This document shows positions 1 through 64,000 of a stretch of DNA of 64,000 nucleotides, piece after piece. A program made the translations under genes and the position numbers. Location: positions 248,001 to 312,000 of the forward strand of contig JAODTK010000178.1 of the NCBI GenBank assembly GCA_026419785.1, in the 5' to 3' direction. The notes under the pieces are model-generated. The model worked only from the letters and a program-made list of their open reading frames with translations, was not told where the DNA came from and ran no database searches. Each line of letters starts with the position of its first letter. The first letter of the stretch is position 1. The DNA comes from Sclerodactyla briareus. Taxonomy: Eukaryota; Echinodermata; Holothuroidea; Dendrochirotida; Sclerodactylidae.

Positions 1-339
1 CAAGCCTACCAATATCGAACGCGATTTTCATTAATATCGCTGTATTCACGGGCGAAAATCCGGGGGGGATGCGGGGGAATGTATCCCCCCCACTTTTGAG
101 GTAGGGGGATGGCCGGTACAAAAATCCCCCCTAGTTTTTGTCAGTCATATTTTTTTTGACAATTCATAATTAGACATTCTCCCACTTTTATTACAACAAT
201 ATTTTAATAAGTTTTTAGGCGACCACTGAATAAGCTGAGCTCATACTCAGTCACCCAACAGCCAATAAACCTGTCATTTACCTGACAGTCCTAACCTACC
301 CTATCTGATTCGATTTTCCCTGAGCGCGAGCCGGCTGGC

Positions 340-1025
340 CGGTTGCCATGGCTCCGCTGCACTTTACGGTTCAAGATAAAGGCGGAAGAGCTGAGCTAGA
401 ACCCCTTCGCCTTCCGCTTATGAGACAACTCCCCCGTCGCATAGTGGAAATCAGCCGGCAGTACCCACTCAGAGACCACAGAGACGCATTACTGGCACCA
501 GTTTCTTCCAGTTCCTGGATGAATTGTGTCGCAGTTGGAAGATAGATCTAACATTTCTCAGCCGCCTTCTGGATTGTCTGAGTATGCCAGCTGAGGATCT
601 TCGTCGTGGGTACAATCAAAGTAACACCAGGGTAGCCAAGCAGAACCCAGAACTGAACCCTAACCGTCTTGGGAATTCAGCTGGCAATGTTTTTCCAGGA
701 TTCCACAGGGGCTGAATCACTCCACGCAGCCAAAGAGGCCTACCGTGGAAGCCAGAGAGTGTGCGGATCTGTTTCCGCAGTCAAGGCTCTACTCCAGCTT
801 CTGCTCTGTGTGCCCAGTGTCGTCCCGTGAATGTGAGCGCAGTTTTCAACGCTGAGAAGGCTGGAGACTGGTTGAGGAGTACCTGTCACAGAGGCGCTTG
901 AACGCAGTGCTGTGTGTAAAAAAACGTGCACCACAAACTCCTAGACGGTACTAATGTGGAGAAACTGGCGAAACATTTATATCGTGCTCGGAGACGAGAA
1001 CGACATGTGTTTGGAACGATTTTAA
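340..1025 (+). mobile_element. hAT-superfamily transposase 3' remnant (dimerisation domain)
   Basis: This is a degraded end of a hAT DNA-transposon transposase. Seen in three frames in correct order: EAYRGSQR and a leucine-rich run near 738-830, SRECERSF at about 817-842, LRRLET and WLRST at about 855-885, LSQRRLNAVLC at about 885-918, then LDGTNVEKLAKHLYRARRR at about 937-995. The S-x-ECERSF / LRxxKTWLRST / QxRLNALA / N-x-EKLAKHF order is the hallmark of the hAT C-terminal dimerisation domain, as known from ZMYM/SCAND3-like domesticated and active hATs. Frameshifts and stops separate the blocks (at least three shifts), so it is dead. The segment 400-740 probably holds a more decayed upstream part. 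No terminal inverted repeat or 8-bp duplication could be seen. Confidence 0.8.
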
Positions 1026-1257
1026 ACTGGAGCTCCATCCCACTCACATCACATGTAACTTGAGATCGTCCTATCACTTAATTGCATGGATTTGCCTGTG
1101 GTGACTGTCGCTGAGGTCTGCCCTCATTAACATAACATGTTATGTTGTCTTGTATATTTAGTTCTTCGCGCATTTTATTAACTGATCAAATGTTAGATAG
1201 CTTTCAAATATCCACAATTCTCGTTTAAACATCCACACATCGGAGATAATATATTCA

Positions 1258-1370
1258 TTCTTGAAAGCGAGTAACCGCTGAAAACGCCTCAAGTGCCGTT
1301 TCCGGGCGTCGGGAGGTTTGGGAAAAAGAAAAATTTTCGTGTACGCTCCGCGCCAACCTATGCTTTGATC
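1258..1370 (+). repeat. Dispersed repeat, copy 1 (partner at 51.3 kb)
   Basis: The segment contains CTCCGCGCCAACCTATG-like sequence after an A-rich run and a CGTTTCCGGGCGTC-like block. The same ordered blocks (CCG...GTCTCCGGGC, AAAAAAC, AAATTTCTTGTACG, CGCTCCAACCTATGG) occur in the same orientation at 51255-51400. Divergence is high. Family and mechanism are not recognised. Confidence 0.5.
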
Positions 1371-3299
1371 AATATTGGTTACGCGACTCAAACCCTTGGC
1401 GTTCCTAGATATTTTAACAAATGTCCGGCAACCGGTGCTGGCTAATGGACCAATCAGTGCGCGTGACTTTCTGTGGCATTAACGTCTTAACTCTCCATGT
1501 TTTTTCTCCATCTCATATAAATCAGAGCCAAGCCGCGAGTGACAGATCGTCGACATTCCAGTCTACGACATCTTCTTCTTTCTAATGCTTTTTTCCATTG
1601 ATTTTTTTTCTCCTAGACTATTTGGACCATTTAGACTCATTGTGTGTTCAACTGAACGCAGTAATCGGTATCAGAATTGGTCCGCTTAATAGCAGCCATG
1701 ATCGGAATCATATCGAATTGAAAAGTTCCAATCCTACATACAATTATTGCAAAACCTAAGAGCAACCTAAACTGGAACGATCACTGCTCAGAATTGACCG
1801 ACACGATCGGTAAATATAGTATGTTGATTGTATGCTGATGCTGAAACAAACAATGTTTTGTAGTTTGCCCACAAGGTTTTTACGCACGTTCCCCCCCCCC
1901 TCAATCTCCCTTTCAACGAATCACAAATCCTAACATGACACATCATTCACTGCATGTACCGTACCTACACGAGCCCAATTAAACTGCATGCAGCTACGTA
2001 TCGATTGCCTCAATTTAGCATAAATACCGAAGCAAATCACGACCTCAAAAGTTGTTGTAAATGTGATGAAAACCATTGCTAAAGCTGTTGACTACAATTG
2101 TTTTTGCGCTCCATAATTCAGTGAAATAAGTCAATTGATTGAAGGATGTAGGCCTACGTCCTAAAGCTTGGAATTTACAACCAAATCGGCGATCCCCGCT
2201 CCCGTATTCCGAGATTCGGTTTAACTATTATGTCAATACAAAAATCCATTGTCCTGTTGGCGGAGAGAATCGAGCTGACTGAACCACTGTCTAAAAATTA
2301 ATAGTAAGATGTTTGTACATGCAATACTGTGTTTGTCTATATGAATCATGTGTATTTTATGACCTAATGGTGTAGGCACTCGTGACGACGGCAGTGTCGC
2401 GCTCGCACATGGATAATAGGGGAATGGTTTGTTTCTTGCTATTGCTCCGTGTGTATAGACTGTAGCTGCGGCAATCGGAACTTGAGAGTCCAGCTTATGT
2501 CATGAGTGTAGTTTTGGAGAATCAAAAACATGCAGGGCTATGACCCGCGGCAAAACAACTTTTTTAATCATGTAAAATCGCTTTGAGTGCTTTTGCGTGA
2601 CATTTGTACACGGTTTGCCTTGTTGTTGTTTTTGTTTTGTCCGGTCGTCAGTTTTTTTGTCGTGGCGTGCTTTCTGTTCGGGCGCTTGTGACCATTTTTC
2701 AATTTTTTTGTCGTGCGGCGCGCCCAGCACAACAACCGTATGGAGACACTGCTGGCGCTATCCACCTCAGCATTAATACCAGGTACTTATATACCATTCA
2801 GTTGCCTGCCTCTATCTTAATCCTCACACTTATTTCCAGTAATATCCTGACTGTCCATATCCGCCGGTACGGTGTCATCCGGACAACATAGGTGACGTCA
2901 GGGATGATTTCAACTCAGTGTTTTAATCCGCACCCATACGAGGCGATTCCCGAGCCTGTTGTAGTCAGGCAGTCCCATGTCACGCCCCCTCTGGCTGTTA
3001 ACAGCCATCAGGTCCCGTCGGGAAAAGTCTAGTGGCCCAAAGACCCTCCCCCTTGGAGGATAAAATACTGATCCTTTTTCATATAGGAGCTCCTAGTGAG
3101 TCGTGCTATAGTGAACCTGGCCGGACAGAGACACAAAACCTCAATGATAAACCGGAAAAAGAAAAAAATATTCCCCAATCACTACTTGTGTCAATCATGA
3201 CTTATATGCACTCACTTAACAAGACCAATCAGATTGCTGAAACCGTAGTGTTTCATTCACGGAGTCTGAGCAGTCCAGGCATGTTTGAAGTGACTCCAA

Positions 3300-3460
3300 A
3301 CAATAGGGCTCTTCCAATTAGGGGGAATACCCATCGGGGATGAGGCTTGTTCATAACAGGTAGTTGAGTTATTGTGTTCCCAAGCCGGGAACACATACAC
3401 ACATACTAACACAGTCTTGACTGCATAGATGATTCCTCTGACCTTTTTTCAAGGATTGGG
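3300..3460 (-). repeat. Decayed fragment related to the 312-bp AGGTCA repeat family
   Basis: GTTGAGTTATTGTGTTCC, then ACACAGTCTTGACTGCATAG and CCTCTGACC, align in order with the better copy at 7380-7560 (GTGAGTTATCGTG..., CTGTCATGACTGCATAG, CCCTGAC). That copy in turn aligns with the reverse complement of the satellite at 46-51 kb. The fragment also holds a perfect inverted repeat, TGTGTTCCC / GGGAACACA, with a 5-nt loop (3373-3395). Confidence 0.45.
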
Positions 3461-5936
3461 AAAATGCATGATAAGCATTGTTCAATACCCAATGTGTAAT
3501 ACTGGTCCCTGGCAGTGACGGACACTTAAAGAGAATTATATCAAATTTGATGGGTTCCAATATCAACACACACAGGAAATACACCTGAATGGTAAAGTAG
3601 GGTGTGATAGGTATAACTTAGATCGATGACCTTCCAGAAGATGAATTCAAACGGAAATTTCAAGTTTTCCCAGGCTGTCATGTCACTGACATCCGCTCCT
3701 AGAACCTGCTAGAAGGGTACACTTCCCACTGATGCAGTACGTACTGATGCTATGCATCCATATGCATTTCCATCTATGCAGCACTATCACCAGTTCCGAT
3801 ACTGAAGTCCACTGTCAAAAGCGAGCCTAACATCCCTCATTCGGAGCCATTTTTCGTGGAAGTTCTCTCTCGTCGTAATGGCTCATGTCTGGGATAATCA
3901 TTCCTCCCGGGTAAAAATTAGTTCCGTAAAACTGTTCTATTATCGTGTTGCTAAGGTCACATTCGTCGAGAAGCAGTGGCCGCTTTTTTAACCCCAGTGT
4001 CCCGGACGACTATCCGGTATACTATATAGCTGAAAAACATTTCAAGATGAATTGAGCAACCATGCAGGTCCATGACCTACTATATGGTCATCATACTCTG
4101 ATGATGGAGTGTACATCCATTACCACAATTATCTCCTATATGAATACCATAGCACATTGGATTTCCAGAGACCCAGTTCTACGCCCAAATGCCAGAATTG
4201 GTCAGCGTGTACTTACTCCCTTGTGCAGATCTTCAGTAATGATGTTGTCCTCTCTTTCTGTTACCCTGCGATGCCATACCCAGCAAATATTCCTCGATGC
4301 CAACTCCCTCACTTGATTTCTTGTAAGTACAACGACATGTAAACATGGGCATTGTGTAGGGTCAGCCAATATATATTAGGCAAATGAAGCTTTAAACCCT
4401 GGGGTTATTTATCTCTTTTACTTGTCATGACTGTTGCTCTGTTATGGGCTGCAAATTATGATTTCTCTAAGATTGCTTAGAAACAGTATATTGAGTATAT
4501 ACCTGGGCGTTGATACTATTATCAAACGCTTGAATAGGTTGGCTTTGATATCTTGGCAAGGGCTCCAACGTCAAACCACGTCTAATCTAAAGGCTAAGTT
4601 TACGCGCGATACGGAAAAAACGGAGAAAAATAACGGAAATCGGCAGTAGAAAACGTATTTAAACCATTCAGAATCTGTCCCCAAAATAGCCTAAAGTCAA
4701 ACCGAATTGGCCGTTATTCACCAGAAAATAAATTATTTTATTTTCCAGTAAAACTCCTTACTCTATCGGTAAATTAATCGAAATGAAGACATTTTGACCA
4801 CCTACCGCGATCCGAACACTTCACTAATCAGTAGCTAAGCAAACATGTTGAATTCAGACCCCGTTTTGGTTACGCTGCCGTACTTATTTCACAACATATG
4901 TCTTTCGAAGGCATCGCATGCTCGCATTCAATTCTGTCGCGAAACTTTAAATATTGTAAATCAATGTACAAAGCTTCGCGCGCGACTTGTAAAAACTGAC
5001 TTCGCTAAAAGGTCACGGAATCCACGGCAATGTCACTCTTATGAACCCCATTTTCTAAATCTACATTTCATGTTAAAGTTTTAAATTGATAAAACTGCCC
5101 CACGTTGTGTTGCGAGCTGGGGTATTTGCTTCATTTGCCGAATATCCCTGCCGCTGCAGACATCGCAGTTTCACCGTAACGTAACATATGCAAAGCTGTA
5201 TGTTGCTAGCTAGCTCGCGCAGTCGGTGCAACTACCTTTTAAACATAGGGGCCCTGTCGTGGAACCCTGGTCACCAATGTTCTCCCAATCCACAGCGCGC
5301 ACCACGCTACCAAGTCTATGGCCGACTCACGATCCTTCCACACACACTTAACTTCATAGGATTTCCCATTGCCTATGTGGTTTAAGCCATGAAGTTTGAT
5401 TTATTACATCGTCGATGGCGATACTGCCATATAATTCGCGATTTGCCGACACTCTATTGAATGAACGAACGTGGTTAATTAGACAATTGGTGGAGGAAAC
5501 AACATACATAGTATTGATTTTTGTCATTTGGACTAATTGTAGATCGTGCCTTGCTTCGGATTTCTTGTGAAAATAATCACAATTACTTTAGGGCTTACTC
5601 AGCTGGTAATTGCGCTAGCGAGTATCGATCTTTTTCGGCACGGTGGGCGGATCTTACTATGTAGTGGAGAATGAAGTTTGTACATGTTTTTCTGCTCGTA
5701 GTAGTACTACCAGCACAACATTGGTCACATGCATGTGCTGTTTTTCGAAGATTACAATTATTGGAAAAATGTGTTCTTTTTACAAAACCGGAAAAAAACG
5801 AGAACAGGAAAATTTATAAAACGGTTAACGTTTACAAAACGGAAAAATTATGCCTTTAATCTAATTCCTATCAGGTTACATCATTTCTTACAGGTTTGAG
5901 TATTATGGATGTGACGGACAAAAATACTGGATTGCA

Positions 5937-6815
5937 GGCTATTTCTCGAGAATAAAGACGGCAGTCATTGAGAAAGCTGCATTCCCTGCTATTTTGCTCA
6001 AGAGTGGAAACGGCAGTCACTGATATGCTAGCATTCCCTGCTATTGCTCAAGAATGATACTGGCAGTCACGAGAATGCTGCTTCCCCTGCTATTGCTCAA
6101 AGTGGAATACTGTGCCTTCCACTGAATCTAGCATTCCCTGCTATTGCTCAAGAATGAATACTGCAGTCACAGAGAATTCTGCAATCCTGGCTATTGCTCA
6201 GATGGATTAATGCGTAACTGAGAATGTGCATTCCTGCTAGTGCTCAAGATGAATCCCTGCAGTCACAGAGAATGCTGCCTCCCTGCTATTGCCCAAGAGT
6301 GAATACTGCAGTCACTGAGAATGTGTATTTCCTGCTCAAGGGTGAATACTGCAGTCACAGGGTGTACTCCCTGCTATGCCCAAGAAATGAAATGCAGTCA
6401 AGAGAATGATGCTCTCTTAATTATTGCTCAAGAGGTGAATACTGTAGGCACAGAGAATGCTGTCCTCCCTGCCATTGCTGAAGAGGGAATACTGCAGTCA
6501 CGGAGTATCTTGTCCCTATTTATGTGCAAAAGACGTGAATACGGCAGTCCACACAGTATGCTGACCCTATTATGCTGAAGAGGAATACTGCAGTCACAGG
6601 AAGAGGGGCACTCCTGCTATTGCTCAAAGGCGTGAAACTGCAGGCAGGGATGCCTGTACTCCTGAACCTGAGAATAAATACTGCAATCACAAGACATTGT
6701 GAACCCCCTTACTTTTGTTTGAGAGAGTGCATGAGAGACGAATCTACATTCCCTGCAATTGGCTGAAGAGTGGGAATACTGCAATCACAGAAAAATGCTG
6801 AACCCCTAAATATTG
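5937..6815 (+). repeat. 51-bp minisatellite, about 17 copies
   Basis: A tandem array whose monomer runs CATTCCCTGCTATTGCTCAA, then GA(G/A)TGAATACTGCAGTCAC, then AGAGAATGCTG, about 50-52 bp. Copies are diverged and have small indels, with the best-preserved ones in 6010-6360. Several open frames on the plus strand lie wholly inside the array and are not genes. It sits just beyond the last recognisable DUOX segment (7171) and may mark where the homology was lost. Confidence 0.9.
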
Positions 6816-7170
6816 TTTGAGAGTAACAAACAGTCCACAGGAAGAAAGACTGCGCGCTTCCCTGACAGGCCCCCAACCGAAAGAGCAAACTGAAAAATCA
6901 GCACAGGTAGCAGAGAAGGAGAAACAATGTAAAAAAATCATTGACAATATGATGACAGGTGCCACTGGGAGAATACCATGCCAACCCCCTACAAACATTA
7001 AACCAGGTGTGAAGACTGCAACCAGGTCGCAGATTGAAACAGCATATTGATTTTGGAGGATAGCTCTCCACGAACCAGAGAGAACAATGTCATCTGGAAA
7101 ATACCAAGACCCCTCCCGCCCCGCCGAAGTACCCCATGTCATCACTGGAGGTAACAGGTTTCTATCTCAC

Positions 7171-7278
7171 CTGTGGGAGGTGCCAGAAGGGTTGCATGTC
7201 GGACACCACTAGTGGCCAGCAGCTCTCGGATGATAACTTGTAAAGGGGTTGTTGTTTCCTAAAGTTGCACTGGTCATC
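7171..7278 (-). pseudogene. DUOX: DUOX exon 9 (DDQCNFR block), last recognisable
   Basis: The segment has 108 bases, acceptor TTTGCCTTCACAG and donor CACAG|GTGAGA. It reads DDQCNFR at the start, fitting the family's '(Y)RR(D)xxCxFR' continuation of exon 8, then 29 further open codons without clear similarity. It is one base out of frame with exon 8. Beyond it towards lower coordinates the sequence runs into the 51-bp minisatellite and no further peroxidase, EF-hand, FAD or NADPH exons are visible. Confidence 0.55.
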
Positions 7279-7379
7279 CTGTGAAGGCAAATTCAGTGTA
7301 GGATAGGCCAAAGCCAAAAGGCTTAGTGATTGTTTGGACTGACCTTGAAGTCAAGCGAGCATGTTCAAGATTACAATAG

Positions 7380-7560
7380 GAATCAGTGACCTCAGATGAC
7401 CTTTGACCAAACCAGAACAATGGGGTTCATGTACTATTGTGGGGACCCATGTACCAAGTATGAATTTGATACATCCAAGTGGGGTGAGTTATCGTGTAAC
7501 AAGGGCGGGGCGTCACACAAACACTGTCATGACTGCATAGATTCCCCTGACTTCGTAGGG
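7380..7560 (-). repeat. Single copy of the 312-bp AGGTCA repeat family
   Basis: GTGACCTCAGATGACC, TTTGACC, AATGGGGTTCATGTACT, CATGTACCAAGTATGA and GTGAGTTATCGTGT align in order with the reverse complement of the satellite monomers at 46.3-50.9 kb. This is a dispersed monomer. The half-sites read TGACCT on this strand. Confidence 0.75.
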
Positions 7561-8822
7561 AAAAAGAAAACCATCATGGGAAAAAACCAGGCACCAATCG
7601 TGCTCCAGCTCAACCCAGACAAATGCAAGTATTTAATTGAAAGGATCAAACATAGAATGCCATTTGACTATTTCACACAAAATAGCTGGCTCTCTAGTTC
7701 AAAAAGTAGGAGACCACTGCCTCTGGCTTCATGACTCCATGGTCACTAATCACAATTGCCAATTACCAAATTCAATCTTCAGACACATTTCGACAATTCA
7801 ATCCAAATTCAGGAAACCCATATGCACTAGCTCAGCTATGCATACCTACCCATTCAGCCCGAAATTTAATACTGCAACCACAATAAAAACCACCATGCCT
7901 CAACTGACAAATTCTGACAACCTTGTATAATGTTACTGACCATATCCCCAAGATTATGCATTTTTACTGTAGAAGCATATCGACCACTTGGTTCTGCCTT
8001 TGACTACAATTCTGTAATGGGGTCACTACACTGCCATGTAATCTTAGTATTCATATGAAGCTCCCCAGCTGGCATGAACACCATAGGTACCACTGGACAA
8101 TGATAAACACTGACCAAGTATCATGATGAACCTACTTAATCGTAGAAAAACACTTTTAACATAATAGCACCAAATGATTGTATGTATGTTATCCTATTGT
8201 AGGGTAGTGTACCCAAAACAGAAGGGCGAAATGGGTGAGCTCTAACATGGTCATTTTAAATGGAAAAATGGAAATAACACAAATGGAAATGAGTTCATTC
8301 CGGGGTTCCTTAATTCATCCAACGAGTGGGTCGTATTTGGCAGAGTGGCACCAATGGACTGCCATTGTATAGTAGAAAAACAGTCGGAAAATCATAGCCA
8401 AAAAATGAATTCGTCAAAGTGGACATTCACTATCGTTAAATTTTTCTCTACTAGATATCTACACAAGTCTGGAATTATCACTACAGATGGCAATGCAGTG
8501 ATAACCTACTAGAAAAATCTCTAAATTTCACTAACTGCCAATGTGGAACGTAAAGTGTCATAAGGGCATGAAACAAACAAAACCACTATTACCAGAGATG
8601 CTGGCTCTGGCTGGACCAACCCCCTGATTAATTACTATCTTACTGGGCATAGACGTTTTAAATTAATACATTGTCGTTATGCATCAATGATTCCACACGG
8701 TGAAGATCCTAGGGCTTATATTTTTCCAGTGATACTTTTGGTGAGCTGAAATCAATTGTCTTGTGGCCCAGATCTGGTCGTCTATGAACCACTATCCGGA
8801 AACTTCCTGGTCTAACACTCAC

Positions 8823-8908
8823 CGTCGGAAACAAGGGGGAACAAGGGTGTGCCCGAACCTCTGCTGCGGACTAGGAACTCGTGGGTGATCCCTGGGTGAA
8901 CATAACGT
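8823..8908 (-). pseudogene. DUOX: DUOX exon 8 (YVHPGI...RFGHTLVPP block)
   Basis: The segment contains YVHPGITHEF, then one frame change, then SPQQRFGHTLVPPCFRR ending at donor ACG|GTGAGT. This is the conserved 'xHPGIxxEFxxAAxRFGHTLVPPGxYRR' region of animal haem peroxidases and DUOX. Acceptor GGCTACAAG is weak. Homology is strong despite the frameshift. Confidence 0.8.
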
Positions 8909-9250
8909 CTTGTAGCCGCAAAATGAGAGAGTACCATATTTGCTTCAATCGCCTAAAAAATACCCCGAAAATTCACAACTGAGATGGTCAGGGTTTGCAG
9001 CTCTGCGGTTTAACATATATTTGTCCATGATCAATTCTCAGAGTGATGGACTCACTGATTTCTGCCTCATTTTGATCAGGTACAATAAGGCTGACTTCAA
9101 ATAATAGGCTGCTTTACTTTCCATTAGTCCATTCAGTAACATCCTGTTTTGAAATGCTCATGAAACGAGTACCAGAATGAGCCAAACAGCCTGAGGCGTC
9201 TTACTCGTTGTTCTCACACACAACTGGACAAGTACTCACATCATACTTAC

Positions 9251-9308
9251 GCCTCGGGTCATCTGGATCAATATGAGAAAAAATGGGCAGCCATTGATAG
9301 ACGGATAT
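9251..9308 (-). pseudogene. DUOX: DUOX exon 7 (VYQWLP block)
   Basis: A short 58-base exon with acceptor TTCTGCTCCCTGCAG and a strong donor GGC|GTAAGT. It is open, encoding ISVYQWLPIFSHIDPDDPRR. The family reads 'xxIxxYEWLPxFL' here, so the expected Glu is Gln. Entry phase 0 agrees with the end of exon 6. Exit phase does not agree with the next segment by one base. Confidence 0.75.
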
Positions 9309-9414
9309 CTGCAGGGAGCAGAAATCTATCAATGATTTGTTATAATCAACATTTTGACACATGGGAGACGTGAGGACAGCTGAGGAGACATCGCCTTGTC
9401 TAAAGGGCACTACG

Positions 9415-9510
9415 GAAAAAGCCTGCGGGCCTCATGGGAATCGAACTCACGATCAAGGTTGGAGATCTGCCAACTGAGTTATTCCGCCACCAACACTCGT
9501 AGTGGTTCCA
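9415..9510 (-). repeat. tRNA-headed SINE (promoter boxes)
   Basis: On the minus strand, TGGCGGAATAACTCAGTTGG resembles a pol III A box (the TAACTCAGTTGG core is like a tRNA D arm). About 30 bases later GAGTTCGATTCCC is a good B box. A clean cloverleaf with a 7-base anticodon loop does not form, so a SINE or tRNA pseudogene is likelier than a functional tRNA. It lies in a DUOX intron. Confidence 0.6.
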
Positions 9511-11148
9511 CATATCCAAAAGGAAATGAGTATCCGAGTAATATATCATTTCACGCAGATGGAAGGGTGCATCGTTGAACGATCAATAACATTGGGGACA
9601 GTGTGGAAATGTGTAAGGAAAAAAAAACAAAAAAAAAAAAAAACACTATGTTCACAGCCCTTGATGGAGGTGGCGACCCCAAGAAGGAGTTTGAAAAATA
9701 GGTTTTCAAGATAAGACCATGACTATTTCCCCTATTGAGAAGGATAACCACTCTGCTGATAGCACTGAAGCAGTGTAAGTCATCAAGAATCACAATGATA
9801 CTATACAGGATCACCATGAAATCAAGTGATCCCTAACATCACACCGGACATTTCACTCAAACGGCGCGGGCAATAGTCCTCGAGCATGAGATCACAGAGG
9901 CAAGATTGTCATTGCGAGGAAACTGCCAAAAGGTTGAAAAACCGTTCCATGCTGGTGGATTCGAAGGATTGTCTGGTGGTTCTGGTGAGTTATCCAATAA
10001 GTGGAATACATGATCAAGATCGGAAAGAGAGTCAAGCTTGTCCACCAGACATCGCCCCAATGATAGAGTTAATGAGTGATAATAGATGATGACAAGTAAC
10101 TATGTGCAAAGCTGAGGGTCTTGTGTATCGGTCCATCGCATTGCACAACTGACATGGTATTCAGCTAAGCTGCCATATTTTCGAGGGTCCTTTATGGAAC
10201 AAATTTAACCGTTGCGGAAGATAAGTTTGCCAGTCCAGGGAAGATAGAGGACTGGACATCATCAACCAACTAGTGAAGGTATCAAAAAATGGTCCGAAGT
10301 GGTGGCAAATTCTCTGACCCAAGTCTTGTTGTTTGTAAGGGCTCGTGTGTAATTATGCTGTTTGGGGTCCTGTGAGATGTATGTATGCTCTCTGGCTAGT
10401 CGTGTGTAATGGTCCATGATTCATGCTATCTGCCTAAAATTTGGCACAAGAACGTGAAGGCTACAGCCCCGATAAGCCTACCATTAGGCACAGTAAGCCA
10501 CTGGGAATGATACTGCATGCTCGGCATTTACAGTTTGGTTAGAGAAGTGTTAAAACATGCATCTTCTTGTGTAAGAGCAACAAGACTCGAACGAGACATG
10601 AATATATCTGCGGGAGCAGAGGAGTTAACTTGCATGGTCGATAAGAGTGAAGAAGAGAGGAGCATCCAATAGGGTCTTAGTTAGCCCAAGTTCAGCTTTC
10701 CCCACAATCATGAACAGACTAGGTAAGGTAGGGATGAGATGTGCCAGTTGGATTTTCTAGGTCTACAAGATACCAAGCAAAATTAGATACCACTAGATGC
10801 TGCAATCAGTAGCGCATCAGTGAGTGCTACAGCCTCAACCCGCCCAATTGGCAAGTGAATGCAATTTATCCGCCCCGCGACAATGCCTGCTGAAACTTTT
10901 TTGATGAACAACAGCGTTTTAAAAACGTCTCTACAGAACAGATGAACAAAAGTGGTTTTGGGTTGAAAACTTGTTGTAACAAGGTCTAAGGGGGGGGGGG
11001 GGGGGTTCTGACCCCTGGACCCACTTCACTTACTCATGCCACTGGCTGTGATAATAAATGGAGCATTCCAAGGGCAAGGGGAGTCCCTTCAACAAATGGC
11101 TAGCATTTCAAGAAGAAGAATATCCCATCAACACAAGATGATTCTCAC

Positions 11149-11351
11149 CGATTATGTGGCGATGAACCACTTTCTAGCTTCATTGTAGTATATTCATCAT
11201 ATAGTCCTCTATATCCCCCAACGTCTTTTCGGGGGTCTTTTGCCTGGAGCTTCTCTGCGATGATCTTGCACCAATAGTGTGCCAGCGGAACCAGACAATT
11301 CCAACCGTCACCGTAGAAATGGGTTCTTCATTGCCCACGAGGGTTGACCAG
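11149..11351 (-). pseudogene. DUOX: DUOX exon 6, frameshifted
   Basis: The segment runs from acceptor CACCCATAG to donor ATCG|GTGAGA. It carries NPRG and GNEEP in two frames, GIVWFRWH, KIIAEKLQAKDPRKD, and YYNEARKWFIAT just before the donor. These match the DUOX stretch 'GNPRGNExPFLxxFGIxWFRxHN...NEARKxVIAT'. At least three frame changes are needed. The best-preserved block is GIVWFRWH, which in active peroxidase-fold proteins lies on the haem-side helix. Confidence 0.78.
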
Positions 11352-11889
11352 CTATGGGTGATTAGATATGAACAAAAATTAGTCACAACAATAATGTTAT
11401 TTAAGATACTGTTTCAGGATTCCTGAAGCGGTTTCACATGTTTCATCAAAAGTTATATAGTGGTCACTTTGTCTGTTGGTCTGTGTGTCTGTCAAGTTGT
11501 CATTGTGCCACAGACTGATGTTTTGTCAAGTGAAAAAAGTTTATGAAGGTGTATGCATAAAGTGTCATTGCCTCGAATTTCAGGCCAAACCCGAATTGAT
11601 TTGCATACATTTGCATGTTAATGAAAAAAGACGATGAGGTGGGCCAAATCCACCCAAGTTGCCATTGAAATCCAACTAAACTGAAAAATAATGGCATTAA
11701 TTAGGCAAATTTGACAACTTAAGGCATACAATAACTAGCCAGAGGTGATCAGTGTGTGTCCACTAGATCACTAAACAGCATTATGTCTGATATTAGTTGA
11801 ACGTGGGGATCATTTACAAGATGCCCAACAAAAATACCGAGTTGAAACCGTCACATGTGCAAAGATTAACGTACGCATTTACAAGGATT

Positions 11890-12000
11890 TCAAACTTTTA
11901 CATCAGGTGACTTGAGGTTACCTTTTGACCTGACTAGAAAACAATTGGATTTGTCTATTCCCAAGTATGAACTTACATGCCAAAACTCTCTAAATCTCGG
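11890..12000 (-). repeat. Fragment of the 312-bp AGGTCA repeat abutting DUOX exon 5
   Basis: CAGGTGACTTGAGGTTACC, TTTGACCTGACTAGAAAACA and CCAAGTATGAACTTAC align with the same family (reverse complement). The fragment touches the decayed end of the DUOX exon 5 segment, so the open frame continuing past RFF is repeat, not peroxidase. Confidence 0.65.
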
Positions 12001-12061
12001 TAGAGGACTTGCATTTCCAGGGCAATTGAAGAAATGAAAAACGTATGACTCAATGAAAAAC

Positions 12062-12264
12062 CTACTTAGCATGAGATGCATGGGAGAACAGGGATTGGAG
12101 GGTTGGCATTGGGAGACCAGGTCATTCTCATCGGAACGGTGGCTCGCCTTGTGCTTCATGCTCCTGAGACGACCCCCCCTGAACTCCCTTGAGGGCGTCG
12201 GGCCCGCTTGGAGATACCGCTAGACAAGGCCACAGTCAAACCATGGCGTGTGATCTCGTTTAAG
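12062..12264 (-). pseudogene. DUOX: DUOX exon 5, heavily frameshifted
   Basis: Family blocks in order but in different frames: LNEIT (12264-12250), WFDCGLV, then YGISK after a stop, ADAL, LREFRGGRLRSMK, then DENDLVS and HLMLSRFF near 12075. This is the 'VNEITSWIDGSxVYGxSKAWADALRxFxxGxL' region of DUOX. At least four shifts are needed to follow it. No clear acceptor AG precedes LNEIT and the donor is uncertain. The low-coordinate flank runs straight into an AGGTCA-family repeat (11890-12000), so the exon end may have been disturbed by insertion. Confidence 0.75.
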
Positions 12265-12699
12265 CATGTCATGTGGAAACAAAAGCCATGGTACGTGGTG
12301 ATGTTGATGTCATGAGCATACCAATACAGATGGGATAATTGGTTGGACACATTGGAAGGCTGAGACGCAGAAACTTACCAAGTCATCCCAAATGGTAAAG
12401 TTCATTTGCACTTTTGCAGAATGCCAATTTCAGCTAAAATCAGCTTTGAGTATTGTGGTTGGCAACATTCGAGGGCATTGTTTCAGAACCCATGCTGGGT
12501 TTTTACATTCCTTTCCCCCCCCCCCCCCCCTACCCTTCACTCTCCCGAGGTTACTGAAGCTGCACCAACTGATAGATACAAGACTTACTGGTGGTCTCAA
12601 CCCACAAGCACTTCGGTGAGGGAGGACATTCTTGACCAACGCTTGCTTAATACTAACACTCCCCCTATCCAAGGATATTATCCATAGGAAGCAGTATAG

Positions 12700-12905
12700 T
12701 CTCTCCAAATCAGGCCGTTTTGCACTTTTGTGGAGCAGACCTTGCTGGACAGAGGATGGCAGACAGGAGGGGGCACTGAGGACAACTGCTGATGGTTTGC
12801 TTTTGCTCTTGTGCAATATGCACATGCACAAATTCAAAGGACTGTAAACTCTGGAACTGAAGTCCTATGAACTTCGGGTTGGGACGGACGCATTCAGTTT
12901 TTTCC
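12700..12905 (+). repeat. Dispersed repeat, copy 1 (partner at 40.85-41.0 kb)
   Basis: GTGCAATATGCACATGCACA, ATTCAAAGGACTGTAAACTC, AGTCCTATGAACTTCGGGTT and ACGCATTCAGTTTTTTCC have ordered counterparts at 40912-41010 in the same orientation. Family not recognised. Confidence 0.6.
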
Positions 12906-12984
12906 AGCTAATATATTAGCCTCATCATAATTTTTCCGCCCGTTGTCCTTAATTTCAGATGCTTGTTCCACTAGGCATCCATGG

Positions 12985-13090
12985 GAAAGTACAGGTCAGA
13001 AAGATGCAGACAGCAAGCCTCGTTTATGAAAACAGACTTGGGATTCAATCCCGGCCTCTTGGTGGGGAGGCCAATGCGCCACCAACCTAC
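12985..13090 (-). repeat. Possible tRNA-headed SINE
   Basis: On the minus strand GGTGGCGCATTGGCC resembles an A box, and GGGATTGAATCCC, about 33 bases on, resembles a B box with one substitution. Spacing fits a tRNA head. There is no tail or terminal poly(A) to confirm it. Confidence 0.4.
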
Positions 13091-13533
13091 CACTAGATGT
13101 AAAGTGGTCAGGTGTCAATACAAAGGGGTTGTGTCTAATGAAGAGATGATCATTATCTATTACAAAAGTGATCAAGTTCAAAGTAGTGCAAAGAGTTCTT
13201 CTGATGTTTCAACACTTAATTAGAAAGGACACCTGGATGATATACAAGCTCGCCAAACTAGCAGCATGGGCAAGTCTGTTGCTTTTTCCCTTACTTCTTA
13301 GCAAAGAACTTCTATCCATTGAAGACATGGTAAAGATGACTGATTAGTTCCAGCCTGGAGGAGCCGTGCAGAATAACAACACAATGATGGCACCCAAAAG
13401 ACTGTAGGGTGGTGCAACAGATGGCTAATAACATCCAGTTTCTCAAGTCCCCCTTCTATAACCTCTTACTGCTAGGATTTCAAACTACCCTCAAACCCAC
13501 AGTACAGATTATGGCCAACTAGAATACTTGTAC

Positions 13534-13736
13534 CTGTTCCCTGGGCAATGGGGGAGTACCAGTCTCAAAGCTGTATTGCTCCTCAGGAGGGGTATCTCCG
13601 TCTTGTTCAAGTCATTGTTACGACTTTGACCCACTTTCACACTTGGTGAATGCTCATAGTAGAGGGTGGGGTATATGAAGTTACTCTGGTGGGCAGCCGG
13701 GCCGCTGAGCATCCAAATCTCTTATACCAATGTGCC
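13534..13736 (-). pseudogene. DUOX: DUOX exon 4, two compensating frameshifts
   Basis: The exon has 203 bases, with pyrimidine-rich acceptor TTTTCTCTCCTCAACAG and donor ACAG|GTACAAGT. Phase fits exon 3 (Gly completed across the junction). It reads GHIGIRDLDAQRPGCPPE, matching the family's (V/L)xDAQRPGCPPEY block, then hits TAA. Reading resumes one frame on with EIPLLRS and returns to the first frame with YSFETGTPPLPREQ, which matches the 'SRYDxxTGxxPxxPREQ' region. Net length is a multiple of three, so one insertion and one deletion cancel. Total length equals a plausible intact exon. Confidence 0.82.
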
Positions 13737-15429
13737 CTGTTGAGGAGAGAAAATACTACTTAGGAGACGTCCTCGGAAATAAAAAATTGATAGAACCAGG
13801 GTAGGTAAGTGTTGAAATGATTTACCGAATTTGCTACCAGTAGTTCATGGGAGGTCAAAATTTTGCAGCCAAGCGCCCGCCTCCACAAAGAATGCCCCCT
13901 TCCCCACCCCGATATAACATGCAGAATGCATAGAATCTCTCTCGACCTTGAATACCAGATGCCTTGTGCCCTAGGAGTAACGTTTATGAGACCCACCCAA
14001 CTGCATCCATGCGGCAAAAGTCTTGCAGTCTGGTGATGAGCCCCAGTATAATGATGTGGCCTGGTCCTAGCTGGATACAGAGGATGAGGGTTGATGATTA
14101 AGGGCATGTCAAAAACCACATTAGCACTACTGGAATGACACCTCAATTTGAACCTTTGGGTATAACTATTGCCATCCCCATCCTGACCCCCCCCTTCCCC
14201 CCTGGTAGCATCAGGAACACCGCGTCCGTTCGCCTATGCATACATTAACCCTTGCGTGCCATACAATGGACAACTTTATGTTTCTACTAGTGACTCCTTC
14301 CTGCAGTACGCACAATCCTGGACTGCCTCTGACTACCCCCCCCCCCCGACTCCCCCCCCCCCCACCCACTTTCTATTCCATTTTTCGGTATTGCACACCA
14401 TTGATTGAGGCAATGTGAGATTCTGAATGACACTGTGTTGGCAAGGAATAGTGCCATGGTCAATTTCCCCATCTCTTTTATATTACCTTATTGCTCATAG
14501 TACCAGGTACGTAAGGCATAAATTTACATAATCTATTATCCTGACGGAGTGTCAAGTGTCATTATCCATTTCTATGATAATATCCACACCCACTACATCA
14601 TTGTATATTCGTTCAATGGGAAAAATCACAACCTATATAATGGATAGACATGCTGTAGTGTGATTGTACAATAAGAATGTCTACTAAAAATCCTACCAAT
14701 CAGAATATTTGTATTCATTCGGTCCAGTTGAGAGTCATCTTCAGTACAGTTTAAAAGAGAGAAAAGTCATAGCTATACAGTCTGCAGAAGAACATAACTT
14801 CTACCCAGCATGGGTTAACATTTATAACTGAAACATTGTACTGCTGAGAATCAATTATTCTTCATGAACAACCAGGTGACCTCTTGGACATTGGAGTCCA
14901 GTCAGGGTTACGGTTAGCCCAATGGAGAATCTGGCCAAGGAGATGACTTCATGGATACTTGCTGATCCTGCATTGAGGCTCATAGCTACTGGCACGATTT
15001 CCTGGCTGGTATGCTAACGCTTCACTAACTGTCCTAACCACTTGTGCTAGCCACATACTCTATATCTTGGGTTGCATGAAGCAGATGAGCATAAGACGGG
15101 CCGAGTGCGAGCCACAGTCCACTTCACGATTGATGCAGCGGAGTGTGGTCTCAGCACAAGTCCCTAGGCTAGGCTATGTCTAGGCTAGGCTGGGTCTGTT
15201 CAGACCCTGTTGGGTCGGCTCACTGATTCAGTCAATTCCCACAAAATCCTAACAGACTATGATTGGCAGTCCTATGCACAGCAACATAGATGCAGTGCAA
15301 TATCGACATGAGCATGGCTCAAAACCATTGCACTGAAGATCACAGGGCAAACTCCACTAGTCACTCAAGTGTGGACTCGGCTTTAGCCCTCACAAATTAT
15401 TTAGATTGAAAAGGTGGGTTTATACTTAC

Positions 15430-15600
15430 CAAAGAAGGTCATAAGAGCTGTTCTTCCTCTGAAGGAACCTCTACCCCAGTCTGTCCTCCCAACATGGTGG
15501 CCTAGATATCTGGATGGGTTCGGTCCGGGTCATAAATATCCGGATGGTCTGAAGACACCATCCTCGTAAGCGACAGGCAGCCGGCGGGTTAAGGGCAGAT
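15430..15600 (-). pseudogene. DUOX: DUOX exon 3, open except for one in-frame TGA
   Basis: The exon has 171 bases, acceptor CCTTGTATTGCAG and donor TTTG|GTAAGT. The first codon is completed by the G of exon 2 (Asp), then LPLTRRLPVAYEDGVFRPSG follows, which is typical of DUOX. A TGA stands at 15532-15530, after which the same frame continues with PGPNP and ends GSFRGRTALMTFFG, again a strong match. A single nonsense codon with the frame kept on both sides could be a null allele, early pseudogene decay or a base error. The upstream flank of this exon is intron, with the 35-bp minisatellite between exons 2 and 3. Confidence 0.85.
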
Positions 15601-15779
15601 CTGCAATACAAGGATACAATAAAGCCCAAGTTAGTTTTAAATTGTCAAGGCTGGCTACTGGCTAGGACTGTGACTGGACAAAGGCATCCCACTTACCACA
15701 AATCAATTTGTTGTCAAAAACATTTTCCACCCTGGCATGTTATTTGCAAATTCTTATCGTTAGACACCAGTCCCGAAAA

Positions 15780-16350
15780 AGATGACCTTGATAGGGTAGC
15801 AAATTGTCAGTACTGGCCTATCGAATAACCAATTGTTTAACTAGTTGGAGAGTAACTGTCAAGTAGACAATGCTGGCCATTAAACAACTCGCGGTCTGAA
15901 AACAGCAATTGGGAAACTGTCAAATGGACAATGCTGGCCCATTAAACAACTTGTCAAACGGACAATGCTGGCCCATCGAACAACTTACTGTCTGAAACAG
16001 CATTTGGGAAACTCAAATGGACAATGCTGGCCCATCGAACAACTTACTGTCTGAACCAGCTAGAGGGTAACTGTCAAATGGACAATGCTGGCCCAATAAA
16101 CAACTTGTCAATGGACAATGCTGGCCCATTAAACAACTTGATAAACGGACAATGCTGGCCCATCAAACAACTGTCTGAACCAGCTAGAGGGTAACTGTCA
16201 AATGGACAATGCTTGCCCAATAAACAACTTGTCAAACAGACAATGCTGGCCCATTAAACAACTTGTCAAACGGACAATGCTGGCCCATTGAACAAACAAC
16301 TGTCTGAACCAGCTGGAAAGTAACTGACAAATGGACAACTACTGTAACTG
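15780..16350 (+). repeat. 35-bp minisatellite with interspersed longer units, in DUOX intron 2
   Basis: The core unit is GGACAATGCTGGCCCATTAA, then ACAACTTGTCAAAC (about 34-35 bp). A second spacer type, ACTGTCTGAACCAGCTAGAG, then GGTAACTGTCAAAT, is inserted at intervals, giving a compound pattern. More than 12 cores are visible. It lies between DUOX exons 2 and 3. Confidence 0.88.
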
Positions 16351-16758
16351 TCTGAATGGTGGGGTGGCTTCCAGATCCTACCTTACTGGTAGGCCAGTTA
16401 TTATAAGTACTCACTATGATATTGACCAGCTCTCAATGCTTGCACTTCAAGTCGTTTTCACAAAAGAAATAAAGTAGCTTTTTTGTCAGTTTCAAGCTAG
16501 CATGTTAAAAAAGGTCACTGCTTTTTATATCCAGTAACCCAGCCAATCACACAGTATTACCAATAAACTGTACATATAGTATGGTAATTTAGTAAATTTG
16601 TGAATTGAATAACAGCCAAATAATTCCTTAGGCAGCATCAGATGAGACCTAATTTTACTGATAAAAACAGTGGGACCTACATAGACAGACACTTGTCATC
16701 ATAACTGCATATACAGCGGATTGCTCAACCAATCAAGAGCGAATGTCATGGTACCTAC

Positions 16759-16857
16759 CTGCACCACCCCAATCTGGGTGAGCCAAATTATTGTACCATC
16801 CATCATAGCCTTCCCATTCCTCTTCATCGTGTGGGTCAAATTTGATTTCTGAATATC
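16759..16857 (-). CDS. DUOX: DUOX exon 2: start of the peroxidase-homology domain
   Basis: The exon has 99 bases, open in one frame, with acceptor TTTCATGTTTCAG and donor GCAG|GTAGGT. It encodes 32 codons ending YDGWYNNLAHPDWGGA, the conserved N-terminal motif of DUOX peroxidase-homology domains (vertebrate forms read R-[FY]-DGW-[YF]-NNL). The acidic stretch before it (HDEEEWEG) is not conserved that I know of. Phase 1 on both sides fits exon 1 and exon 3 exactly. There are no lesions here. Confidence 0.88.
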
Positions 16858-17099
16858 CTGAAACATGAAAACAGATAAATGGTAACATCACATATCCTCA
16901 AGTCTTCCCCTACAGAGGATTCCATATCAACATAGCAACCTAAAAGATCCAGAGAGGTGTAAGAAGAGATGGAAGGAGTGGAGAATTTGAAAGAGCGGCA
17001 AGAAATACAGTAATGGCTACAAGAATGATGGGCTCATAGAAGGTTAGGCATAGTGTCTGAAAATGTGATAGAAAAACTGAAACAAAAAGTCAAAAAGCT

Positions 17100-17235
17100 T
17101 TGTGATTCTTCGACTGGTCTTGACCCGTCAACTTTGTGTACTCAGTATAGGGAATCCAGTCAACCCACATACCATGTATGAGCGTGCTCCACCCAAGTGG
17201 GGTCAGGTTATCGTTTTAAACAAGCAATAGTTCAC
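17100..17235 (-). repeat. Fragment of the 312-bp AGGTCA repeat family
   Basis: CATACCATGTATGAGC, CACCCAAGTGGGGTCAGGTT and ATCGTTTTAAACAAGC match the family (ACCAAGTATGAGC, GGGGTCGAGTTATCGTGTTTACAAGCC) in order. Diverged; it lies in DUOX intron 1. Confidence 0.55.
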
Positions 17236-17723
17236 AAACATTTCCCCAATTCAATTGAAAATTATCCTGGACTACACATAAAATAAACATAACGTTATCA
17301 TATAAGGAAGCTACATACCCAATTGTCATGTGATCACTGATCAGACCTGGAATTCTGGCCTCGAGGGACTCCAAACAATAGAAATCAAGTACTTAATATG
17401 AAATCATCACATACAAAGTATAGGCTCCATTCATTGCAGGTAAGATGGAGTTACTGTGTCAAAGACCTACAAGACATGTAAGCTGTTACAAAGCAAAATT
17501 CCTTTGTTTTGGTCAAGGTGTGAGAAATTGCTACACCAAAAAGCTGATTTAGTAGGAGCGGAATAATCCATTTGGTCTTGCGCCCCCCCCCCCCCCCCAG
17601 GAGAGCTCTATCCTTGCATCAGGGGAATACCAGCACAGCCACTGATTCTCAACCTAAATTTGAACTTGCTGCAAGTTCGATGGCAGAATCAATAACATAT
17701 ACTGTACTGTAGATTATACGCAC

Positions 17724-17916
17724 CAGACCGGTTTATAAATTCCATCCTCGGATTGCCCAGGACTTCCAGTATCGGGAGATGCAGTGGATGATGCAGTGGA
17801 TGCTGCAGTGGTTGGCTGAGCTGCGTCTGTAGACGATGATGTGCTTTGGTCTGCTGCAGTTGTGCTGCTGACTGTTGCTTTGATTCTCAGTAGCGTTCGG
17901 GGTCTGGGGGGATGCA
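17724..17916 (-). other. Candidate Ser/Thr-rich exon, phase-incompatible with DUOX exons
   Basis: This is an open minus-strand segment rich in Ser, Thr and Ala (runs such as STTAADQSTSSSTDAAQPTT), preceded by a good acceptor CTCTTACTTTGACCAG and followed by GTGCGT as a possible donor. Composition is mucin-like and partly from a 12-15-bp internal repeat (GATGCAGTGGATG). Its 193 bases would shift the frame between DUOX exons 1 and 2. So either it is not part of that transcript, uses another splice site, or is only low-complexity DNA. Confidence 0.3.
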
Positions 17917-17929
17917 CTGGTCAAAGTAA

Positions 17930-20900
17930 GAGAGAAGTACTGTAATCATGAAAACGTAAAAGAAGACCTATTGAACAAAATCATTACTCTTATTGAAAAG
18001 AACTGGTCTCTGATACAAGTATAAATCACGATTAACGAATATCAGAATATCACCATTAGCGACTGAATGCAACAATGCATGACAAAATCTTCTGAGCGAA
18101 CATCACAGTGAAAGTAATAAACACAGTAGAAATTTCCAACTGGCGCAGATCCTGAAGAACATCGACACTATCAACAGTGCGTAATCCCATGCAGTACATT
18201 CAAACATGGCTGAAATTACAGAATTGATTATCCTTTGAAACCAAGTCATTAGGCTCTACAACAAGTTCAAAGATCTCTCTGGCAAAGCTTCACAAGAATA
18301 ATTTACAAATTTTACTGGTAGATATATAATTGAATGTCGTGTAGTTAAATAATTAAGGGTGTGAGTCAACGACAGCAGTTCAATACTTGAGCCAGAGTTT
18401 GGATCAAACGTATCAAATTCCCTGTAATTGGGCTGAAAAACGAGGGTGCGCTCCCTAAATTATGAATGCACCTGGCCTAATAGGAGGACATTTTGTGTTC
18501 AAAATTCCCAGCATTTCGCGCAACTAGTACTCCGAGCACGGTCCTATCGTCTGTAGATGATGACAGGGTTCACTCAAATTTCAACATTTTCGACTGAAAA
18601 TGATATTACTTCCTAAAATGTATCTCATTATCAAGTACATGATACATTTCTCACCATTTCTAGTTGGGTGCAAGAATATTGATGAAGAAATGAGGGGTGA
18701 ATGGCCTAGATTTAACGAGGTACTCTCTGACCAATCTTCTTCATTGTAGTGGCAAGTTTAGTGTGTGGGGTACAGAAAATTCCACCACTTTGTTAACCTA
18801 TATAATGGTTGAATAGCACAAAAAATCTGTCTGGTAATGGTTGAACCCAGTGGAGAGGAATTCAAGAAATATTCTTCGAAGGGCAAGTCCAGCAAACATA
18901 TTTAAAAGTCATGAGTGTGCATGAAAATCATGCCAATCAAACTTTGGTATCTTCATAGCAGTTCGGTTATAAAGGTACCACATTTTTAAAGGTTATATTG
19001 ATCACTGACAAGTGGCAATTTGCAAATTGGCAACAGTTGATGCCGTATATCTACCAATTCGAGGAAACCTTAAGAACTATGTCTTAAATTTTTATCATAT
19101 TGGTAGATATGACATCGTAAAAGGTTGCCAGTTCGCCAAAATCACCAAATGAAATAAATCTTCCCAACCGAACATGCTATAACCTGGAACAAAGTGAGTA
19201 TTTGAATAATTTTTCTTCTCTCAAATATAACCCAACCAAAAACAAAAAAAAAAACAAAAAGTATCACATCGATGGGACTTTGCCTTTAAGTCTGTCTGAA
19301 AGCTTAATTCGTGGACATCAAATTCCAATGTTTTCACTGGATTCACACATCATCTGATAATTTTGTCCCCTGCAAGGAAATAACAATTGGGGAAATGATT
19401 CTTCCTAGTGTCTCCATGCTCCCCCTATTTTAAAATGGACATTCCTTCACGAGTCCCAATATAGTAGTGGAACGTCACTAGTCACAATCAAATTTCATAC
19501 TAGGGATCACGGCCATTCACACAATCATCTGGTGGTCTGCTGCTGCTGCCTCGCGTTTCCGTCAGAACTTGCTTAGGTGGCCTCGGCACGCGCGTAGGCC
19601 GTGACCAGATGCTCTGCTTGGTTGTTTATGTTTCATGACCGCCAGACGCAGCTATTCTCCACAGTGAAGTGTGCGGGTGAAGTCCAAAAAATCCTTGATT
19701 ATGGCATTTCCCAAATCGCTGTAATTTCATCATTCCTGGACAAATTTTGACAGAAATTCTTTAGTGTCGGTAGAGTCTGAGTACATACTTTCAGAATATG
19801 TGAAATGTGGCCCATTTTTTGTATTTTTTCATAGAAAATATGAATTTAACCTGCCTGTGAGGGGCCCATAATACTACTACTAGTTTACTAGTTAACTAGT
19901 ACTAGTATGGAATTTCCGTGTGTCCGGCTCCATGTCTTTGATAGCATTAGCAGAACTGCTACCTGTACAAATCTTGCCACATGTCCACATATATAGGCTA
20001 TATATATTTTTTTTAATTCGACAAAGGCGTGACCCACTTGTCAGTCGGCCTAGTATTATACAGCACACATGTTAACACAATTTCATTTACTATAGGAAGT
20101 ATATACCAGTTAACAACCGAGCCACATCACTGACGAGTGACGAAAAGGAAACCTTTTGGCAGCAAGACACTCCAACAACCGAGAGGCGACGCGGGTGCAT
20201 ATACGTTATTTTATATCCATTCACCGGTTGATCTACGGTGGATGCGTAACAACTCCGCCTGGCCTATATCGTGTTGTATGCCTATACTGTCTAACTTACA
20301 ACGAGCGAGAAAGGACCGTTGAACGCCAGGAATTCGACAGGTTTGTCCTCCCATGCCTGCTGTTATTTTTCTTTCTCCTCGAGTTCGATCCCACAGTTCT
20401 TTCAAACTACATATACCCTAGATCGCCAAATACCTAGATTTGACCACCACCACTGCATTGCTTCCTTGCATCACATCAACTGCAGGCGAAGCAACCAAGA
20501 TTCATGATGTGGGGGGGGGGGTCAGCGATCATGGGATGATCTTATATAATTTATATAACACATGAGCATTACTCCAGCACCACCAACTCCAACAGTCGTA
20601 AAGGCCAAGAGGATTCCCATACTACCAATACTCCCATTATGCCCAACATGGTGATACCCTGGAACATGACTCTTCAATTCGGCGGGCAAGAATTGAGGGG
20701 AAATCAGGAGATACCTTTCCTAGCTCGGAATGAAAATTCCCGGAACATAATAACCAATCGTAAAAAAAAGTCGAGAAAGAGGTAGAGTTCTGACTCGCCT
20801 GTGCGTACGCCACTGCGTCACACTTTTGCATTCCCGCGGGATTTGTAAAACAATATTTCGTTCGATCCCTGCTCACTTTCATTAGTTTACATTATTCCTC

Positions 20901-23420
20901 AAAGTTTGGTGACACAATGATAATTTCACTTTCATTTTTAAATCCGGACTATAGCTATTACTGCACACAACCCAACTACGTGGCACCATGCGAACGGAGG
21001 CGGCGGCATCAGACTACAATCCACATTTAGTTTAAAATAAAGTGGAAAATGGTTTCCATGAAGAACTTCATATTCATGACTGCAAATCCTTTTGGCTTCG
21101 TCAAGGAATAAAAAAAGTTAAGTGTCTGATGCAGTGATATCAGTAGAAACCAGTCATCGATCCTATTCCGCACCAGAACACGAATATTGAGGAGACTTTC
21201 AAAGTAAGGGAGTATACTGTAACGCAACATCAGCCTACGTAATTTGCGAGGCGAATGGAACTGTTGAGTGAAGAAACGCCCAACTACATTGGGTAATGGT
21301 ATTACAAAAGGAAAAAATCTGGGCATTTTAATCAACGGTTGGGTGAAGATTTACATAGGTTTGCCAAATGTTTGTTGATAGGCCTAGTCCAGAGAGGGTG
21401 CTGTCCTAGACCTGTGACATCTCCGACCACCAACTCCCCGCCGCCTGTAAAAGGAATAAAGCCGGGTTTTGTCCCTGGACATGTTCTTGACCCTTATAGC
21501 TACTGTTTTAGGCGTCTGACTGATTGCAACTCGGTCTTATATTAGGACGTTATCAACAGCGCCACCTAATTCTCGTCTCGTGTGTCAGTGGTGAACTACT
21601 CGGCATTGCTGCCAAGAATCAGTGACGTATATAGATCTATGGGTGCAGTAGTGGAACAGTATAGGCCGACATGATAGCAGTAGCGTACGCATGGAGGGGT
21701 TTTGGGGGTAAGACCCCTCCTCCCCCCCCCCCCACCATGACCCATGTGACCAATACATTTTATTTTAGTAGACGATTACGGCTGTTGTTAATTGAATATG
21801 CAACAGAGCTGTGCTCTGGGGGCCTAGGGAGGGGGAGAAGGAAGGCTATAAATGAGGGTGCACTTTTCTCTACTCCTTCCCTAACGCCCTCCCACCCCCA
21901 CCCCCCTCTGACAAATCTCTCAGTGGGCCACTGCATGATAGTATGGAGCTGAAAAAACGTGAAAAAACAAGAGCCACAGAGATTTCGAGAAAACTAGTTC
22001 TTACAGCGCCATATACAACTGAAGCCTGAAGGTCGCGTGGCTGTAATATGTTTCGACAAGATCAGTAGTAACATTAGGAAGTATGTCACGTGACGATCAC
22101 AAGTTCAATTTCAAATGGATGGCATCCGTAGTTGTTATCACAAATCAAAAGTGCGCCACTATCTGACTGTGGCCTATCAACTTCTGCAATATGTATAGTT
22201 TATTTTATCCCCGGCAATGAGTGAACGAATACGGTAGGAATGTCTGCTGTATTTGCTGTTGATTTCAGTTGATTATTTCTTCCCTATAATTTTAATCAAG
22301 TAATGAATACTTTTTATGCAATCTAGGAAAGTGTCCACCGCAGTTCCACGGACACTCTGGATATGACCAGACGGATTCTCAGGAAGCCAGTGTAGGCGGG
22401 TGTTCTGTAGGCCTAATTTGCAATCTTTTCAAGCTATCGAGTTGCATTCTGCGTGTAAATGATCAAAGTAGGATGTATCTGTCTTATAGTGGTTTGTTTT
22501 TTTTTCCAACAAGGATTAGGCGAATAATGCGGGCGGGGGATTTCACTAGGTTATAACATGAATGTGATAGATGCCGTTAAAGGTTATACATTTACACTTG
22601 TGACTGCATGACCTACAGTATTCTGTGCAATCCTCAAACTGCAATCCACGTGAACTCTAGCACTAGCCAGAGGAAGGTGTGGGGGTGGAGTGGGGGAGGG
22701 GGGGTACTTATGCACGCTTAGTTTTAGTACAAGTCAATGTAATACAAAATTTTCGCATTTCGCTCAGTTCGATGTTTTGCTCAGGTTAACACAGTAGCTA
22801 TAGACAGAATATGAAACGACAGTGCAACAGTAGAAACGCTTGTAAAGGAGAACCGACTCATGATGAAGTGGCCGCTAATTAATGAGTGTGAGGAGGGAGG
22901 GGGGGGGGGGCTCGGCCCATAGGCACTTCTGCTATTCATGGGGATACCCTCAAGCAACTCCCCTCGTACATGCCTGACCCCCGCGTCGATTTGGGCAGTA
23001 GTAGCCAATAGGCGTGTATGGTATTCCCGGCACGGCTGCTACACAATTATACGACGTTGCAAATACGGGCTATTTATTGGTCCTAATGTATATTTTCCAA
23101 TATGTGGATCTCTAACTGGTAGTCCATTAGGTTTTATATTAGGTAAATAGGCTATCAAAAATATACAATATGCATGTGTCCTTTCAATAGTCATGGCTAA
23201 CTTGCATGTACACAACTACACGCATCTATTTCTCGAAGCCAGCGTGCAAAACTTAGTCAATCGGAATTACAGTATAAGACCAGACCGTACCACTGTCGAG
23301 CCGTTATTCCCCGGGTATCATGTGTGATATTCTCAAACTACATTCCCTGATGAACATTGGAAAAGAATGAAATGTAAGGCCCGATTTTAGTTTTTCTTTA
23401 GTATAGGTTTTTAAGCAATT
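17930..23420. other. DUOX intron 1, no further exon recognised
   Basis: Notable contents are an A-rich tract (19236-19260), a 14-bp perfect palindrome ACTAGTTAACTAGT at 19887-19900, a G11 run (20511-20521), a relative of the 53-kb foldback element at 21670-21830, and G/C runs of 12 at 21722 and 22899. Nothing gene-like was seen. Confidence 0.5.
21670..21830 (+). repeat. Diverged relative of the foldback element at 53.2 kb
   Basis: AGCAGTAGCGTACGCATGGAG, then a G-rich and a C-rich stretch, ATGACCCATGTGACCAATA, and ATATGCAACAGAGCTGTG with CTCTGGGGGCCTA follow the same order as 53230-53375 (GCAGTGGCGTACGAACGGG, ATGACCCAAGTGATCAATAA, ATATGCAGCAGCATGTG, TCTGGGGCCCATAA). Only one arm is apparent. 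Confidence 0.6.
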
Positions 23421-23429
23421 TAAACTTAC

Positions 23430-23493
23430 CTTGTGGAAAAGCCACAAGAAGACACACCACCAGCAAAACCGCTGGCTTGCCGCGCCGGTTCAT
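23430..23493 (-). CDS. DUOX: DUOX exon 1: start codon and signal peptide
   Basis: The ATG is at 23493-23491, followed by 21 codons plus one base, ending at a strong donor (CAAG|GTAAGT). The peptide begins MNRRGKPAV and continues into a hydrophobic core LLVVCLLVAF. This gives a basic n-region and an h-region, as expected for the secretory signal that precedes the extracellular peroxidase domain of DUOX. The leftover base G joins the first two bases of the exon at 16857 to make a glycine codon with no frame break. That phase match is the main reason for choosing this start. The intron is about 6.6 kb. A promoter was not recognised in the 500 bases upstream. Confidence 0.72.
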
Positions 23494-24794
23494 GTTCGCC
23501 GCCGTAGTCCATCCCCTGCAGACCCTCTAAACTGTACGTTTCTTTCTCGGTTCCCTTACAATCTATTACCTCTTCTTTTCCCCGTACTATCTTCCTGTAT
23601 CTCAGGTGAACTTGGTTTTCTCCGCCGATGCCGATTCTGCATGAAGGTCTCGCACACAAACCTTTCTTCAATCTTGCCTAAAACCTAGTCGCCATGTAGC
23701 GATCTAGGCTGAACACACACTAAAATTCTGCCCAGGCAGATCCTGATCAAACTTATCGAAGGGGCTCACTGTACTTCCCCTCAATCGAACTACACTGGTT
23801 ATGATAATCGGGCTTGCCCTTCGCTAAGTCACGCCTATCTGGTCGCGATTTAAGAAGTCATGCACGAGTGCTTCCGTTTTGGTGTTTGCCATCAGGCTTC
23901 GACCCGGATGACGAAGTGATTGTGTGTGCCCGGAGTCTCTCCGCAAACTAAAGTAGTTTATTCCTCGACGTATAGAATATAACATCACTCGTAGAGCCTG
24001 GGGTAACATGAACTGCTTATGTACTAAGCCGAGAATGAGAGTCCATTCTAGCACAGATTTTTGAGGCAGATAACTTCTGATTAATACACTGCGCGCACAG
24101 GACGTGGCAGTTTATCTCTGCAGCTATAACAGCTCGTGGCGATCAACGTTTACAATACATGCATTAGTGGATCACCAGAGGTACTCTGAAAACCAATTCC
24201 GGAGCTTTGCTAACTAGATTGCCTATACCTGTATCTGCGGAACAGCCCACCATGACAGTTAGTAAATTTCGCTTGATCCTCCGCCTTTATTGGAAACGGT
24301 GACCCATAATTTCACGCGATTCAAGTGTTGCCAATATTTTGGTGTATTCACAACACAGAAACTGCTTTATTCACGGCTTGCCTGACTTTGATAGGCCTCC
24401 TATTTACCGCCATATGCAGCTGAAAAGAGAGGGTTTATGCCTCGATCTTCAACATGATGCTATAAGGAAACCTCAATAACTAGGCCCCACTCTCCATGAT
24501 GTTACGGCAGCTAGAATGTCTTCGATTATTCACAAAAAGCCTTACATTCGCGCTCAACCAATTAATCCGCACAAAACCCTAATCGACACAACTGTATGCT
24601 GGGACTTAGGTACGACACCACCTGAAACGATACGTATATTCGCTCATGCCGACACTTGGGCCTTCATCAGTGTGCTGCCCAGGGAGCCCTTGTCCCGGGA
24701 TCGACTTTTTTTTATTAACGTCCTCCTCGACGAAAGAGTGCAGCGTTACTGTGCCTGCGAGATCATCGAAACTCTGAGATGAAACTCGGTATCA

Positions 24795-24890
24795 TGTCGA
24801 CACGTACGGGGCTCGAACCAGGGACCTCTCGAACACGAGAGGGGGGGGGGGGCACGGCACTATACCAGAGTTATGCCACTCTTGCAACTC
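24795..24890 (-). repeat. tRNA-derived SINE or tRNA pseudogene
   Basis: Minus strand: GAGTGGCATAACTCTGGTAT (A box region), then a G/C12 insertion, CTCTCGTGTTCGAGAGGTCC (stem-loop like an anticodon or variable arm), then CTGGTTCGAGCCCCG (strong B box). The homopolymer interrupts the D arm region, so it is not a functional tRNA. Confidence 0.55.
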
Positions 24891-25140
24891 ACGGATCTTC
24901 TCTTCAACCTCTCCTTTTCAGGAGGATTGGGCAGAATGAAACACACACCGAAAAACAAACAACTGAAACTAGTTTTTGTGTGTCGGGCAGTGATGGGCAG
25001 ATTCCTCACATGAAATAAATAAACATCTTTTACCTCTATTGCCATACTACAGCGAAAGCGGGCCATCACCGCAAGATGATGGCCGGTCCCCTTCTTAGTA
25101 TTGCGGAGGAAAAATAAATCGCTGCAGTAACGCATTAGTG

Positions 25141-25235
25141 CGTGTCTGTCTACCTGTCGGTCTTTTTGTCCGTCTTTCTGTTTGTCGGTCTGTATGTTCA
25201 ATTGCATGTGTCTGTCTATATCTTGTCTGTGCATG
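25141..25235 (+). repeat. Degenerate (GTCT)n simple repeat
   Basis: Interrupted TGTCTGTC/TGTCGGTC units, for example GTGTCTGTCTACCTGTCGGT. Confidence 0.7.
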
Positions 25236-26984
25236 TGATACAGGAGAAGGTATCGCTCCCATACGTAGGTGGTGGGTGCCCCATATAGTGAGCAGATAAT
25301 CTCCATATTGTTTTTGTCGCTGATATAAATAATATTGCGCATCGCGCAGACTTTGGAAGAACATCATAAATGCAAATATCATGGAATCCTATTATCTAGA
25401 CAACTGTATGTCCGAGTTTGGTCATCAAATACTTGGTTATTGTATTGCTGGTCCTCATTTTATTAATAGAGGTCCTACATGTTCCCACTATTATTATTTA
25501 CAGAAAAGCCGTCCATCTGTGGGATCGGATGGACACCTGTTCGATTTGCAGTTCAAAGCTCTACTGACAAGCTATAGTTCAACCTTTCAGGTAAGGTAGC
25601 ACAGAGCCCGTGGCTTCCTTGTTCAGATCACAACCCTGCAGTACGTGTGACCGACCCAACTTGTTATGCACTAACCTATGCATCCTCCAACTGCATTTTG
25701 CTGGAGCATTCTCCAACTCGGGCTGCACATTCGCAAGGCAGTGAGGATGAGTGGTACTGGTATACTGTCTGTGATATACGTGAGGCAAGTGTACTGCCAC
25801 CGAAGGTTGAAGCTCCATTCTGATTTCGGTTAGTTAACTAAACTACAGTCATTACTAAAGGCAGTCATGGATCAATATTTGCAAGAAATTGTATCCGGTT
25901 TTCGCTCAAGCGGCTGCGTTAAGTTGTTATTTAGTGTACTGAGCAAATGAAGGGAGAATTCCCAATATGACCCAAATTCACTTGATTATTTCGATGATTG
26001 AACTGATAGTATTGGGAAAAGATCTCTTGTAGTTTTCTTTTACTTGTTTTATAAACTCTTCAGGGCACCTAACAAGAAGAGTATACCGGAAAAGTTGAAT
26101 TTTTCAAGAAGAGTGAGCTAAACTGTACAGAATCAGCCGCGCAAGCAGAGTAAGACACGCACCACATATACGTTCGAAAACATTAGATGGCTTAAAATTG
26201 GAAATGAAGGTACAAGAATTATTTCAATTTAGTTAATATTTGGCTTAATTCTCGAAAAAAAGAACTGTTCGATTGGGCAATATTTTTAACGGTCGTCTTC
26301 GGCAGAGAAATCCTAACCTCGTGGTATTCGAGTAAATATAGCATTTCAGTGTAGTGATTAGTGTGTTCCCTATTATGACTTCTGGACTCTGGCTTACAGG
26401 GGTCAACTAAAGTCACGTTATCGGTACCTGCGTACTTTAGATATTCATCCATGATTACCTTTAACCACTTTATTAGTTTAATCATTGAAGAATCGGGTTG
26501 AATAATTCTTTCGAAAAGTTACATAACTATAAATAGCATAACGAGTATAGTATTCTTTGAGTATATTGCAGTGTCATTCGTGACGCGCGACACAGAAGAC
26601 CCTGCCAAATACCGGCAGCCGATTAAAAATAGAGTGACTCAGATTTTACCTACGTCACTGCCGAAATCGAAAAATAAAAATCACCGGAGCGTAGAGACGA
26701 TGGCAATTGTTATAGCCGTGCATTCCTCGAAGCTACTGTGCATGACTATATAGGGCCATTTCCTGGGGCTTAGTTGGTAATTGTTATCAGTGGAAAAATG
26801 CGTCATGGTGACGGGTGAGCTCTTTCGTCATAGGGCTCATTCCCTCCATAAGAATTGTATTCTAAAATTGACCACATAACGAGGACTCCTTTCAAAACGT
26901 ATAAGGATAGAAAATGAGCAGAGGGAATTTGACTACATACATACATACAACAGAAGTAGAGGGTGACAGAAAACTCGGTCGTGA

Positions 26985-27635
26985 CATTTATCCGGAGAGT
27001 CGGGGGTTCTGTGGGGTCATGCACTTACCTTGTGACGTTCATCCGAGGAGTCGGGGGAGAGGTGTTTTATGGAGTCACGCTCGGTCGTGACGGTAATCTG
27101 GAGAGTCGGGGGATTCTACGGGGACACTCTTGGTTGTGACGTAGGTCCGAGGAGTGGGGCAGGGGGGTTATGGAGTCATGCTCGGTCGTGATGTTAATGC
27201 TCGGTCGTGACGTTAATCCGGAGAGTCGAAGGGTTTTGTGGGGACCTTCTCGATTGTGACATAGGTCCGAGGAGTTGGGGGGGGGGGGATTATGGAGTAA
27301 TGCTCGGTCGTGACGTTAATCTGGAGAGTCGGGGGTTCTGCGGGGACATCTCGGTTGTGGCGTAGGCTGAGGAGTGGGGCAGGGGGGTTGTGGAGTCATG
27401 CTCGGTCGTGATGTTAATCTGGAGGTTCGTGGGTTCTGTAGGGTTCACTCTCGCCTATGACGTTAATCGAGGAGTCGGAGAAGAGGGTTTTGAGGCGTAA
27501 TGCTCGGTCCGTTGAGTCATCCGGAGAGTCAAAGGGTTATGTGAGTCACGATCAGTCGTGACGTCAATACGGAGAGTCATGGGGTTTGAGGAGTCATACA
27601 CGGCCGTGTTGGTAATCTGGAGAGTCGGTTTTTTG
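26985..27635 (+). repeat. About 110-bp dimeric minisatellite with CRE-like TGACGT motifs
   Basis: The unit has two related halves of about 55 bp: GCTCGGTCGTGACGTTAATC, then (C/T)GGAGAGTCGGGGGTTCTG; and TCTCGGTTGTGACGTAGGTC, then CGAGGAGTGGGGCAGGGGGG. About six dimers occur, drifting at the 3' end. Most halves carry TGACGT; one (about 27558) is the full palindrome TGACGTCA. Confidence 0.85.
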
Positions 27636-28052
27636 TTCTTTGTTGTCGTGATCCTGCGTATGCAATGATGAGGGGATGTATTGATATGGCAATGTACATT
27701 ACAGTACAACGGAAACTTTTTAAAGCGTCTTTCGAAAGACACAAACGCTGCGTCCTAGGGAATGTGCTATGCTCAGGTAGTGAATCCCGACCGAGGGAAG
27801 ATCACGTCGAAAAGAACCTCTACACCGCCAAACAATCAAAAGATACACCTACACCTGCCAAACCAATCCCAAAAGATACACCACACCTGCCAAACCAATC
27901 AAACGCCATTAATAAGATGAAGATTCGAGTTTAAAGTAGTCTTGTATTCAAGGCAGGTCTCCTCACACGGACTAGGACAGGATCCCCTGGCCATGCATTG
28001 GGAACCCGATGAAGCCCATCTATGTACGACCCTGAGGTTCAGTCGTATGTAT

Positions 28053-28084
28053 TATGTATGTATGTATGTATGTATGTATGTATA
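28053..28084 (+). repeat. (TATG)n microsatellite
   Basis: About eight uninterrupted TATG/GTAT units. They create a VCMYVCMYV-like open frame that is not a gene. Confidence 0.95.
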
Positions 28085-28734
28085 TCAGAGAATACAGTAC
28101 TGGGTTACGCATGGTTCAAGGACGCTCTATTAAACAAGAAGGTTTATTTCGTTATATTGGCTGATGCATTTACACGATCGTGCCGATGTGAGATTGACTT
28201 GCATTGAACGATGCTGCACAAGTCGTGTACCGGTCCACGATTTTCACGTTCAGCAGTCTGGAAACTGGATTGTGGAACACGATATTCATTTGTATGTTGT
28301 TCCGAAAGTTATATATTGTAATGATAATTCCAAGTCAGTAGTTAAGACATCAAATGTAAATAATATATTACCGTACTGCGTTCATCTTTCCTTCGGGTGT
28401 GATCAGATTTTATCACTCGTATCTCCTGAAAAAACACGTTCACGTCCATGTCGATTTTTCCGGGTTCTATGTTACCAGTGAGACCTGCAATATAACTGTA
28501 GAAGATTAAGATGCAAAAATAACATAGGATATTTCTGGATCCATCAAAAATGGGGCTGTAAAGGTAAAGTTCCATTGTGACGGACTCGACGGCGGATATT
28601 TTCCGTTTATTCGATTTTGGATATTCTGATCGGTCGCCAAAATGGGGGACAATTCCAGAATTGCCTCAGACTGATCAAGCAGAAATGGTGTGTAGCCTCC
28701 CGTAAGGGGGGTACGAAAACTCAGTTGTGTGGTC

Positions 28735-29050
28735 AAGTCAGAGGTCACCAGAGGCCAAAGTCGAAATCTCGTAAAAAGGTATAGTTCAAGGCAGAACGCT
28801 TGGCCGTCTAACCTGGAATTTGGGTTTATTGCTTCCTAATGTGAAGTTCAAGAACCTTATGTTCTTGGTCAGGTCAGAGGCCAACAGATGTCAAAAGGGG
28901 AAAATCCTGGTAAAACAAGTTGAGTCCAGAATGTCTGATCTGATCTTGTTGATATGAAGTGTGTAGTTTCTCATCATAAGTAAAGGAGGGAACCCAGTTT
29001 TGTCAACGGAAAATGGGAAAATCGTGTGAGAAATGTCATATGTTGCCCAT
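28735..29050 (+). repeat. Diverged copy of the 312-bp AGGTCA family
   Basis: TCAAGTCAGAGGTCACCAGA, GGTCAGGTCAGAGGCCAACA, GTCCAGAATGTCTGATCTG and GTGTGTAGTTTCTCATCATA follow the order of the satellite monomer at 46-51 kb. It represents about one and a half decayed monomers. Confidence 0.7.
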
Positions 29051-30091
29051 AAGAACTGATAAATTCCCATTCGTCTAGTGTCTGGACATAGGTGATCATA
29101 AGTTAGTCATACCCTGTATGCAGTTCTGATTGAAATGTTTAGCCAGTCTCGTTTTGTCCATATATATTTGGGAATAATTCGGTTGTACGCGGGTCTCACA
29201 CATGCGTATGGAACACGAATTGCCTGGGGTGCAAATTATGAAGGATCGATCTTAACTTCTTTGAGATCGTATGTTGGTTTTCACAGGAAGGCGAGCGAGT
29301 GAGTGAAGGCCACTTACCAACCCTCTCATTTACGCCATGGTCCCACAACTAGTATTTAATAGAGGACACATCATCAAGGCCCTAGACTGTTCGATGCACA
29401 CTTCGACAATTGTAGACAAAAATGGAGATTTCTCGGAAGTGAGGTTATTCACTGAGAAAGATAATTGACTCATCTATTCAGGAGAGATTGACTAGACAAT
29501 TAAGGTAACACCATGTAAAACAACGCCCTGACTCTTGCAGCTCTTAGTAGTCTAGTATTGTCACATGCCTCATGCAAAAGTCTTGGACATGTGGAATCTG
29601 TTGACAAGCACTTGAAGCTCTTCCGTTACTGCTTTCGCTAGCTTATACTTTGAATTATTAGGATCATCAGATAGAGCGAGATGATCAGAACGGGGTAACA
29701 TTATGCATTTTTCTATGCCAATAGCATACACGTACACGTGATCGGCAAACAATCTAAGTGAGAATTTTTTTCAGGCGCCATTCCTCGGCCCAGAACGAGC
29801 GTATCACCACAATTACTACACGTTGTGTTCACTGCTGACGGAATCTACTGCTCTTGTTTTTGTTTTTGTTTTGTTTCCTATTCCAAAATAGTCACTCTTG
29901 TAATTTTTGTAGTTAATTCAATTGAGATTTTTTTTTTTTTTCATTGCCCTCGTATGAGGGGAGAATATTCATTACTGAAACCCACGATAATAAAGTATCA
30001 TGTTTCTCGTTGTTTAGTTGACATAGCAAAATAATTTTCTGTCACTAGGTATAAGCTGCAATTGCGTGCATTTTTTGTATTGTCCAAGCCA

Positions 30092-30710
30092 TGGTAATTA
30101 TATCCCCGCAAAACTGTAAATGTTCGGGGAATATTATGGTTTTTGGGGTGTAGCCGCCGTCTCCGCCCCGCGGCCGCAGCCAGACGGAAACTTTAGGCGA
30201 TAGCGCAATATCTCTTTAACGCTTGATCCGATCGAATCTAAACTTTAACACATGTCCGTTCCTACAAAATCTCGGAAGATTTCGAAAGTGGGCTTTACTG
30301 CATGTCTGACGTTCTCTATTTTGCAGGTTTTGAACGAAAACACAGAGTTGGTCCGATTACATTGGAAACTTGATGGGTGGGGACAAAAAAAAATGTCCCG
30401 AAAAACATGACTGGTGATTTCAAGGTCACCGGAGGTCAAATTTGTCGTTTTTCTTGCACAAATACAGAGTTAGTCTGATTTACATGAAACTTGGTGAGTG
30501 GGGACAACAGTTGGTCCCGAAAAAGCATGACAGTAATTTCAAGGTCACCAGAGGTCAAATTTGCGTTTTTATTCGAGATTTTTCTCAACTTTGTAGGATT
30601 CGAACGCAACTTGGAGAATGTGAACTAAAGTTGGGCTTGAACAACAGGCAGAGCATTTCAAAGTCACCAGAGGTCAAAGGCACGAATTTCAATGTGCCTT
30701 CTTCAAACGA
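30092..30710 (+). repeat. Dispersed hairpin-headed AGGTCA repeat, copy A
   Basis: The left end has an imperfect hairpin (ATATCCCCG ... CGGGGAATAT, 30099-30138), then a GC-rich part with GCCGCCGTCTCCGCC, then CTTTAGGCGATAGCGCAATA, CTCTTTAACGCTTGATCCGA and ACATGTCCGTTCC. After this come three tandem units of about 118 bp, each with TTTCAAGGTCACC(G/A)GAGGTCAA (starts near 30419, 30538 and 30657). AGGTCA half-sites are spaced by four bases. The same architecture recurs at 32020 and, inverted, at 59240-59972. Confidence 0.85.
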
Positions 30711-32019
30711 GGTCGGCAAAGGCCATTCTGCGGAGATATACACGTCGTCGCTTTACCCGCCCCGGTCTAGTTTCTATCAGGGATAGAACATCAGATTGTT
30801 GCGTAGTGGCAGGTGTGATGCAACCATGGGATTTAGTAATCTGACTGTGATAATTGGTCCTATTACTCCGTCTACTCGATCTCGTCTCTCTTATCCATGT
30901 GAGAGATAACTTGTAGCCTAGCCATCAGGGGAGTTGCGCCGGGGTAGCAGTATGGGGCATGCCAGTTCATAAATGTTTCCCCACTTGAAAATACCAACTT
31001 TCCACAGAATCTCCTAGTTTTACCCCTCCTATATGCAAGATCCACCAGGAATACAGGCTCTTACATTCTCCAAGTAACTGAGGAGTCGAGGGGACCAATA
31101 GTCTTGAGTTAAGGCGGGTTTGTCATTTCGGCAGGCTCAGCGAACCATCGTATATACAATACGTAGCACATAGCTTACACTGTGGAGCAGAGCCTCAGCT
31201 AGGGTGGCAGTACAGAAATCAAACATAGAGTGAAAAAGAGTCACAGTGGGATGCATCATCAGAGCGTCTTGAAAAAAAAAAAAAAACCCAAGGGGACGGT
31301 AATAAAAAACCACTGCGATCTATTCCAGATTCCACGTGACCCCCGGAACAAGATATATAGGCAGGACGCATCATGCTGCAATATTATTTTTCGTTAAGGA
31401 CATTATTGAATTCGGGCCTACTAAAAGACTATAATGTATAAACAATTCATTGTCATCGGTGGTTGTTTTAATAGATCTATTGATTAAACGAAGAGGCATG
31501 ATTACCACACCTTCACTGGCGTGAAAACTACCACTGTTCTTCACTGGAGGGTCAATGAATGACACACATGCTAACGGTACCAATAAATATGATCAACAGC
31601 AAACACTTATATCGTTTTACCGGAGTGAAAATGGAAATTAGTGGTTGCATGCATAGGGGAAAGCTATCACACTGGCTACACAACTCTGTGGTATATGCTT
31701 ATATGCGTAGTGTAGGCCAAGAACTGTAGAAGTTACGTACGGATTGTTCGTGTTATTCCACAGTCAAAACATTGTATCCACCTCTGCTGTGGATCTAAGA
31801 AGATTGCAGTTGGTTAGTCTGTGTTTCCCTCGTATTAGGCTCCCCACAAAGTTCCGATGATGTACTGACTGTATCATTTTGAGCCGGACGAATTAACCAA
31901 CAAACCAACAGCTCCTCATTGGACTAAGCGTATATCATTGGTAAGACGTAAGCCTAACATCAACTTTAGGGTGTAAAATCAGCCTGTCGCGCCATCCTTC
32001 GTTGGGAGCATGAGGCTAA

Positions 32020-32610
32020 TTTATAGCCCCGCGACACAGTAAGTGTCCGGGGATATTATGGGTTTGGGTGTGTAGGCCGCCGCCGCCGTCCCAGGCTCCG
32101 CCGCCGCCGCCGGAAACTTTAGGCGTAGCGCAATAGCTCTTCAATGCTTTATTCGGTTGATCTGAAACTTGTTAAACATGTCCGCCCTAGTGAAAATCTC
32201 GGATGAGTTCGAAGTGGGCATCACGGCCAATGATGGGGGCGGCTAATCTGCATAATTACGCGAAATTTCAAGTTAGTCGGATGTCAACGAAAGTGGTGGG
32301 TAGGTACCTATAGTTGATCCCGAAAAAATGTAGAGGTCATTTCAAGGTCATCGAAGGTAAAATTTGCGAAATTTGTGCGATTTTCCAAATTTTGTCAGAT
32401 TTGAACGAACCTGTGGGTTAGGAAATTATAGTTGATCCCGAGAAATTTGAAGGTCATTTCAAGGTCATCGGAGGTCAAATTTGCGGAATTTATGCGAATT
32501 TGTCAAATTTGAATGAACCTTGGTGAGTGGGGGCTACATTTGTTCCTCACCAAGTTAGAAGTCATTCAAAAGCAACTCGTGGGTCAAATTTGCATAAATC
32601 TGTGGACCTA
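32020..32610 (+). repeat. Dispersed hairpin-headed AGGTCA repeat, copy B
   Basis: The hairpin ATAGCCCCGCGACAC / GTGTCCGGGGATAT (32023-32056) is followed by a (GCC)n stretch, GGAAACTTTAGGCGTAGCG, ATGTCCGCCCTAGTGAAAAT, and three units of about 115 bp with TTTCAAGGTCATCGGAGGTC near 32339, 32457 and a decayed third near 32570. It is in the same orientation as copy A, 1.9 kb away. No open frame of note, so it is non-autonomous. Confidence 0.85.
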
Positions 32611-32619
32611 TTAACTTCC

Positions 32620-34370
32620 ATGGATAACAAACCAACTGTGGCATTAAGTTCTCTTGGTTTCTGAGCAAAAGGGGGGTGTTGTATGGGGTGTTTAGATACT
32701 TCTTCCCAAGGATTGCTCAAATGCGGGATATTACACGTGGGCGGTTTAACCCGCGAACAAGGTCTAGTCAGTACTGGATAACTGGATAATCTAACACCAT
32801 CACTTCGAGAAGAAAAAAAAAAACATGGCCGAATTTCACTTGCTAGCTAGTCACACTCGCCTCAATTTCTAACCGCGCGCGAGTGATCGTTTGATCGGAG
32901 TAATTTTAGACTCTCACTTCACCTGAATATTCCACAATGTCTCACAGTTAGTTAAGGTATAGGCTAAGTGGAAAAGACCGTGGCTTACGGCAGTTAAAGC
33001 TCGGGACAGGAGGCCGATTGAAGCAGAAAGTACCGTGGTATAATTCCACACGCATCACTTGTTACCTGCCAATTTGCGCTAAACCTATGAACCTGAATAG
33101 TTGGTGTCCCAACCTTGGCAAAACCACGCGAATAGTAGACTATTTAACAATTCTAAATTATTACCGCATTTATGTATAGTGCGTCTGATTTTGTTTTTTG
33201 TTTGTTGGGGTATTTTTTGTTAAAATATGAGCCTCAAGATTGAAAAAGCCTACCTAACTATGTTTCATTTTCGATTCAATATTTTTGGCAGGTTATCACA
33301 AACTGCAGATTTGAAACAAAGAACGTTTCCAGGGGTAGAATATACGTAAACATTGCAATAAACATCTCATTATTCGTGGCGGAGTTCATTGTCTTCTATG
33401 ACCATTTTACTTATATTAGGATGACTGCAGAACCAGACTATAGAACATGCCAAATATAATCGTCAGTGTTTCTATTACGAGGACAGCATGCATCTATTTG
33501 TTTCCGGAACAAAATCCCTGCCACCAGTTGTTAGCGGCCGGCTTGGCTTCACAACACTCACCCCCACCCCTCCCCCCCCCAAAAAAAATCACATTGCTAG
33601 CTAGTACTGTAGCCTACTCCACTGTATTTTCCCATGACCAACCTTGCATGGATTAACATTCGCTCGGCGTCACTACTAAATAAATCTGCTATTTATCGAC
33701 ATTGGGATTTTTGCTGGACTTTTGGGAACGGCTTAACCCGATAGCCCACGCCTGCTTCTTTGTCTCCTCGGCCTGTGCATATATGGGTCACTACACTTCA
33801 TCGGCATCAACCAAAAAATAGGGACCCAGTTCAAATATTAGTTTTTTATCACTTATCCTTCCCTCGGGCAATCGCTGGAATTCCCTGATACTCTTTTCCG
33901 TTACTAGCCTGAAATATGGCAGAAACGCGGAACAAGGCGTACGATCAGGTCCCTCAATTGTATAGGGCTACCAGGCTGTGTCGAATCGAAAATTATTTGC
34001 TTAGCCGTTAGCGTATATAGGCCCTATCATTATATACGGTTATTGGAACCCGAACGTAGGCCACTGTGGGCTGCCTTATTTCCAGAACAGATAAGGCGAC
34101 GGACTTTCAGGTCTCGAAATACTAAAATACGGTTTGGGGTCACGAAAGAGTTTTCTGGGGTCATCGGCCCAGAAGGAATCGTTTGCAGACATCCCGTGGT
34201 ACGGTGATGAAGAGATGAGTAATGATGTCTAAATAATTAATTTCATCAATTTATATAATTTAAAATCGCACCATCTAGAGAGACAATGTTTTCTGTCTTG
34301 CATGCTCGTATTATTCATGCAGAAAAGGGGGGTTCGATGTGGTACTACCCGTTTACCTTTTATTGTCGAA
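32620..34370. other. No feature recognised
   Basis: Contains a C9/A8 junction at 33572-33588 and AT-rich unique-looking sequence. No exon or repeat family was recognised. Confidence 0.45.
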
Positions 34371-34374
34371 TTTT

Positions 34375-34735
34375 ACACACTCAAGTCCTTCACTGGCTGC
34401 CAGTGAAAGCAGTCTAGATTCACAGCTTTATCCTTCAGTGTGTTAAGTGTTTGAAATGTATCGCGCCTCGATATCTTATAGACATGATTAGCAAATCCAG
34501 CCGTCTATAAACAATCTCCCCGTCGCACATTCTCGTATTCTCTTCCTTCCCCCGTATTTTTTTTCCTTCCTTTTTTTGTACAGCGCTTTTGAATGTGAAT
34601 ACAGAATTACGCTATATAAATGCATTTATTATTATTATGATTATTTATTATTATTATTATTAAGTTATTATTATTATTAATTATTATTATTAATATTCAT
34701 TATATTACATTATTAGTATTATTATATAGTATCAC
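34375..34735 (+). mobile_element. LINE 3' end, CR1/L2-like (RT C-terminus, 3' UTR, ATT tail)
   Basis: VLHWLPVK is followed in another frame by CVKCLKCIAPRYLIDMISK and SSRL. This is the 'LHWLPVxxRIxFKxxxLxxKCLxGxAPxYLxDLI' region after the reverse-transcriptase palm of Jockey-superfamily LINEs. It ends with TACAGCGCTTTTGAATGTG, CGCTATATAAATGCA and a (TTA/ATT)n run (34625-34735), the usual CR1/L2-type 3' terminus. 5' truncated at about 34375, with at least one frameshift and one stop. Non-functional. Confidence 0.85.
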
Positions 34736-35508
34736 TGGCCACTCTGATTGCCAGTATTTACTGTAAATTTTACAACAACCCATGACCAGTGTCCAACTGT
34801 TCCGGTTAACACCAGGCTTTATTTCTACCGACCGTGTCTAATCAACTCCAGCTTAACAATAGCTGAATCAATCGCCAAATTACTACGTCGAACAGTTTTT
34901 CCACTGACTTCAACCGCCTGGTCCCCTCCAGCATTTCAACTGGTTTCGAACTGGACTTCGTTTGCTAGGAGTTAAAGGCCGATGGTCATGTGACATATTC
35001 CCTTTGAAGTAGCCCACTGAAAAGAGGACGTATCAGAACCACCCGCCCAAAATTTTGAGGTTCCAGCATAGGCCTTGATAGTTATTTCAATTCGTACTTT
35101 TGAGGAAATTATGTCCTCCGAGTGGAACGATGAAAAGGGCCTTCCATAATAAGATTCCACACAGTGAAAGCGCATTGTTGCGCAATGAAGAAACTACACA
35201 AAAATAGGTTTTCACTTAGAATTATGAGATTATCCTTTAATATAGTTTGTGCTTTTCAAAGTTTTTTATTCGGATCCCATCTTTAGGTTACTGTTCGGGT
35301 TGTACAGGTCTTCAAAACTGAATTTTGTATTACAGGGATCCCGGGGTACCCCGTGGCATGTCTCACAGGGCAATTTGGCAATAGGTAATTTGCCATAATC
35401 GGCACACTCGGATCACTGAATTTGGTCTAGGAGTTCAGCTGCCAAATGTAATGATATATAAAGTAGCCTGCCATAGTCAAGCCCAAGTTACATGACTATT
35501 CGGCCTTT

Positions 35509-35510
35509 CT

Positions 35511-35541
<31 letters not shown>

Positions 35542-35576
35542 TTTTTTATTTAATTTATTTATTTATTTATTTATTT
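35509..35576 (+). repeat. (TTTA)n microsatellite
   Basis: About 15 TTTA units with one interruption (TTTTTTATTTAA) in the middle. Confidence 0.95.
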
Positions 35577-35699
35577 GCTTTTATTAACGTCGATTCTATT
35601 GGTGTAATGCCTAATGTTTTTTGGCATGTGGATGTAGCGAGACAGGTCACATGTTTCCTCTTCCCTAACATTGCTCAGTCCTCGATCCATCTCGAGAAG

Positions 35700-36050
35700 T
35701 AATACGTTAGGGTGGCCGAATGGTAGAAGAGTGTTCGCCTGCAATGCCCGAGGTCCCTGGTTCAAACTCCGGTGTCGTCACAGACACCAACTTTCCCCCC
35801 GCTCCTGTCTCGTCAGAAAGTGGCTGCACACAGTGAGCTCCGTCTGTCGGAATGGGACATAATGGCTATCCCGGAGCAAGGGATTCTCACCCCTGCCTCG
35901 TTCCTCGCCGGTGTCCTTTCCACCACCCAAAACTGGGCTCTACAATTTCGACCAAGAATTCCTTAGTACAGCTAAGCAAAACCTCGGGTGGAAGCTAACA
36001 CGAGGCGCACTCAGTAAGTCCACTCTCGACGTTCGAGATTGAGACAGCTG
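35700..36050 (+). repeat. tRNA-derived SINE
   Basis: GGGTGGCCGAATGGTAGAAG (A box region), TTCGCCTGCAATGCCCGAGG (anticodon-like) and CCTGGTTCAAACTCC (B box) form a tRNA-like head at about 35708-35780. The body is tRNA-unrelated: CCGTCTGTCGGAATGGGACA, TCCTCGCCGGTGTCCTTTCC. The head directly follows the TTTA microsatellite and a poly-purine junction. SINE rather than tRNA because the anticodon stem does not fold cleanly and the body is long. The 3' limit is uncertain. Confidence 0.7.
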
Positions 36051-36059
36051 TACCTACAT

Positions 36060-39000
36060 GTAATAGAGGTTTCGAATTGGGGATCAATCTCGGCCTACCC
36101 GATCTCGATTACAAAGCTAGTTGTAGTAAAAGCTCCATTCATCCTTCATTTCCTGTCCTCCCTTCCAACCACGAAGCGAATACACATCACGTAAAAATAT
36201 ATTGTCTTGATGATAAACAAAAGGGGAAACCTATACCAAAAAAATCTGAGGTAACGATGGTTTTAGTCAAATTCGTAATTTCGTAGAACATATACATTTG
36301 TGCGGCCCGCCGGCTTTTTTTTCAATTCGCGACTGATCACCATTTTCTCCAAAACAGAAATGATTTGGGAATTTTTGAGTGCTTTACTTGACTGAAGTTC
36401 TTCAAGTTTGGATGAGGTATCGGGCGATTACATTCTTTACATATATTGCTGCTTATTTTCCTCGAATACTTCGTGCGAATGCCACTTTGGCTGTACTCAC
36501 CGTACGAAGGTATTATGCATTACTGTTGACTCACTGGTTCATACGACCTAATCTAGTATAGACCACAGCATATATAGACATAAGACATATATAGAAGAGT
36601 GTTTCATTTAGTACCGGTACTAAATTACTCCCTTTTAAAAAAAACTCAAAAGACCAGGCATGCAGTCCCGCGGAAAAAAGGACATATCAAAACTCCCCAC
36701 CCCAAAATGAGAGATTCATCTCGGATTCAAGTAGCCTTCTCGAGCTATCATTATTGACTAACGAGTGGCAGGTAAGGGTTATAATGGCATCTAATATAAT
36801 CATATAGTTTACTACTCACAAGCCATTTAGCTTTTGTTCTATTCAGATCTCAGTCTAGATTCGTTTGTTATTACCTGATAACGGATGTTTTCAAAAGGAT
36901 GTGCAAGTATGCGCTTAGTTGGCGTCAACCTCGCCGCAGATTTATGAGGCCACTAATGGTCTTTAAATTAAATGAGTCACTTTATTATAGCCTACCGACC
37001 TGCGATAATGGGTCCAATACACTCAAAAAAAAGACACCAAAAAAAATGTTGTACCACATGGGCAATTGTAATTTCATCCAGCCAGGGTAAAACTTTACTA
37101 AAAAAGGGGTAGATTATTACCGGACTGGGTTTAAACAATTGCACGGTGGTTATTCTTCCCAAACTTTTTTATAATGTACTAAGAATCGGAGAATGGAGAA
37201 TGATAGGTAATTGTTTAAAACTATTTTCTTTCCAGCAGGCATGACATGCAAGGAGGAAAGAGAGATCCACACTAACTCCCCAATAATGGAAGTTGGAATC
37301 AACTTCTCGAAAACTATAGAGCCACAATTGGGTGTAGGTCTATCATGGTCGTTGAGTACTCAAATTATAGCCTGATTAGCCAGTCCTAGTGAACTCCATT
37401 TACTAGTGAAACTTGTATACACAGAATAAGCACAGGTAGGCGTGTTTAGCACTATTTCTGTATTCTGAAAGTGTACCGGCGTGATTTGTGGTTGACGAAT
37501 AGTTCGGCAATTTGGTGGCGAGGGTTGGCACATTTTGATGCTGTATACCTCCGATAGGGACGCGGCCTTCTTGTTTGCCAGTACAATGCAAGGCATATCA
37601 CGGCAGTTCTAATTGTTTGTAGATACCCCGTATTCAGTTACCGCTATCTCGCCCCAAGGGAGTGGTTTCCGACGGACAGTATATGATCCGGCGTACAGAC
37701 GACGCGTGCTCGAAAAAGGAATTTTTGTGTAAAACTTCGGATTCCTCTTTGTTACGTCCGGGGGTTATATCGGCTTGAATGACTTTCAGCATAGCATAAA
37801 CCGGATATGAGGGGGTAAAGGCTGAGGCTGAGAGTTTCGGTTCCGCGAACGAACGGTTCTGTGTTGCACAGAAGGATAGTGGAATCCATGTGTCATGGTA
37901 GCTGTTTGTGGAGAGTCTTCTGACTTAACGAATTATGGGAGGAGATTGGAGTGAAACCCAAAGCAGGTAACGTTTTTCCTAATAAATCCCAATATTACTT
38001 ATTCGTATTGTAGTTATTGCTTAGAGCAAAATATTGAACACCAGTTGGCTTGCGTTGCGAAGGCATCTGGCATCAAATAGTAGTAAACTTGCCGGAAGGC
38101 ATCCCACGAAATAATTCAAAATAATCGCTAGTTTATTGTAACAATTCGGAACCTAAATAGTGGTATGGTATTGTGAAGTCAGCGTTCGGAACGGAGTGGG
38201 TGGGGGGGTGGGTAGGGGGGGGGGGGGGGGCTTTGTGGCCTATAGTCAACAGTGGAGCTGCGATACCCATAGGCTTGTGGGAAACCATTGTAGTAGCTAT
38301 TCTTCAGTTCGATGTGTGGCGTCTGGTGGTATGCTATACGGCTGAGCTCGACGGGTGGTTAATACAAACCCATCCCCGTTTTACTCACACACGAAACAGT
38401 GGTCGACAGTCGCACGTTGATCCGGAGTCTTCTCACTACGGACTCGGTACGCGCATTGGTCGGCGATATTAGGCCATGTATAACCACTCGCCTGTGACTT
38501 ACAGCCGCCAGCGCGGGCTATGCCTTAGAGGTATGGAAGTCTAATTAAATAGTTAAGCACCTGCCTGCTGAACTTCACCTTTGGAACCTCATACCTCCTG
38601 CGCCATGACCGAGTGTGCGCGCCCAAAATTGACTGGAAACCCAACGTCAATAGAGTCGTTAGGGATATATTTGCTATGCGTTGGCGGTTTTGGTTAAACG
38701 CTAGCGTGGTTGTGATAATACCACAGGACGATTGGAGAAGGGGGAAGTTAAATGGTGGTATACGTTGGACGGATTTAATATCCGGAGGGGGGGGGGGGTA
38801 GTCTTGGCCAGGGAGGGGGGGGGTGTTGGGGACGGGTGGGATATGGTTCTGAGCTCCCATGCTGAACAACGGTATCTGATGAACAGTCGCACTAGTTCTT
38901 ATAATTGAAGGCTGGCAGGTAGCCAAAAAACCAATGATCATGTTTTTTCTTTGGACTCTTTGTTTTTTTCTCTGCAACTCTTCTATGCAAACTGTGCTAT

Positions 39001-40840
39001 GGTTAGGCGAGGGCACGTACACCGACCAATCTGACACAAACGCCCATTATAGCCTTTGACGGAAAGATATCCACACACCGTGCTGAAAGGCCGGTTTTGC
39101 ACTCCGGTTGGGTTGATATCCTCAATACAATACCGGTGTTTTCGCGTCCATGTTGCTCTACCTAGAATTTATCTTTAAGCTTTGCTGCTCTTACAGTTAG
39201 AGTAACGAAAACTGAATGTTGAAGCATATAATGTTACACGTACAAATGCAATCGTTTGTCTTCCGTGTAGCTTGCACGCGGGCCTTTTCTTCCTCTTGAA
39301 ATTAGTAATTACTTTTTGCCGCCAGTGCCCCTCCAGTTATAAAAATAGCCCAAGATTCGAGCAGAGTGAATTTGAATAGTTGTTTGCAGATTTCGGGACT
39401 GAATTAGGGTTGGGCCTATCTAAGCCGCATCCCCAAAGTAAGCGAATTGGGTTCAGTTCGTCAATCCAAATGCTCCCCGGAAATTTAACGACTTTACTTG
39501 ATGACAAGTTAGGCTAGGGAATCCACCAACGTGCGAATACGGGAGTGAGAAATGGTGCCATAGAGCCTCGCGGTTAGCCTCGAGTGCTAGTGGCCAAAAA
39601 TCAACCAAATACAGTAATATGAAACGGACACTGTAGCATGAGAGGGCAAAAATAACATTGCGCGATTTGCGCCGGCATCACATCGCACACGTCCAATACA
39701 TAAGTGTAAGGTAATGATTGGACTTTCCACAGTCGTACAGTTTATATCTCTTATAAAAAAATTCTTCGAAAACTGCGAATCTCACGTCCACGCCGCATAT
39801 CCAGCCGCACCTAGCTAGCCTATAGAGTTACAGACCTACTAGATGAATTAACAGATTTGACATGCTTCTCCTCGGCATCACTCACTCTTTACGCATATTT
39901 TCTCAACGTTCCCCTCCTTCAAACTGTGTCGCACTCACTGACTGCGCGCACCTACGAACTGCGCTCCACCAACAAACTGTCATCTAAAAACCGCGCCTAA
40001 TCCGAAACAGCGTCAGTCCGACACCACTAATCTTACTGGCCGACGATATTACGTTCATTGAAGCTTGACGGGATGGTTCGTACGGATTAGGTGTTAATTT
40101 TCAATAGTTGACTTCAATGAACATCCTATCGCCCTGTGTGCGTGGCGCTCCAACAAACATCCCGGAAGAATAAGCCAAGTTCGTAGTCTAAGTGCGCATG
40201 CTCACCTCAGAACAGTTTGGAGGAATAGACGAGATTCGGTCAGATTTCCCCCATAGCGAATCGTTACGGCTCATTTTTAAAATGGTCACCACTATCGGAA
40301 ATGCATCCGTTCATCACGTGTTTTCGGATGTTATTGTTAATAAGTTATGGGGGGAAGGAATTGTAAAGTGTTGTGAGGCATGAGCGTAATTTTCGGCAGG
40401 GAAGTTCGAAAAGTTGTCTGCACACTGATACGTTCAAACGTCGAACTGCAGTCATTCCCTATGACTTGAAACGATTATCAATTTCATCTTATTAACTGTA
40501 ACGCCGAAATGGGTGCTGATATGTAACTGTGTTAAAACGCGTATCCTACAACTGGTCAGATTTTAGTCACTGAATATTGTGTTCGGTTGTTTGGAGGACA
40601 ACTGCGGGCTTGGTAACAACAGAGCCTATATCGTGGAATGTTCCTATGTTGCGTTATTGGCCTTCAAAGTTGGTCCATTATGCAGAGAAATTGGGAAGGA
40701 ATCCCAATGCGCAATGCACAGCATGACGTCACAATTGGACAACCCGGGAAGGGAACAGGAAGTTATGTCATGCATGTTTTCATTGTTTCCATTTGTTTTG
40801 CTTTCGAAGGTGAAAGTAATGTGGCGATTTCAATAGCGAA
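36060..40840. other. No gene recognised
   Basis: Only G runs (16 at 38215-38230, 12 at 38787-38798) and low-complexity pieces stand out. The 170-codon minus-strand open frame at 38525-39037 crosses the poly-C (PPLPGQDYPPPPP) and has no recognisable domain. Confidence 0.45.
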
Positions 40841-40849
40841 CAAAGAATG

Positions 40850-41010
40850 TTTGCAAGGGTTGTGCAGCTTTGCATCAGTTGTTATTGCATAATGGGATGC
40901 CTTTTCATCTTGCGCAATACACATGCACACACTCAAAGGACGTAAACTCCGTGACGGGAAGTTCGTATGACGTCGGGTTTGAACTGACACGTTCATTGTT
41001 TTTTCTTACA
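40850..41010 (+). repeat. Dispersed repeat, copy 2 (partner at 12.7-12.9 kb)
   Basis: GCGCAATACACATGCACACA, CTCAAAGGACGTAAACTCC, AAGTTCGTATGACGTCGGGT and ACACGTTCATTGTTTTTTC parallel 12812-12905 in order and orientation. Confidence 0.6.
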
Positions 41011-41519
41011 ATCCATCCGTTGTGGTTCTCTAACTGAGCGCATACGCGATGTATTTTTACGCCAGTCTTAACCAGCCCAAGTCCGGAGGTGGTTTTACGT
41101 TCTACCAGAGCTGTATAACAAGTCATTAATTCTCGTGCACAGGAACGCTCATTGATTACGGGTTGTTTTTCAAACGGGTCACTTCATACGAAACGAGGTT
41201 ATAATAGAGGCCTTTTCAAACCTCACAGAACCTACGATTGTATGATCTAAACATTGGAAAAAAATCCACTGCAAAAGATGTCACAATGACCATTACAATA
41301 ACGGTTTGAATGATATGAATATCAGGACATTTGACCTCGAACTGACCTGAATAAAAACTCCATACTAACTAACGGTAAACACAACATTTGAGATATCAGC
41401 GATGGCAGAATCAGTACATTTCACATATTATAGTCTTGTCCATTGATGTTCCTCTCCATTTCAAGCTCATGCAAGAGAGGGGGCGGCTCGCCAGCGGCTG
41501 GCTGCGGGACATGACCCCC

Positions 41520-41790
41520 TGCCCCCGTAGGGGCAGTTCCCCACCCCGTCGGGGAAAACATCGGAAGGGTACCGGGCGGAAGGGGAAGAGGAAAAAACGA
41601 GCGAAAAATGCGACAAGAAGAAAGGAAAAAGGAGGAAAAGAAAAATAAAAATTAAAAAACAGGAAAAATGAAGGTTTTGGTATAGGGTAGGGTGAGGTGC
41701 ACTGTGGACGAACGATACTGCTGAACTCTCATCGGGGAGATTGGTCCCGTAGGGGAAACTTTGCCCCTCGTCGGGGAAGGAGAAAATCCC
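41520..41790 (+). repeat. Short direct repeats flanking a purine-rich tract
   Basis: CCCCGTAGGGGCAGTTCCCC and ACCCCGTCGGGGAAAA near 41524-41562 resemble TCCCGTAGGGGAAACTTTG and CCCTCGTCGGGGAAGG near 41744-41781. Between them 41574-41690 is almost pure A/G on the plus strand. The spanning open frames have purine-tract composition (KGKRKKRAKNATRRKEKGG-like) and are not genes. Confidence 0.6.
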
Positions 41791-42669
41791 TGGCGGCCGG
41801 CCCCTCGTTGACGCGTTTTCCACTGCACTACACCACCATGGGGAGTTTTACGATCAACAAATCGGTTAGGGTTCCATGATGAGTCAAATTGGCTTCCGAA
41901 CCCGTAGAAATCAAATCAAATCTTGTGATCCGTGTCGATCAGAACACCTTGTTATCTCACTGGTCCTGAAGCCGGTTGAGATATTGTAGTCAGTTTGCCA
42001 TCACTGTGTGATTAGGAAAACTACCTATGGTGGAGTAGTACCCATGCGTGCTGTGTGGTCAGCAATATGTCGCACTCGAAAAGCTGTTCGTTAGTGTTGT
42101 GTTGTATGTGTGTCGGAGTTGTGTCAATTAGGTTTAGGTTTTTTGTCAGTTCCAGAAGATATCTTGAAAGTAGCTGCTAACATTGTAAAAACTTGCACAC
42201 AACAAATTATTAGGTACAAAAACGCCCATTTTTCCTCCCGATTAGGCCAAAAATTATCGAAATTGTGGATTTTTTTACCAGTTTTCATCTTTTTCAGGAT
42301 ATTTCGTGACTCCAATGGCGAATGATTTAAACACTTGTAAACTTTGCAACAAAGTAAGGAAAGCACACTTTCTTCCATGAAATCAGCTGAAAATCAACAA
42401 AATATGCGTTAAGGGGCGTTGGGGCCGGGGGCCGGACTTTTTGCGAATGTTTGATTTTTAAGAAGTTAATTTTTTTCAGCGTATAAGAGTGGAAGGAAAA
42501 AGTGAAGGAGCAAAACAGGTGTATCAAACTGTATCATCGGACGTAACAACCTTCTCATAAAAAAAAAGAAAACAAAAAAAAAATCGTTGATGATCTACGG
42601 GCGGGGGGATATCGATGGAAAAACGGATATATATGTGAGATTCGGGATTTGACGGTGAGTAGAAAGCCT

Positions 42670-42860
42670 ATAGGTGGTTAGAGATGGGACTCGGTGATCG
42701 AAAGGTGCGAATTCGACTCCCAATGGCACCGATCAACTTTTCCGGTGTGTCCCTCGTTTGGGGCGTGCAAGGTACGTGTTTCTTTGCCTCAACGAACCAG
42801 GAGATAATTGGGGACCTGTGAGCCTTTGCGTACAGCCTTCGGGCCCTTCAAAATGAGATT
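42670..42860 (+). repeat. tRNA-derived SINE, second type
   Basis: TATAGGTGGTTAGAGATGGG (A box region), ACTCGGTGATCGAAAGGTGC (anticodon arm) and GCGAATTCGACTCCC (B box with one extra base). The body contains TCCCTCGTTTGGGGC and CTTTGCGTACAGCCTTCGGG. It differs in head and body from the SINE at 35.7 kb. Confidence 0.6.
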
Positions 42861-43508
42861 GTCGGAAGAGCGTTCGGTAAGTGATCGGGGGGTAATATCT
42901 GAGAGCACTTTGAGAAGTCTACGAGTTAGAAAAGCCACATTCGCTTACCGATTACTGTTCCTGCCAATCATCAAACCCGTATAAAAAAAAATGGCTACAG
43001 GCAACTGACATCATAATATTAGATGTTAACCATAGTTAAGGAACGACACGTCATCCTCTTTCTTTCAACTGTTTCATGTAAGCTCAAGAATCTACTACAC
43101 GTGATCCCCAGTGTCACATAAGTAGGTGGAATTTGTATTTCTCATACCGAGTGGGATGAAAAAAACATCAATACACCTCAAATGCATTCGCGTCGTTTAC
43201 GATGACTGAATAGCCTAAATTTGGACCATTGCAATACCAATGACAAACGTTGCACCACAAAATATTGTTAAGTAACTAGGCATTTTGCTGCCCAACATTA
43301 AAAAAAACGTTAAAATGTCAAACATATAGTACAACATCAATTCCATACCCGCCTTGTGTTCAATGCTCAAAGCATTGGTAAACAGTTCAAATATGAGGAA
43401 AAACCGTTTCAAAAGAGAAGGCAAAATAATGTCCGAAAGTGTTCATACCTAGACTTCTCCATTTTGGAGAGTGCCTACTATTTTCCTCTAATCTTATCTT
43501 TTGTGCAG

Positions 43509-43698
43509 CTTTTATCTGGTGCGGTAGCAAGAACATACAATGGCGTTCGAGGGATTTAGGAACGAATGGGTCCATCCCGTAACAAGGGCAAAGACCGCCG
43601 TAAGCGCTGATATTATCGAGGCCGGCTTCATCTTCGCAGCCATCATTCTCTTCATCTCGTTTATGGCCATTCTCCCAGGGATACGAGGACTCAGGAAC
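43509..43698 (+). CDS. DUOXA: Dual oxidase maturation factor (DUOXA/NIP), first coding exon
   Basis: DUOXA proteins are ER/plasma-membrane partners that let DUOX leave the ER and make H2O2. ATG is at 43540. 53 codons follow to donor AGGAAC|GTAAGT (exon ends 43698, phase 0). Acceptor TCTTTTGTGCAG at 43508 indicates a 5'-UTR intron. The peptide has FRNEW, a tract TAVSADIIEAGFIFAAIILF, and ends FMAILPGIRGLRN. The hydrophobic span (residues about 28-46) is the first membrane segment, and ILPGIRG is the family signature after it. It is intact and clean. The remaining exons (further membrane segments and the extracellular loop with N-glycosylation sites) were not found in the next 20 kb and may lie beyond the window. 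It diverges from DUOX. Confidence 0.85.
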
Positions 43699-43699
43699 G

Positions 43700-44135
43700 T
43701 AAGTAACACTTCAAGAAATATGAGCGCCTAGGAATATAGCTGACCTCTATATTTGAAGATATGCCCTTTCGATTTTGAAATCATGTCAAGTCGAGGAAGA
43801 AGGGCCGCGGGAAGAAGTCATAAGCAACGAGAAAGTTGTTGACGAGTACACTCACCGAATAACTACGTCATGAGCAAGATAATTCTGACGCCGTGCACTT
43901 TCGAATAATTGCTGGGTCAAGACAAAGCTATGTTATTCCAAGGGGATTAGCGCCATGGAACATAGCGGACTCTATAATTTGCAGAAAAAATTTGAATTTG
44001 AAATCAACGTCAAGTCGAAGCGAGCGGAGGGCACCACTCATGAAACGAGGGGAATTGAGAAGCTTGCATTTCCTAATAACTGCTGGGGTCACGACAAAAC
44101 TATGTTATCCTCCAAGTAACATGATGATGTCTATA
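43700..44135 (+). repeat. Imperfect local duplications in the DUOXA intron
   Basis: GCACTTTCGAATAATTGCTG with CAAAGCTATGTTATTCC (about 43895) resembles GCATTTCCTAATAACTGCTG with CAAAACTATGTTATCC (about 44066). AGCGCCTAGGAATATAGC (43723) resembles AGCGCCATGGAACATAGC (43950). Spacings differ (171 and 227), so there was more than one event. Confidence 0.55.
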
Positions 44136-44229
44136 TAGAACAAATCTGACAAATCAATGTTAGTCTGGAAACATTGCATGTAGCACCGATGAGCCCAAGA
44201 TTATAGTAGTTAAAACAGGCTGAAATTTA

Positions 44230-44830
44230 AGAAGTACTGTTAATTACGAGTTTACAAGTGTAAGAACCATATTGTTTTGTGTGTGAACTGGGGTTAATTG
44301 TTGGTCAAATGTAGGAAAATTTGTGAGGAAAGGTAGGTAAGATCATGGCTATCCACATTGGAAACATGATACGTTGACTTGGTCAAGGCTGACGAAGCTC
44401 ACACTGATCACCAGCGTCAGCGTCTGAAATTCTTGGTAAGACACAGTGAGTCGAGGGAACACTCCATATGGAAGTAGAAATTAGTTTGGTATTTTTAGGA
44501 AGATTACAAAGACCCTAGTGCTTTGATGTGAAAATGACTCTCGTACTTGTATGTGGAGAATGATTACATGTTACATGGCCCTCATTGTCTCCGTGTCAGA
44601 GGTAAAATAGTCTGAAAACCTGGTAACATAGCAAGGCTGAAAATGTTGCCTGGTCACCTTGACATTTCATGCGTAGCTTTTTTTCACATGAATACAGAAC
44701 CCTATCGTGTGTTATGGGGACTTGGGGTCCATATTTGAAGAAAAAAATAGTGAAAAACAAATATTTATGGTGGGGGGATCTCAGGGTTCTGGACCGATGA
44801 ACCTCATACTTATACTTCACAATGCAATTT
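44230..44830 (+). repeat. Diverged copies of the 312-bp AGGTCA family
   Basis: AGAACCATATTGTTTTGTG, GTTGGTCAAATGTAGG and AAATTTGTGAGGAAAGG (about 44262-44330), then AGTCTGAAAACCTGGTAACA and TACAGAACCCTATCGTGTG (about 44607-44710) follow satellite monomer order. No good AGGTCA sites remain. Confidence 0.6.
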
Positions 44831-45739
44831 CTTTCTTAGGAGTCTTCCGTTTGGAATTGTCACAACGGTCATCTCCTATTCTTTCTGAAATCTTAGGGAC
44901 GCAGTGACTCCTGAATGCTCGGTTCAATCAGGGTGGTTGGGTATGGTACCTCAGTTGATAATATGACACATGAACAACAATGAATCATCTGCGATTTATT
45001 TGTAAATAACCTACGTTGACTGATATACTTGAACTTCAATCAGTGTTGGGTTCATGACTACTTTTGTAATGAGGACAGCTCGGTATAAGATTCTGTAATG
45101 GGGGACACCCCTTGTATACTTTCCGAGAAAGAATGTTTACATACCTGGTTTAGTTTGGGTCGTGTTTGGCCTTAGATAACTATTCCTAATTAGAATCGTC
45201 CTGAAAACCATTAACGACCTACAGCCAGAAAGCGGCGGATCGTTATTGTATTTATCGTTGATGCTAAGAGTAGGGACTTTCCGCTGCATGGTACACCATT
45301 CGGCTGGTGTGTTTCTCCTCACACTCGAGCAATTACATATAATCTCACACAGAATTCTTTGTCGACCCGTCCTCAACGCGAATTCCATACATTATTAGGC
45401 ATAGCTAAAGCATAACCGATATGGTCTGATAAGCCCTTGCTTGTAGATCCAAATTATCGCCTCCTTACAACACAATTTACATCAGCATATATCTTTCACA
45501 TGAGGCGTATATGTTCCGAAAGACATCAGCCTATTTTTTACTCTGAATTTTGGGGAATGTCTTGGTTCGAGCTAGGGTTTTTCGCAGAGGACGTATATGG
45601 TCGTAAGGCTAAAAATCAACGAGGTCTAGTTAGATGTGTGAAGAACTATGAGAGCCGACTGCACAGGTAATTTTACAGAATTGCCCAAACGCCATCTATT
45701 TCCTTGGTCTTGTGCCTGTCAGGGTTGTTGCTTTTGCAC

Positions 45740-45850
45740 CCCAAAATGACGTACCAGAAAGCATGTTAAGTTGAGAACCGCTCAGCTTGATCAAGCTAGG
45801 CAGTCAAAAAGGAATCACTAAGCCGCTTGGCTTCTGGTTATAGTTACATG
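45740..45850 (+). repeat. Edge module of the 312-bp repeat array
   Basis: CAGTCAAAAAGGAATCACTA and AGCCGCTTGGCTTCTGGTTA match the 3' edge sequences of both satellite blocks (GAGTCAAGGAATCAC, TAAGCCTTTTGGCTTTCTGG at about 48515-48550 and 50828-50868). It probably is the end of a third, otherwise lost, block. Confidence 0.6.
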
Positions 45851-46243
45851 GCCGTATCGGCATGTAAAAGAATGTGCACGTCCCCCTCCAAATGAGATTT
45901 TGAGTTCGAAAAATATACTGTAGTCAGTATTCGACTACCAGTTTTGAAATGATCTGGCCAACAACGAAAAATAAAGGTAGTCAATTAGTGCAAAGTCGCC
46001 TCGATGTGATAGAAAGTGCACAAATTTTTCGCGCTTCGCGCGTGTACTAGGAGTGGATTCTGGGTCCCTCAGCGTTTCCTTCATATCCGCACACTCTATA
46101 TAAATTTCTACCTCATGGCCCCCTACTCATACGTATCTTTAGGTGAACTACTGAAATTACACAACAACATTCTCATTGACCTTGAAAACTAATAGTCAAC
46201 CCTTTTGATTCCTTGACGAAGTCATGAATCTATCAGTCACGTC

Positions 46244-46302
46244 GTGTGTGTGTGTGGAGTGCTGTGTGTGTGTGCGTGTGTGTGTATGTGTGTGTGTGTG
46301 TG
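46244..46302 (+). repeat. (TG)n microsatellite at the 5' edge of satellite block 1
   Basis: Interrupted GT repeat. A shorter counterpart, TGTGTGTGTGTATGTGTTATG, stands at the same place before block 2 (about 48604-48632). Confidence 0.9.
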
Positions 46303-46309
46303 ACACCCA

Positions 46310-48555
46310 GCTGTACACGCTCACTTGATCAGTTCTGAGTGATCAAACTCATACTTGGTATTGTGTCCCCATGATGAGTACATTCTTCCTATTGTTTGGG
46401 GTCAGGTCCAGAGGTCATCTGAGGTCCACAGAGGTCAAGGTCTGAAACCTGTAAACACGAAACTCCAGAATGGTTGGCTCAGATCAAGTCGAATTGTGGT
46501 GTATAGCTTTTCTTATGGGGAGTAACTTGGAGCCCTATTGTTTTGTTGGTTCAGGTCAGTGGTGGGATTTCGTCAAAAATAGAAAATTTGTGAAAAGTCA
46601 ATAATGTAGCCAATTCTGGCTTGTACCCGATAACTCGACCCCCCTGGATGGATGAAGCTCATACTTGGCATGTGTGTTCCCCATGATGAGTACATTAAAC
46701 CCTCTAGTTTCCGGGGTTAGGTCATATGTCATCTGAGGTCAACCAGAGGTCAAAGTCGGAAAACCTTGTAACACACTAAGTTCCCAGGATGGTTGGTCCC
46801 GATCAGGTGAACTTGGTGTATAGCTTTTCTTATGGGAGGACAGGAAACCATATTGTTTTTTGGTTTTGGTCGGAGGTGAATTTCAGTCAAAATAGAAATG
46901 TGAGGAAAAGTCAATATTTGGCAATTTTGGCTTGTACACACGATAACTCGACCCCACCGGATGGATGACGCTCATACTTTGGCAGGTGGGTTCTCCCTGA
47001 TGGTCATGAACCCTATTGTTTTTGGGGTCAGGTCAGAGTTCATTGAGGTCAACAGAGGTCCAAAGTCTGAAAACCTTGTAAACACGCTCAGTCCAGAATG
47101 GTTGGTCTGATCAAGTTGAAATATGGTGATAGCTTTCTTATGGGAATACAGGAACCTAGTGTTTTTTGGTCCAGGTCGGGGTGAATTTTGGTCAAAAAGA
47201 GAAAAATTGTGAAATTCATTTCTGGCCAATTTTTTGGGTTTGTAAACCCGATAAACTGACCCCAACCTGGATGGATGCTGCTCATCTTGAGATTTGTGTT
47301 CCATGATTAGTACATGACCCTTTTGTTTTTGGGGTCAGGTCAGAGGCCATCTGAGGTCAACAGAGGTCAAAGTCGGAAAACTTTGTTCGTAAACACGATA
47401 ATTCCAGAATTGTTGGTCTTACAAGTTGAAATTTAGTGTATAGCTGTTCTTATGGGAGAGTACCAGAACCCTAATTGTTTTTGGTTAGGGTCGGGGTGAA
47501 TTTTGGTCAAAAAAGGAAATAGTGAAAGTTGATATTTTGTCCAATTTTGTCTTTTAAACACGATAACTCACCCCACTGGATGGATGAAGCTTATTCTTTG
47601 TATGTTTGGGGGGGGTTGGGGGGGGGTTTTTTTTTTTTTTTCCCCATGAATGAGTAAAAAAACATGAACCCTATGGTTCGGGACCGGTCAGAGGTCCTAT
47701 TAGGTCAACAGAGGTCAAAGTCTAACCTTGGAAACGATAAGTCCAGAATGGTTGGTCCGATCCATTGACATCTGTTTGATCGCTTTCTTATGGGAAGACG
47801 AAAACCCTATCGTTTTTTGGTTCAGGTCGGGGTGAATTCTGGTCGAAATCTAAAAATTGTGAAGAGTCCCTATTTTTGGGCAATTTTGGCTTGTAAACCC
47901 GTCACTCCTCCTCCCCACCGGATGAAGCTCATACGGTACTTGGTCTGTGTGTTCCTAATGATGATTTAATGAACCCTAACTGTTTTGGGGTCAGTCAGCG
48001 TCATCTGAGGTCAACAAGAGGTCAAAATCTGAAAAACCTTGTAAACACACATAAAGTCCCGTAATTGTTGGTCTGATCAGGGTGAGGTTTCGTGTGTAGC
48101 TTTCCTATGGGGGAGTAACAGAAACCCTATTGTTTTTTGGGGGGGGTCCAGGTCTGAGGTGATTTTTTGGTCAAGATATAAATTTGTGAAAATGAATATT
48201 TCGCCCATTTTTGGCTTGAAATAGATAACTTCGACTCCACCGGATATGGATGAAGCTCATCTTGGTATGTGAGTTCCCCATGATGAGTACTTAACCCTAT
48301 TGTTTTTGGGTCCTGTCCGAGTTCATTTGAAGGTCACCAGGGGACAAAGTCATGAAACCTTGAAATTTAGTGTGGAGCTTAGCTTCCTTTATCAAGACTA
48401 TAGGAGCCTATTGGTTTGGTTTGGGGAAAATGGAATTTTGTCAGACGTTAATGTTCCCATAATGAGCTGGTGCAAAATCTCCATTTGCTTGTGGTCTGGC
48501 ATAGGTTTGTCAGAAGAGTCAAGGAATCACTTAAGGCTTTTGGTTTCGTTCCCTC
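46310..48555 (+). repeat. 312-bp satellite, block 1 (seven monomers)
   Basis: Monomers are marked by GAGGTCAACAGAGGTCAAAG-like boxes at about 46428, 46737, 47043, 47352, 47703, 48007 and 48328. Other monomer parts are TCCAGAATGGTTGGTCTGAT, TAGCTTTTCTTATGGG, GAACCCTATTGTTTTTTGGT, TCAGGTCGGGGTGAATTTTG, TTTTGGCTTGTAAACACGAT, AACTCGACCCCACCGGATGG and ATGAAGCTCATACTTGG. Monomer 5 is longer because of a G/T homopolymer (47606-47641). The block starts after the TG repeat with a TGACACCCAGCTTGTA head and ends with AATGAGCTGGTGCAAAAT and TCAAGGAATCAC. The two small antisense open frames are repeat. Confidence 0.92.
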
Positions 48556-48559
48556 TTCG

Positions 48560-50870
48560 GTTTGATGTTCTTACGAAGTCAAGGGATCTATGCATCACGT
48601 CGTTTGTGTGTGTGTATGTGTTATGTATGTGGTGACGCCCAGCTTGTAAACACGATACCTTGATCAAGTGTGAGTAGTCCGGGCTCATACTTAGTATGTG
48701 TGGTTCCCATGATGATACATGACCCTATTGTTTTGGGGTCAGTCAGAGTAAGCTGAGTTCACCATAGTCAAGTCTGAAAACCTTGTAAACAGATAATTCC
48801 GAATTGTTGGTCTGATCAGGTTTAAATTTGTGTGTAGCTTTCCATTATGGGGAGCACAGGAACCCTATTCTTTTTTGTATAGGTCTGGGTGAATTTTGGT
48901 CAAAAATAAAAATTTGTGAAAAGTTGATATTTTTTGGCCAATTTGGCTTGTAAACACGATACATAACTCGACCCCCCTTGGATGGATTAAGTTCCTACTT
49001 GGTATGTGAGTTCTCCATGATGAGTACATGAATCCTATTGTTTGGGGTCGGTCAGAGTTTCATCGAGGTCACCAGAGGGCAAAGTCGAAAAACCTTGTAA
49101 CACGATTAGTCCAGAATGTTTTGGGCTGCTCATGTTGAAATTTGGGTGTGGAAGCTTCTTATGAGGAGCACAGGAACCCTAATTGTTTTTTGGCATCGAT
49201 CGGGGTGAATATTGCCGAAAATAGACAATTTCTGTGAGAGTCATATTGGTGGCCAATTTTGGCTTGTAACACGATAACTCGACCCCCGCCTTATGGATGA
49301 AGCTCATACTTGGTATGTTGTTCCCCATGGATGAGACATTGACCCTATTGTTTTTGGGGTCAGGTCAGAGGCATTTGAGGTCACTCACCAAGTCAAAGTC
49401 TGAAAACCTTGTAAACACGATAATCCAGAATGTTGATCTGATCATGTTTTGAAATTTTGGTGTGAAACTTTCTTATGGGGAGCACAGGAACCCTATTGTT
49501 TTTTTTGTATAGGTCTGGGTGATATTGACTGAAAATAGAAATTTTGTGAAAATCTATATTTTTGGCCAATGTTGGCTTGTAAACACGATAACTCGACTCT
49601 CCGACTCCGCCTGGATGGATGAAGCTCATACTTGGTTTGTGTGTTCCCCATGATGAGTACATAACCCTAGTGTTTTTGGGGTCAGGTCAGAGGTCATCTG
49701 AGGTCATCCAGAGGGTCAAGTCTGAAAACATTGTAAACATGATAAGTCCCGAAAGGTTGGTCTCATCCCGGTTGAATTTTGGTGTGTCGCTTTCTTATTG
49801 GGATTCCAAACAACCCATATGTTTTTTTATTATGGTCCGGGGGTGATTTTGTCGAAACATAGAAAATTTGTGAAAAGTCAATATTTGGGTCAATTTTTTG
49901 GCTGTAACACGATAACTTGACTCCACTGGACGGATGAAGCTCATACTTGGTATGTGTTTCCCCCTGTTGAGTACATGGACCCTATTGTTTGGGGGTCATA
50001 TCAGAGGTCCCCATCTGAGGTCATCTGAGGTCACCAGGAAGTCTGGAAAAACCTTGTAAACAACCACACAATCATTCCAGAATGTTTGGTCTCATCACGT
50101 TGAAATGTAGTGTGGGCGCTGTCTATGGGGAAGTACAGGAACCCTAATTGTTTTTTATATAGGTCGGGGGGTGATTTTTGTCAAAAATAAATGTTGTAAA
50201 AGTCCATATTTTGGTCACTGTTTTTGGTTTGTAAACACGATAACTCGACCCCGTCTGGATGGATTAAGCTCTACTTGGTATTGTTGTTTCCCCATAATGA
50301 GTCCATAAACCCTATTGTTTTGGGTCAGGTCAGAGGTCAACCTGAGGTCACCAGAGGTCAAAGTCTGACAACCTTTGACACCGATAAGTCCAGAATGTTG
50401 GTCTGATCATGTGAAATTGTGGTAAGCTTTCATATGGGGAGCACGGGAACCCTATCGTTTCTTGGTGTAGGTCGGGGTGAATTTTTTGGTCGAAAAAATA
50501 GAAAACATATTTGGTGAAAGTCGATATTTTGGCCATTTGGCTTGTAACACGAAACTCGAACCTGCTGGATGGTTTAAGCTCAAACTTGGTATTTGTTCCC
50601 CACGATGAGTGCATGAACCCTATTGGTGTTGTGGTCAGGTCAGAGGTCATCGGAGGTTTCCATGAGGTCAAAGGTACTGAAAATCTCGAACTTCCGTGTG
50701 TAGCGTTCTTATCACAGAGTATAGGAACCCCATTGTTGTTGGGATAAATGGGAATTTGGGTCAGTTTGTTATGTGCCCATCATGAGCTTGTGCAATTCCC
50801 ATTTGTCTTGGTCTGGCTATGGGTTGTCAAAGAGTCAAGGAATCACTAAGCCTTTTGGCTTTCTGGTTTA
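48560..50870 (+). repeat. 312-bp satellite, block 2 (seven monomers)
   Basis: Same monomer as block 1, boxes at about 48752, 49065, 49377, 49700, 50020, 50343 and 50655. Head GTGACGCCCAGCTTGTAAAC follows a TG repeat; tail ATGAGCTTGTGCAATTCCC and GTCAAGGAATCACTAAGC repeats that of block 1. Several monomers here share variants rare in block 1, such as GGAGCACAGGAACCC and TATAGGTCTGGGTG, so the blocks homogenised separately. The box at 50325-50362 holds four AGGTCA half-sites in a row with spacings of 1, 5 and 4. Confidence 0.92.
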
Positions 50871-51254
50871 TTTTTCTATTCATACTAACCCTCTAGCCTC
50901 TGGTCCTTTCCGCCCCCCTCCTCCCTCGACCACTGCGGAATTGAACTGCAATAGCTTAGGCTAATTTAGACGGCTTCGATTTTCAACGCATGTTGCCTCC
51001 AGTAACTGCTATACTGACGCACATTCATGGTTGGGACAGTATGCTGAAGATGGCTAATGTCCCAAATTTTCTGGTGAAATCCTGTTTTTCCAGATGTGTC
51101 GGGAAGACCCCAGAAAATTGCGCGCTTTTCGCGCTCACTGGTGAGGCAGTTAGTGTCGAGCACAATTTATTGAATATCCTGCCAAAAAGTCTTGGGCGCA
51201 GGGATAAGACCGAGGTCTGACAAAATGTTAAAATTTTCAACCGATTAAGAATTT

Positions 51255-51400
51255 GTTTTCACAGAATGCCCAGATTTGAGCTTGGTACATGCCGCCTAAA
51301 ACGTCTCCGGGCTAGAGTCATTCCGGCATCTGGGGAGTGCGCAAAAAACTAAAATTTCTTGTACGATCCGCTCCAACCTATGGTGGCGCTCCGCTTTAGT
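51255..51400 (+). repeat. Dispersed repeat, copy 2 (partner at 1.26 kb)
   Basis: Contains CCGCCTAAAACGTCTCCGGG, AAAAAACTAAAATTTCTTGT and ATCCGCTCCAACCTATGGTG, parallel to 1258-1370. The neighbouring AATTGCGCGCTTTTCGCGCT (51117) and, elsewhere, TTTTTCGCGCTTCGCGCG (46026) look like parts of the same or a companion family. Confidence 0.5.
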
Positions 51401-51479
51401 GGCATCTTGTGCCCCCCGCAAAATGTCTGTGCCCCCCTTGTTCCCCGCCCAGTTTAAAAGTCTGTGACGGCACTGCTGC

Positions 51480-52290
51480 TGTTTACATGATCGTATCAGA
51501 TGCTCTTAAATTATCGTATCGGCTTGTAACAGGTGGTCCTGTTTACAATTATCTTACCGTTATGTAAACATTTGAGCCCTGTTTACATGATCGTATCAGA
51601 TGCTCTGTTTACATGATCGGTTTCGGCACGTAACATGCGTGCACTCTTTACATGATCGTTCGTATGTAACATTTGTCCTGTTTACATGATCGCATCATGT
51701 AATGCCCTTTCAATGATCGTATCAGATTTGCCATATATGCCCTGTTAGCATGGTCGTATCGGTATTGACATATAGGCCTGTCCCATATCGTATCGGTAAT
51801 TTTCAACAGATGTGCCCTGTTAACATGATCGTATCGGTATGTGGACATATAGGCCCTGGTTACATGATCGTATCGGTAACATATTTGGCCTTTTTTACAA
51901 TTACATGATCGTATCGGTAATGTTTTAGGTGTGTGCCTTGTTTACATGATTGTATTGGTTTGTAGCTAGTGTGCCCTGTTTACATGATCGTATGGATAGC
52001 CTATGTAGCGTGTCCCGGTTTACATGATCGTATCGGTGTGTAGCGAGTGTGCCCTGTTTACATGATCGTATCGGTATGTGACATATAGGCCCTGTTTACA
52101 TGATCGTATCGGTATGTGACATATAGGCCCTGTTTACATGATCGTATCGGTATGTAACGGATACCCTGTTTACATGATCGTATCGGTATGTGACATATAG
52201 GCCCTGTTTACATGATCGTATCAGATGCTCTGTTTACATGATCGTATCGTATGTTACAGATGTGCCCTGTTCACTTGATCGTATCGGCGG
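51480..52290 (+). repeat. 38-bp minisatellite, about 20 copies
   Basis: The unit is GCCCTGTTTACATGATCGTA, then TCGGTATGTGACATATAG. The middle (51830-52250) is most regular. The edges have truncated or expanded units. ATGATCGTATC is the most conserved core. Confidence 0.93.
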
Positions 52291-52299
52291 AAGTAGGAA

Positions 52300-53225
52300 T
52301 TGATTCCTAATATATATACTGCTAATAGAGAGAAACTCCTGTACGAATCACGTGAGGTTTCTGTGACTCGGAGTTCTTGCACACTCTTTTCAACGACAAT
52401 AGTTGTGGTCAGTATTTTGAACCACCCTGATCTCAGGCGCGCTTGTAACCGCATGAATAGGGTCAAACAGTGAAACTCTGTGTTCATTACACTCGCGGAT
52501 GTGGTGAATCGTATTGTTGTGCAGTGATATAGTAACAATACAAACACCGATGGTTATCCACTGTCAAAATAGAAGGGGGCATCTTCTACGTGCGATTATT
52601 GCTCAGCATACCATTAATAGTCCATAATTCGATGATGCGAACCAGATAAGCTAACATGACTCGACAGTTAAGTGGAATTCCACAGTTTATTGACTTGGAA
52701 ATTGGGGGTTAAGAAATAAAGCCCTCCTCAAGCTGTATAAAGTTCAAGGCCGCAATGCACTACATGTTCGAGGACATTGTTTCCCGTCATAAGAAACATA
52801 TATAAGCGTAATAAACACATATTCCGTAATAAAATTATACCTACCTACCCGCCTGCTGGCTCTAACGGCGATTGAATGCCCGGGCGCCGGACTTGACTGT
52901 ATAAGTTCATATGTATTGTGTGCACGTGTCGTTTAGCATTATAGGCATTCAATCGCTCTGTCCACCAGTCGATGATTATTCATTCCTTTTGTAGATGTAA
53001 ACCATTGGTCTCTAGGCTACAACACTCTAACGTCCCTGGTCATATACCGAGCAGGACAGGTCCACAGCCGTCGTGTTTGGTGCTCAACACAAACATGAAA
53101 TGATCCGTGGTTGATGTTGGTTAACCAGAAGTATAAACGGTCCGGCGCTGGACCCAGCTCTTGGAAAGATTGTTCGCATCATCTCGCATTCTAAGATCTC
53201 TAAAACCCGACATATATAGCAATCG
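52300..53225. other. No feature recognised
   Basis: Unique-looking sequence between the 38-bp minisatellite and the foldback element. Confidence 0.45.
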
Positions 53226-53229
53226 AGTG

Positions 53230-53735
53230 TTAGCAGCAGTGGCGTACGAACGGGGGAGGGGGTCAGACCCTCATGACCCAAGTGATCAATAAGTTTTTAA
53301 CACAAAAACTGAGTTTTTGCAGTTCAATAGAAGTTTGGCAGTTTTTATTTAGCAATATGCAGCAGCATGTGTCTGGGGCCCATAAATTGTACTTATTCTC
53401 CAATAGGGAGGATGAGGATATTCCTGGGGGCGCACTTCCCTTGGGTAGCGGTAGCGCCTCAACCCTCCCCTTCCCCCATGACAAAAAAGTTAGTACAGGG
53501 AAGCGCGCCCTCATAAATGGCCTCACCCCCCCCCCCCCCCCATTAGGCTATTAAGTACAATTTATGGGGCCCTAGAACTATGCTGCAAGCATTTGCTGAA
53601 AACAGCTGCAAAACCTCTACTGAACTGCAAAAAATTAGTTCTTGTGTTGAAAATTTATTGATCACTTGGGTCATGGGGGGTTCTGAACCCCGAACCCCCC
53701 TGGGCAGGAGCGTAAATAGGGGGGGTGTGGGGGTG
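53230..53735. repeat. Foldback (long hairpin) element
   Basis: The left arm, about 53265-53400, has TCATGACCCAAGTGATCAAT, AACACAAAAACTGAG, TTTTTGCAGTTCAATAGAAG and GGGGCCCATAAATTGTACTT. It is the reverse complement, with about 85-90% identity by eye, of the right arm, about 53550-53690 (AAGTACAATTTATGGGGCCC, CTGAACTGCAAAAAATTAG, ATTGATCACTTGGGTCATG). The spacer is about 150 bp, with a C16 run at 53526-53541. The outer flanks also mirror (GGCGTACGAACGGGGGAGGG; AGGAGCGTAAATAGGGGGGG, a direct rather than inverted similarity). No coding capacity. Confidence 0.88.
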
Positions 53736-53739
53736 TGAC

Positions 53740-55550
53740 CCCCCTCTGAAAATATTAGAAAGTCGGTCCCGTAGCGGCAGAAAGTCGATCTCTGAGAGGA
53801 CAAAGCCGCGATTTTAAGGAACATTGAATCGACCCCCGAAGATGGAACGAAGAATGCCATAAAAACTGCAACAAATGGACTGTTGTACGAAGCCACCTAC
53901 GAAAAGAATGGCCACCTACGTGTGCACAATAATTCGACCCCACCTCGATTCCTAATATACATTTTGTCTTGGACACTAAAATGATGACCCAGCATCTTTA
54001 GGTCTACTTCATGAGGACATCAAATCGGCGGACACCTGGTAACGCTGAAAACACATGTTCATACGATACTGGACCTAAACACAAGGGCTGCCAACACGGG
54101 GGTTCGAATTGACAGAATTACTGTGTTTATTTGTAAATAGATAATGTCTAAAACCTGTCGAGTATGAAACGTGTTCAAGAAGTGTTGTCAAATTACGGTT
54201 TAGAAAAGTTTTTTCCCCTTTGGCACTGTTTTTCGTGTTGGAGAGTCAGTACCAGTAATTTGATCTCATACCCCTGGGAAGTTCAAGTGGAGAAGTATTT
54301 ATTTGTTCATGTATATGCACTATTGAATTTGTAAACTGAAAGCGACAACGCGTCTAATCAGTCAAATATGTTATATCCTAATATTATTGACAGCCTATAT
54401 GGGTACCCCGTATGAATCACAAGTAGAATCCTTCAGTGGTGATGAAATGATGTCTCGCGATGGAAGGTGCATACCTCGGCCTGTCAGCCTGTATATGCGT
54501 TCACTGCGGAGTGCCGCGCGATGTAGGTTTATGTATAAGGCCCTGGCCATATATTTGCCAACGAGGAATGTAGCGTTCAGCATTTGAACCAGTAAAGTTG
54601 CCCCTGCATATACCGAACAGGATATGGATGTTACTTATAAGCCAGTTTAAGTGCGATGCTCACCACAGAAAACCCAGTTAACGTAGGTCCGGCCTAGACC
54701 CATGGCATGAATGTACGAAATTTAAATACGTCCTTACTGCTAACGCGCTTCATATACACACATAGACATACACAGTACCTATATCTGTCGGTATGCCGTC
54801 CGTAGTCCCGTGCATAGCAACCAAACTGAGCTACTACTTACAAGTCAAAGGTGATAGAAGGGGCTTAACCATAAAAAAAAAACTGTGAAAAATAATGTTC
54901 TCTACATGGAGCATTTAGTTCTCACAATCGAGGGCAAAGGTCTTTTGATGAGTGCATGCTTATCTTGTGGACAGATTCTGATACATGGCAATATACGCAG
55001 GTTGTAGGGAGAAAATTCTCTGAACAAACAACTTTATTTGTATGGACTGGATTATAAAGAAGCGTGATTAGGAAGCAACTGACTGGTGTGTTCATTCATT
55101 GAGGTCGGGACTTTGACCTTGACTAATTAGCAGTTGTACAACTGTCGAGTTTGTGGGTTGCTCTAATGCGACGCCCTCCTTAGGACATCATTCGGGAGAA
55201 GTAGCCAGTGAGTGCTTCGACGACCTTGAACAGTACTGATAAGTCGGGGCTATGTGAGGTAAGAAGTAGAGGTGTTCTAAGTAATTGGTCTATATATCAG
55301 AGCTGTATCGTGCGCGAGAGTCACTGGATAGTGGCCCCCCATGGGGCGGTCATGACATTTGAGCAGAGGAGGAAACCATAATCCCACTGTAACCATTCAT
55401 GCATATTCTAGGGAGGCGTGCTGATCACTGATGCAGGGGCTTGGGCGGAAACTGAATTCGATGCTGCTGGCGGGGGCTATACTGTACTGTCCAAAACGTC
55501 CGGGCTTTTGAGGAGGCGGGGATAGTAACTGATCTGTGGCCGTTAACTGA
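53740..55550. other. No feature recognised
   Basis: No exon of known type and no repeat family recognised. Short open frames only. Confidence 0.45.
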
Positions 55551-55559
55551 GGTACCTCC

Positions 55560-55800
55560 CGGGTTGGAAGTTCATTAATGCTCATAGTTTCTGGTCAGTG
55601 TATGAGACATAGTGGGTGGGGCCGACTCCGGGGACAGCCACGTAGGCCATGGTTGCTGCAGTTCCACCTCGGGGAATTTGGGGGGATGGGTCATCCCTAG
55701 GCCTGGCCGCTTGCCCGGAGGACGGGAGAAAGGTGATTGGGAGCGGTGGGTGGATGCGGCTTGGCGCCTCGAGTCCAGGCAGGTGATTTCACGAGGAGAG
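55560..55800 (+). repeat. Dispersed repeat, copy 1 (inverted partner at 62.5-62.7 kb)
   Basis: CATGGTTGCTGCAGTTC, TTGGGGGGATGGGTCAT, TAGGCCTGGCCGCTTGCCCG, GAGGACGGGAGAAAGGTGAT and GGGTGGATGCGGC match, in order, the reverse complement of about 62540-62680 (CATGGTTCGTGCAGCTTC, CAGGCCTGGTCGCTTGCCCG, GAGGAGGCCAGGCAATTGGA, GGATGGATGCGC). Both translate partly as PGRLPGG in one frame, which suggests a once-coding source that I do not recognise. Confidence 0.65.
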
Positions 55801-57519
55801 GGTCGGTCATTGTGTGTGTGTGTGTGGATGGCACTGCGCGCGTACATGTACGGTACCTCCAGCATATGACTCCGAACGGAAATGCACAGACACACATGGA
55901 TGATATGCACAGACTAATATGGATATAGGACAGATAAGGATATAAATCCCATTGGGTATGTACAGACTAATATGGACGCACGTACGTCCAGCATAGCATC
56001 CTAACAGGTACATACACAGACTCATAATCGTGGGCGTGCGTACCTCCAGTATTAATTCTCAACGGGTATGCAGAATATCAATTGGGTATAGAGCAGATAT
56101 AGTGAGATGATTGCGGAAATGGGTTTTCCCCATATGCAGCCAACATTTGGCTATCCATTGGCCCCCTTTATCTTCGGTCTCGCCTGTGTATGCGTCTATT
56201 ACTAGCAGCACACACACCCCTATTTGTACATCTATCCTTGCGTGTCATATCACGTAGGCCTATACCGGTCTAGTTTCAGTCAGCGGATTTCAGAGAATGC
56301 CCACCAATATATACAAGCTTCCTCTATTGCCTCTTTTAGTGGAAAAACAGGAAGCATATGGCCCAAAATTGATCCTGCTTCCTTGTAACACTATTTTTCT
56401 GGGGTACTATACTTGTAATCTACCTATACCAGTGCATATTTGACCTGTAATCGAGTACGACTGTTCGCCAAATTCACGGTTAAGACCACATTAGGTGTAC
56501 TGGTGAATGGATGCGATGTACATTATATATTAGGCTATACGTCTTGCTGCACAGTTTCTGGTCATGTTAACCACTACTGTAATAACCCACGCGTGTCTTT
56601 GTGAGTTTGTGTCAGGGGTACACTAACAGGAAAGAAGGCGTGGTTGTGCCGATGGTATACTCACAGAAAGAAGGAAACATACTGGAACTCATAAAACATA
56701 AGAACTCCCTAAATAAATTCAAGTGAAATTTCTATATAATGAATAAATACATTGCAAACTTTACTCGGGAAAATCGAAGCAGCCAAGTACCGTTTGGTAC
56801 CGAATGAGGCATAGCATATCGTTACTATGACATGTCAATGGGAGATGCGATATACTCCCAATATCGAATCGCATTCCACGTCATGCAAACGGCCTCGTCG
56901 ATTAATTCAACAGGTGTGGAGATCATGGCTATATCTTCGCTTTTCAAGCAAAAATGAAAATAAACTAAACGTGATGTTCTACGAACCTATATTATGAGAC
57001 ACGTCTTTGGATTACACTGATATCATCATAATAACGAAACATTTTGAGCATTTCAGATTATTGTACTATTCATTTGAAATCAATATAGGGATGCGACACA
57101 CCCAATATGATTCGCATAATTCCAGAAACCTGATTTTTTTCCACGTCGGAATATGTTCATGAATCTGCTGATATAGTTGCCAGTCATTTAGACATGAGGT
57201 GCATTACTCTTTACAGTTTGCTGTATAAAGGTTGCCATCGACCAGGCATGCGTCCGGGTGAATACTTGCAGTTTGGGCTTCAACTGAGTGGTAAAAAGAA
57301 AGCTACATGGAGCAGTTGCCGTTATTTCCGTTGTTTATTTTAGAGTTTTAACTATACCCTGTATATAGCCTACGCCCCTCTGTCGCTCAACACATGTACG
57401 TGTAACTGACTGAGCAGCACCCTACGTGACCGGCGTCTGGTAGCCTTGTCACCAGTTCACGGCATGAACGCCATAACCGTGGTGACCTTGTATTTTGTGT
57501 TAATGTCTATACTAGTACT

Positions 57520-57600
57520 ATTTTTAGGGGTACCATTTTTAGGGGTACCATTTTTAGGGGTACCATTTTTAGGGGTACCATTTTTAGGGGTACTGTTTTT
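57520..57600 (+). repeat. 15-bp minisatellite
   Basis: CCATTTTTAGGGGTA is repeated five times, nearly perfectly. It creates FLGVP repeats in a 100-codon open frame starting at 57446. The frame runs on into the inverted end of the candidate transposon and has no other recognisable feature, so I do not call it a gene. Confidence 0.9.
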
Positions 57601-58030
57601 AGTGGTTCAGTACAGCAGAAGGGCATTTGCGCTCCACAAGCAGACGAGGTCTATAGCAACCACTTTGTCACAACAATCACCTTCGTCACAGGTCGCAAGG
57701 TCTGTCACAATATATCATCGACCGCTTTCGTCACAACGGACGAGTTGACTACGTTTGTCGCAATCGTTTAGATACCCATTTCTTCACTGAATCGGTTATT
57801 ATAATTAATATAATCATTAACCTTTTCATAACGAATATTTATCAATAGTATTACAGTCTTTAATATTACTATGTTGTCGTGAGTTGTGACAAAAGTGTTA
57901 GTTTAAAAAAAAAAAGAACTTTTGCCACAATCAACCACTTCCGTCACAGTCCATGAATTTTGTCACAACAGTAATCCACTTTTGTCACACTTGTTCAGAT
58001 AGCCTACTGATTTCTTTTCACTGCAAGCCG

Positions 58031-58063
<33 letters not shown>
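58031..58063 (+). repeat. (TTA)n microsatellite
   Basis: Eleven near-perfect TTA units. Confidence 0.95.
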
Positions 58064-58065
<2 letters not shown>

Positions 58066-59239
58066 CTTGAATGCAAAACACTGTAAGTCAAAAAACTTCT
58101 TGTGTATGCAACTTTTGCGATTTTTGTCTCAAGAAATTAAATGGCGTATATAGTCTATTCACACAGCGCAATGTTCACCTATGAATTCTTGCGCCCTCCA
58201 TACTCGGCATCAATGTGTGGTTGTTCATGCCACAACGGACGGTGGTATTTGTGTAAAGTGTCAAACACAAAAGCGTGTATAACCAGCACGAAACAACAAT
58301 TACGTAGGTGAAAATATGGGCGTGTGAATGTGCCTTGATATATAACCTCCAATGGAGGCCCATCCGGCAGTCTTGGTTCAAAATGTGTGTCGGTAGATAG
58401 CAATTAGTGCTTGTCCATGGTGTCATATCGTCAGTGCTTGCTAAGACTCGACCTGTAAATGGGACTTATTCAGACCTCAAAATTCAGGCAATCTGATTAG
58501 GAGAGCAGTTCTTTTGAAAGTTCGATTTGTTGAAAACAATTATCCACATAATGAGGGGGGGGGGGTAATGACATGGCCCCCCAAAATATAACAAATATCT
58601 ACTACTGTTCGGAGTGACCACAGATTATAAGGGTCACTCCTGTCAGTTACGAGTTGTGTCAATTTATTGGAATTTTATGGAAAGAAATAATTCTGTCTTA
58701 TGGTTTGAAAAAATTTTACTTCCTATTATCAAAACTTCTTATATCCGAGTAATTAGCCAGAGCTACTTTAAAGATAGAGCAGCGAATGGTCCCTGAAATT
58801 TGCAAATGTGCCAAAATGTAGCTATCGACAAATGGATTTGATTCTCTCCAGCTGGAAGGCAGTTGTGGGGAGTGAATTTGTAAAGATGCCGTCTCGAAAC
58901 AGCCGGCGAATCGTAGACGTTACTACATTAGACGACAGTGCCTCTTTAATAAACTATCACCCTCATGGAAAGCTCAATAGGATGGCCGTGGAAGAGATTA
59001 TGGTGGTATTAATAATTTGGTACTAATCGCACTACGGGAACAAGTCACAAGGCCCCCTTCTCTCAAGTCTACATCATTGAGCTACAGCAACCCACTCCTG
59101 TTACCAGTTTATAGGTGATAGAACCCACATAGGTGATTCCACCCACGCATTGTAACACCCACACACGCGGACATGTGCAGACTAGACGAGTAAACCACCG
59201 AACGTGGGATATCCCGCAGAAACAGCCTTTGTGGGCCTC

Positions 59240-59972
59240 GTTTAGAGGAATCACAATAAATTATGTCCAGTAGACCCCCAGTGACTTTGAAATGCCCTAC
59301 CCGTTGTTCAGGTCCAACTGTAGTCCATATTCTCCAAGTTTTGTTTGAATACGGCAAAGTTAGAAAAATCGCATTATTCATGCAAATTGACCTCCTGTGA
59401 CCTTCATATTGTTTAGGACTAACAACAGTGTCCACATCCACTGAGTTTTGTTCAAATCCGACAAAGTTGGAAAAATGCGAAAAAGAACAACACAAATTTG
59501 ACCAATGGTGACCTCGAAATCAACATCATGTAATTCGGGACCAACTTTGTCCTCACACCCACCAAGTTTCGTGTGAATCGTACTAACTCTGTATATTCGC
59601 TAAAAAAACGAAAAAAAACAACAACAACAAACAAATTTGACCTCCGGTGACCTTGAAATCACTGTCATGGTTTTCAGGACCAACTTTTGTCACCAGCCAC
59701 CAAGTTCCTTGTAAATCGGATAAACTCACTATTTTCGTGTAAACCCTGCAAAATGGAGGGCAGCAGACATGCAGTGATGCCCACTTCGAACCCATCTGGG
59801 TTTTCACTAGGGCGGACACGTGTACCAATTTTCAGATCAATCGGATAGAGCGTTAAAGAGTTATTGTGCTAACGCCTAAAGTTTCCGGCGGCGGCGCAGC
59901 CTGGGAGGGCGGCGGCTACACACCGAAAGCCATAATATCCCCGGGCACGTCCAGTGTCGTGGGATATAATGA
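59240..59972 (-). repeat. Dispersed hairpin-headed AGGTCA repeat, copy C
   Basis: Inverted relative to copies A and B. Hairpin AATATCCCCGGGCAC / GTGTCGTGGGATATAAT at 59933-59970. GCCTAAAGTTTCCGGCGGCG and AGCGTTAAAGAGTTATTGTG follow. Then four units of about 118-120 bp, each with TTTGACC(T)CC(N)GTGACC(T)TGAAAT, near 59275, 59390, 59500 and 59637. It is the longest copy, with one unit more than A or B. It sits inside the candidate transposon at 57.65-60.64 kb. Confidence 0.85.
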
Positions 59973-60649
59973 CGTACGGAGTGAAGAACTCTGTGGATGT
60001 TTGAATTCAAACCGTAGCTAAAGAAACAACATAATATTATACAATTCATCAAGGTGAGAAAGTCACCATGACCGGTTTACAATAAGCAAGGAAGGATTAC
60101 GAAGATTTATTCAACAGAGCCGAACCCTCATGGTAGTTCCCTCAGGCACAAGATTTATTTTATTTCAACTTTGTTTTAGGAGGGTAACTCGGTTAGCCAT
60201 GAGGCTAATCTTCCCCGAGGCCCTCGCAAATGGCAATGGAATAGTAAAACAAAGTACAACATAAAGATGGAGAGAATGTACAAATAGTACATCTATAGGG
60301 CAGGTTAGGGCGACATTATCATTCTGTGGAGATCAGTGACAGTGCCTAACAATATGACAAGCAGCCACTGCGCACTTTTGCGTTCTTGTAATATCTTAAT
60401 AATGATACAACGATTCACCACTATTGTCCCCCCAACAAAAACAAATAATATCGAAAAATAAACCCTAAAAATTAAACTTTGTGCCAAAGTGTGACTGTGT
60501 TACAAACTATACTGACTCAGTAGTTTGTGACAAAAGTGGTTGGTATAGTTGTGACCAAATTCGTGACCTCCGTTGTGACGAAAGTGGGCGATAGACAGTT
60601 CTGACAAAACTCGTGACCTGGGACAAAAGAGGTTGCTAAAAGGGTCCAA

Positions 60650-61720
60650 TGAAAAAAAAATATACCTATGTAGGCTAGGCGTGAAATCCAACACCAGCCA
60701 AGTTTCATTTTTATTCTCGTGATAACATGGAGATGTTTGTTTTGATTTACGGAACCGATACTCCTATATGGGAGATCCTAATGTCTTCGTTTGACGAGAA
60801 CACTTGTTTTTATTCCGACCTAGTCAAAGCCAGAGATTAGCTAAGAACAATAGAGAATGTGCCACAGTTCTCCCGATATGTTTCTTCAGGCGAATTACCG
60901 AATTAAAAATAGCTCATATTTGTTTATTATTCGAAATCAATATATATTCGATTTTACATGTTGGTGATTGTTGCTTGTTCAATTCAGTCCACCGTGAGGT
61001 GTTCTACACGCCTGAACTAAACTAATTCTGTAGCTGAGTGGAGTAAAGTTCTCAGCGTGACGTATTGGCGGTGCGTCACTCCTGTAATGGTCCTACTGAC
61101 TGTGAGGCCCAATTTGTGGAGTGAGAAAGTTATCTTCAACATACACAGTCAATGAAAACTAGCTCCCATTCTCTATATAGCTATATCCGCCTGATGAAAA
61201 ATTCACTGTTCCTTGTTACTCTGTATTGGGCTCATTAGTCAGTTAGTAACGCAATTCAATGATCAAGACCCATTTCTTCAAACGTTTTACCTAATAAATC
61301 TTCGTTTCTGCAAACGCTTACCTAATTATTCTTGACGAAAGTGCAACATTATTAACGTTTTCTTACATAATCAATATGCGAGTCGACTAGGCTCTAGCCT
61401 TTGAACAAGTTCGTTACCACTGATCTCTATTGCTGTCAATTGATTGGCTGTATATGGATGGTATTGCCAGAACAGGTTGACTCCTTGGAGCGTATCTTTC
61501 ATAGTGTGGGTAGAATCACAGTCCCTTTGAAGTGATGTTTAAGAACGTTCACACCAAATTTTCGGAAGTTTAAGTGACTCTTGTTATAAATGAATGTTCT
61601 CATAATGATGTGCGTGTTAGGCCGATTTCCATGAGGCGCGGAGGGCGGGAATGCAGCCATGGCCCATCGATACGCGAATATCGGGACCGCAACAGGGAAA
61701 GTTGGTCTGAATATGGATTA
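60650..61720. other. No feature recognised
   Basis: AT-rich, unique-looking sequence. Short open frames without domains. Confidence 0.4.
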
Positions 61721-61727
61721 CGATTAC

Positions 61728-62345
61728 AAACACTGATAGGCAAGCTAACCGCGTGTACCAATGCGGCATCAATGCAGGAATTAAGTGTACCAATGTGTAC
61801 CATGCATGAATCAAGTGGTCTGGGATGTTTATAGTGATTGTGGAAATTCTTTATCATCATTCATCTTCAACTCTGACCGCTGACTCAATAAGCTTGTGCC
61901 TGTTTGTGCTGCTGTCCCCTATGCAGTGATAACCACCAGTTGGTGTTTGCATAGTACAACACGACAAGACATTACAAACACTGAATAGGCAAGCTAACCG
62001 CGTGTACCAATGCGTCATTACCAACACTGAATAGGCGAGCTAACCGCGTGTACCAATGCGGCATTATCAACACTGAATAAACAAGCTAACGGCGTGTACT
62101 AATGCGTCATTACCAACACTGAATAGGCAAGCTAACCGCGTGTACCAATGCGGCATTACCAACACTGAATAGGCGAGCTAACTGCGTGTACCAATGCGGC
62201 ATTACCAACACTGAATAGGCAAGCTAACCGCGTGTACCAATGCGGCATTACCAACACTGAATAGGCGAGCTAACCGCGTGTACCAATGCGGCATTACCAA
62301 CACTGAATAGGCAAGCTAACCGCGTGTACCAATGCGGCATCGATG
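61728..62345 (+). repeat. 46-bp minisatellite, eight tandem copies plus one separated copy
   Basis: The unit is CACTGAATAGGCAAGCTAAC, then CGCGTGTACCAATGCGGCAT, then TACCAA. Tandem part 61973-62345, with no indels and few substitutions. A lone copy (61728-61775) lies about 200 bp upstream. Sites with GCAAGCT and GCGAGCT mostly alternate along the 3' half, which suggests growth by two-unit steps. The mutually overlapping small frames are not genes. Confidence 0.95.
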
Positions 62346-62509
62346 CCTCGTCACTGCAAACAGATTCTATAGAATATCTTCCACATAAAAAAGCATGAAC
62401 AATTACCGTCCGTATATGTGAGCTGCTGCATTTCCATCTCCTTTGCATCGGCGTACCGTTGAAAAATCTACATAACAACCCGATTTACCGCGGCCCACCT
62501 CTATGTGAT

Positions 62510-62800
62510 CCTCTCACACACTCACTCATAGGGAGCAATTTTCCTGCCCAAGGCTTCAGCGCATCCATCCGCGCTTCCAATTGCCTGGCCTCCTCCGGGC
62601 AAGCGACCAGGCCTGGGCCTGTCCCATCTCCCCCCCCCCCAACCCCAAGAGGTACCGCGAAGCTGCACGAACCATGAGCTATACGAAGGCGTCGCGACGC
62701 TCGCCATCGACCCATCGGACTCTGCTCACATAAGACACATGAGCAGATTGGCAGAGCAGTAGAGACCTCCAGACCATACCAGAGCACGTCCTAGCCGCAC
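62510..62800 (-). repeat. Dispersed repeat, copy 2 (inverted partner at 55.6 kb)
   Basis: Reverse-complement match to 55630-55780 described above. Here a 100-codon minus-strand frame (with EARQLEARMDALKPWAGKLL) runs through it. The regular helical composition hints at a real ancestral protein, but I do not recognise the family. A C11 run at 62630-62640 interrupts it. Confidence 0.6.
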
Positions 62801-62969
62801 GTCACAGACCCCTAGAGGCCCCCGCCCCCAACTGCTCCAATGTCTTACAAGCCTCCCCAAGCAGGCACGTCACAGTCCACGAACGGTTCAACAACCAGAG
62901 CCATTCCATCTGAATTCCCGGTCCTGCGAGCCTTATTGTTGAGTTCTACACGAGTAAACGACTGCATAC

Positions 62970-63012
62970 CAAGGGTCATTTGGGGTCAACGGAGGTCAAC
63001 TATTGCGAACAC
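62970..63012 (+). repeat. Short AGGTCA-family fragment
   Basis: GGGTCATTTGGGGTCAACGG followed by AGGTCAACTATTGCGAAC. It resembles the half-site box of the repeat families above and is too short to assign further. Confidence 0.4.
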
Positions 63013-63019
63013 TTCGCAA

Positions 63020-64000
63020 GGACGGAAACACTTACCATGTGTCGCCACAAGACCCCGTCTTGTGGTTGAGGATATCCTACACTGTTGCTAGTAGCCATCA
63101 CGCCATCCCCTAATAATTGGCGACCAGTTTATTGTGGGAATTGTTTGTCCGTTTCACTGAAATAGCACAAATCACATGCATCAGTCAGGCCCCTACCTAT
63201 TAATGACAACTTGAATTCTTGTCCAAGTCCATTGCTTGTCGTGAATATAATTTGTGGACATGCGCATTAAAATTACTCTTTCTCGGCGCAATAGCAGCGC
63301 AATCACCCGCAGTACTACCGTGTGTTGTTCGCTGATTCCAAAAACCGCTTGCACAAAGCTCTATGAATACTAATTTTCGAATGAGGAACTGTGACCTCGA
63401 ATATCTTCGCACACAAGGGTCACATGGTCAAACTATGCATATTCATGATTCAGCAGGTACTTTGACATACATGCGTCCGTTATGGTTATAGTTTGGAGGT
63501 GAGCTTAGAAAATACATCTCGAAATAGATTAATTAGTGGAAATGTATCCTCGGTCTTTTGATAGCTTTGGAAATGTTTCGTTCAGCGGCTGCTAAGCTTG
63601 AACCCACATGATCCAATCGATTGACCTCTGAGAACTTAAAAATGGCAACAGAAACGTATTGCTGCACAAAAACTCGTAAGGGTAATATGAATCTCATTGT
63701 TCGGCCGTCTCTTTTTCCCCGACCACTGTGTGTCAATCTATTTACTCTATTTGGATGAGTTAATAATGATGTAGCAAATTACTGGTCCCCTCAATAAATT
63801 GGTCTGATTCAGCAATGAGAATGACGCAAGCAAGCCTGGGCTAAACCCTGCAAGTCACGCGTCAGCCATTGAAAACCGCGACATGCATCTGACTACTATG
63901 AAAAGCATGTCCTCGCTCTGACGCAGTTCGGCCTTCGCGCACTGTGGGATGCGCACAATAGAGTGAGGTATTATTTTCGTCGGTGTGTTGGGTACGTACA
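63020..64000. other. No feature recognised
   Basis: Unique-looking sequence to the end of the window. No exon or repeat identified. Confidence 0.4.

Follow-up and report, generated by a model that had tools for sequence, protein, structure and literature searches.

DUOXA is a membrane protein of the endoplasmic reticulum which pairs with the dual oxidase DUOX and enables its maturation and its arrival at the cell surface. There, calcium-bound EF-hands turn on the transfer of electrons from NADPH to oxygen, and H2O2 is released outside the cell.

Adjacent DUOX and DUOXA genes, termed 'back-to-back', have been described in two glass sponges and two demosponges (A. vastus, O. minuta, A. queenslandica and E. 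muelleri), in human and in the choanoflagellate Salpingoeca rosetta, and their linkage is presented in the same work as older than Metazoa (PMC10282587). The latter credits ctenophores with both genes, citing PMC9524095, and describes them as not syntenic in two ctenophores; this conflicts with the table of PMC9524095, in which the entry for Mnemiopsis is a single NOX5, without Duox. Both human pairs, DUOX2/DUOXA2 and DUOXA1/DUOX1, appear in a table of the top ten human bidirectional pairs by conservation, with less than 1000 bases between the partners (PMC2871058). Fish Duox is reported to come after a single NIP (DuoxA) gene (PMC1940245), and the sea urchin Udx1 is described as the DUOX of the fertilisation oxidative burst (PMC6411640). 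Since the linkage is reported to predate animals, a head-to-head pair is expected at the locus analyzed here, a 64-kb stretch of DNA (the window) from contig C176.

Materials and Methods

DUOX homology was assessed by tblastn and spliced alignment using human DUOX1 as query, DUOX exon blocks with scores under 50 being regarded as weak. Three null runs each for DUOX and DUOXA provided the baselines of the spliced-alignment scores. The assembly scanned comprises 319,486,128 bases (~319 Mb). Profile searches give scores for the best candidates only, so that the single-copy status of DUOX and DUOXA is supported in part.

Results

The DUOX gene is carried by the minus strand and extends over about 53 kb, from a start codon at position 23493 of the window to the C-terminal HHYENF at C176:218018, beyond the window. 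Residues ~26 to 1551 of human DUOX1 were matched collinearly on C176 by tblastn and spliced alignment, with 674 identities over 1586 aligned positions, and the spliced score was 2181.5 versus 583, 611.5 and 607 in the null runs. The spliced alignment generated 49 exon blocks, with scores of at least 50 for 24 and weak scores for 25; most of the 25 blocks scoring below 50 were discarded as untrustworthy. The exons within the window are as follows (window positions).

23430..23493, minus strand: DUOX coding exon 1, with start codon, signal-peptide-like leader MNRRGKPAVLLVVCLLVAFPQ and GTAAGT donor, phase 1
16759..16857, minus strand: DUOX exon 2 (YDGWYNNLAHPDWGG, YSEIKFDPHDEEEWEGYDGWYNNLAHPDWGGA), start of the peroxidase-like domain, splice sites read
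15430..15601, minus strand: DUOX exon 3 (VAYEDGVFRPSG...FRGRTALMTFFG), one in-frame TGA, tblastn E 2.2e-4, three frames read
13502..13601, minus strand: probable DUOX exon, moderately supported (spliced score 66), frame broken at two points, boundaries approximate
12067..12219, minus strand: probable DUOX exon REFRGGRLRS..., moderately supported (spliced score 66), frame broken at one point, boundaries approximate
11149..11351, minus strand: DUOX exon of the peroxidase-like domain, GNEEPFLR TVGIVWFRWHTIGA, frame broken at four points, one stop, spliced score 152, boundaries approximate
9249..9308, minus strand: likely DUOX exon ISVYQWLPIF, weak support, spliced score 39, boundaries approximate
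8834..8908, minus strand: DUOX exon HPGITHEFLVRS.RFGHTLVPP, one frame break, spliced score 54, boundaries approximate
4214..4303, minus strand: DUOX exon EEYLLGMASQ.VTEREDNIITEDL, one frame break, spliced score 73, boundaries approximate
2940..3067, minus strand: DUOX exon GPLDFSRRDLMAVNSQRGRDMGLPDYNRL, tblastn E 2.9e-4, An_peroxidase 26.3 bits, spliced score 100, boundaries approximate

The leader exon, which has no homology match of its own, was missed by the spliced alignment and was placed by reading the sequence; it joins exon 2 in frame, in phase 1. Exon 2 matched residues 28-48 of human DUOX1 (tblastn E 0.047), while a PDB search with a 62-aa frame around this exon, which was not the coding frame, returned nothing up to E 1. 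The leader, its GTAAGT donor, the phase-1 join and the collinear alignment to human DUOX1 bear out the initial annotation, which had placed the 5' half of a DUOX on this strand with the same start codon. That annotation was limited to this half and to DUOXA exon 1 because both genes extend beyond the window.

An N-terminal animal haem peroxidase-like domain was indicated by the tblastn exons, the spliced alignment and Pfam PF03098 (An_peroxidase), which matched C176:250931-251047 above its cut-off of 25 bits, the sole match on C176 among 24 PF03098 matches. EF-hands were present between the peroxidase and NOX parts, as judged by alignment, the first EF-hand exon being frame-broken by several small indels.

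C176:235383-235474 (contig positions): DUOX EF-hand exon MYDLDRSGHLSREEF, placed by alignment

In the NOX core, the spliced alignment recovered NLHKMI, LHTVGH, WLTHNL and FLHGS, followed by EYHPFTLTSAPHE, GGGIGVTPF and the C-terminal HHYENF. The four histidines of the ferric-reductase helices in this DUOX are presumably those which bind haem. Ferric_reduct (PF01794) scored 24.8 bits on C176, below the cut-off of 28, the other of its two matches being on C3001 with 29 bits, over the cut-off. Both NAD_binding_6 (PF08030) matches with E <=0.01 in the assembly were found on C176, over the cut-off. When the NADPH exon was searched against the PDB, the best match was DUOX1 (E 2.8e-16), followed by a ferric reductase (1.5e-4) and NOX5 (0.053). 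The DUOX of this contig can be seen to carry motifs for NADPH and FAD, the histidine motifs and EF-hands.

The DUOXA gene lies on the opposite strand, and its coding part begins with the exon below.

43540..43698, plus strand: DUOXA coding exon 1 (MAFEGFRNEW...ILPGIRGLRN), ATG start, GTAAGT donor, phase 0

This exon aligned with positions 4-45 of the Pfam DuoxA profile with 22.1 bits (E 0.0126), just missing the curated cut-off of 23.3, and with residues 15-47 of human DUOXA1 at 36% (tblastn E 1.0). A PDB search with exon 1 alone and E up to 10 returned no DUOXA, only sodium/glucose cotransporters (E 2.7-3.1). In the whole assembly, six DuoxA (PF10204) candidates were scored, five of which were on C176, on one strand and in profile order; the four with E <0.1 were all on C176, and the sixth candidate, on C3105, was weak (E 0.335). 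The five collinear matches cover parts of positions 4-245 of the 279 of the profile, and three of them were over the cut-off. The spliced score for DUOXA was 305 versus 194, 200 and 200 in the null runs, and the later collinear exons were located downstream of the window end, reaching about C176:322730. The profile match just under the cut-off and these later exons agree with the earlier placement of the first DUOXA coding exon at 43540 on the plus strand.

After exon 1 (C176:291540-291698), the nearest DUOXA exon to be trusted starts 27 kb downstream, at C176:318954. A short second exon was not found by tblastn with pieces, splice-site scan or pattern. Small spliced-alignment blocks at C176:297110 to 305559 were weak and were distrusted, as was the first block, 291453-291502, which precedes the start codon. 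Even if exon 1 is misassigned, DUOX and DUOXA diverge on this contig, with about 47 kb between them.

The start codons of DUOX and DUOXA diverge and are 20,047 bases apart, in line with the some 20 kb initially proposed between genes pointing away from each other.

23494..43539: intergenic gap between the start codons, 20,046 bases, in which tandem repeats were seen

No Pfam domain over cut-off was detected in the 20 ORFs scanned of the 97 (at least 60 aa) in the gap, and no CpG-island-like peak was found there. A third gene was not seen in the gap, at a sensitivity which is incomplete, as a gene of short exons could escape. By orientation and start codons, DUOX and DUOXA are divergent neighbours, an empty gap being supported in part (20/97 gap ORFs scanned). 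An Rfam scan of the whole window gave no match at the gathering score. Among markers of the phylum, COX1 gave no match, and the two readable frames among three homeobox hits were not diagnostic.

Discussion

With very high confidence, we consider this DUOX and its partner DUOXA to be head-to-head neighbours by descent from an ancestral pair of great age. The adjacency is best explained by old linkage; the initial annotation was right in this direction, but the linkage had already been reported as pre-animal (PMC10282587), and the locus is a further example of a known arrangement rather than fresh evidence tying vertebrates to invertebrate deuterostomes. We infer ancestral linkage and working genes, as well as a benefit of adjacency: DUOX and DUOXA would stay adjacent by descent, and their adjacency may aid co-expression.

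The frames of both genes are broken, at 38 places per 1449 aligned codons in DUOX, where five blocks of the spliced alignment contain a stop, and at 7 per 277 in DUOXA, where one exon shows a frame change. Together with the in-frame TGA of DUOX exon 3 and the indels of the EF-hand exon, this might denote decaying pseudogenes, a state compatible with ancestral linkage. We regard a dead locus as quite improbable, since many DUOX exons and the key motifs are retained across 53 kb, and HSP70 control blocks on C2424 break more often than DUOX (47 times over 1160 aligned codons), a good but imperfect control, as 44 of the 47 breaks fall in three of the four blocks and these copies may be dead. Because breaks are at least as frequent in these controls, those of DUOX and DUOXA look like assembly noise. 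It is improbable as well that the exon at 43540-43698 belongs to an unrelated membrane protein, DUOXA starting elsewhere, in which case the two genes diverge all the same, across a larger distance. The DuoxA score just short of the cut-off, the distance to the next trusted exon, the tblastn E value of 1.0 and the PDB search without DUOXA would fit such an exon; against it, the match is the fourth-best among the six scored genome-wide, on the correct contig and strand, it supplies the N-terminal part of the profile absent from the other matches, and the exon keeps ILPGIRG between an ATG start and a GTAAGT end.

The base-level errors from which the assembly appears to suffer could also suggest that a misjoin put the two genes on one contig. 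This is extremely improbable: the accident would need to reproduce an arrangement known from other animals, and the 164 kb of sequence analyzed contain no N run. That the genes met accidentally, or that this lineage brought them together independently at a later time, is very improbable too. The spacing of 20 kb far exceeds the <1000 bases of the human pairs (PMC2871058) and the genes are described as not syntenic in two ctenophores (PMC10282587), but two single loci placed at random have a chance of about 3e-5 (20,047 x 0.5 / 319.5 million) of lying head-to-head, on the correct side, within 20,047 bases of each other, and the arrangement is also described in sponges, a choanoflagellate and human (PMC10282587).

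Bidirectional promoters are defined by transcription starts within ~1 kb, whereas the start codons here are 20,047 bases apart. A single shared core promoter is therefore disfavoured, as the initial annotation had argued from the length of the gap, and is unlikely for this pair, barring unseen 5' non-coding exons that narrow it. Separate promoters in one regulatory domain, or plainly inherited order, are more likely. Whether the inherited pair has been divergent since before animals, despite a gap grown to 20 kb, is doubtful; if it has, the two genes are kept together by something other than a shared core promoter, which may be distant enhancers common to both or a single chromatin domain.

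With this locus, the list of animals whose H2O2-making oxidase and maturation partner are still divergent neighbours grows by one. The likeness of sea urchin Udx1 to the gene described here is that of membership in the DUOX family. The sponge and choanoflagellate pairs are neighbours as in this locus, 'back-to-back' being taken as divergent since human is a given example; in A. vastus the genes are g225 and g227, and a model g226 may sit between them (PMC10282587). Vertebrate DUOX1/DUOXA1 and DUOX2/DUOXA2 have both genes and the divergent orientation in common with this locus, but form two pairs where one was found here. For the human pairs, '135' and '<0' are given in what is presumably the distance column of PMC2871058, as compared to 20 kb between the start codons here, a wide gap which offers a natural case to ask if co-expression requires a shared core promoter.

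The DUOX and DUOXA genes on contig C176

A dual oxidase gene (DUOX) on the minus strand and its partner gene DUOXA on the plus strand face away from each other on C176 (contig JAODTK010000178.1, 359,057 bases), in a Sclerodactyla briareus assembly of 319,486,128 bases in 3171 contigs. The window corresponds to C176:248001-312000, and the larger region around it, C176:188001-352000, is devoid of N. A whole-genome COX1 search at E up to 0.001 was negative, so the assembly may lack a mitochondrial contig.

Features of DUOX (window positions unless C176 is named)
23493, minus strand: start codon, opening the leader MNRRGKPAVLLVVCLLVAFPQ, which is followed by a GTAAGT donor
16759-16857, minus strand: exon 2, containing YDGWYNNLAHPDWGG, joined in phase 1 from the leader exon
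C176:218018, minus strand: C-terminal end HHYENF, from tblastn and spliced alignment to human DUOX1

The DUOX start codon proposed by the initial annotation opens a leader with a donor and a phase 1 join to exon 2. Human DUOX1 (7d3e chain A) tracks the gene collinearly from exon 2 to beyond the window both in tblastn and in a spliced protein-to-genome alignment. The latter comprised 49 blocks, 24 of them scoring at least 50 and the low-scoring ones not to be counted as exons, with 674 identities over 1586 positions. Its score of 2181.5 compared with 583 on the other strand, 611.5 with the reversed protein and 607 in another region. Stretches corresponding to the EF-hands, the histidines and the FAD and NADPH sites could all be recognised, and one NADPH-site exon retrieved DUOX1 in a PDB search at 2.8e-16, the next matches being a ferric reductase (1.5e-4), NOX5 (0.053) and NOX2 (0.13).

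Two side observations were made in this gene. A 34-base tandem repeat of 6.9 copies (window 16072-16295) occupies the DUOX intron 3' of exon 2, and an out-of-frame ATG (MDYGGEHEP...) at window 23512 on the minus strand lies 19 bases upstream of the DUOX start, in a frame that overlaps it; if transcribed, it is a possible upstream ORF.

For DUOXA, a whole-genome search with the DuoxA profile scored six candidates, five of which fell on C176, all on the plus strand and ordered as in the profile, while the sixth was on contig C3105 (E 0.335).

Features of DUOXA (window positions unless C176 is named)
43540-43698, plus strand: exon 1, MAFEGFRNEW...ILPGIRGLRN, read from the sequence, with GTAAGT at its end
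C176:291585-291710, plus strand: DuoxA match 1, corresponding to exon 1 (22.1 bits, E 0.0126)
C176:318954-319112, plus strand: DuoxA match 2
C176 ~319678-319767, plus strand: further exon, KIDYNERFHFW
C176:320190-320282, plus strand: DuoxA match 3
C176:320281-320382, plus strand: DuoxA match 4 (E 0.755)
C176:321410-321601, plus strand: DuoxA match 5
C176 ~322548-322730, plus strand: final exon with stop codon

The first match, just short of the Pfam cut-off, and the GTAAGT end support the first coding exon that had been placed at 43540. The gene extends over about 31 kb, of which a 27 kb interval lies directly 3' of exon 1, and an exon encoding approximately residues 48-72 was sought and not found. 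The spliced score was 305, against 194, 200 and 200 in null runs; this support is below that of DUOX, and the case for DUOXA therefore depends mainly on the profile matches.

Frame breaks in both genes

Frame breaks were present in both genes, 38 over 1449 aligned codons in DUOX and 7 over 277 in DUOXA. HSP70 blocks on another contig, C2424 (loci L043-L046), served as a control and had 14/264, 13/268, 3/320 and 17/308 (47/1160 in total). Such numerous breaks in the HSP70 copies are a sign of small-indel errors in the assembly, and the simplest reading of those in DUOX and DUOXA is likewise assembly indel noise. Some of the control copies are possibly dead themselves, and the DUOX count may be inflated by false breaks in the low-scoring blocks of its alignment.

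The interval between the start codons

The two start codons are 20,047 bases apart, in agreement with the spacing of about 20 kb first described between the diverging genes. Among 97 stop-free ORFs of at least 60 amino acids touching this gap, 20 were scanned against Pfam (18 of the 20 longest plus the next two, two repeat-rich frames being omitted); none of these 20 gave a match over cut-off, and the three weak ones, at E 0.027 to 0.066, each stayed under their own cut-off. No CpG peak that might mark a shared promoter was found in the gap, which carries tandem repeats at 26974-27438, in nested units of about 220 and 98 bases, and elsewhere.

Related genes and the DUOX-DUOXA linkage

In whole-genome searches, C176 also carried one of the 24 An_peroxidase matches and one of the two Ferric_reduct matches, the latter under cut-off. 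Other animal haem peroxidase exons (loci L003-L021, L023, L025 and L026) were found at C717:35344-286386, where many are clustered, and at C2321:17193-20774, the C2321 run being almost intronless with frame changes and TGA stops. The second Ferric_reduct match, at C3001:26819-27091 (29 bits, over cut-off), has two internal stops, is separate from DUOX and may belong to another NOX-like or reductase gene.

All four DuoxA matches better than E 0.1 lay on C176, as did both NAD_binding_6 matches (2/2). Under random placement of unrelated single loci, simple arithmetic gives a probability of about 3e-5 for so narrow a divergent gap. Because of these single-contig matches and this low chance, together with the two publications cited below, we consider that the linkage is real and old, as initially proposed, and of a kind already known. 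In the relevant passages of the glass-sponge genome paper (PMC10282587), DUOX and DUOXA adjoin back-to-back in A. vastus and O. minuta, as in the demosponges A. queenslandica and E. muelleri, in human and in the choanoflagellate S. rosetta; the same passages describe two ctenophores in which the genes are not back-to-back neighbours. PMC2871058 lists both human DUOX/DUOXA pairs in its table of the ten human bidirectional pairs with the strongest conservation.
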